From Piscicola geometra (Eukaryota > Annelida > Clitellata > Hirudinida > Piscicolidae): 64,000 nt of DNA. The DNA lies in the NCBI GenBank assembly GCA_943735955.1, contig OX030955.1:13109383-13173382 (forward strand), in the 5' to 3' direction. Positions within the stretch are counted from its first letter, which is position 1, and each line of letters begins with the position of its first letter. The translations under genes and the position numbers were made by a program. The notes under the pieces are model-generated. The model had not been told where the DNA came from and ran no database searches. It saw only the letters and a list, made by a program, of their open reading frames with translations. Of the stretch, positions 1-64,000 are shown piece after piece.

Positions 1-3000
1 CCGACTACTGCATCGACAACAGTGCCGACTACTGCATCAACAAGTGTGTCTAGTGCTGCAACGACAACAGTGCCGATTACTGCATCAACAACTGTGCCGA
101 CTACTGCATCAACAACACTGCCGACTACTGCATCGAAAACAGTGCCGACTACTGCATCGACAACAGTGCCGACAACTGCATCAACAACAGTGCCGACTAC
201 TGCATCGACAAAAGTGCCGACTACTGCATCGACAACAGTGTCAACTACTGCACCGACAACAGTGCTGATTACTGCATTAACAACTGTGCCGACTAGTGCA
301 TCAACAACAGTGCCAACTACTGCATCGACAACAGTGCTGACTATTGCATCAACAACACTGCCGACTACTGCATCAAAAACAGTGCCGACTACTGCATCAA
401 CAACAGTGCCGACAACTGCATCAACAACAGTGCCGACTACTGCATCGACAACAGTGCCAACTACTGCATCGACAACAGTGCTGACTATTGCATCAACAAC
501 AGTGCCGACTACTGCATCGACAACAGTGCCGACAACTGCATCGACAACTGTGCCGACTACTGCATCAACAACAGTGCCGACTACTGCCTCGACAGCAGTA
601 CCGACTACTGCATCGACAACAGTGCCGACTACTGCATCAACAACAGTGCCGACTACTGCATCAACAAGTGTGTCTAGTGCTGCAACGACAACAGTGCCGA
701 CTACTGCCTCAACAACAGTGCCGACTACTGCATCGACAACAGTGCCAACTACTGCATCGACAACAGTGCTGACTATTGCATCAACAAGTGTGTCTACCGC
801 TGCATCGACAACAGTGCCGATTACTGCATCAACAACTGTGCCGACTACTGCATCAACAACAGTGCCAACTACTGCATCGACAACAGTGCTGACTATTGCA
901 TCAACAACACTGCCGACTACTGCATCAAAAACAGTGCCGACTACTGCATCAACAACAGTGCCGACAACTGCATCAACAACAGTGCCGACTACTGCATCGA
1001 CAACAGTGCCGACTACTGCATCGACAACAGTACCGACTACTGCATCGACAACAGTGCCGACTACTGCATCAACAACAGTGCCAACTACTGCATCGACAAC
1101 AGTGCTGACTATTGCATCAACAACAGTGCCGACTACTGCATCGACAACAGTGCCGACAACTGCATCGACAACTGTCCCGACTACTGCATCAACAACAGTG
1201 CCGACTACTGCATCGACAGCAGTACCGACTACTGCATCGACAACAGTGCCGATTACTGCATCAACAACAGTGCCGACTACTGCATCAACAACAGTGCCGA
1301 CTACTGCATCGACAACAGTGCCGACTACTGCATCAACAAGTGTGTCTAGTGCTGCAACGACAACAGTGCCGATTACTGCATCAACAACTGTGCCGACTAC
1401 TGCATCAACAACACTGCCGACTACTGCATCGACAACAGTGCCGACTACTGCATCGACAACAGTACCGACTACTGCATCGACAACAGTGCCGACTACTGCA
1501 TCAACAACAGTGCCAACTACTGCATCGACAACAGTGCTGACTATTGCATCAACAACAGTGCCGACTACTGCATCGACAACAGTGCCGACAACTGCATCGA
1601 CAACTGTGCCGACTACTGCATCAACAACAGTGCCGACTACTGCATCGACAGCAGTACCGACTACTGCATCGACAACAGTGCCGATTACTGCATCAACAAC
1701 AGTGCCGACTACTGCATCAACAACAGTGCCGACTACTGCATCGACAACAGTGCCGACTACTGCATCAACAAGTGTGTCTAGTGCTGCAACGACAACAGTG
1801 CCGATTACTGCATCAACAACTGTGCCGACTACTGCATCAACAACACTGCCGACTACTGCATCGAAAACAGTGCCGACTACTGCATCGACAACAGTGCCGA
1901 CAACTGCATCAACAACAGTGCCGACTACTGCATCGACAAAAGTGCCGACTACTGCATCAAAAACAGTGCCGACTACTGCATCAACAACAGTGCCAACTAC
2001 TGCATCGACAACAGTGCTGACTATTGCATCAACAACAGTGCCGACTACTGCATCGACAACAGTGCCGACAACTGCATCGACAACTGTGCCGACTACTGCA
2101 TCAACAACAGTGCCGACTACTGCATCGACAGCAGTACCGACTACTGCATCGACAACAGTGCCGATTACTGCATCAACAACAGTGCCGACTACTGCATCAA
2201 CAACAGTGCCGACTACTGCATCGACAACAGTGCCGACTACTGCATCAACAAGTGTGTCTAGTGCTGCAACGACAACAGTGCCGATTACTGCATCAACAAC
2301 TGTGCCGACTACTGCATCAACAACACTGCCGACTACTGCATCGAAAACAGTGCCGACTACTGCATCGACAACAGTGCCGACAACTGCATCAACAACAGTG
2401 CCGACTACTGCATCGACAAAAGTGCCGACTACTGCATCGACAACAGTGTCAACAACTGCACCGACAACAGTGCTGATTACTGCATTAACAACTGTGCCGA
2501 CTAGTGCATCAACAACAGTGCCAACTACTGCATCGACAACAGTGCTGACTATTGCATCAACAACACTGCCGACTACTGCATCAAAAACAGTGCCGACTAC
2601 TGCATCAACAACAGTGCCGACAACTGCATCAACAACAGTGCCGACTACTGCATCGACAACAGTGCCGACTACTGCATCGACAACAGTACCGACTACTGCA
2701 TCGACAACAGTGCCGACTACTGCATCAACAACAGTGCCAACTACTGCATCGACAACAGTGCTGACTATTGCATCAACAACAGTGCCGACTACTGCATCGA
2801 CAACAGTGCCGACAACTGCATCGACAACTGTGCCGACTACTGCATCAACAACAGTGCCGACTACTGCATCGACAGCAGTACCAACTACTGCATCGACAAC
2901 AGTGCCGATTACTGCATCAACAACAGTGCCGACTACTGCATTAACAACAGTGCCGACTACTGCATCGACAACAGTGCCGACTACTGCATCAACAAGTGTG

Positions 3001-6000
3001 TCTAGTGCTGCAATGACAACAGTGCCGACTACTGCCTCAACAACAGTGCCGACTATTGCATCGACAACAGTGCCAACTACTGCATCGACAACAGTGCTGA
3101 CTATTGCATCAACAAATGTGTCTACCGCTGCATCGACAACAGTGCCGATTACTGCATCAACAACTGTGCCGACTACTGCATCAACAACACTGCCGACTAC
3201 TGCATCGAAAACAGTGCCGACTACTGCATCGACAACAGTGCCGACAACTGCATCAACAACAGTGCCGACTACTGCATCGACAAAAGTGCCGACTACTGCA
3301 TCGACAACAGTGTCAACTACTGCACCGACAACAGTGCTGATTACTGCATTAACAACTGTGCCGACTAGTGCATCAACAACAGTGCCGACTACTGCATCAA
3401 CAACAGAGCCGACTACTGCATCGACAACAGTGCCGACTACTGCATCAACAACAGTGCCGACTACTGCATTAACAACAGAGCCGACTACCGCATCGACAAC
3501 AGTGCCGACTACTGCATCGACAACAGTGCCGACTACTGCATTAACAACAGAGCCGACTACTGCATCGACAACAGTGCCGACTACTGCATCGACAACAGTG
3601 CCGACTACTGCATCGACAACAGTGCCGACTACTGCATCAACAACAGTGCCGACTACTGCATCGACAACAGTGCCCACTACTGCATCGACAATAGTGCCGA
3701 CTACTGCATCGACAACAGTGCCAACTACTGCATCGACAACAGTGCTGACTATTGCATCAACAACAGTGCCAACTACTGCATCGACAACAGTGCCGACAAC
3801 TGCATCGACAACTGTGCCGACTACTGCATCAACAACAGTGCCGACTACTGCATCGACAACAGTGCCGACTACTGCATCAACAAGTGTGTCTAGTGCTGCA
3901 ACGACAACAGTGCCGATAACTGCCTCAACAACAGTGCCGACTATTGCATCGACAACAGTGCCAACTACTGCATCGACAACAGTGCTGACTATTGCATCAA
4001 CAAGTGTGTCTACCGCTGCATCGACAACAGTGCCGATTACTGCATCAACAACTGTGCCGACTACTGCATCAACAACACTGCCGACTACTGCATCAAAAAC
4101 AGTGCCGACTACTGCATCGACAACAGTGCCGACAACTGCATCAACAACAGTGCCGACTACTGCATCGAAAAAAGTGCCGACTACTGCATCGACAACAGTG
4201 TCAACTACTGCACCGACAACAGTGCTGATTACTGCATTAACAACTGTGCCGACTAGTGCATCAACAACAGTGCCGACTACTGCATCAACAACAGAGCCGA
4301 CTACTGCATCGACAACAGTGCCGACTACTGCATCAACAACAGTGCCGACTACTGCATTAACAACAGAGCCGACTACCGCATCGACAACAGTGCCGACTAC
4401 TGCATCGACAACAGTGCCGACTACTGCATTAACAACAGAGCCGACTACTGCATCGACAACAGTGCCGACTACTGCATCGACAACAGTGCCGACTACTGCA
4501 TCGACAACAGTGCCGACTACTGCATCAACAACAGTGCCGACTACTGCATCGACAACAGTGCCCACTACTGCATCGACAATAGTGCCGACTACTGCATCGA
4601 CAACTGTGCCAACTACTGCATCGACAACAGTGCTGACTATTGCATCAACAACAGTACCAACTACTGCATCGACAACAGTGCCGACAACTGCATCGACAAC
4701 TGTGCCGACTACTGCATCAACAACAGTGCCGACTACTGCATCGACAACAGTGCCGACTACTGCATCAACAAGTGTGTCTAGTGCTGCAACGACAACAGTG
4801 CCGATAACTGCCTCAACAACAGTGCCGACTATTGCATCGACAACAGTGCCAACTACTGCATCGACAACAGTGCTGACTATTGCATCAACAAGTGTGTCTA
4901 CCGCTGCATCGACAACAGTGCCGATTACTGCATCAACAACTGTGCCGACTACTGCATCAACAACACTGCCGACTACTGCATCAAAAACAGTGCCGACTAC
5001 TGCATCGACAACAGTGCCGACAACTGCATCAACAACAGTGCCGACTACTGCATCGAAAAAAGTGCCGACTACTGCATCGACAACAGTGTCAACTACTGCA
5101 CCGACAACAGTGCTGATTACTGCATTAACAACTGTGCCGACTAGTGCATCAACAACAGTGCCGACTACTGCATCAACAACAGAGCCGACTACTGCATCGA
5201 CAACAGTGCCGACTACTGCATCAACAACAGTGCCGACTACTGCATTAACAACAGAGCCGACTACTGCATCGACAACAGTGCCGACTACTGCATCGACAAC
5301 AGTGCTGATTACTGCATTTACAACTGTGCCGACTAGTGCATCAACAACAGTGCTGACTACTGCATCAACAACAGAGCCGACTACTGCATCGACAACAGTG
5401 CCGACTACTGCATCAACAACAGTGCCGACTACTGCATTAACAACAGAGCCGACTACTGCATCGACAACAGAGCCGACTACTGCATCGACAACAGTGCCGA
5501 CTACTGCATCGACAACAGTGCCGACTACTGCATCGACAACAGTGCCGACTACTGCATCAACAACAGTGCCGACTACTGCATCGACAACAGTGCCCACTAC
5601 TGCATCGACAATAGTGCCGACTACTGCATTGACAACAGTGCCAACTACTGCATCGACAACAGTGCTGACTATTGCATCAACAACAGTGCCGACTACTGCA
5701 TCGACAACAGTGCCGACAACTGCATTGATAACTGTGCCGACTACTGCATTAACAACAGAGCCGACTACTGCATCGACAACAGAGCCGACTACTGCATCGA
5801 CAACAGTGCCGACTACTGCATCGACAACAGTGCCGACTACTGCATCTACAACAGTGCCGACTACTGCATCGACAACAGTGCCGACTACTGCATCAACAAT
5901 TGTGTCTAGTGCTGCATCGACAACAGTGCCGACTACTGCATCGACAACAGTGCCGACTACTGCATCAACAACAGTGCCGACTACTGCATCGACAACAGTG

Positions 6001-9000
6001 CCGACTACTGCATCGACAACAGTGCCGACTACTGCATCAACAATTGTGTCTAGTGCTGCATCGACAACAGTGCCGACTACTGCATCGACAACAGTGCCAA
6101 CTACTGCATCGACAACAGTGCTGACTATTGCATCAACAACAGTGCCAACTACTGCATCGACAACAGTGCCGACAACTGCATCGACAACTGTGCCGACTAC
6201 TGCATCAACAACAGTGCCGACTACTGCATCGACAACAGTGCCGACTACTGCATCAACAAGTGTGTCTAGTGCTGCAACGACAACAGTGCCGATAACTGCC
6301 TCAACAACAGTGCCGACTATTGCATCGACAACAGTGCCAACTACTGCATCGACAACAGTGCTGACTATTGCATCAACAAGTGTGTCTACCGCTGCATCGA
6401 CAACAGTGCCGATTACTGCATCAACAACTGTGCCGACTACTGCATCAACAACACTGCCGACTACTGCATCAAAAACAGTGCCGACTACTGCATCGACAAC
6501 AGTGCCGACAACTGCATCAACAACAGTGCCGACTACTGCATCGAAAAAAGTGCCGACTACTGCATCGACAACAGTGTCAACTACTGCACCGACAACAGTG
6601 CTGATTACTGCATTAACAACTGTGCCGACTAGTGCATCAACAACAGTGCCGACTACTGCATCAACAACAGAGCCGACTACTGCATCGACAACAGTGCCGA
6701 CTACTGCATCAACAACAGTGCCGACTACTGCATTAACAACAGAGCCGACTACTGCATCGACAACAGTGCCGACTACTGCATCGACAACAGTGCTGATTAC
6801 TGCATTAACAACTGTGCCGACTAGTGCATCAACAACAGTGCTGACTACTGCATCAACAACAGAGCCGACTACTGCATCGACAACAGTGCCGACTACTGCA
6901 TCAACAACAGTGCCGACTACTGCATTAACAACAGAGCCGACTACTGCATCGACAACAGAGCCGACTACTGCATCGACAACAGTGCCGACTACTGCATCGA
7001 CAACAGTGCCGACTACTGCATCGACAACAGTGCCGACTACTGCATCAACAACAGTGCCGACTACTGCATCGACAACAGTGCCGACAACTGCATTGATAAC
7101 TGTGCCGACTACTGCATTAACAACAGAGCCGACTACTGCATCGACAACAGAGCCGACTACTGCATCGACAACAGTGCCGACTACTGCATCGACAACAGTG
7201 CCGACTACTGCATCTACAACAGTGCCGACTACTGCATCGACAACAGTGCCGACTACTGCATCGACAACAGTGCCGACTACTGCATCAACAATTGTGTCTA
7301 GTGCTGCATCGACAACAGTGCCGACTACTGCATCGACAACAGTGCCGACTACTGCATCAACAACAGTGCCGACTACTGCATCGACAACAGTGCCGACTAC
7401 TGCATCGACAACAGTGCCGACTACTGCATCAACAATTGTGTCTAGTGCTGCATCGACAACAGTGCCGACTACTGCATCGACAACAGTGCCAACTACTGCA
7501 TCGACAACAGTGCTGACTATTGCATCAACAACAGTGCCAACTACTGCATCGACAACAGTGCCGACAACTGCATCGACAACTGTGCCGACTACTGCATCAA
7601 CAACAGTGCCGACTACTGCATCGACAACAGTGCCGACTACTGCATCAACAAGTGTGTCTAGTGCTGCAACGACAACAGTGCCGATAACTGCCTCAACAAC
7701 AGTGCCGACTATTGCATCGACAACAGTGCCAACTACTGCATCGACAACAGTGCTGACTATTGCATCAACAAGTGTGTCTACCGCTGCATCGACAACAGTG
7801 CCGATTACTGCATCAACAACTGTGCCGACTACTGCATCAACAACACTGCCGACTACTGCATCAAAAACAGTGCCGACTACTGCATCAACAACAGTGCCGA
7901 CTACTGCATCGAAAAAAGTGCCGACTACTGCATCGACAACAGTGTCAACTACTGCACCGACAACAGTGCTGATTACTGCATTAACAACTGTGCCGACTAG
8001 TGCATCAACAACAGTGCCGACTACTGCATCAACAACAGAGCCGACTACTGCATCGACAACAGTGCCGACTACTGCATCAACAACAGTGCCGACTACTGCA
8101 TTAACAACAGAGCCGACTACTGCATCGACAACAGTGCCGACTACTGCATCGACAACAGTGCCGACTACTGCATCTACAACAGTGCCGACTACTGCATCGA
8201 CAACAGTGCCGACTACTGCATCGACAACAGTGCCGACTACTGCATCAACAATTGTGTCTAGTGCTGCATCGACAACAGTGCCGACTACTGCATCGACAAC
8301 AGTGCCGACTACTGCATCAACAACAGTGCCGACTACTGCATCGACAACAGTGCCGACTACTGCATCGACAACAGTGCCGACTACTGCATCAACAATTGTG
8401 TCTAGTGCTGCATCGACAACAGTGCCGACTACTGCATCGACAACAGTGCCAACTACTGCATCGACAACAGTGCTGACTATTGCATCAACAACAGTGCCAA
8501 CTACTGCATCGACAACAGTGCCGACAACTGCATCGACAACTGTGCCGACTACTGCATCAACAACAGTGCCGACTACTGCATCGACAACAGTGCCGACTAC
8601 TGCATCAACAAGTGTGTCTAGTGCTGCAACGACAACAGTGCCGATAACTGCCTCAACAACAGTGCCGACTATTGCATCGACAACAGTGCCAACTACTGCA
8701 TCGACAACAGTGCTGACTATTGCATCAACAAGTGTGTCTACCGCTGCATCGACAACAGTGCCGATTACTGCATCAACAACTGTGCCGACTACTGCATCAA
8801 CAACACTGCCGACTACTGCATCAAAAACAGTGCCGACTACTGCATCGACAACAGTGCCGACAACTGCATCAACAACAGTGCCGACTACTGCATCGAAAAA
8901 AGTGCCGACTACTGCATCGACAACAGTGTCAACTACTGCACCGACAACAGTGCTGATTACTGCATTAACAACTGTGCCGACTAGTGCATCAACAACAGTG

Positions 9001-12000
9001 CCGACTACTGCATCAACAACAGAGCCGACTACTGCATCGACAACAGTGCCGACTACTGCATCAACAACAGTGCCGACTACTGCATTAACAACAGAGCCGA
9101 CTACTGCATCGACAACAGTGCCGACTACTGCATCGACAACAGTGCTGATTACTGCATTAACAACTGTGCCGACTAGTGCATCAACAACAGTGCTGACTAC
9201 TGCATCAACAACAGAGCCGACTACTGCATCGACAACAGTGCCGACTACTGCATCAACAACAGTGCCGACTACTGCATTAACAACAGAGCCGACTACTGCA
9301 TCGACAACAGAGCCGACTACTGCATCGACAACAGTGCCGACTACTGCATCGACAACAGTGCCGACTACTGCATCGACAACAGTGCCGACTACTGCATCGA
9401 CAACAGTGCCGACTACTGCATCAACAACAGTGCCGACTACTGCATCGACAACAGTGCCCACAACTGCATCGACAATAGTGCCGACTACTGCATTGACAAC
9501 AGTGCCAACTACTGCATCGACAACAGTGCTGACTATTGCATCAACAACAGTGCCGACTACTGCATCGACAACAGTGCCGACAATTGCATTGATAACTGTG
9601 CCGACTACTGCATTAACAACAGAGCCGACTACTGCATCGACAACAGAGCCGACTACTGCATCGACAACAGTGCCGACTACTGCATCGACAACAGTGCCGA
9701 CTACTGCATCTACAACAGTGCCGACTACTGCATCGACAACAGTGCCGACTACTGCATCGACAACAGTGCCGACTACTGCATCAACAATTGTGTCTAGTGC
9801 TGCATCGACAACAGTGCCGACTACTGCATCGACAACAGTGCCGACTACTGCATCAACAACAGTGCCGACTACTGCATCGACAACAGTGCCGACTACTGCA
9901 TCGACAACAGTGCCGACTACTGCATCAACAAGTGTGTCTAGTGCTGCAACGACAACAGTGCCGATTACTGCATCAACAACTGTGCCGACTACTGCATCAA
10001 CAACACTGCCGACTACTGCATCGAAAACAGTGCCGACTACTGCATCGACAACAGTGCCGACAACTGCATCAACAACAGTGCCGACTACTGCATCGACAAA
10101 AGTGCCGACTACTGCATCGACAACAGTGTCAACTACTGCATCGACAACAGTGCTGACTATTGCATCAACAACAGTGCCAACTACTGCATCGACAACAGTG
10201 CCGACAACTGCATCGACAACTGTGCCGACTACTGCATCAACAACAGTGCCGACTACTGCATCGACAACAGTGCCGACTACTGCATCAACAAGTGTGTCTA
10301 GTGCTGCAACGACAACAGTGCCGATAACTGCCTCAACAACAGTGCCGACTATTGCATCGACAACAGTGCCAACTACTGCATCGACAACAGTGCTGACTAT
10401 TGCATCAACAAGTGTGTCTACCGCTGCATCGACAACAGTGCCGATTACTGCATCAACAACTGTGCCGACTACTGCATCAACAACACTGCCGACTACTGCA
10501 TCAAAAACAGTGCCGACTACTGCATCAACAACAGTGCCGACTACTGCATCGAAAAAAGTGCCGACTACTGCATCGACAACAGTGTCAACTACTGCACCGA
10601 CAACAGTGCTGATTACTGCATTAACAACTGTGCCGACTAGTGCATCAACAACAGTGCCGACTACTGCATCAACAACAGAGCCGACTACTGCATCGACAAC
10701 AGTGCCGACTACTGCATCAACAACAGTGCCGACTACTGCATTAACAACAGAGCCGACTACTGCATCGACAACAGTGCCGACTACTGCATCGACAACAGTG
10801 CCGACTACTGCATCTACAACAGTGCCGACTACTGCATCGACAACAGTGCCGACTACTGCATCGACAACAGTGCCGACTACTGCATCAACAATTGTGTCTA
10901 GTGCTGCATCGACAACAGTGCCGACTACTGCATCGACAACAGTGCCGACTACTGCATCAACAACAGTGCCGACTACTGCATCGACAACAGTGCCGACTAC
11001 TGCATCGACAACAGTGCCGACTACTGCATCTACAACAGTGCCGACTACTGCATCGACAACAGTGCCGACTACTGCATCGACAACAGTGCCGACTACTGCA
11101 TCAACAATTGTGTCTAGTGCTGCATCGACAACAGTGCCGACTACTGCATCGACAACAGTGCCGACTACTGCATCAACAACAGTGCCGACTACTGCATCGA
11201 CAACAGTGCCGACTACTGCATCGACAACAGTGCCGACTACTGCATCAACAATTGTGTCTAGTGCTGCATCGACAACAGTGCCGACTACTGCATCGACAAC
11301 AGTGCCAACTACTGCATCGACAACAGTGCTGACTATTGCATCAACAACAGTGCCAACTACTGCATCGACAACAGTGCCGACAACTGCATCGACAACTGTG
11401 CCGACTACTGCATCAACAACAGTGCCGACTACTGCATCGACAACAGTGCCGACTACTGCATCAACAAGTGTGTCTAGTGCTGCAACGACAACAGTGCCGA
11501 TAACTGCCTCAACAACAGTGCCGACTATTGCATCGACAACAGTGCCAACTACTGCATCGACAACAGTGCTGACTATTGCATCAACAAGTGTGTCTACCGC
11601 TGCATCGACAACAGTGCCGATTACTGCATCAACAACTGTGCCGACTACTGCATCAACAACACTGCCGACTACTGCATCAAAAACAGTGCCGACTACTGCA
11701 TCGACAACAGTGCCGACAACTGCATCAACAACAGTGCCGACTACTGCATCGAAAAAAGTGCCGACTACTGCATCGACAACAGTGTCAACTACTGCACCGA
11801 CAACAGTGCTGATTACTGCATTAACAACTGTGCCGACTAGTGCATCGACAACAGTGCCCACAACTGCATCGACAATAGTGCCGACTACTGCATTGACAAC
11901 AGTGCCAACTACTGCATCGACAACAGTGCTGACTATTGCATCAACAAGTGTGTCTACCGCTGCATCGACAACAGTGCCGATTACTGCATCAACAACTGTG

Positions 12001-15000
12001 CCGACTACTGCATCAACAACACTGCCGACTACTGCATCAAAAACAGTGCCGACTACTGCATCGACAACAGTGCCGACAACTGCATCAACAACAGTGCCGA
12101 CTACTGCATCGAAAAAAGTGCCGACTACTGCATCGACAACAGTGTCAACTACTGCATCGACAACAGTGCCGACTACTGCATCAACAATTGTGTCTAGTGC
12201 TGCATCGACAACAGTGCCGACTACTGCATCGACAACAGTGCCAACTACTGCATCGACAACAGTGCTGACTATTGCATCAACAACAGTGCCAACTACTGCA
12301 TCGACAACAGTGCCGACAACTGCATCGACAACTGTGCCGACTACTGCATCAACAACAGTGCCGACTACTGCATCGACAACAGTGCCGACTACTGCATCAA
12401 CAAGTGTGTCTAGTGCTGCAACGACAACAGTGCCGATAACTGCCTCAACAACAGTGCCGACTATTGCATCGACAACAGTGCCAACTACTGCATCGACAAC
12501 AGTGCTGACTATTGCATCAACAAGTGTGTCTACCGCTGCATCGACAACAGTGCCGATTACTGCATCAACAACTGTGCCGACTACTGCATCAACAACACTG
12601 CCGACTACTGCATCAAAAACAGTGCCGACTACTGCATCGACAACAGTGCCGACAACTGCATCAACAACAGTGCCGACTACTGCATCGAAAAAAGTGCCGA
12701 CTACTGCATCGACAACAGTGTCAACTACTGCACCGACAACAGTGCTGATTACTGCATTAACAACTGTGCCGACTAGTGCATCAACAACAGTGCCGACTAC
12801 TGCATCAACAACAGAGCCGACTACTGCATCGACAACAGTGCCGACTACTGCATCAACAACAGTGCCGACTACTGCATTAACAACAGAGCCGACTACTGCA
12901 TCGACAACAGTGCCGACTACTGCATCGACAACAGTGCTGATTACTGCATTAACAACTGTGCCGACTAGTGCATCAACAACAGTGCTGACTACTGCATCAA
13001 CAACAGAGCCGACTACTGCATCGACAACAGTGCCGACTACTGCATCAACAACAGTGCCGACTACTGCATTAACAACAGAGCCGACTACTGCATCGACAAC
13101 AGAGCCGACTACTGCATCGACAACAGTGCCGACTACTGCATCGACAACAGTGCCGACTACTGCATCGACAACAGTGCCGACTACTGCATCGACAACAGTG
13201 CCGACTACTGCATCAACAACAGTGCCGACTACTGCATCGACAACAGTGCCCACAACTGCATCGACAATAGTGCCGACTACTGCATTGACAACAGTGCCAA
13301 CTACTGCATCGACAACAGTGCTGACTATTGCATCAACAACAGTGCCGACTACTGCATCGACAACAGTGCCGACAATTGCATTGATAACTGTGCCGACTAC
13401 TGCATTAACAACAGAGCCGACTACTGCATCGACAACAGAGCCGACTACTGCATCGACAACAGTGCCGACTACTGCATCGACAACAGTGCCGACTACTGCA
13501 TCTACAACAGTGCCGACTACTGCATCGACAACAGTGCCGACTACTGCATCGACAACAGTGCCGACTACTGCATCAACAATTGTGTCTAGTGCTGCATCGA
13601 CAACAGTGCCGACTACTGCATCGACAACAGTGCCGACTACTGCATCAACAACAGTGCCGACTACTGCATCGACAACAGTGCCGACTACTGCATCGACAAC
13701 AGTGCCGACTACTGCATCAACAAGTGTGTCTAGTGCTGCAACGACAACAGTGCCGATTACTGCATCAACAACTGTGCCGACTACTGCATCAACAACACTG
13801 CCGACTACTGCATCGAAAACAGTGCCGACTACTGCATCGACAACAGTGCCGACAACTGCATCAACAACAGTGCCGACTACTGCATCGACAAAAGTGCCGA
13901 CTACTGCATCGACAACAGTGTCAACTACTGCACCGACAACAGTGCTGATTACTGCATTAACAACTGTGCCGACTAGTGCATCAACAACAGTGCCAACTAC
14001 TGCATCGACAACAGTGCTGACTATTGCATCAACAACACTGCCGACTACTGCATCAAAAACAGTGCCGACTACTGCATCAACAACAGTGCCGACAACTGCA
14101 TCAACAACAGTGCCGACTACTGCATCGACAACAGTGCCGACTACTGCATCGACAACAGTACCGACTACTGCATCGACAACAGTGCCGACTACTGCATCAA
14201 CAACAGTGCCAACTACTGCATCGACAACAGTGCTGACTATTGCATCAACAACAGTGCCGACTACTGCATCGACAACAGTGCCGACAACTGCATCGACAAC
14301 TGTGCCGACTACTGCATCAACAACAGTGCCGACTACTGCATCGACAGCAGTACCAACTACTGCATCGACAACAGTGCCGATTACTGCATCAACAACAGTG
14401 CCGACTACTGCATCAACAACAGTGCCGACTACTGCATCGACAACAGTGCCGACTACTGCATCAACAAGTGTGTCTAGTGCTGCAATGACAACAGTGCCGA
14501 CTACTGCCTCAACAACAGTGCCGACTATTGCATCGACAACAGTGCCAACTACTGCATCGACAACAGTGCTGACTATTGCATCAACAAATGTGTCTACCGC
14601 TGCATCGACAACAGTGCCGATTACTGCATCAACAACTGTGCCGACTACTGCATCAACAACACTGCCGACTACTGCATCGAAAACAGTGCCGACTACTGCA
14701 TCGACAACAGTGCCGACAACTGCATCAACAACAGTGCCGACTACTGCATCGACAAAAGTGCCGACTACTGCATCGACAACAGTGTCAACTACTGCACCGA
14801 CAACAGTGCTGATTACTGCATTAACAACTGTGCCGACTAGTGCATCAACAACAGTGCCGACTACTGCATCAACAACAGAGCCGACTACTGCATCGACAAC
14901 AGTGCCGACTACTGCATCAACAACAGTGCCGACTACTGCATTAACAACAGAGCCGACTACCGCATCGACAACAGTGCCGACTACTGCATCGACAACAGTG

Positions 15001-18000
15001 CCGACTACTGCATTAACAACAGAGCCGACTACTGCATCGACAACAGTGCCGACTACTGCATCGACAACAGTGCCGACTACTGCATCGACAACAGTGCCGA
15101 CTACTGCATCAACAACAGTGCCGACTACTGCATCGACAACAGTGCCCACTACTGCATCGACAATAGTGCCGACTACTGCATCGACAACAGTGCCAACTAC
15201 TGCATCGACAACAGTGCTGACTATTGCATCAACAACAGTGCCAACTACTGCATCGACAACAGTGCCGACAACTGCATCGACAACTGTGCCGACTACTGCA
15301 TCAACAACAGTGCCGACTACTGCATCGACAACAGTGCCGACTACTGCATCAACAAGTGTGTCTAGTGCTGCAACGACAACAGTGCCGATAACTGCCTCAA
15401 CAACAGTGCCGACTATTGCATCGACAACAGTGCCAACTACTTCATCGACAACAGTGCTGACTATTGCATCAACAAGTGTGTCTACCGCTGCATCGACAAC
15501 AGTGCCGATTACTGCATCAACAACTGTGCCGACTACTGCATCAACAACACTGCCGACTACTGCATCAAAAACAGTGCCGACTACTGCATCGACAACAGTG
15601 CCGACAACTGCATCAACAACAGTGCCGACTACTGCATCGAAAAAAGTGCCGACTACTGCATCGACAACAGTGTCAACTACTGCACCGACAACAGTGCTGA
15701 TTACTGCATTAACAACTGTGCCGACTAGTGCATCAACAACAGTGCCGACTACTGCATCAACAACAGAGCCGACTACTGCATCGACAACAGTGCCGACTAC
15801 TGCATCAACAACAGTGCCGACTACTGCATTAACAACAGAGCCGACTACCGCATCGACAACAGTGCCGACTACTGCATCGACAACAGTGCCGACTACTGCA
15901 TTAACAACAGAGCCGACTACTGCATCGACAACAGTGCCGACTACTGCATCGACAACAGTGCCGACTACTGCATCGACAACAGTGCCGACTACTGCATCAA
16001 CAACAGTGCCGACTACTGCATCGACAACAGTGCCCACTACTGCATCGACAATAGTGCCGACTACTGCATCGACAACAGTGCCAACTACTGCATCGACAAC
16101 AGTGCTGACTATTGCATCAACAACAGTGCCAACTACTGCATCGACAACAGTGCCGACAACTGCATCGACAACTGTGCCGACTACTGCATCAACAACAGTG
16201 CCGACTACTGCATCGACAACAGTGCCGACTACTGCATCAACAAGTGTGTCTAGTGCTGCAACGACAACAGTGCCGATAACTGCCTCAACAACAGTGCCGA
16301 CTATTGCATCGACAACAGTGCCAACTACTGCATCGACAACAGTGCTGACTATTGCATCAACAAGTGTGTCTACCGCTGCATCGACAACAGTGCCGATTAC
16401 TGCATCAACAACTGTGCCGACTACTGCATCAACAACACTGCCGACTACTGCATCAAAAACAGTGCCGACTACTGCATCGACAACAGTGCCGACAACTGCA
16501 TCAACAACAGTGCCGACTACTGCATCGAAAAAAGTGCCGACTACTGCATCGACAACAGTGTCAACTACTGCACCGACAACAGTGCTGATTACTGCATTAA
16601 CAACTGTGCCGACTAGTGCATCAACAACAGTGCCGACTACTGCATCAACAACAGAGCCGACTACTGCATCGACAACAGTGCCGACTACTGCATCAACAAC
16701 AGTGCCGACTACTGCATTAACAACAGAGCCGACTACTGCATCGACAACAGTGCCGACTACTGCATCGACAACAGTGCTGATTACTGCATTTACAACTGTG
16801 CCGACTAGTGCATCAACAACAGTGCTGACTACTGCATCAACAACAGAGCCGACTACTGCATCGACAACAGTGCCGACTACTGCATCAACAACAGTGCCGA
16901 CTACTGCATTAACAACAGAGCCGACAACTGCATCGACAACAGAGCCGACTACTGCATCGACAACAGTGCTGACTACTGCATCGACAACAGTGCCGACTAC
17001 TGCATCGACAACAGTGCCGACTACTGCATCAACAACAGTGCCGACTACTGCATCGACAACAGTGCCCACTACTGCATCGACAATAGTGCCGACTACTGCA
17101 TTGACAACAGTGCCAACTACTGCACCGACAACAGTGCTGATTACTGCATTAACAACTGTGCCGACTAGTGCATCAACAACAGTGCCGACTACTGCATCAA
17201 CAACAGAGCCGACTACTGCATCGACAACAGTGCCGACTACTGCATCAACAACAGTGCCGACTACTGCATTAACAACAGAGCCGACTACTGCATCGACAAC
17301 AGTGCCGACTACTGCATCGACAACAGTGCCGACTACTGCATCAACAAGTGTGTCTAGTGCTGCAACGACAACAGTGCCGATAACTGCCTCAACAACAGTG
17401 CCGACTATTGCATCGACAACAGTGCCAACTACTGCATCGACAACAGTGCTGACTATTGCATCAACAAGTGTGTCTACCGCTGCATCGACAACAGTGCCGA
17501 TTACTGCATCAACAACTGTGCCGACTACTGCATCAACAACACTGCCGACTACTGCATCAAAAACAGTGCCGACTACTGCATCGACAACAGTGCCGACAAC
17601 TGCATCAACAACAGTGCCGACTACTGCATCGAAAAAAGTGCCGACTACTGCATCGACAACAGTGTCAACTACTGCACCGACAACAGTGCTGATTACTGCA
17701 TTAACAACTGTGCCGACTAGTGCATCAACAACAGTGCCGACTACTGCATCAACAACAGAGCCGACTACTGCATCGACAACAGTGCCGACTACTGCATCGA
17801 CAACAGTGCTGATTACTGCATTTACAACTGTGCCGACTAGTGCATCAACAACAGTGCTGACTACTGCATCAACAACAGAGCCGACTACTGCATCGACAAC
17901 AGTGCCGACTACTGCATCAACAACAGTGCCGACTACTGCATTAACAACAGAGCCGACTACTGCATCGACAACAGAGCCGACTACTGCATCGACAACAGTG

Positions 18001-21000
18001 CCGACTACTGCATCGACAACAGTGCCGACTACTGCATCGACAACAGTGCCGACTACTGCATCAACAACAGTGCCGACTACTGCATCGACAACAGTGCCCA
18101 CTACTGCATCGACAATAGTGCCGACTACTGCATTGACAACAGTGCCAACTACTGCATCGACAACAGTGCTGACTATTGCATCAACAACAGTGCCGACTAC
18201 TGCATCGACAACAGTGCCGACAACTGCATTGATAACTGTGCCGACTACTGCATTAACAACAGAGCCGACTACTGCATCGACAACAGAGCCGACTACTGCA
18301 TCGACAACAGTGCCGACTACTGCATCGACAACAGTGCCGACTACTGCATCTACAACAGTGCCGACTACTGCATCGACAACAGTGCCGACTACTGCATCAA
18401 CAATTGTGTCTAGTGCTGCATCGACAACAGTGCCGACTACTGCATCGACAACAGTGCCGACTACTGCATCAACAACAGTGCCGACTACTGCATCGACAAC
18501 AGTGCCGACTACTGCATCGACAACAGTGCCGACTACTGCATCAACAATTGTGTCTAGTGCTGCATCGACAACAGTGCCGACTACTGCATCGACAACAGTG
18601 CCAACTACTGCATCGACAACAGTGCTGACTATTGCATCAACAACAGTGCCAACTACTGCATCGACAACAGTGCCGACAACTGCATCGACAACTGTGCCGA
18701 CTACTGCATCAACAACAGTGCCGACTACTGCATCGACAACAGTGCCGACTACTGCATCAACAAGTGTGTCTAGTGCTGCAACGACAACAGTGCCGATAAC
18801 TGCCTCAACAACAGTGCCGACTATTGCATCGACAACAGTGCCAACTACTGCATCGACAACAGTGCTGACTATTGCATCAACAAGTGTGTCTACCGCTGCA
18901 TCGACAACAGTGCCGATTACTGCATCAACAACTGTGCCGACTACTGCATCAACAACACTGCCGACTACTGCATCAAAAACAGTGCCGACTACTGCATCGA
19001 CAACAGTGCCGACAACTGCATCAACAACAGTGCCGACTACTGCATCGAAAAAAGTGCCGACTACTGCATCGACAACAGTGTCAACTACTGCACCGACAAC
19101 AGTGCTGATTACTGCATTAACAACTGTGCCGACTAGTGCATCAACAACAGTGCCGACTACTGCATCAACAACAGAGCCGACTACTGCATCGACAACAGTG
19201 CCGACTACTGCATCAACAACAGTGCCGACTACTGCATTAACAACAGAGCCGACTACTGCATCGACAACAGTGCCGACTACTGCATCGACAACAGTGCTGA
19301 TTACTGCATTTACAACTGTGCCGACTAGTGCATCAACAACAGTGCTGACTACTGCATCAACAACAGAGCCGACTACTGCATCGACAACAGTGCCGACTAC
19401 TGCATCAACAACAGTGCCGACTACTGCATTAACAACAGAGCCGACAACTGCATCGACAACAGAGCCGACTACTGCATCGACAACAGTGCTGACTACTGCA
19501 TCGACAACAGTGCCGACTACTGCATCGACAACAGTGCCGACTACTGCATCAACAACAGTGCCGACTACTGCATCGACAACAGTGCCCACTACTGCATCGA
19601 CAATAGTGCCGACTACTGCATTGACAACAGTGCCAACTACTGCACCGACAACAGTGCTGATTACTGCATTAACAACTGTGCCGACTAGTGCATCAACAAC
19701 AGTGCCGACTACTGCATCAACAACAGAGCCGACTACTGCATCGACAACAGTGCCGACTACTGCATCAACAACAGTGCCGACTACTGCATTAACAACAGAG
19801 CCGACTACTGCATCGACAACAGTGCCGACTACTGCATCGACAACAGTGCCGACTACTGCATCAACAAGTGTGTCTAGTGCTGCAACGACAACAGTGCCGA
19901 TAACTGCCTCAACAACAGTGCCGACTATTGCATCGACAACAGTGCCAACTACTGCATCGACAACAGTGCTGACTATTGCATCAACAAGTGTGTCTACCGC
20001 TGCATCGACAACAGTGCCGATTACTGCATCAACAACTGTGCCGACTACTGCATCAACAACACTGCCGACTACTGCATCAAAAACAGTGCCGACTACTGCA
20101 TCGACAACAGTGCCGACAACTGCATCAACAACAGTGCCGACTACTGCATCGAAAAAAGTGCCGACTACTGCATCGACAACAGTGTCAACTACTGCACCGA
20201 CAACAGTGCTGATTACTGCATTAACAACTGTGCCGACTAGTGCATCAACAACAGTGCCGACTACTGCATCAACAACAGAGCCGACTACTGCATCGACAAC
20301 AGTGCCGACTACTGCATCGACAACAGTGCTGATTACTGCATTTACAACTGTGCCGACTAGTGCATCAACAACAGTGCTGACTACTGCATCAACAACAGAG
20401 CCGACTACTGCATCGACAACAGTGCCGACTACTGCATCAACAACAGTGCCGACTACTGCATTAACAACAGAGCCGACTACTGCATCGACAACAGAGCCGA
20501 CTACTGCATCGACAACAGTGCCGACTACTGCATCGACAACAGTGCCGACTACTGCATCGACAACAGTGCCGACTACTGCATCAACAACAGTGCCGACTAC
20601 TGCATCGACAACAGTGCCCACTACTGCATCGACAATAGTGCCGACTACTGCATTGACAACAGTGCCAACTACTGCATCGACAACAGTGCTGACTATTGCA
20701 TCAACAACAGTGCCGACTACTGCATCGACAACAGTGCCGACAACTGCATTGATAACTGTGCCGACTACTGCATTAACAACAGAGCCGACTACTGCATCGA
20801 CAACAGAGCCGACTACTGCATCGACAACAGTGCCGACTACTGCATCGACAACAGTGCCGACTACTGCATCTACAACAGTGCCGACTACTGCATCGACAAC
20901 AGTGCCGACTACTGCATCAACAATTGTGTCTAGTGCTGCATCGACAACAGTGCCGACTACTGCATCGACAACAGTGCCGACTACTGCATCAACAACAGTG

Positions 21001-24000
21001 CCGACTACTGCATCGACAACAGTGCCGACTACTGCATCGACAACAGTGCCGACTACTGCATCAACAATTGTGTCTAGTGCTGCATCGACAACAGTGCCGA
21101 CTACTGCATCGACAACAGTGCCAACTACTGCATCGACAACAGTGCTGACTATTGCATCAACAACAGTGCCAACTACTGCATCGACAACAGTGCCGACAAC
21201 TGCATCGACAACTGTGCCGACTACTGCATCAACAACAGTGCCGACTACTGCATCGACAACAGTGCCGACTACTGCATCAACAAGTGTGTCTAGTGCTGCA
21301 ACGACAACAGTGCCGATAACTGCCTCAACAACAGTGCCGACTATTGCATCGACAACAGTGCCAACTACTGCATCGACAACAGTGCTGACTATTGCATCAA
21401 CAAGTGTGTCTACCGCTGCATCGACAACAGTGCCGATTACTGCATCAACAACTGTGCCGACTACTGCATCAACAACACTGCCGACTACTGCATCAAAAAC
21501 AGTGCCGACTACTGCATCGACAACAGTGCCGACAACTGCATCAACAACAGTGCCGACTACTGCATCGAAAAAAGTGCCGACTACTGCATCGACAACAGTG
21601 TCAACTACTGCACCGACAACAGTGCTGATTACTGCATTAACAACTGTGCCGACTAGTGCATCAACAACAGTGCCGACTACTGCATCAACAACAGAGCCGA
21701 CTACTGCATCGACAACAGTGCCGACTACTGCATCAACAACAGTGCCGACTACTGCATTAACAACAGAGCCGACTACTGCATCGACAACAGTGCCGACTAC
21801 TGCATCGACAACAGTGCTGATTACTGCATTAACAACTGTGCCGACTAGTGCATCAACAACAGTGCTGACTACTGCATCAACAACAGAGCCGACTACTGCA
21901 TCGACAACAGTGCCGACTACTGCATCAACAACAGTGCCGACTACTGCATTAACAACAGAGCCGACTACTGCATCGACAACAGAGCCGACTACTGCATCGA
22001 CAACAGTGCCGACTACTGCATCGACAACAGTGCCGACTACTGCATCGACAACAGTGCCGACTACTGCATCAACAACAGTGCCGACTACTGCATCGACAAC
22101 AGTGCCGACAACTGCATTGATAACTGTGCCGACTACTGCATTAACAACAGAGCCGACTACTGCATCGACAACAGAGCCGACTACTGCATCGACAACAGTG
22201 CCGACTACTGCATCGACAACAGTGCCGACTACTGCATCTACAACAGTGCCGACTACTGCATCGACAACAGTGCCGACTACTGCATCGACAACAGTGCCGA
22301 CTACTGCATCAACAATTGTGTCTAGTGCTGCATCGACAACAGTGCCGACTACTGCATCGACAACAGTGCCGACTACTGCATCAACAACAGTGCCGACTAC
22401 TGCATCGACAACAGTGCCGACTACTGCATCGACAACAGTGCCGACTACTGCATCAACAATTGTGTCTAGTGCTGCATCGACAACAGTGCCGACTACTGCA
22501 TCGACAACAGTGCCAACTACTGCATCGACAACAGTGCTGACTATTGCATCAACAACAGTGCCAACTACTGCATCGACAACAGTGCCGACAACTGCTTCGA
22601 CAACTGTGCCGACTACTGCATCAACAACAGTGCCGACTACTGCATCGACAACAGTGCCGACTACTGCATCAACAAGTGTGTCTAGTGCTGCAACGACAAC
22701 AGTGCCGATAACTGCCTCAACAACAGTGCCGACTATTGCATCGACAACAGTGCCAACTACTGCATCGACAACAGTGCTGACTATTGCATCAACAAGTGTG
22801 TCTACCGCTGCATCGACAACAGTGCCGATTACTGCATCAACAACTGTGCCGACTACTGCATCAACAACACTGCCGACTACTGCATCAAAAACAGTGCCGA
22901 CTACTGCATCGACAACAGTGCCGACAACTGCATCAACAACAGTGCCGACTACTGCATCGAAAAAAGTGCCGACTACTGCATCGACAACAGTGTCAACTAC
23001 TGCACCGACAACAGTGCTGATTACTGCATTAACAACTGTGCCGACTAGTGCATCAACAACAGTGCCGACTACTGCATCAACAACAGAGCCGACTACTGCA
23101 TCGACAACAGTGCCGACTACTGCATCAACAACAGTGCCGACTACTGCATTAACAACAGAGCCGACTACTGCATCGACAACAGTGCCGACTACTGCATCGA
23201 CAACAGTGCTGATTACTGCATTAACAACTGTGCCGACTAGTGCATCAACAACAGTGCTGACTACTGCATCAACAACAGAGCCGACTACTGCATCGACAAC
23301 AGTGCCGACTACTGCATCGACAACAGTGCCGACTACTGCATCAACAACAGTGCCGACTACTGCATCGACAACAGTGCCGACTACTGCATCGACAACAGTG
23401 CTGATTACTGCATTAACAACTGTGCCGACTAGTGCATCAACAACAGTGCTGACTACTGCATCAACAACAGAGCCGACTACTGCATCGACAACAGTGCCGA
23501 CTACTGCATCAACAACAGTGCCGACTACTGCATTAACAACAGAGCCGACTACTGCATCGACAACAGAGCCGACTACTGCATCGACAACAGTGCCGACTAC
23601 TGCATCGACAACAGTGCCGACTACTGCATCGACAACAGTGCCGACTACTGCATCAACAACAGTGCCGACTACTGCATCGACAACAGTGCCGACAACTGCA
23701 TTGATAACTGTGCCGACTACTGCATTAACAACAGAGCCGACTACTGCATCGACAACAGAGCCGACTACTGCATCGACAACAGTGCCGACTACTGCATCGA
23801 CAACAGTGCCGACTACTGCATCTACAACAGTGCCGACTACTGCATCGACAACAGTGCCGACTACTGCATCGACAACAGTGCCGACTACTGCATCAACAAT
23901 TGTGTCTAGTGCTGCATCGACAACAGTGCCGACTACTGCATCGACAACAGTGCCGACTACTGCATCAACAACAGTGCCGACTACTGCATCGACAACAGTG

Positions 24001-27000
24001 CCGACTACTGCATCGACAACAGTGCCGACTACTGCATCAACAATTGTGTCTAGTGCTGCATCGACAACAGTGCCGACTACTGCATCGACAACAGTGCCAA
24101 CTACTGCATCGACAACAGTGCTGACTATTGCATCAACAACAGTGCCAACTACTGCATCGACAACAGTGCCGACAACTGCTTCGACAACTGTGCCGACTAC
24201 TGCATCAACAACAGTGCCGACTACTGCATCGACAACAGTGCCGACTACTGCATCAACAAGTGTGTCTAGTGCTGCAACGACAACAGTGCCGATAACTGCC
24301 TCAACAACAGTGCCGACTATTGCATCGACAACAGTGCCAACTACTGCATCGACAACAGTGCTGACTATTGCATCAACAAGTGTGTCTACCGCTGCATCGA
24401 CAACAGTGCCGATTACTGCATCAACAACTGTGCCGACTACTGCATCAACAACACTGCCGACTACTGCATCAAAAACAGTGCCGACTACTGCATCGACAAC
24501 AGTGCCGACAACTGCATCAACAACAGTGCCGACTACTGCATCGAAAAAAGTGCCGACTACTGCATCGACAACAGTGTCAACTACTGCACCGACAACAGTG
24601 CTGATTACTGCATTAACAACTGTGCCGACTAGTGCATCAACAACAGTGCCGACTACTGCATCAACAACAGAGCCGACTACTGCATCGACAACAGTGCCGA
24701 CTACTGCATCAACAACAGTGCCGACTACTGCATTAACAACAGAGCCGACTACTGCATCGACAACAGTGCCGACTACTGCATCGACAACAGTGCTGATTAC
24801 TGCATTAACAACTGTGCCGACTAGTGCATCAACAACAGTGCTGACTACTGCATCAACAACAGAGCCGACTACTGCATCGACAACAGTGCCGACTACTGCA
24901 TCGACAACAGTGCCGACTACTGCATCAACAACAGTGCCGACTACTGCATCGACAACAGTGCCGACTACTGCATCGACAACAGTGCCGACTACTGCATCAA
25001 CAATTGTGTCTAGTGCTGCATCGACAACAGTGCCGACTACTGCATCGACAACAGTGCCAACTACTGCATCGACAACAGTGCTGACTATTGCATCAACAAC
25101 AGTGCCAACTACTGCATCGACAACAGTGCCGACAACTGCATCGACAACTGTGCCGACTACTGCATCAACAACAGTGCCGACTACTGCATCGACAACAGTG
25201 CCGACTACTGCATCAACAAGTGTGTCTAGTGCTGCAACGACAACAGTGCCGATAACTGCCTCAACAACAGTGCCGACTATTGCATCGACAACAGTGCCAA
25301 CTACTGCATCGACAACAGTGCTGACTATTGCATCAACAAGTGTGTCTACCGCTGCATCGACAACAGTGCCGATTACTGCATCAACAACTGTGCCGACTAC
25401 TGCATCAACAACACTGCCGACTACTGCATCAAAAACAGTGCCGACTACTGCATCGACAACAGTGCCGACAACTGCATCAACAACAGTGCCGACTACTGCA
25501 TCGAAAAAAGTGCCGACTACTGCATCGACAACAGTGTCAACTACTGCACCGACAACAGTGCTGATTACTGCATTAACAACTGTGCCGACTAGTGCATCAA
25601 CAACAGTGCCGACTACTGCATCAACAACAGAGCCGACTACTGCATCGACAACAGTGCCGACTACTGCATCAACAACAGTGCCGACTACTGCATTAACAAC
25701 AGAGCCGACTACTGCATCGACAACAGTGCCGACTACTGCATCGACAACAGTGCTGATTACTGCATTAACAACTGTGCCGACTAGTGCATCAACAACAGTG
25801 CTGACTACTGCATCAACAACAGAGCCGACTACTGCATCGACAACAGTGCCGACTACTGCATCAACAACAGTGCCGACTACTGCATTAACAACAGAGCCGA
25901 CTACTGCATCGACAACAGAGCCGACTACTGCATCGACAACAGTGCCGACTACTGCATCGACAACAGTGCCGACTACTGCATCGACAACAGTGCCGACTAC
26001 TGCATCAACAACAGTGCCGACTACTGCATCGACAACAGTGCCCACTACTGCATCGACAATAGTGCCGACTACTGCATTGACAACAGTGCCAACTACTGCA
26101 TCGACAACAGTGCTGACTATTGCATCAACAACAGTGCCGACTACTGCATCGACAACAGTGCCGACAATTGCATTGATAACTGTGCCGACTACTGCATTAA
26201 CAACAGAGCCGACTACTGCATCGACAACAGAGCCGACTACTGCATCGACAACAGTGCCGACTACTGCATCGACTACAGTGCCGACTACTGCATCGACAAC
26301 AGTGCCGACTACTGCATCGACAACAGTGCCGACTACTGCATCAACAATTGTGTCTAGTGCTGCATCGAACACAGTGCCGACTACTGCATCAACAACTGTG
26401 CCGACTACTGCATCGACAACAGTGCCGACTACTGCATCGACAACAGTGCCGACTACTGCATCGACTACAGTGCCGACTACTGCATCGACAACAATGATTT
26501 CTACAGCATCAACAAATGTGTCTAACGCTGCATCGACAACAGTGCCGACTACTGCATCAACAATTGTGTCTAGTGCTGCATCGACAACAGTGCCGACTAC
26601 TGCATCGACAACAGTGCTGACTACTGCATCAACAACAGTGCCGACTACTGCATCGACAACAGTGCCGACTACTGCATCAACAATTGTGTCTAGTGCTGCA
26701 TCGACAACAGTGCTGATTACTGCATTAACAACTGTGCCGACTAGTGCATCAACAACAGTGCCGACTACTGCATCATCAACAGAGCCGACTACTGCATCGA
26801 CAACAATGTCGACTACTGCATCAACAACAGTGCCGACTACTGCATCGACAACAGTGCCGACTACTGCATCGACAACAGTGCCGACTACTGCATCAACAAC
26901 AGTGCCGACTTCTGCATCGACAACAGTGCCGACTACTGCATCGACAACAGTGCCGACTACTGCATCAACAATTGTGTCTAGTGCTGCATCGACAACAGTG

Positions 27001-30000
27001 CCGACTACTGCCTCAACAACAGTGCCGACTACTGCATCGACAACAGTGCCGACTACTGCATCGACAACAGTGCCGATTACTGCATCAACAACTGTGCCGA
27101 CTACTGCATCGACAGAAGTGCTGACTATTGCATCAACAACAGTGCCGACTACTGCATCGACAACAGTGCCGACAACTGCATCGACAACTGTGCCGACTAC
27201 TGCATCGACAACAGTGCCGACTACTGCATCGACAACAGTACCGACTACTGCATCGATAACAGTGCCGACTACTGCATCGACAACAGTGCCGATTACTGCA
27301 TCGACAACAGTGCCGACTACTGCATCGACAACAGTGCTGACTATTGCATCAACAACAGAGCCGACTACTGCATCGACAACAGTGCCGACAACTGCATCGA
27401 CAACAGTGCCGACTACTGCATCGACTACAGTGCCGACTACTGCATCGACAACAATGATTTCTACAGCATCAACAAATGTGTCTACCGCTGCATCGACAAC
27501 AGTGCTGATTACTGCATTAACAACTGTGCCGACTAGTGCATCAACAACAGTGCCGACTACTGCATCAACAACAGAGCCGACTACTGCATCGACAACAGTG
27601 CCGACTACTGCTTCGACAACAGTGCCGACTACTGCATCGACAACAGTGCCAACTACTGCATCGACAACAGTGCTGACTATTGCATCAACAACAGTGCCGA
27701 CTACTGCATCGACAACAGTGCCGACAACTGCATCGACAACTGTGCCGACAACTGCATCGACAACTGTGCCGACTACTGCATCGACAACAGTGCCGACTAC
27801 TGCATCGACAACAGTGCCGATTACTGCATCGACAACAGTGCCGACTACTGCATCGACAACAGTGCTGACTATTGCATCAACAACAGTGCCGACTACTGCA
27901 TCGACAACAGTGCCGACAACTGCATCGACAACAGTGCCGACTACTGCATCGACTACAGTGCCGACTACTGCATCGACAACAATGATTTCTACAGCATCAA
28001 CAAATGTGTCTACCGCTGCATCGACAACAGTGCTGATTACTGCATTAACAACTGTGCCGACTAGTGCATCAACAACAGTGCCGACTACTGCATCAACAAC
28101 AGAGCCGACTACTGCATCGACAACAGTGCCGACTACTGCTTCGACAACAGTGCCGACTACTGCATCGACAACAGTGCCAACTACTGCATCGACAACAGTG
28201 CTGACTATTGCATCAACAACAGTGCCGACTACTGCATCGACAACAGTGCCGACAACTGCATCGACAACTGTGCCGACTACTGCATCGACAACAGTGCCGA
28301 CTACTGCATCGACAACAGTACCGACTACTGCATCGACAACAGTGCCGACTACTGCATCGACAACAGTGCCGATTACTGCATCAACAACTCTGCCGACTAC
28401 TGCATCAACAACACTGCCGACTACTGCATCAACAACAGTGCCGACTACTGCATCGACAACAGTGCCGACAACTACATCAACAACAGTGCCGACTACTGCA
28501 TCGACAACAGTGTCAACTACTGCAACGACAACAGTGCCGACAACTGCATCGACAACTGTGCCGACTACTGCATCGACAACAGTGCCGACTACTGCATCGA
28601 CAACAGTACCGACTACTGCATCGACAACAGTGCCGACTACTGCATCGACAACAGTGCCGACTACTGCATCGACAACAGTGCCGATTACTGCATCAACAAC
28701 TGTGCCGACTACTGCATCGACAGAAGTGCTGACTATTGCATCAACAACAGTGCCGACTACTGCATCGACAACAGTGCCGACAACTGCATCGACAACTGTG
28801 CCGACTACTGCATCGACAACAGTGCCGACTACTGCATCGACAACAGTACCGACTACTGCATCGATAACAGTGCCGACTACTGCATCGACAACAGTGCCGA
28901 TTACTGCATCGACAACAGTGCCGACTACTGCATCGACAACAGTGCTGACTATTGCATCAACAACAGAGCCGACTACTGCATCGACAACAGTGCCGACAAC
29001 TGCATCGACAACAGTGCCGACTACTGCATCGACTACAGTGCCGACTACTGCATCGACAACAATGATTTCTACAGCATCAACAAATGTGTCTACCGCTGCA
29101 TCGACAACAGTGCTGATTACTGCATTAACAACTGTGCCGACTAGTGCATCAACAACAGTGCCGACTACTGCATCAACAACAGAGCCGACTACTGCATCGA
29201 CAACAGTGCCGACTACTGCTTCGACAACAGTGCCGACTACTGCATCGACAACAGTGCCAACTACTGCATCGACAACAGTGCTGACTATTGCATCAACAAC
29301 AGTGCCGACTACTGCATCGACAACAGTGCCGACAACTGCATCGACAACTGTGCCGACAACTGCATCGACAACTGTGCCGACTACTGCATCGACAACAGTG
29401 CCGACTACTGCATCGACAACAGTGCCGATTACTGCATCGACAACAGTGCCGACTACTGCATCGACAACAGTGCTGACTATTGCATCAACAACAGTGCCGA
29501 CTACTGCATCGACAACAGTGCCGACAACTGCATCGACAACAGTGCCGACTACTGCATCGACTACAGTGCCGACTACTGCATCGACAACAATGATTTCTAC
29601 AGCATCAACAAATGTGTCTACCGCTGCATCGACAACAGTGCTGATTACTGCATTAACAACTGTGCCGACTAGTGCATCAACAACAGTGCCGACTACTGCA
29701 TCAACAACAGAGCCGACTACTGCATCGACAACAGTGCCGACTACTGCTTCGACAACAGTGCCGACTACTGCATCGACAACAGTGCCAACTACTGCATCGA
29801 CAACAGTGCTGACTATTGCATCAACAACAGTGCCGACTACTGCATCGACAACAGTGCCGACAACTGCATCGACAACTGTGCCGACTACTGCATCGACAAC
29901 AGTGCCGACTACTGCATCGACAACAGTACCGACTACTGCATCGACAACAGTGCCGACTACTGCATCGACAACAGTGCCGATTACTGCATCAACAACTCTG

Positions 30001-33000
30001 CCGACTACTGCATCAACAACACTGCCGACTACTGCATCAACAACAGTGCCGACTACTGCATCGACAACAGTGCCGACAACTACATCAACAACAGTGCCGA
30101 CTACTGCATCGACAACAGTGTCAACTACTGCAACGACAACAGTGCCGACAACTGCATCGACAACTGTGCCGACTACTGCATCGACAACAGTGCCGACTAC
30201 TGCATCGACAACAGTACCGACTACTGCATCGACAACAGTGCCGACTACTGCATCGACAACAGTGCCGACTACTGCATCAACTACAGTGCCGACTACTGCA
30301 TCGACAACAATGATTTCTACAGCATCAACAAATGTGTCTACCGCTGCATCGACAACAGTGCTGATTACTACATTAACAACTGTGCCGACTAGTGCATCAA
30401 CAACAGTGCCGACTACTGCATCAACAACAGAGCCGACTACTGCATCGACAACAGTGTCGACTACTGCATCAACAACAGTGCCGACTACTGCATCAACAAC
30501 AGAGCCGACTACTGCATCGACAACAGTGCCGACTACTGCATCGACAACAGTGCCGACTACTGCATCGACAACAGTGCCGACTACTGCATCGACAACAGTG
30601 CCGACAACTGCATCAACAACAGTGCCGACTACTGCATCGACAACAGTGCCGACTACTGCATCGACAACAGTGCCGACTACTGCATCAACAATTGTGTCTA
30701 GTGCTGCATCGAACACAGTGCCGACTACTGCATCAACAACTGTGCCGACTACTGCATCGACAACAGTGCCGACTACTGCATCGACAACAGTGCCGACTAC
30801 TGCATCGACTACAGTGCCGACTACTGCATCGACAACAATGATTTCTACAGCATCAACAAATGTGTCTACCGCTGCATCGACAACAGTGCCGACTACTGCA
30901 TCAACAATTGTGTCTAGTGCTGCATCGACAACAGTGCCGACTACTGCATCGACAACAGTGCTGACTACTGCATCAACAACAGTGCCGACTACTGCATCGA
31001 CAACAGTGCCGACTACTGCATCAACAATTGTGTCTAGTGCTGCATCGACAACAGTGCCGACTACTGCATCGACAACAGTGCCGACTACTGCATCGACTAT
31101 AGTGCCGACTACTGCATCGACAACAATGATTTCTACAGCATCAACAAATGTGTCTACCGCTGCATCGACAACAGTGCTGATTACTGCATTAACAACTGTG
31201 CCGACTAGTGCATCAACAACAGTGCCGACTACTGCATCATCAACAGAGCCGACTACTGCATCGACAACAGTGTCGACTACTGCATCAACAACAGTGCCGA
31301 CTACTGCATTAACAACAGAGCCGACTACTGCATCGACAACAGTGCCGACTACTGCATCGACAACAGTGCCGACTACTGCATCGACAACAGTGCCGACTAC
31401 TGCATCAACAACAGTGCCGACTACTGCATCGACAACAGTGCCGACTACTGCATCGACAACAGTGCCGACTACTGCATCAACAATTGTGTCAAGTGCTGCA
31501 TCGACAACAGTGCCGACTACTGCCTCAACAACAGTGCCGACTACTGCATCGACAACAGTGCCGACTACTGCATCGACAACAGTGCCGATTACTGCATCAA
31601 CAACTGTGCCGACTACTGCATCGACAGCAGTGCTGACTATTGCATCAACAACAGTGCCGACTACTGCATCGACAACAGTGCCGACTACTGCATCGACAAC
31701 AGTGCCGACAACTGCATCGACAACAGTGCCGACTACTGCATCGACAACACTACCGACTACTGCATCGACAACAGTGCCGACTACTGCATCAACAACTGTG
31801 CCGACTACTGCATCGACAACAGTGCCGACTACTGCATCGACAACAGTACCGACTACTGCATCGACAACAGTGCCGACTACTGCATCGACAACAGTGCCGA
31901 TTACTGCATCAACAACTGTGCCGACTACTGCATCAACAACACTGCCGACTACTGCATCAACAACAGTGCCGACTACTGCATCGACAACAGTGCCGACAAC
32001 TGCATCAACAACAGTGCCGACTACTGCATCGACAACAGTGTCAACTACTGCAACGACAACAGTGCTGACTATTGAATCAACAACAGTGCCGACTACTGCA
32101 TCGACAACAGTGCCGACTACTGCATCAACAACTGTGCCGACTACTGCATCGACAGCAGTGCTGACTATTGCATCAACAACAGTGCCGACTACTGCATCGA
32201 CAACAGTGCCGACAACTGCATCGACAACTGTGCCGACTACTGCATCGACAACAGTGCCGACTACTGCATCGACAACAGTACCGACTACTGCATCGACAAC
32301 AGTGCCGACTACTGCATCGACAACAGTGCCGATTACTGCATCGACAACAGTGCCGACTACTGCATCGACAACAGTGCTGACTATTGCATCAACAACAGTG
32401 CCGACTACTGCATCGACAACAGTGCCGACAACTGCATCGACAACAGTGCCGACTACTGCATCGACTACAGTGCCGACTACTGCATCGACAACAATGATTT
32501 CTACAGCATCAACAAATGTGTCTACCGCTGCATCGACAACAGTGCTGATTACTGCATTAACAACTGTGCCGACTAGTGCATCAACAACAGTGCCGACTAC
32601 TGCATCAACAACAGAGCCGACTACTGCATCGACAACAGTGCCGACTACTGCTTCGACAACAGTGCCGACTACTGCATCGACAACAGTGCCAACTACTGCA
32701 TCGACAACAGTGCTGACTATTGCATCAACAACAGTGCCGACTACTGCATCGACAACAGTGCCGACAACTGCATCGACAACTGTGCCGACTACTGCATCGA
32801 CAACAGTGCCGACTACTGCATCGACAACAGTACCGACTACTGCATCGACAACAGTGCCGACTACTGCATCGACAACAGTGCCGATTACTGCATCAACAAC
32901 TCTGCCGACTACTGCATCAACAACACTGCCGACTACTGCATCAACAACAGTGCCGACTACTGCATCGACAACAGTGCCGACAACTGCATCAACAACAGTG

Positions 33001-36000
33001 CCGACTACTGCATCGACAACAGTGTCAACTACTGCAACGACAACAGTGCTGACTATTGCATCAACAACAGTGCCGACTACTGCATCGACAACAGTGCCGA
33101 CAACTGCATCGACAACTGTGCCGACTACTGCATCGACAACAGTGCCGACTACTGCATCGACAACAGTACCGACTACTGCATCGACAACAGTGCCGACTAC
33201 TGCATCGACAACAGTGCCGACTACTGCATCAACTACAGTGCCGACTACTGCATCGACAACAATGATTTCTACAGCATCAACAAATGTGTCTACCGCTGCA
33301 TCGACAACAGTGCTGATTACTGCATTAACAACTGTGCCGACTAGTGCATCAACAACAGTGCCGACTACTGCATCAACAATAGAGCCGACTACTGCATCGA
33401 CAACAGTGTCGACTACTACATCAACAACAGTGCCGACTACTGCATCAACAACAGAGCCGACTACTGCATCGACAACAGTGCCGACTACTGCATCGACAAC
33501 AGTGCCGACTACTGCATCGACAACAGTGCCGACAACTGCATCAACAACAGTGCCGACTACTGCATCGACAACAGTGCCGACTACTGCATCGACAACAGTG
33601 CCGACTACTGCATCAACAATTGTGTCTAGTGCTGCATCGAACACAGTGCCGACTACTGCATCAACAACTGTGCCGACTACTGCATCGACAACAGTGCCGA
33701 CTACTGCATCGACAACAGTGCCGACTACTGCATCGACTACAGTGCCGACTACTGCATCGACAACAATTATTTCTACAGCATCAACAAATGTGTCTACCGC
33801 TGCATCGACAACAGTGCCGACTACTGCATCAACAATTGTGTCTAGTGCTGCATCGACAACAGTGCCGACTACTGCATCGACAACAGTGCTGACTACTGCA
33901 TCAACAACAGTGCCGACTACTGCATCGACAACAGTGCCGACTACTGCATCAACAATTGTGTCTAGTGCTGCATCGACAACAGTGCCGACTACTGCATCGA
34001 CAACAGTGCCGACTACTGCATCGACAACAGTGCCGACTACTGCATCGACTACAGTGCCGACTACTGCATCGACAACAATGATTTCTACAGCATCAACAAA
34101 TGTGTCTACCGCTGCATCGACAACAGTGCTGATTACTGCATTAACAACTGTGCCGACTAGTGCATCAACAACAGTGCCGACTACTGCATCATCAACAGAG
34201 CCGACTACTGCATCGACAACAGTGTCGACTACTGCATCAACAACAGTGCCGACTACTGCATTAACAACAGAGCCGACTACTGCATCGACAACAGTGCCGA
34301 CTACTGCATCGACAACAGTGCCGACTACTGCATCGACAACAGTGCCGACTACTGCATCAACAACAGTGCCGACTACTGCATCGACAACAGTGCCGACTAC
34401 TGCATCGACAACAGTGCCGACTACTGCATCAACAATTGTGTCTAGTGCTGCATCGACAACAGTGCCGACTACTGCCTCAACAACAGTGCCGACTACTGCA
34501 TCGACAACAGTGCCGACTACTGCATCGACAACAGTGCCGACAACTGCATCGACAACTGTGCCGACTACTGCATCGACAACAGTGCCGACTACTGCATCGA
34601 CAACAGTACCGACTACTGCATCGACAACAGTGCCGACTACTGCATCGACAACAGTGCCGATTACTGCATCAACAACTGTGCCGACTACTGCATCAACAAC
34701 ACTGCCGACTACTGCATCAACAACAGTGCCGACTACTGCATCGACAACAGTGCCGACAACTGCATCAACAACAGTGCCGACTACTGCATCGACAACAGTG
34801 TCAACTACTGCAACGACAACAGTGCTGACTATTGCATCAACAACAGTGCCGACTACTGCATCGACAACAGTGCCGACAACTGCATCGACAACTGTGCCGA
34901 CTACTGCATCGACAACAGTGCCGACTACTGCATCGACAACAGTACCGACTACTGCATCGACAACAGTGCCGACTACTGCATCGACAACAGTGCCGACTAC
35001 TGCATCGACTACAGTGCCGACTACTGCATCGACAACAATGATTTCTACAGCATCAACAAATGTGTCTACCGCTGCATCGACAACAGTGCTGATTACTGCA
35101 TTAACAACTGTGCCGACTAGTGCATCAACAACAGTGCCGACTACTGCATCATCAACAGAGCCGACTACTGCATCGACAACAGTGTCGACTACTGCATCAA
35201 CAACAGTGCCGACTACTGCATTAACAACAGAGCCGACTACTGCATCGACAACAGTGCCGACTACTGCATCGACAACAGTGCCGACTACTGCATCGACAAC
35301 AGTGCCGACTACTGCATCAACAACAGTGCCGACTACTGCATCGACAACAGTGCCGACTACTGCATCGACAACAGTGCCGACTACTGCATCAACAATTGTG
35401 TCTAGTGCTGCATCGACAACAGTGCCGACTACTGCCTCAACAACAGTGCCGACTACTGCATCGACAACAGTGCCGACTACTGCATCGACAACAGTGCCGA
35501 TTACTGCATCAACAACTGTGCCGACTACTGCATCGACAGCAGTGCTGACTATTGCATCAACAACAGTGCCGACTACTGCATCGACAACAGTGCCGACAAC
35601 TGCATCGACAACTGTGCCGACTACTGCATCGACAACAGTGCCGACTACTGCATCGACAACAGTACCGACTACTGCATCGACAACAGTGCCGACTACTGCA
35701 TCGACAACAGTGCCGATTACTGCATCGACAACAGTACCGACTACTGCATCGACAACAGTGCCGACTACTGCATCGACAACAGTGCCGATTACTGCATCAA
35801 CAACAGTGCCGACAACTGCATCAACAACAGTGCCGACTACTGCATCGACAACAGTGTCAACTACTGCAACGACAACAGTGCCGACTACTGCATCGACAAC
35901 AGTGCCGATTACTGCATCAACAACTGTGCCGACTACTGCATCAACAACACTGCCGACTACTGCATCAACAACAGTGCCGACTACTGCATCGACAACAGTG

Positions 36001-39000
36001 CCGACTACTGCATCGACAACAGTGCCGACTACTGCATCAACAATTGTGTCTAGTGCTGCATCGACAACAGTGCCGACTACTGCCTCAACAACAGTGCCGA
36101 CTACTGCATCGACAACAGTGCCGACTACTGCATCGACAACAGTGCCGATTACTGCATCAACAACTGTGCCGACTACTGCATCGACAGCAGTGCTGACTAT
36201 TGCATCAACAACAGTGCCGACTACTGCATCGACAACATTGCCGACTACTGCATCGACAACAGTGCCGATTACTGCATCAACAACTGTGCCGACTACTGCA
36301 TCAACAACACTGCCGACTACTGCATCAACAACAGTGCCGACTACTGCATCGACAACAGTGCCGACAACTGCATCAACAACAGTGCCGACTACTGCATCGA
36401 CAACAGTGTCAACTACTGCAACGACAACAGTGCTGACTATTGCATCAACAACAGTGCCGACTACTGCATCGACAACAGTGCCGACAACTGCATCGACAAC
36501 TGTGCCGACTACTGCATCGACAACAGTGCCGACTACTGCATCGACAACAGTACCGACTACTGCATCGACAACAGTGCCGACTACTGCATCGACAACAGTG
36601 CCGACTACTGCATCGACTACAGTGCCGACTACTGCATCGACAACAATGATTTCTACAGCATCAACAAATGTGTCTACCGCTGCATCGACAACAGTGCTGA
36701 TTACTGCATTAACAACTGTGCCGACTAGTGCATCAACAACAGTGCCGACTACTGCATCATCAACAGAGCCGACTACTGCATCGACAACAGTGTCGACTAC
36801 TGCATCAACAACAGTGCCGACTACTGCATTAACAACAGAGCCGACTACTGCATCGACAACAGTGCCGACTACTGCATCGACAACAGTGCCGACTACTGCA
36901 TCGACAACAGTGCCGACTACTGCATCAACAACAGTGCCGACTACTGCATCGACAACAGTGCCGACTACTGCATCGACAACAGTGCCGACTACTGCATCAA
37001 CAATTGTGTCTAGTGCTGCATCGACAACAGTGCCGACTACTGCCTCAACAACAGTGCCGACTACTGCATCGACAACAGTGCCGACTACTGCATCGACAAC
37101 AGTGCCGATTACTGCATCAACAACTGTGCCGACTACTGCATCGACAGCAGTGCTGACTATTGCATCAACAACAGTGCCGACTACTGCATCGACAACAGTG
37201 CCGACAACTGCATCGACAACTGTGCCGACTACTGCATCGACAACAGTGCCGACTACTGCATCGACAACAGTACCGACTACTGCATCGACAACAGTGCCGA
37301 CTACTGCATCGACAACAGTGCCGATTACTGCATCGACAACAGTACCGACTACTGCATCGACAACAGTGCCGACTACTGCATCGACAACAGTGCCGATTAC
37401 TGCATCAACAACAGTGCCGACAACTGCATCAACAACAGTGCCGACTACTGCATCGACAACAGTGTCAACTACTGCAACGACAACAGTGCCGACTACTGCA
37501 TCGACAACAGTGCCGATTACTGCATCAACAACTGTGCCGACTACTGCATCAACAACACTGCCGACTACTGCATCAACAACAGTGCCGACTACTGCATCGA
37601 CAACAGTGCCGACTACTGCATCGACAACAGTGCCGACTACTGCATCAACAATTGTGTCTAGTGCTGCATCGACAACAGTGCCGACTACTGCCTCAACAAC
37701 AGTGCCGACTACTGCATCGACAACAGTGCCGACTACTGCATCGACAACAGTGCCGATTACTGCATCAACAACTGTGCCGACTACTGCATCGACAGCAGTG
37801 CTGACTATTGCATCAACAACAGTGCCGACTACTGCATCGACAACAGTGCCGACAACTGCATCGACAACTGTGCCGACTACTGCATCGACAACAGTGCCGA
37901 CTACTGCATCGACAACAGTACAGACTACTGCATCGACAACAGTGCCGACTACTGCATCGACAACAGTGCCGATTACTGCATCGACAACAGTACCGACTAC
38001 TGCATCGACAACAGTGCCGACTACTGCATCGACAACAGTGCCGATTACTGCATCAACAACAGTGCCGACAACTGCATCAACAACAGTGCCGACTACTGCA
38101 TCGACAACAGTGTCAACTACTGCAACGACAACAGTGCCGACTACTGCATCGACAACAGTGCCGATTACTGCATCAACAACTGTGCCGACTACTGCATCAA
38201 CAACACTGCCGACTACTGCATCAACAACAGTGCCGACTACTGCATCGACAACAGTGCCGACAACTGCATCAACAACAGTGCCGACTAAAGCATCGACAAC
38301 AGTGTCAACTACTGCAACGACAACAGTGCCGACTACTGCATCGACAACAGTGCCGATTACTGCATCAACAACTGTGCCGACTACTGCATCAACAACACTG
38401 CCGACTACTGCATCAACAACAGTGCCGACTACTGCATCGACAACAGTACCGACTACTGCATCGACAACAGTGCCGACTACTGCATCGACAACAGTGCCGA
38501 CTACTGCATCGACTACAGTGCCGACTACTGCATCGACAACAATGATTTCTACAGCATCAACAAATGTGTCTACCGCTGCATCGACAACAGTGCTGATTAC
38601 TGCATTAACAACTGTGCCGACTAGTGCATCAACAACAGTGCCGACTACTGCATCATCAACAGAGCCGACTACTGCATCGACAACAGTGTCGACTACTGCA
38701 TCAACAACAGTGCCGACTACTGCATTAACAACAGAGCCGACTACTGCATCGACAACAGTGCCGACTACTGCATCGACAACAGTGCCGACTACTGCATCGA
38801 CAACAGTGCCGACTACTGCATCAACAACAGTGCCGACTACTGCATCGACAACAGTGCCGACTACTGCATCGACAACAGTGCCGACTACTGCATCAACAAT
38901 TGTGTCTAGTGCTGCATCGACAACAGTGCCGACTACTGCCTCAACAACAGTGCCGACTACTGCATCGACAACAGTGCCGACTACTGCATCGACAACAGTG

Positions 39001-42000
39001 CCGATTACTGCATCAACAACTGTGCCGACTACTGCATCGACAGCAGTGCTGACTATTGCATCAACAACAGTGCCGACTACTGCATCGACAACAGTGCCGA
39101 CAACTGCATCGACAACTGTGCCGACTACTGCATCGACAACAGTGCCGACTACTGCATCGACAACAGTACCGACTACTGCATCGACAACAGTGCCGACTAC
39201 TGCATCGACAACAGTGCCGATTACTGCATCGACAACAGTACCGACTACTGCATCGACAACAGTGCCGACTACTGCATCGACAACAGTGCCGATTACTGCA
39301 TCAACAACAGTGCCGACAACTGCATCAACAACAGTGCCGACTACTGCATCGACAACAGTGTCAACTACTGCAACGACAACAGTGCCGACTACTGCATCGA
39401 CAACAGTGCCGATTACTGCATCAACAACTGTGCCGACTACTGCATCAACAACACTGCCGACTACTGCATCAACAACAGTGCCGACTACTGCATCGACAAC
39501 AGTGCCGACAACTGCATCAACAACAGTGCCGACTACTGCATCGACAACAGTGTCAACTACTGCAACGACAACAGTGCCGACTACTGCATCGACAACAGTG
39601 CCGATTACTGCATCAACAACTGTGCCGACTACTGCATCAACAACACTGCCGACTACTGCATCAACAACAGTGCCGACTACTGCATCGACAACAGTGCCGA
39701 CAACTGCATCAACAACAGTGCCGACTACTGCATCGACAACAGTGTCAACTACTGCAACGACAACAGTGCTGACTATTGCATCAACAACAGTGCCGACTAC
39801 TGCATCGACAACAGTGCCGACAACTGCATCGACAACTGTGCCGACTACTGCATCGACAACAGTGCCGACTACTGCATCGACAACAGTACCGACTACTGCA
39901 TCGACAACAGTGCCGACTACTGCATCGACAACAGTGCCGACTACTGCATCAACTACAGTGCCGACTACTGCATCGACAACAATGATTTATACAGCATCAA
40001 CAAATGTGTCTACCGCTGCATCGACAACAGTGCTGATTACTGCATTACCAATTGTGCCGACTAGTGCATCAACAACAGTGCCGACTACTGCATCAACAAC
40101 AGAGCCGACTACTGCATCGACAACAGTGTCGACTACTGCATCAACAACAGTGCCGACTACTGCATCAACAACAGAGCCGACTACTGCATCGACAACAGTG
40201 CCGACTACTGCATCGACAACAGTGCCGACTACTGCATCGACAACAGTGCCGACTACTGCATCAACAACAGTGCCGACTACTGCATCGACAACAGTGCCGA
40301 CTACTGCATCAACAATTGTGTCTAGTGCTGCATCGACAACAGTGCCGACTACTGCATCAACAATTGTGTCTAGTGCTGCATCGAACACAGTGCCGACTAC
40401 TGCATCAACAACTGTGCCGACTACTGCATCGACAACAGTGCCGACTACTGCATCGAAAACAGTGCCGACTACTGCATCGACTACAGTGCCGACTACTGCA
40501 TCGACAACAATGATTTCTACAGCATCGACAACAGTGCCGACTACTGCATCAACAATTGTGTCTAGTGCTGCATCGACAACAGTGCCGACTAATGCATCGA
40601 CAACAGTGCCGACTACTGCATCGACTACAGTGCCGACTACTGCATCGACAACAATGATTTCTACAGCATCAACAAATGTGTCTACCGCTGCATCGACAAC
40701 AGTGCTGATTACTGCATTAACAACTGTGCCGACTAGTGCATCAACAACAGTGCCGACTACTGCCGCAACAACAGAGCCGACTACTGCATCGACAACAGTG
40801 TCGACTACTGCATCAACAACAGTGCCGACTACTGCATTAACAACAGAGCCGACTACTGCATCGACAACAGTGCCGACTACTGCATCGACAACAGTGCCGA
40901 CTACTGCATCGACAACAGTGCCGACTACTGCATCAACAATTGTGTCTAGTGCTGCATCGACAACAGTGCCGACTACTGCATCGACAACAGTGCCGACTAC
41001 TGCATCGACAACAGTGCCGATTACTGCATCAACAACTGTGCCGACTACTGCATTGACAGCAGTGCCGACTACTGCATCGACAACAATGCCGACTACTGCA
41101 TCGACAACAGTGCTGACTATTGCATCAACAACAGTGCCGACTACTGCATCGACAACAGTGCCGACAACTGCATCGACAACTGTGCCGACTACTGCATCGA
41201 CAACAGTGCCGACTACTGCATCGACAACAGTACCGACTACTGCATCGACAACAGTGCCGATTACTGCATCAACAACTGTGCCGACTACTGCATCAACAAC
41301 ACTGCCGACTACTGCATCAACAACAGTGCCGACTACTGCATCGACAACAGTGCCGACTACTGCATCAACAATTGTGTCTAGTGCTGCATCAACAACAGTG
41401 CCGACTACTGCATCAACAATTGTGTCTAGTGCTGCATCGACAACAGTGCCGACTACTGCATCGACAACAGTGCCGACTACTGCATCAATAACAGTGCCGA
41501 CTACTGCATCGACAACAGTGCCGACTACTGCATCAACAATTGTGTCTAGTGCTGCATCAACAACAGTGCCGACTACTGCATCAACAACAGAGCCGACTAC
41601 TGCATCGACAACAGTGCCGACTACTGCATCAACAACAGTGCCGACTACTGCATCGACAACAGTGCCGACTACTGCATCAACAATTGTGTCTAGTGCTGCA
41701 TCGACAACAGTGCCGACTAATGCATCGACAACAGTGCCGACTACTGCATCGACTACAGTGCCGACTACTGCATCGACAACAATGATTTCTACAGCATCAA
41801 CAAATGTGTCTACCGCTGCATCGACAACAGTGCTGATTACTGCATTAACAACTGTGCCGACTAGTGCATCAACAACAGTGCCGACTACTGCCGCAACAAC
41901 AGAGCCGACTACTGCATCGACAACAGTGTCGACTACTGCATCAACAACAGTGCCGACTACTGCATTAACAACAGAGCCGACTACTGCATCGACAACAGTG

Positions 42001-45000
42001 CCGACTACTGCATCGACAACAGTGCCGACTACTGCATCGACAACAGTGCCGACTACTGCATCAACAATTGTGTCTAGTGCTGCATCGACAACAGTGCCGA
42101 CTACTGCATCGACAACAGTGCCGACTACTGCATCGACAACAGTGCCGATTACTGCATCAACAACTGTGCCGACTACTGCATTGACAGCAGTGCCGACTAC
42201 TGCATCGACAACAATGCCGACTACTGCATCGACAACAGTGCTGACTATTGCATCAACAACAGTGCCGACTACTGCATCGACAACAGTGCCGACAACTGCA
42301 TCGACAACTGTGCCGACTACTGCATCGACAACAGTGCCGACTACTGCATCGACAACAGTACCGACTACTGCATCGACAACAGTGCCGATTACTGCATCAA
42401 AAACTGTGCCGACTACTGCATCAACAACACTGCCGACTACTGCATCAACAACAGTGCCGACTACTGCATCAACAACAGTGCCGACTACTGCCTCAACAAC
42501 AGTGCCGACTACTGCATCGACAACAGTGCCGACTACTGCATCGACAACAGTGCCGATTACTGCATCAACAACTGTGCCGACTACTGCATCGACAGCAGTG
42601 CTGACTACTGCATCAACTACAGTGCCGACTACTGCATCGACAACAATGATTTATACAGCATCAACAAATGTGTCTACCGCTGCATCGACAACAGTGCTGA
42701 TTACTGCATTAACAATTGTGCCGACTAGTGCATCAACAACAGTGCCGACTACTGCATCAACAACAGAGCCGACTACTGCATCGACAACAGTGTCGACTAC
42801 TGCATCAACAACAGTGCCGACTACTGCATCAACAACAGAGCCGACTACTGCATCGACAACAGTGCCGACTACTGCATCGACAACAGTGCCGACTACTGCA
42901 TCGACAACAGTGCCGACTACTGCATCAACAACAGTGCCGATTACTGCATCGACAACAGTGCCGACTACTGCATCGACAACAGTGCCGACTACTGCATCAA
43001 CAATTGTGTCTAGTGCTGCATCGACAACAGTGCCGACTACTGCCTCAACAACAGTGCCGACTACTGCATCGACAACAGTGCCGACTACTGCATCGACAAC
43101 AGTGCCGATTACTGCATCAACATCTGTGCCGACTACTGCATCGACAGCAGTGCCGACTACTGCATCGACAACAGTGCCGACTACTGCATCGACAACAGTG
43201 CTGACTACTGCATCAACAATTGTGTCTAGTGCTGCATCAACAACAGTGCCGACTACTGCATCAACAACTGAGCCGACTACTGCATCGACAACAGTGCCGA
43301 CTACTGCATCAACAACAGTGCCGACTACTGCATCGACAACAGTGCCGACTACTGCATCAACAATTGTGTCTAGTGCTGCATCGACAACAGTGCCGACTAC
43401 TGCATCAACAATTGTGTCTAGTGCTGCATCGAACACAGTGCCGACTACTGCATCAACAACTGTGCCGACTACTGCATCGACAACAGTGCCGACTACTGCA
43501 TCGAAAACAGTGCCGACTACTGCATCGACTACAGTGCCGACTACTGCATCGACAACAATGATTTCTACAGCATCAACTAATGTGTCTACCGCTGCATCGA
43601 CAACAGTGCCGACTACTGCATCAACAATTGTGTCTAGTGCTGCATCGACAACAGTGCCGACTACTGCATCGACAACAGTGCCGACTACTGCATCAACAAC
43701 AGTGCCGACTACTGCATCGACAACAGTGCCGACTACTGCATCAACAATTGTGTCTAGTGCTGCATCGACAACAGTGCCGACTAATGCATCGACAACAGTG
43801 CCGACTACTGCATCGACTACAGTGCCGACTACTGCATCGACAACAATGATTTCTACAGCATCAACAAATGTGTCTACCGCTGCATCGACAACAGTGCTGA
43901 TTACTGCATTAACAACTGTGCCGACTAGTGCATCAACAACAGTGCCGACTACTGCCGCAACAACAGAGCCGACTACTGCATCGACAACAGTGTCGACTAC
44001 TGCATCAACAACAGTGCCGACTACTGCATTAACAACAGAGCCGACTACTGCATCGACAACAGTGCCGACTACTGCATCGACAACAGTGCCGACTACTGCA
44101 TCGACAACAGTGCCGACTACTGCATCAACAATTGTGTCTAGTGCTGCATCGACAACAGTGCCGACTACTGCATCGACAACAGTGCCGACTACTGCATCGA
44201 CAACAGTGCCGATTACTGCATCAACAACTGTGCCGACTACTGCATTGACAGCAGTGCCGACTACTGCATCGACAACAATGCCGACTACTGCATCGACAAC
44301 AGTGCTGACTATTGCATCAACAACAGTGCCGACTACTGCATCGACAACAGTGCCGACAACTGCATCGACAACTGTGCCGACTACTGCATCGACAACAGTG
44401 CCGACTACTGCATCGACAACAGTACCGACTACTGCATCGACAACAGTGCCGATTACTGCATCAACAACTGTGCCGACTACTGCATCAACAACACTGCCGA
44501 CTACTGCATCAACAACAGTGCCGACTACTGCATCGACTACAGTGCCGACTACTGCATCGACAACAATGATTTCTACAGCATCAACTAATGTGTCTACCGC
44601 TGCATCGACAACAGTGCCGACTACTGCATCAACAATTGTGTCTAGTGCTGCATCGACAACAGTGCCGACTACTGCATCGACAACAGTGCCGACTACTGCA
44701 TCAACAACAGTGCCGACTACTGCATCGACAACAGTGCCGACTACTGCATCAACAATTGTGTCTAGTGCTGCATCGACAACAGTGCCGACTAATGCATCGA
44801 CAACAGTGCCGACTACTGCATCGACTACAGTGCCGACTACTGCATCGACAACAATGATTTCTACAGCATCAACAAATGTGTCTACCGCTGCATCGACAAC
44901 AGTGCTGATTACTGCATTAACAACTGTGCCGACTAGTGCATCAACAACAGTGCCGACTACTGCCGCAACAACAGAGCCGACTACTGCATCGACAACAGTG

Positions 45001-48000
45001 TCGACTACTGCATCAACAACAGTGCCGACTACTGCATTAACAACAGAGCCGACTACTGCATCGACAACAGTGCCGACTACTGCATCGACAACAGTGCCGA
45101 CTACTGCATCGACAACAGTGCCGACTACTGCATCAACAATTGTGTCTAGTGCTGCATCGACAACAGTGCCGACTACTGCATCGACAACAGTGCCGACTAC
45201 TGCATCGACAACAGTGCCGATTACTGCATCAACAACTGTGCCGACTACTGCATTGACAGCAGTGCCGACTACTGCATCGACAACAATGCCGACTACTGCA
45301 TCGACAACAGTGCTGACTATTGCATCAACAACAGTGCCGACTACTGCATCGACAACAGTGCCGACAACTGCATCGACAACTGTGCCGACTACTGCATCGA
45401 CAACAGTGCCGACTACTGCATCGACAACAGTACCGACTACTGCATCGACAACAGTGCCGATTACTGCATCAACAACTGTGCCGACTACTGCATCAACAAC
45501 ACTGCCGACTACTGCATCAATAACAGTGCCGACTACTGCATCGACAACAGTGCCGACTACTGCATCAACAATTGTGTCTAGTGCTGCATCAACAACAGTG
45601 CCGACTACTGCATCAACAACAGTGCCGACTACTGCCTCAACAACAGTGCCGACTACTGCATCGACAACAGTGCCGACTACTGCATCGACAACAGTGCCGA
45701 TTACTGCATCAACAACTGTGCCGACTACTGCATCGACAGCAGTGCTGACTACTGCATCAACTACAGTGCCGACTACTGCATCGACAACAATGATTTATAC
45801 AGCATCAACAAATGTGTCTACCGCTGCATCGACAACAGTGCTGATTACTGCATTAACAATTGTGCCGACTAGTGCATCAACAACAGTGCCGACTACTGCA
45901 TCAACAACAGAGCCGACTACTGCATCGACAACAGTGTCGACTACTGCATCAACAACAGTGCCGACTACTGCATCAACAACAGAGCCGACTACTGCATCGA
46001 CAACAGTGCCGACTACTGCATCGACAACAGTGCCGACTACTGCATCGACAACAGTGCCGACTACTGCATCAACAACAGTGCCGATTACTGCATCGACAAC
46101 AGTGCCGACTACTGCATCGACAACAGTGCCGACTACTGCATCAACAATTGTGTCTAGTGCTGCATCGACAACAGTGCCGACTACTGCCTCAACAACAGTG
46201 CCGACTACTGCATCGACAACAGTGCCGACTACTGCATCGACAACAGTGCCGATTACTGCATCAACAACTGTGCCGACTACTGCATCGACAGCAGTGCCGA
46301 CTACTGCATCGACAACAGTGCCGACTACTGCATCGACAACAGTGCTGACTACTGCATCAACAATTGTGTCTAGTGCTGCATCAACAACAGTGCCGACTAC
46401 TGCATCAACAACAGAGCCGACTACTGCATCGACAACAGTGCCGACTACTGCATCAACAACAGTGCCGACTACTGCATCGACAACAGTGCCGACTACTGCA
46501 TCAACAATTGTGTCTAGTGCTGCATCGACAACAGTGCCGACTACTGCATCAACAATTGTGTCTAGTGCTGCATCGAACACAGTGCCGACTACTGCATCAA
46601 CAACTGTGCCGACTACTGCATCGACAACAGTGCCGACTACTGCATCGAAAACAGTGCCGACTACTGCATCGACTACAGTGCCGACTACTGCATCGACAAC
46701 AATGATTTCTACAGCATCAACTAATGTGTCTACCGCTGCATCGACAACAGTGCCGACTACTGCATCAACAATTGTGTCTAGTGCTGCATCGAAAACAGTG
46801 CCGACTACTGCATCGACAACAGTGCCGACTACTGCATCAACAACAGTGCCGACTACTGCATCGACAACAGTGCCGACTACTGCATCAACAATTGTGTCTA
46901 GTGCTGCATCAACAACAGTGCCGACTACTGCATCAACAACAGAGCCGACTACTGCATCGACAACAGTGCCGACTACTGCATCAACAACAGTGCCGACTAC
47001 TGCATCGACAACAGTGCCGACTACTGCATCAACAATTGTGTCTAGTGCTGCATCGACAACAGTGCCGACTAATGCATCGACAACAGTGCCGACTACTGCA
47101 TCGACTACAGTGCCGACTACTGCATCGACAACAATGATTTCTACAGCATCAACAAATGTGTCTACCGCTGCATCGACAACAGTGCTGATTACTGCATTAA
47201 CAACTGTGCCGACTAGTGCATCAACAACAGTGCCGACTACTGCCGCAACAACAGAGCCGACTACTGCATCGACAACAGTGTCGACTACTGCATCAACAAC
47301 AGTGCCGACTACTGCATTAACAACAGAGCCGACTACTGCATCGACAACAGTGCCGACTACTGCATCGACAACAGTGCCGACTACTGCATCGACAACAGTG
47401 CCGACTACTGCATCAACAATTGTGTCTAGTGCTGCATCGACAACAGTGCCGACTACTGCATCGACAACAGTGCCGACTACTGCATCGACAACAGTGCCGA
47501 TTACTGCATCAACAACTGTGCCGACTACTGCATTGACAGCAGTGCCGACTACTGCATCGACAACAATGCCGACTACTGCATCGACAAAAGTGCTGACTTT
47601 TGCATCAACAACAGTGCCGACTACTGCATCGACAACAGTGCCGACAACTGCATCGACAACTGTGCCGACTACTGCATCGACAACAGTGCCGACTACTGCA
47701 TCGACAACAGTACCGACTACTGCATCGACAACAGTGCCGATTACTGCATCAACAACTGTGCCGACTACTGCATCAACAACACTGCCGACTACTGCATCAA
47801 CAACAGTGCCGACTACTGCATCGACAACAGTGCCGACTACTGCATCAACAATTGTGTCTAGTGCTGCATCAACAACAGTGCCGACTACTGCATCAACAAC
47901 AGTGCCGACTACTGCCTCAACAACAGTGCCGACTACTGCATCGACAACAGTGCCGACTACTGCATCGACAACAGTGCCGATTACTGCATCAACAACTGTG

Positions 48001-51000
48001 CCGACTACTGCATCGACAGCAGTGCTGACTACTGCATCAACTACAGTGCCGACTACTGCATCGACAACAATGATTTATACAGCATCAACAAATGTGTCTA
48101 CCGCTGCATCGACAACAGTGCTGATTACTGCATTAACAATTGTGCCGACTAGTGCATCAACAACAGTGCCGACTACTGCATCAACAACAGAGCCGACTAC
48201 TGCATCGACAACAGTGTCGACTACTGCATCAACAACAGTGCCGACTACTGCATCAACAACAGAGCCGACTACTGCATCGACAACAGTGCCGACTACTGCA
48301 TCGACAACAGTGCCGACTACTGCATCGACAACAGTGCCGACTACTGCATCAACAACAGTGCCGACTACTGCATCGACAACAGTGCCGACTACTGCATCGA
48401 CAACAGTGCCGACTACTGCATCAACAATTGTGTCTAGTGCTGCATCGACAACAGTGCCGACTACTGCCTCAACAACAGTGCCGACTACTGCATCGACAAC
48501 AGTGCCGACTACTGCATCGACAACAGTGCCGATTACTGCATCAACAACTGTGCCGACTACTGCATCGACAGCAGTGCCGACTACTGCATCGACAACAGTG
48601 CCGACTACTGCATCGACAACAGTGCTGACTATTGCATCAACAACAGTGCCGACTACTGCATCGACAACAGTGCCGACAACTGCATCGACAACTGTGCCGA
48701 CTACTGCATCGACAACAGTACCGACTACTGCATCGACAACAGTGCCGACTACTGCATCGACAACAGTGCCGATTACTGCATCAACAACTGTGCCGACTAC
48801 TGCATTAACAACACTGCTGACTACTGCATCAACAACAGTGTCGACTACTGCATCGACAACAGTGCCGACAACTGCATCACCAACAGTGCCGACTACTGCA
48901 TCGACAACAGTGTCAACTACTGCAACGACAACAGTGCTGACTATTGCAACAGAATCAACAAGTGTGCCAACTGCTGTATCGACAACAGTGCCGACTACTG
49001 TATCAATGATGACAACAGAATCAACAAGTGTGCCAACTGCTGTATCGACAACAGTGCCGACTACTGTATTAATGATGACAACAGAATCAACAAGTGTGCC
49101 AACTGCTGTGTCGACAACAGTGCCGACTACTGTATTAATGATGACAACAGAATCAACAAGTGTGCCAACTGCTGTTTCGACAACAGTGCCGACTACTGTA
49201 TCAATGATGACAACAGAATCAACAAGTGTGCCAACAACTGTATCGACAACAGTGCCGACTACTCTATCAATGATGAAAACAGAATCAACAAGTGTGCCAA
49301 CTGCTGTATCGACAACAGTGCCGACTACTGTATCAATGATGACAACAGAATCAACAAGTGTGCCAACTGCTGTATCGACAACAGTGCCGACTACTGTATC
49401 AATGATGACAACAGAATCAACAAGTGTGCCAACTGCTGTATCGACAACAGCGCCAACTACTGTATCAATGATGACAACAGAATCAACAAGTGTGCCAACT
49501 GCTGTATCGACAACAGTGCCGACTACTGTATCAATGATGACAACAGAATCAACAAGTGTGCCAACTGCTGGATCGACAACAGTGCCGACTACTGTATCAA
49601 TGATGACAACAGAATCAACAAGTGTGCCAACTGCTGTATCGACAACAGTGCCGACTACTGTATCAATGATGACAACAGAATCAACAAGTGTGCCAACTGC
49701 TGTATCGACAACAGTGCCGACTACTGTATTAATGATGACAACAGAATCAACAAGTGTGCCAACTGCTGTTTCGACAACAGTGCCGACTACTGTATCAATG
49801 ATGACAACAGAATCAACAAGTGTGCCAACAACTGTATCGACAACAGTGCCGACTACTGTATCAATGATGAAAACAGAATCAACAAGTGAGCCAACTACTG
49901 TATCGACAACAGTGCCGACTACTGTATCAATGATGACAACAGAATCAACAAGTGTGCCAACAACTGTATCGACAACAGTGCCGACTACTGTATCAATGAT
50001 GAAAACAAAATCAACAAGTGTGCCAACTGCTGTATCGACAACAGTGCCGACTACTGTATCAATGATGACAACAGAATCAACAAGTGTGCCAACAACTGTA
50101 TCGACAACAGTGCCGACTACTGTATCAATGATGACAACAGAATCAACAAGTGTGCCAACTGCTGTATCGACAACAGTGCCGACTACTGTATCAATGATGA
50201 CAACAAAATCAACAAGTGTAACAACTGCTGTATCGACAACAGTACCGACTACTGTATCAATGATGACAACAGAATCAACAAGTGTGCCAACTGCTGTATC
50301 GACAACAGTGCCGACTACAGTATTAATGATGACAACAGAATCAACAAGTGTGCCAACTGCTGTATCGACAACAGTGCCGACTACTGTATCAATGATGACA
50401 ACAGAATCAACAAGTGTGCCAACTGCTGTATCGACAACAGTGCCGACTACTGTATCAATGATGACAACAGAATCAACAAGTGTGCCAACTGCTGTATCGA
50501 CAACAGTGCCGACTACTGTATTAATGATGACAACAGAATCAACAAGTGTGCCAACTGCTGTATCGACAACAGTGCCGACTACTGTATCAATGATGACAAC
50601 AGAATCAACAAGTGTGCAAACAACTGTATCGACAACAGTGCCGACTACTGTATCAATGATGAAAACAGAATCAACAAGTGAGCCAACTACTGTATCGACA
50701 ACAGTGCCGACTACTGTATCAATGATGACAACAGAATCAACAAGTGTGCCAACTGCTGTATCGACAACAGTGCCGACTACAGTATTAATGATGACAACAG
50801 AATCAACAAGTGTGCCAACTGCTGTATCGACAACAGTGCCGACTACTGTATCAATGATGACAACAGAATCAACAAGTGTGCCAACTGCTGTATCGACAAC
50901 AGTGCCGACTACTGTATCAATGATGACAACAGAATCAACAAGTGTGCCAACTGCTGTATCGACAACAGTGCCGACTACTGTATTAATGATGACAACAGAA

Positions 51001-54000
51001 TCAACAAGTGTGCAAACAACTGTATCGACAACAGTGCCGACTACTGTATCAATGATGAAAACAGAATCAACAAGTGAGCCAACTACTGTATCGACAACAG
51101 TGCCGACTACTGTATCAATGATGACAACAGAATCAACAAGTGTGCCAACTGCTGTATCGACAACAGTGCCGACTACTGTATCAATGATGACAACAGAATC
51201 AACAAGTGTGCCAACTGCTGTATCGACAACAGTGCCGACTACAGTATCAATGATGACAACAGAATCAACAAGTGTGCCAACTGCTGTGTCGACAACAGTG
51301 CCGACTACTGTATCAATGATGACAACAGAATCAACAAGTGTGCCAACTGCTGTATCGACAACAGTGCCGACTACTGTATCAATGATGACAACAGAATCAA
51401 CAAGTGTGCCAACAACTGTATCGACAACAGTGCCGACTACTCTATCAATGATGAAAACAGAATCAACAAGTGTGCCAACTGCTGTATCGACAACAGTGCC
51501 GACTACTGTATCAATGATGACAACAGAATCAACAAGTGTCCCAACTGCTGTATCGACAACAGTGCCGACTACTGTATCAATGATGACAACAGAATCAACA
51601 AGTGTGCCAACTGCTGTATCGACAACAGCGCCGACTACTGTATCAATGATGACAACAGAATCAACAAGTGTGCCAACTGCTGTATCGACAACAGTGCCGA
51701 CTACTGTATCAATGATGACAACAGAATCAACAAGTGTGCCAACTGCTGGATCGACAACAGTGCCGACTACTGTATCAATGATGACAACAGAATCAACAAG
51801 TGTGCCAACTGCTGTATCGACAACAGTGCCGACTACTGTATCAATGATGACAACAGAATCAACAAGTGTGCCAACTGCTGTATCGACAACAGTGCCGACT
51901 ACTGTATCAATGATGACAACAGAATCAACAAGTGTGCCAACTGCTGTATCGACAACAGTGCCGACTACTGTATTAATGATGACAACAGAATCAACAAGTG
52001 TGCCAACTGCTGATTCGACAACAGTGCCGACTACTGTATCAATGATGACAACAGAATCAACAAGTGTGCCAACAACTGTATCGACAACAGTGCCGACTAC
52101 TGTATCAATGATGAAAACAGAATCAACAAGTGAGCCAACTACTGTATCGACAACAGTGCCGACTACTGTATCAATGATGACAACAGAATCAACAAGTGTG
52201 CCAACAACTGTATCGACAACAGTGCCGACTACTGTATCAATGATGAAAACAAAATCAACAAGTGTGCCAACTGCTGTATCGACAACAGTGCCGACTACTG
52301 TATCAATGATGACAACAGAATCAACAAGTGTGCCAACAACTGTATCGACAACAGTGCCGACTACTGTATCAATGATGACAACAGAATCAACAAGTGTGCC
52401 AACTGCTGTATCGACAACAGTGCCGACTACTGTATCAATGATGACAACAAAATCAACAAGTGTAACAACTGCTGTATCGACAACAGTACCGACTACTGTA
52501 TCAATGATGACAACAGAATCAACAAGTGTGCCAACTGCTGTATCGACAACAGTGCCGACTACAGTATTAATGATGACAACAGAATCAACAAGTGTGCCAA
52601 CTGCTGTATCGACAACAGTGCCGACTACTGTATCAATGATGACAACAGAATCAACAAGTGTGCCAACTGCTGTATCGACAACAGTGCCGACTACTGTATC
52701 AATGATGACAACAGAATCAACAAGTGTGCCAACTGCTGTATCGACAACAGTGCCGACTACTGTATTAATGATGACAACAGAATCAACAAGTGTGCCAACT
52801 GCTGTATCGACAACAGTGCCGACTACTGTATCAATGATGACAACAGAATCAACAAGTGTGCAAACAACTGTATCGACAACAGTGCCGACTACTGTATCAA
52901 TGATGAAAACAGAATCAACAAGTGAGCCAACTACTGTATCGACAACAGTGCCGACTACTGTATCAATGATGACAACAGAATCAACAAGTGTGCCAACTGC
53001 TGTATCGACAACAGTGCCGACTACAGTATTAATGATGACAACAGAATCAACAAGTGTGCCAACTGCTGTATCGACAACAGTGCCGACTACTGTATCAATG
53101 ATGACAACAGAATCAACAAGTGTGCCAACTGCTGTATCGACAACAGTGCCGACTACTGTATCAATGATGACAACAGAATCAACAAGTGTGCCAACTGCTG
53201 TATCGACAACAGTGCCGACTACTGTATTAATGATGACAACAGAATCAACAAGTGTGCCAACTGCTGTATCGACAACAGTGCCGACTACTGTATCAATGAT
53301 GACAACAGAATCAACAAGTGTGCCAACAACTGTATCGACAACAGTGCCGACTACTGTATCAATGATGAAAACAGAATCAACAAGTGAACCAACTACTGTA
53401 TCGACAACAGTGCCGACTACTGTATCAATGATGACAACAGAATCAACAAGTGTGCAAACAACTGTATCGACAACAGTGCCGACTACTGTATCAATGATGA
53501 AAACAGAATCAACAAGTGAGCCAACTACTGTATCGACAACAGTGCCGACTACTGTATCAATGATGACAACAGAATCAACAAGTGTGCCAACTGCTGTATC
53601 GACAACAGTGCCGACTACAGTATTAATGATGACAACAGAATCAACAAGTGTGCCAACTGCTGTATCGACAACAGTGCCGACTACTGTATCAATGATGACA
53701 ACAGAATCAACAAGTGTGCCAACTGCTGTATCGACAACAGTGCCGACTACTGTATCAATGATGACAACAGAATCAACAAGTGTGCCAACTGCTGTATCGA
53801 CAACAGTGCCGACTACTGTATTAATGATGACAACAGAATCAACAAGTGTGCCAACTGCTGTATCGACAACAGTGCCGACTACTGTATCAATGATGACAAC
53901 AGAATCAACAAGTGTGCCAACAACTGTATCGACAACAGTGCCGACTACTGTATCAATGATGAAAACAGAATCAACAAGTGAACCAACTACTGTATCGACA

Positions 54001-57000
54001 ACAGTGCCGACTACTGTATCAATGATGACAACAGAATCAACAAGTGTGCCAACAACTGTATCGACAACAGTGCCGACTACTGTATCAATAATGAAAAAAA
54101 AATCAACAAGTGTGCCAACTGCTGTATCGACAACAGTGCCGACTACTGTATCAATGATGACAACAGAATCAACAAGTGTGCCAACAACTGTATCGACAAC
54201 AGTACCGACTACTGTATCAATGATGACAACAGAATCAACAAGTGTGCCAACTGCTGTATCGACAACAGTGCCGACTACAGTATCAATGATGACAACAGAA
54301 TCAACAAGTGTGCCAACTGCTGTATCGACAACAGTGCCAACTACTGTATCAATGATGACAACAGAATCAACAAGTGTGCCATCTGCTGTATCGACAACAG
54401 CGCCGACTACTGTATCAATGATGACAACAGAATCAACAAGTGTGCCAACTGCTGTATCGACAACAGTGCCGACTACTGTATCAATGATGACAACAGAATC
54501 CACAAGTGTGCCAACTGCTGTATCGACAACAGTGCCGACTACTGTATCAATGATGACAACAGAATCAACAAGTGTGCCAACTGCTGTATCGACAACAGTG
54601 CCGACTACTGTATCAATGATGACAACAGAATCCACAAGTGTGCCAACTGCTGTATCGACAACAGTGCCGACTACTGTATCAATGATGACAACAGAATCAA
54701 CAAGTGTGCCAACTGCTGTATCGACAACAGTGCCGACTACTGTATCAATGATGACAACAGAATCAACAAGTGTGCCAACTGCTGTATCGACAACAGTGCC
54801 GACTACTGTATTAATGATGACAACAGAATCAACAAGTGTGCCAACTGCTGTGTCGACAACAGTGCCGACTACTGTATCAATGATGACAACTGAATCAACA
54901 AGTGTGCCAACTGCTGTATCGACAACAGTGCCGACTACTGTATCAATGATGACAACAGAATCAACAAGTGTGCCAACAACTGTATCGACAACAGTGCCGA
55001 CTACTGTATCAATGATGAAAACAGAATCAACAAGTGTGCCAACTGCTGTATCGACAACAGCGCCGACTACTGTATCAATGATGACAACAGAATCAACAAG
55101 TGTGCCAACTGCTGGTTCGACAACAGTGCCGACTACTGTATCAATGATGACAACAGAATCAACAAGTGTGCCAACTGCTGTATCGACAACAGTGCCGACT
55201 ACTGTATCAATGATGACAACAGAATCAACAAGTGTGCCAACTGCTGTATCGACAACAGTGCCGACTACTGTATCAATGATGACAACAGAATCAACAAGTG
55301 TGCCAACTGCTGTATCGACAACAGTGCCGACTACTGTATCAATGATGACAACAGAATCAACAAGTGTGCCAACTGCTGTATCGACAACAGTGCCGACTAC
55401 TGTATTAATGATGACAACAGAATCAACAAGTGTGCCAACTGCTGTATCGACAACAGTGCCGACTACTGTATCAATGATGACAACAGAATCAACAAGTGTG
55501 CCAACAACTGTATCGACAACAGTGCCGACTACTGTATCAATGATGAAAACAGAATCAACAAGTGAGCCAACTGCTGTATCGACAACAGTGCCGACTACTG
55601 TATCAATGATGACAACAGAATCAACAAGTGTGCCAACTGCTGTATCGACAACAGTGCCGACGATTGTATCAATGATGACAACAGAATCAACAAGTGTGCC
55701 AACAGCTGTATCGACAGCAGTGCCGACTACTGTATCAATGATGACAACAGAATCAACAAGTGTGCCAACTGCTGTATCGACAACAGTGCCGACTACTGTA
55801 TCAATGATGACAACAGAATCAACAAGTGTGCGAACTGCTGTATCGACAACAGCGCCGACTACTGTATCAATGATGACAACAGAATCAACAAGTGTGCCAA
55901 CTGCTGTATCGACAACAGTGCCGACTACTGTATTAATGATGACAACAGAATCAACAAGTGTGCCAACTGCTGTATCGACAACAGTGCCGACTATTGTATC
56001 AATGATGACAACAGAATCAACAAGTGTGCCAACAACTGTATCGACAACAGTGCCGACTACTGTATCAATGATGAAAACAGAATCAACAAGTGTGCCAACA
56101 ACTGTATCGACAACAGTGCCGACTACTGTATCAATGATGAAAACAGAATCAACAAGTGTGCCAACTGCTGTATCGACAACAGTGCCGACTACTGTATCAA
56201 TGATGACAACAGAATCAACAAGTGTGTCAACAACTGTATCGACAACAAGGCCGACTACTGTATCAATGATGACAACAGAATCAACAAGTGTGCCAACTGC
56301 TGTATCGACAACAGTGCCGACTACTGTATCAATGATGACAACAGAATCAACAAGTGTGCCAACTGCTGAATCGACAACAGTGCCGACTATTGTTTCAAGG
56401 ATGACAACAGAATCAACAAGTGTGCCAACAGCTGTATCGACAGCAGTGCCGACTACTGTATCAATGATGACAACAGAATCAACAAGTGTGCCAACTGCTG
56501 TATCGACAACAGTGCCGACTACTGTATCAATGATGACAACAGAATCAACAAGTGTGCCAACTGCTGTATCGACAACAGTGCTGACTACTGTATCAATGAT
56601 GACAACAGAATCAACAAGTGTGCCAACTGCTGTATCGACAACAGTGCCGACTACTGTATCAATGATGACAACAGAATCAACAAGTGTGCCAACTGCTGTA
56701 TCGACAACAGTGCCGACTACTGTATCAATGATGACAACAGAATCAACAAGTGTGCCAACTGCTGTATCGACAACAGTGCCGACTACTGTATCAATGATGA
56801 CAACAGAATCAACAAGTGTACCAACTGCTGTATCGACAACAGTACCGACTACTGTATCAATGATGACAACAAAATCAACAAGTGTGCCAACTGCTGTATC
56901 GACAACAGTGCCGACTACTGTATCAATGATGACAACAGAATCAACAAGTGTGCCAACTGCTGTATCGACAACAGCGCCGACTACTGTATCAATGATGACA

Positions 57001-60000
57001 ACAGAATCAACAAGTGTGCCAACTGCTGTATCGACAACAGTGCCGACTACTGTATTAATGATGACAACAGAATCAACAAGTGTGCCAACTGCTGTATCGA
57101 CAACAGTGCCGACTACTGTATCAATGATGACAACAGAATCAACAAGTGTGCCAACAACTGTATCGACAACAGTGCCGACTACTGTATCAATGATGAAAAC
57201 AGAATCAACAAGTGTGCCAACAACTGTATCGACAACAGTGCCGACTACTGTATCAATGATGAAAACAGAATCAACAAGTGTGCCAACTGCTGTATCGACA
57301 ACAGTGCCGACTACTGTATCAATGATGACAACAGAATCAACAAGTGTGTCAACAACTGTATCGACAACAAGGCCGACTACTGTATCAATGATGACAACAG
57401 AATCAACAAGTGTGCCAACTGCTGTATCGACAACAGTGCCGACTACTGTATCAATGATGACAACAGAATCAACAAGTGTGCCAACTGCTGAATCGACAAC
57501 AGTGCCGACTATTGTATCAATGATGACAACAGAATCAACAAGTGTGCCAACTGCTGTATCGACAGCAGTGCCGACTACTGTATCAATGATGACAACAGAA
57601 TCAACAAGTGTGCCAACTGCTGTATCGACAACAGTGCCGACTACTGTATCAATGATGACAACAGAATCAACAAGTGTGCGAACTGCTGTATCGACAACAG
57701 CGCCGACTACTGTATCAATGATGACAACAGAATCAACAAGTGTGCCAACTGCTGTATCGACAACAGTGCCGACTACTGTATCAATGATGACAACAGAATC
57801 AACAAGTGTGCCAACTGCTGTATCGACAACAGTGCCGACTACTGTATCAATGATGACAACAGAATCAACAAGTGTGCCAACTGCTGTATCGACAACAGTG
57901 CCGACTACTGTATCAATGATGAAAACAGAATCAACAAGTGTGCCAACTGCTGTATCGACAACAGTGCCGACTACTGTATCAATGATGACAACAGAATCAA
58001 CAAGTGTACCAACTGCTGTATCGACAACAGTGCCGACTACTGTATCAATGATGACAACAGAATCAACAAGTGTGCCAACTGCTGTATCGACAACAGCGCC
58101 GACTACTGTATCAATGATGACAACAGAATCAACAAGTGTGCCAACTGCTGTATCGACAACAGTGCCGACTACTGTATTAATGATGACAACAGAATCAACA
58201 AGTGTGCCAACTGCTGTATCGACAACAGTGCCGACTACTGTATCAATGATGACAACAGAATCAACAAGTGTGCCAACAACTGTATCGACAACAGTGCCGA
58301 CTACTGTATCAATGATGAAAACAGAATCAACAAGTGTGCCAACAACTGTATCGACAACAGTGCCGACTACTGTATCAATGATGAAAACAGAATCAACAAG
58401 TGTGCCAACTGCTGTATCGACAACAGTGCCGACTACTGTATCAATGATGACAACAGAATCAACAAGTGTGTCAACAACTGTATCGACAACAAGGCCGACT
58501 ACTGTATCAATGATGACAACAGAATCAACAAGTGTGCCAACTGCTGTATCGACAACAGTGCCGACTACTGTATCAATGATGACAACAGAATCAACAAGTG
58601 TGCCAACTGCTGAATCGACAACAGTGCCGACTACTGTATCAATGATGAAAACAGAATCAACAAGTGTGCCAACAGCTGTATCGACAGCAGTGCCGACTAC
58701 TGTATCAATGATGACAACAGAATCAACAAGTGTGCCAACTGCTGTATCGACAACAGTGCCGACTACTGTATCAATGATGACAACAGAATCAACAAGTGTG
58801 CGAACTGATGTATCGACAACAGCGCCGACTACTGTATCAATGATGACAACAGAATCAACAAGTGTGCCAACTGCTGTATCGACAACAGTGCCGACTACTG
58901 TATCAATGATGACAACAGAATCAACAAGTGGGCCAACTGCTGTATCGACAACAGTGCCGACTACTGTATCAATGATGACAACAGAATCAACAAGTGTGCC
59001 AACTGCTGTATCGACAACAGTGCCGACTACTGTATCAATGATGACAACAGAATCAACAAGTGTGCCAACTGCTGTATCGACAACAGTGCCGACTACTGTA
59101 TCAATGATGACAACAGAATCAACAAGTGTACCAACTGCTGTATCGACAACAGTACCGACTACTGTATCAATGATGACAACAAAATCAACAAGTGTGCCAA
59201 CTGCTGTATCGACAACAGTGCCGACTACTGTATCAATGATGACAACAGAATCAACAAGTGTGCCAACTGCTGTATCGACAACAGTGCCGACTACTGTATC
59301 AATGATGACAACAAAATCAACAAGTGTGCCAACTGCTGTATCGACAACAGCGCCGACTACTGTATCAATGATGACAACAGAATCAACAAGTGTGCCAACT
59401 GCTGTATCGAAAACAGTGCCGACTACTGTATCAATGATGACAACAGAATCAACAAGTGTGCCAACTGCTGTATCGACAACAGTGCCGACTACTGTATCAA
59501 TGATGACAACAGAATCAACAAGTGTGCCAACTGCTGTATCGACAACAGTGCCGACTACTGTATCAATGATGACAACAGAATCAACAAGTGTGCCAACTGC
59601 TGTATCGACGACAGTGCCGACTACTGTATTAATGATGACAACAGAATCAACAAGTGTGCCAACTGCTGTATCGACAACAGTGCCGACTACTGTATCAATG
59701 ATAACAACAGAATCAACAAGTGTGCCAACAACTGTATCGACAACAGTGCCGACTACTGTATCAATGATGACAACAGAATCAACAAGTGTGCCAACTGCTG
59801 TATCGACAACAGTGCCGACTACTGTATCAATGATGACAACAGAATCAACAAGTGTGCCAACAACTGTATCGACAACAGTGCCGACTACTGTATCAGTGAT
59901 GAAAACAGAATCAACAAGTGTGCCAACTGCTGTATCGACAACAGTGCCGACTACTGTATCAATGATGACAACAGAATCAACAAGTGTGTCAACAACTGTA

Positions 60001-63000
60001 TCGACAACAGTGCCGACTACTGTATCAATGATGACAACAGAATCAACAAGTGTGCCAACTGCTGAATCGACAACAGTGCCGACTATTGTATCAATGATGA
60101 CAACAGAATCAACAAGTGTGCCAACAGCTGTATCGACAGCAGTGCCGACTACTGTATCAATGATGACAACAGAATCAACAAGTGTGCCAACTGCTGTATC
60201 GACAACAGTGCCGACTACTGTATCAATGATGACAACAGAATCAACAAGTGTGCGAACTGCTGTATCGACAACAGTGCCGACTACTGTATCAATGATGACA
60301 ACAGAATCAACAAGTGTGCCAACTGCTGTATCGACAACAGTGCCGACTACTGTATCAATGATGACAACAGAATCAACAAGTGTGCCAACTGCTGTATCGA
60401 CAACAGTGCCGACTACTGTATCAATGATGACAACAGAATCAACAAGTGTGCCAACTGCTGTATCGACAACAGTGCCGACTATTGTATCAATGATGACAAC
60501 AGAATCAACAAGTGTGCCAACTGCTGTATCGACAACAGTGCCGACTACTGTATCATTGATGACAACAGAATCAACAAGTGTGCCAACTGCTGTATCGACA
60601 ACAGTGCCGACTACTGTACCAATGATGACAACAGAATCAACAAGTGTGCCAACTGCTGTATCGACAACAGTGCCGACTACTGTATCAATGATGACAACAG
60701 AATCAACAAGTGTGCCAACTGCTGTATCGACAACAGCGCCGACTACTGTATCAATGATGACAACAGAATCAACAAGTGTGCCAACTGCTGTATCGACAAC
60801 AGTGCCGACTACTGTATCAATGATGACAACAGAATCAACAAGTGTGCCAACTGCTGTATCGACAACAGTGCCGACTACTGTATCAATGATGACAACAGAA
60901 TCAACAAGTGTGCCAACTGCTGTATCGACAACAGTGCCGACTACTGTATCAATGATGACAACAGAATCAACAAGTGTGCCAACTGCTGTATCGACAACAG
61001 CGCCGACTACTGTATCAATGATGACAACAGAATCAACAAGTGTGCCAACTGCTGTATCGACAACAGTGCCGACTATTGTATCAATGATGACAACAGAATC
61101 AACAAGTGTGCCAACTGCTGTATCGACAACAGTGCCGACTACTGTATCATTGATGACAACAGAATCAACAAGTGTGCCAACTGCTGTATCGACAACAGTG
61201 CCGACTACTGTACCAATGATGACAACAGAATCAACAAGTGTGCCAACTGCTGTATCGACAACAGTGCCGACTACTGTATCAATGATGACAACAGAATCAA
61301 CAAGTGTGCCAACTGCTGTATCGACAACAGCGCCGACTACTGTATCAATGATGACAACAGAATCAACAAGTGTGCCAACTGCTGTATCGACAACAGTGCC
61401 GACTACTGTATCAATGATGACAACAGAATCAACAAGTGTGCCAACTGCTGTATCGACAACAGTGCCAACTACTGTATCAATGATGACAACAGAATCAACA
61501 AGTGTGCCAACTGCTGTATCGACAACAGTGCCGACTACTGTATCAATGATGACAACAGAATCAACAAGTGTGCCAACTGCTGTATCGACAACAGTGCCGA
61601 CTACTGTATCAATGATGACAACAGAATCAACAAGTGTGCCAACTGCTGTATCGACAACAGCGCCGACTACTGTATCAATGATGACAACAGAATCAACAAA
61701 TGTGCCAACTGCTGTATCGACAACAGTGCCGACTACTGTATCAATGATGACAACAGAATCAACAAGTGTGCCAACTGCTGTATCGACAACAGTGCCGACT
61801 ACTGTATCAATGATGACAACAGAATCCACAAGTGTGCCAACTGCTGTATCGACAACAGTGCCGACTACTGTATCAATGATGACAACAGAATCAACAAGTG
61901 TGCCAACTGCTGTATCGACAACAGTGCCGACTACTGTATCAATGATGACAACAGAATCAACAAGTGTGCCAACTGCTGTATCGACAACAGTGCCGACTAC
62001 TGTATTAATGATTACAACAGAATCAACAAGTGTGCCAACTGCTGTATCGACAACAGTGCCGACTACTGTATCAATGATGACAACAGAATCAACAAGTGTG
62101 CCAACTGCTGTATCGACAACAGTGCCGACTATTGTATCAATGATGACAACAGAATCAACAAGTGTGCCAACAACTGTATCGACAACAGTGCCGACTACTG
62201 TATCAATGATGAAAACAGAATCAACAAGTGTGCCAACTGCTGTATCGACAACAGTGCCGACTACTGTATCAATGATGACAACAGAATCCACAAGTGTGCC
62301 AACTGCTGTATCGACAACAGTGCCGACTACTGTATCAATGATGACAACAGAATCAACAAGTGTGCCAACTGCTGTATCGACAACAGGGCCGACTACTGTA
62401 TCAATGATGACAACAGAATCAACAAGTGTGCCAACTGCTGTATCGACAACAGTGCCGACTACTGTATTAATGATTACAACAGAATCAACAAGTGTGCCAA
62501 CTGCTGTATCGACAACAGTGCCGACTACTGTATCAATGATGACAACAGAATCAACAAGTGTGCCAACTGCTGTATCGACAACAGTGCCGACTATTGTATC
62601 AATGATGACAACAGAATCAACAAGTGTGCCAACAACTGTATCGACAACAGTGCCGACTACTGTATCAATGATGAAAACAGAATCAACAAGTGTGCCAACT
62701 GCTGTATCGACAACAGTGCCGACTACTGTATCAATGATGACAACAGAATCAACAAGTGTGCCAACTGCTGTATCGACAACAGCGCCGACTACTGTATCAA
62801 TGATGACAACAGAATCAACAAGTGTGCCAACTGCTGTATCGACAACAGTGCCGACTACTGTATCAATGATGACAACAGAATCAACAAGTGTGCCAACTGC
62901 TGTATCGACAACAGTGCCGAATACTGTATCAATGATGACAACAGAATCAACAAGTGTGCCAACTGCTGTATCGACAACAGTGCCGACTACTGTATTAATG

Positions 63001-64000
63001 ATGACAACAGAATCAACAAGTGTGCCAACTGCTGTATCGACAACAGTGCCGACTACTGTATCAATGATGACAACAGAATCAACAAGTGTGCCAACTGCTG
63101 TATCGACAGCAGTGCCGACTACTGTATCAATGATGACAACAGAATCAACAAGTGTGCCAACAACTGTATCGACAACAGTGTCGACTATTGTATCAATGAT
63201 GACAACAGAATCAACAAGTGTGCCAACTGCTGTATCGACAACAGTGCCGACTACTGTATCAATGATGACAACAGAATCAACAAGTGTGCCAACTGCTGTA
63301 TCGACAACAGTGCCGACTACTGTATCAATGATGATAACAGAATCAACAAGTGTGCCAACTGCTGTATCGACAACAGTGCCGACTACTGTATCAATGATGA
63401 CAACAGAATCAACAAGTGTGCCAACAACTGTATCGACAACAGTGCCGACTACTGTATCAATGATGAAAACAGAATCAACAAGTGTGCCAACTGCTGTATC
63501 GACAACAGTGCCGACTACTGTATCAATGATGACAACAGAATCAACAAGTGTGCCAACTGCTGTATCGACAACAGCGCCGACTACTGTATCAATGATGACA
63601 ACAGAATCAACAAGTGTGCCAACTGCTGTATCGACAACAGTGCCGACTACTGTATCAATGATGACAACAGAATCAACAAGTGTGCCAACTGCTGTATCGA
63701 CAACAGTGCCGAATACTGTATCAATGATGACAACAGAATCAACAAGTGTGCCAACTGCTGTATCGACAACAGTGCCGACTACTGTATTAATGATGACAAC
63801 AGAATCAACAAGTGTGCCAACTGCTGTATCGACAACAGTGCCGACTACTGTATCAATGATGACAACAGAATCAACAAGTGTGCCAACTGCTGTATCGACA
63901 GCAGTGCCGACTACTGTATCAATGATGACAACAGAATCAACAAGTGTGCCAACAACTGTATCGACAACAGTGTCGACTATTGTATCAATGATGACAACAG
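1..64000 (+). CDS. Giant mucin-like Thr/Ser/Pro-rich repeat protein, internal fragment (partial at both ends)
   Basis: Frame 1 is open for all 21,333 codons; I found no stop and no frameshift. The product is about 16,316 residues of an octapeptide repeat (PTTASTTV) followed by about 5,017 residues of a 22-residue repeat. From the consensus, Ser+Thr is about 62% in the first array and 55% in the second, roughly 2 MDa of polypeptide in all. I saw no Cys, Trp or His codon, only four Tyr, one Gln, a few Phe, Asp, Gly and Arg, and scattered Lys and Glu. No signal peptide, membrane segment or folded domain is visible. Such composition is typical of mucin PTS tracts, which carry dense O-glycans and act as extended extracellular gels, coats or stalks; that role is inference from composition. 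Synonymous third-position changes (TCA/TCG, ACA/ACT, CCG/CCA, GTG/GTA, GCA/GCC/GCT) are frequent, which supports this strand and frame. No intron is needed. A cell-wall or adhesin stalk is the main alternative. Start and stop lie outside the window. Confidence 0.88.
481..2770 (+). repeat. Higher-order repeat of 432-480 bp within the octads
   Basis: A block that begins LTIA-STTV-PTTA-STTV, then uses ACA-ACT (PTTA) and TCG-ACA-ACT-GTG, starts at 481, 1,105, 1,537, 2,017 and 2,761. The spacings are 624, 432, 480 and 744 bp, all multiples of 24. Each block includes the unusual GCA-GTA-CCG octad (TCG-ACA-GCA-GTA) and ends near the STSV-SSAA marker. Differences between blocks are single substitutions or whole-octad gains and losses. 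Confidence 0.75.
2209..5650 (+). repeat. About 3.4-kb block also present 11,472 bp downstream (13,681-17,120)
   Basis: The order of variant octads in 2,209-5,650 matches 13,681-17,120 at a fixed offset of 11,472 bp (478 octads). It includes the rare AAT marker (3,115 and 14,587), CAA-TGA-CAA (A-M-T-T, 3,013 and 14,485) and ATT-TAC-AAC-TGT (T in place of A, 5,315 and 16,787). Only scattered substitutions separate the two: 2,941 TTA against TCA, and 5,449 ACT against ACA. This is a segmental duplication inside the coding array. The offset copy also carries its own 888-bp repeats. Confidence 0.8.
2990..5290 (+). repeat. 888-bp higher-order tandem repeat, about 2.6 copies
   Basis: Copies start near 2,990, 3,878 and 4,766; the STSV/STNV-STAA marker recurs at 3,109, 3,997 and 4,885. 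Copies 2 and 3 differ from copy 1 by a few substitutions, several silent: near 4,614 ACA became ACT, and near 4,659 GTG became GTA. Similarity of the third copy stops near 5,290. One unit equals 37 octads. Boundaries are good to about one octad. Confidence 0.8.
8357..10140 (+). repeat. About 1.8-kb block also present 3,792 bp downstream (12,149-13,932)
   Basis: The sequence from near 8,357 to 10,140 matches 12,149-13,932 at a constant offset of 158 octads. Both contain the STIV-SSAA and STSV-STAA markers, SKKV, two STTE blocks and the CCC-ACA (PTTA) variant. The second copy ends inside the region shared with 2,209-5,650. Bases 12,149-17,120 are therefore a mosaic of two older blocks. Confidence 0.75.
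16054..21810 (+). repeat. 2,520-bp higher-order tandem duplication, about 2.3 copies
   Basis: Copy 1 (16,054-18,573) and copy 2 (18,574-21,093) looked identical in every line I compared. A partial third copy runs to about 21,810, where TTT and TTA differ. Rare shared variants include CTG-ACT-ACT after an STTE block (16,969 and 19,489), TTT-ACA (16,789 and 19,309) and CCG-ACA-ACT (16,921 and 19,441). One unit is 105 octads. Such identity means a very recent duplication or gene conversion, or an assembly duplication. Confidence 0.8.
21769..24985 (+). repeat. 1,584-bp higher-order tandem duplication, two copies
   Basis: Copy 1 (21,769-23,352) and copy 2 (23,353-24,936) share variant order, including the rare GCT-TCG-ACA-ACT (GCT at 22,594 and 24,178). 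Similarity continues to about 24,985. The unit is 66 octads. A shorter 960-bp spacing of the STSV-STAA marker follows (24,373 to 25,333). Confidence 0.75.
27016..30264 (+). repeat. 1,608-bp higher-order tandem duplication, first site
   Basis: Copies at 27,016-28,623 and 28,624-30,264 share the ISTASTNV markers (27,454 with 29,062 and 27,982 with 29,590), the GAA-GTG variant (STEV) near 27,115 and 28,723, and GCT-TCG octads. One unit is 67 octads. Both contain smaller internal duplications 528 bp long. Confidence 0.75.
34633..37840 (+). repeat. 1,608-bp higher-order tandem duplication, second site
   Basis: Copies at 34,633-36,240 and 36,241-37,840 match in variant order; markers at 35,038 and 36,646 are 1,608 bp apart. 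The block starting at 35,550 recurs at 37,158. The next marker, at 38,542, is 1,896 bp on, so 12 octads were added there. The only Gln codon seen (CAG at 37,921) lies just beyond. Confidence 0.7.
43513..45520 (+). repeat. 1,008-bp higher-order tandem duplication
   Basis: Copy 1 (about 43,513-44,513) and copy 2 (about 44,521-45,520) share two ISTASTNV markers (43,558 with 44,566 and 43,846 with 44,854), the N-A-S variant (43,783 with 44,791) and CCG-CAA-CAA derived GCC-GCA octads. In the first of these markers ACA has become ACT before the Asn. One unit is 42 octads. Confidence 0.75.
44665..48624 (+). repeat. Overlapping 2,280-bp and 3,144-bp offset duplications
   Basis: Bases 44,665-46,344 match 46,945-48,624 at an offset of 2,280 bp. 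Bases 42,440-43,765 match 45,584-46,909 at an offset of 3,144 bp. Both sets include the Tyr-bearing marker (42,646, 45,790, 48,070). Differences are single bases, such as 45,301-45,318 against 47,581-47,598 (two changes) and ATT against ACT at 46,081 and 48,361. The last 6 kb of the octad array is thus a patchwork of copies of itself. Confidence 0.75.
48937..48960 (+). other. In-frame junction between the 24-bp and 66-bp arrays
   Basis: The last octad starts CTG-ACT-ATT-GCA (LTIA) at 48,937. Where Ser-Thr-Thr would normally follow, the sequence continues ACA-GAA-TCA-ACA-AGT-GTG (TESTSV), the first 22-residue unit. The switch needs no spacer and keeps the reading frame. I saw no hybrid or graded units on either side. 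It reads as the fusion point of two separately amplified modules. Confidence 0.9.
49108..52450 (+). repeat. 2,178-bp higher-order repeat in the 66-bp array
   Basis: Rare variants recur 2,178 bp (33 units) apart: GTG for GTA at 49,108 and 51,286, CTA for GTA after ACT (49,264 and 51,442), and GGA for GTA (49,570 and 51,748). Further on the offset is 2,244 bp (50,221 and 52,465, ACA for CCA), so one unit was added between. Exact outer limits were not fixed. Confidence 0.75.
55980..59200 (+). repeat. 1,122-bp higher-order repeat in the 66-bp array, three copies
   Basis: Two rare replacements mark each copy: AGG for GTG (V to R) at 56,248, 57,370 and 58,492, and GAA for GTA (V to E) at 56,368, 57,490 and 58,612. 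The spacing is 17 units. CGA for CCA (P to R) is at 57,679 and 58,801 at the same spacing. A further GAA occurs at 60,064, 22 units later. Confidence 0.8.
60540..61680 (+). repeat. 594-bp higher-order repeat in the 66-bp array
   Basis: TTG for ATG (60,556 and 61,150) and CCA for TCA before the Met pair (60,619 and 61,213) recur 594 bp apart, nine units. GCG for GTG variants near them follow the same spacing. Confidence 0.7.
62480..64000 (+). repeat. 792-bp higher-order repeat in the 66-bp array
   Basis: AAT for ACT (62,920 and 63,712), GCA for ACA (63,109 and 63,901) and TCG for CCG (63,181 and 63,973) each recur exactly 792 bp apart, 12 units. The second copy runs into the window end. Confidence 0.8.

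Follow-up and report, generated by a model that had tools for sequence, protein, structure and literature searches.

A 64,000-bp stretch of the genome of the leech Piscicola geometra (hereafter the window) probably lies within the repeat exon of a single gene, which encodes a membrane-tethered protein of the mucin type. On the best reading of the sequence, this exon has grown to 1.18 Mb, and its predicted product is a membrane-anchored mucin of ∼392,000 amino acids. The frame that is open in the window spans positions 12,513,253 to 13,689,438 of OX030955.1 in the parent assembly, its sole interruption being one 200-N scaffold gap. Between the candidate acceptor and donor sites lie ∼391,994 sequenced codons (∼1,176 kb), of which the window represents 5.4%, or about one twentieth (Table 1). 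Gene-like ends lie in frame on both sides of the array, and stops and frameshifts are depleted between them, as read from the sequence.

Table 1. Features of the predicted gene, the window and the repeat array. Coordinates refer to OX030955.1 unless given as window positions.
Feature	Coordinates	Strand	Description
Candidate signal-peptide exon	12512291-12512348	+	Encodes MTLTRGILLLAGLLSLLSA, followed by donor GTATGT in phase 1; predicted
Lys/Glu-rich segment	12513253-12514608	+	In frame with the array
Array, left part	12514609-13184382	+	
Window, interior of the giant coding exon	13109383-13173382 (window 1-64000)	+	Frame 1, 0 stops
24-bp repeat family	window 1-48946	+	Consensus peptide PTTASTTV; Tandem Repeats Finder, unit alignment
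66-bp repeat family	window 48947-64000	+	Consensus peptide MMTTESTSVPTAVSTTVPTTVS; Tandem Repeats Finder, unit alignment
200-N gap	13184383-13184582 (window coordinates 75,001-75,200, outside the window)		Scaffold gap
Array, right part	13184583-13689173	+	
Ser/Thr stalk and transmembrane helix	13689174-13689438	+	Unique sequence, in frame with the array
Terminal exon	from 13689566	+	ARETLEAEE-stop; predicted splice
AATAAA	13689703	+	Downstream of the tail stop

Repeat families and composition

An earlier note, made from the window alone, had described two repeat families, and both were recovered, one 24-bp-based and the other of 66 bp. A stretch of 24 bases inside the 66-bp unit is identical to the 24-bp unit at 21 of 24 positions, and because of this match one family was plausibly derived from the other. 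The change between them is abrupt: between window positions 48,900 and 49,000, a diverged 24-bp family (GC ∼0.50) gives way to a homogeneous 66-bp family (GC ∼0.43). Bases one unit apart are alike in ∼86% of cases in the 24-bp stretch and in ∼97% in the 66-bp stretch.

The encoded repeats are dominated by Thr, Ser and Pro. Thr and Ser together make up 59% of the fetched array before the gap (mostly the 24-bp family) and 53% after it (the 66-bp family), and with Pro added these three residues account for 69% and 62% of the fetched sequence, respectively. Cysteine does not occur among the 117,932 codons of the fetched array, a composition shared with mucin repeat domains. Cornifin/SPRR repeats are Pro/Gln/Cys-rich, cross-linking sequences; the corresponding Pfam family (PF02389) scored above cut-off in two of three window pieces and was ruled out as a match of composition only, because the 91,666 codons counted include just 8 for Gln and none for Cys. 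A Pfam match to a phage trimerisation domain was likewise dismissed as an artefact of composition, and Rfam returned no match at its gathering score.

Exact internal duplications are also present. The longest one found measures 4,352 bp and lies in the right flank, outside the window, at window coordinates 135,425 and 140,507 (an offset of 5,082 bp); further copies extend over 3,258 bp (16,053 and 18,573) and 2,630 bp (67,264 and 70,696). Such exact block copies suggest recent block duplication.

Extent of the exon in the assembly

Translation of the forward strand in frame 1 gave 0 stops over the 21,333 codons of the window, which bears out the claim of the earlier note that this frame is open throughout, with 851, 180, 2192, 1323 and 4 stops in the five remaining frames. 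The frame with just 4 stops is antisense frame 3, which holds a run of 13,328 codons as a by-product of the repeat unit. The note had further proposed an exon of over 64 kb without an intron, and a protein of more than 21,000 residues that may approach titin. The single open frame stands and a giant predicted protein is supported, whereas both sizes fell short: the exon measures ∼1,176 kb, and the estimate for the protein was about 10 times too low.

Flanks of 200 kb on the left and 90 kb on the right were added to the window, and genome-wide searches covered 171,024,195 bp in 66 sequences. Direct reading of every base covered about 360 kb of the exon (1,176 kb), and the remaining ∼816 kb was covered through the open-frame length given by the genome search. 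The frame is open from the left edge of the fetched sequence to the gap, and from the gap to the right edge. Around the protein-search matches, the open frame measured from stop to stop reaches 223,780 aa before the gap and 173,346 aa after it, lengths that read through Ns and of which the second begins in another frame upstream of the gap. With the Ns and the neighboring frame counted, both are equal, to the codon, to the lengths expected if no stop occurs from position 12,513,253 to the gap and from the gap to 13,689,486. In addition, all 17 of the 180-bp probes placed in the unfetched array proved to be in-frame repeats with no stop. We infer from this continuity of the frame that the array contains no introns.

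Genome-wide matching places the repeats in the same interval and on one strand. A 24-mer of the 24-bp unit has 6,553 matches in the genome (2,821 of them inside the fetched sequence) and a 29-mer of the 66-bp unit has 5,692 (1,210 inside), all of them forward; reverse copies of either unit number zero genome-wide. The leftmost exact 24-bp unit lies at 12,514,684, and the rightmost rare variant of the 66-bp unit, among the matches listed, lies at 13,686,369. Two rarer variants, for which the listing is complete, fall on OX030955.1 within the array in 9 of 9 and 45 of 45 cases, and these copies share a single codon phase before the gap and a single phase after it. One codon phase is likewise shared by 19 units sampled from the 100 leftmost listed. 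At its first base, OX030955.1 starts with a TTAGGG array, a pattern with 8,543 forward and 21,104 reverse matches genome-wide. The COX1 gene of the assembly can be translated under genetic code 5 and resembles that of leeches.

The flanks of the gap meet at an identical point of the 66-bp unit, so that a true gap of zero, or of a whole number of units, would leave the frame intact; the two contigs may be adjacent or trimmed there. This abutment, the presence of a scaffold gap and the ∼97% likeness of the 66-bp units are what could be expected if the mucin gene were real and its length inflated or deflated by assembly, an explanation that we consider quite unlikely. PMC11134150 describes a P. 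geometra assembly, taken here to be the source of this sequence, built from 12-20 kb HiFi fragments at 76-fold coverage (QV 51.3). The longest exact repeat found in the fetched 354 kb, at 4,352 bp, is shorter than such fragments and should be spanned by them, which argues against gross inflation in that sequence, and the 24-bp units, only ∼86% alike, provide many markers.

Constraint on the reading frame

An open frame alone is weak evidence of coding, because both units are multiples of three in length and any frame that is open in the consensus stays open. Since openness in this sense costs nothing, the frames were compared within the same DNA, with chance openness from unit length taken as the null. 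In the 24-bp stretch (248,898 bases), the coding frame contains 0 stops, whereas the stops in the remaining two sense frames open in the consensus number 1,831 and 587. The 66-bp stretches on the two sides of the gap likewise have no stop in the coding frame, and the one further sense frame open in the consensus has 16 on the left and 66 on the right. The consensus-open antisense frame has 12 stops in the 24-bp stretch and, like the coding frame, 0 and 0 in the 66-bp stretches, where it does not discriminate; it is a poor control because none of the possible single changes to the consensus (144 and 198 types) yields a stop in it. These internal controls reject the null.

The phase of the units is equally uniform. 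Alignment placed 9,998 units in the 24-bp stretch and 393 and 1,193 in the left and right 66-bp stretches, covering 96.4%, 99.6% and 99.9% of these stretches. Every one of these 11,584 units is in one codon phase within its own segment, with no spacing among aligned units that is not a multiple of 3. The odd spacings that do occur are in frame: 51 (11 times), 45 (once) and 90 (once).

Which changes are missing can be seen at TCR codons, where a C>A change at the second base always creates a stop. At the other NCN codons, 101 clustered C>A events at this base were counted versus 146 C>T. Given the 39 C>T events found at TCR codons, ∼27 C>A events would be expected there, and 0 were observed. 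The stop test rests on C>A, a change that at TCR codons has no sense outcome for comparison. No formal P value is attached to this deficit, given that a 3-kb rule defined the clusters, that related copies are only partly independent of each other and that the sequence context of C>A is unmatched. One C>G event at a TCR codon counts as a stop type when compared with its nearest consensus and is not an actual stop, the in-frame count being 0. The lack of TGA in the 24-bp units says little, because the sense change TCG>TGG does not occur in their alignment either.

Two patterns were also searched genome-wide, both of which detect stops in an unaltered context only. CTGYAT(RR)ACAACAG has 8 matches in the array, all within the 66-bp part and all reading TGG, with no TAA, TAG or TGA among them, and 5 others on other contigs; the 8 TGG sites probably represent few events. 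The second stop pattern, CTGTATRRATGATGAC (TCA before ATG-ATG), has no match in the genome.

Non-coding satellite DNA, open by chance because its units are multiples of three, is a very improbable account of these data. The unit lengths of 24 and 66, the megabase size of the array and an antisense frame that is almost open in the window and free of stops in the 66-bp stretches are all satellite-like. However, such DNA should lack constraint on any frame, and the array instead combines 0 stops and 0 phase breaks with the 1,831 and 587 (24-bp) and 16 and 66 (66-bp) stops of its other sense frames. Together with the Lys/Glu-rich and transmembrane segments that flank it in frame, and the finding that neither unit has a reverse copy genome-wide, this largely refutes the satellite explanation.

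At the level of amino acids, by comparison, the sequence points to little constraint. Of the variant types possible in the 24-bp family, 46 of 47 replacement and 23 of 24 silent ones are present, at 131 and 128 copies per type, respectively, with one TCG/TCA polymorphism excluded. The 66-bp family contains 2.4 replacement versus 1.8 silent variants per possible type before the gap and 6.1 versus 3.5 after it, where 830 replacement copies are spread over 136 possible types and 198 silent copies over 56. This similarity of replacement and silent variation suggests that composition and frame are kept, and the sequence itself is not.

Ends of the gene

Extension into the flanks located candidates for the start, the signal peptide, the C-terminal transmembrane helix and the stop, with predicted splicing. 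Upstream, the signal-peptide-like exon lies ∼0.9 kb before the Lys/Glu-rich segment. A candidate acceptor, an AG of matching phase and without a pyrimidine tract, would start the long exon at 12,513,257; because this tract is missing from the acceptor of intron 1, the signal-peptide exon is only weakly tied to the gene. The putative first intron contains, by eye, a G-rich degenerate repeat resembling GGTGGTTGATTG. The head of the long exon is rich in Lys, Glu and Asn (90 Lys and 63 Glu among 430 residues), and in the end region viewed (12,512,201-12,514,900) the first repeat-like unit begins at 12,514,609.

Downstream, ten 100-bp probes placed beyond 13,688,000 comprised one in the array, eight that are non-array by eye and one that reads N. 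The C-terminal hydrophobic helix is 19 residues long, with a mean hydropathy of 2.93, and its assignment is by hydropathy only. A GTGAGT donor directly follows position 13,689,438, and a predicted 127-base intron of matching phase ends in CTAG; given this intron, the helix would be followed by a short tail, ITRQYARETLEAEE-stop. Among the 150 scored of 4,025 candidate matches in the genome, a single one spans the C-terminal module in full, the other listed matches being those of the repeat part of the query to the array. Just downstream of the gene, a short motif with GGCCCACC was seen by eye, with a similar motif ∼2 kb further on; it is possibly a dispersed repeat.

Pfam gave no family at E≤1 for the 449-aa head or the 112-aa C-terminal piece. 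In a protein collection that may hold no leech proteins, there were no relatives of the head (E≤0.01) or, at E≤1e-10, of 500 aa taken from the 66-bp array, a negative that carries little weight.

The nature of these ends bears on what kind of protein is encoded. Leeches make cocoons and sucker secretions, and a Lys/Glu-rich head could serve cross-linking, as it might if the product were secreted and had a structural or adhesive role (cocoon, sucker glue or silk-like) instead of forming a mucin coat. We regard this as unlikely, since the C-terminal transmembrane helix and the Thr/Ser/Pro-rich, Cys-free repeats fit tethered mucins better. A tethered mucin is also the simplest reading of Thr/Ser-rich, Cys-free repeats that follow a putative signal peptide and a charged head and precede a helix near the C terminus. 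The Thr/Ser/Pro-rich tandem repeats occupy one large exon, as in such mucins; a single transmembrane helix near the C terminus is predicted from hydropathy, with a short cytoplasmic tail that depends on the predicted intron; and the signal-like exon has a donor of matching phase and a weak acceptor. SEA, EGF or NIDO/AMOP/VWD modules occur in many, not all, vertebrate tethered mucins, and none was found by Pfam at either end (E≤1). As these modules are not universal, their absence weakens kinship with the vertebrate families and not the mucin-like reading. The view of the earlier note, that the window belongs to one exon for a giant mucin-like protein, is supported.

Predicted product and its synthesis

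The tethered mucin would be made with a signal peptide and enter the secretory pathway. Dense O-glycosylation would then turn it into a stiff bottle-brush ∼0.1 mm long (an estimated contour length of 98-141 micrometres). Mucus-forming cells or cells of the integument would carry it anchored in their surface or shed it from there, and it may form a hydrated coat with a protective or slippery function. The array presumably expands as in-frame blocks are exchanged or duplicated, with an amino-acid sequence that would drift almost freely while frame-breaking changes are removed.

A stronger claim is that one mRNA carrying the ∼1.18-Mb exon is translated end to end, giving a membrane-anchored polypeptide of ∼392,000 residues, ∼38 MDa before sugars and ∼0.1 mm in length, which would be the largest protein and the longest coding exon known. 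We hold this tentatively, doubting it slightly more than we believe it. Rough arithmetic gives 5-13 h for the transcription of a 1.18-Mb mRNA and 18-22 h for its translation. Such times speak for an alternative in which the gene and its frame are real and the full-length polypeptide is rarely or never made, owing to internal splicing, early polyadenylation or failed elongation; the array would then be a runaway coding minisatellite, with selection acting only against frame breaks. The similar replacement and silent variation per type, with little beyond the frame protected, fits this alternative as well. It nevertheless appears somewhat unlikely, as the frame is open across the whole array and not just near the 5′ end. 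Stop-type changes are missing in both families, whereas the 3′ part should decay if the 5′ part alone were translated, and any internal splicing must respect the frame.

If the mucin is made at full length, the largest sizes known for an exon, an mRNA and a polypeptide would rise ∼10-fold, and transcription, export, translation, glycosylation and secretion would become testable on a molecule several cells long. Even if only parts are made, a frame open over 1.18 Mb would represent selection on the frame at an unexpected scale. More broadly, long-read assemblies can turn ‘satellite’ into coding sequence, and the surface coat of this fish-parasitic leech now has a candidate gene.

Comparison with known systems

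Among the matches listed in the literature search, no title or start of an abstract reported this gene or a protein of this size. The closest likeness is to the human tethered mucins MUC12, MUC4 and MUC16, which have Thr/Ser-rich repeats and a C-terminal transmembrane segment and, like the leech gene, carry the repeat domain in one large VNTR exon. A 2026 preprint (PMC13345508) gives 23,080 aa for the longest predicted MUC12 protein and reports the largest exon of the human genome. The leech protein would be ∼17 times longer than this MUC12 and differs from it in having a Lys/Glu-rich head and no Pfam SEA or EGF module at its ends; no relative was found in the single protein collection searched.

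Titin resembles the predicted leech protein as a single polypeptide of record size, but it is an intracellular protein, encoded by many exons and consisting mostly of folded domains. For C. elegans titin, the predicted size was raised to 26,136 aa after long reads resolved tandem repeats (PMC6210790). In contrast to that prediction, the leech protein would come from one exon of low-complexity repeats and be ∼15 times longer. The largest known protein is, to our knowledge, PKZILLA-1, with ∼45,000 aa. This polyketide synthase of Prymnesium parvum, named in PMC12300183, is likewise giant and the product of a single gene. PKZILLA-1 is an enzyme with many catalytic modules, whereas the leech protein would be a repeat polymer ∼9 times longer.

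Finally, the leech array shares with satellite DNA a megabase-scale tandem organization of short units, and departs from it in its preserved frame, its restriction to a single strand and the coding ends at its flanks. The leech gene is therefore of a known kind by its anatomy and far outside the known range by its size.
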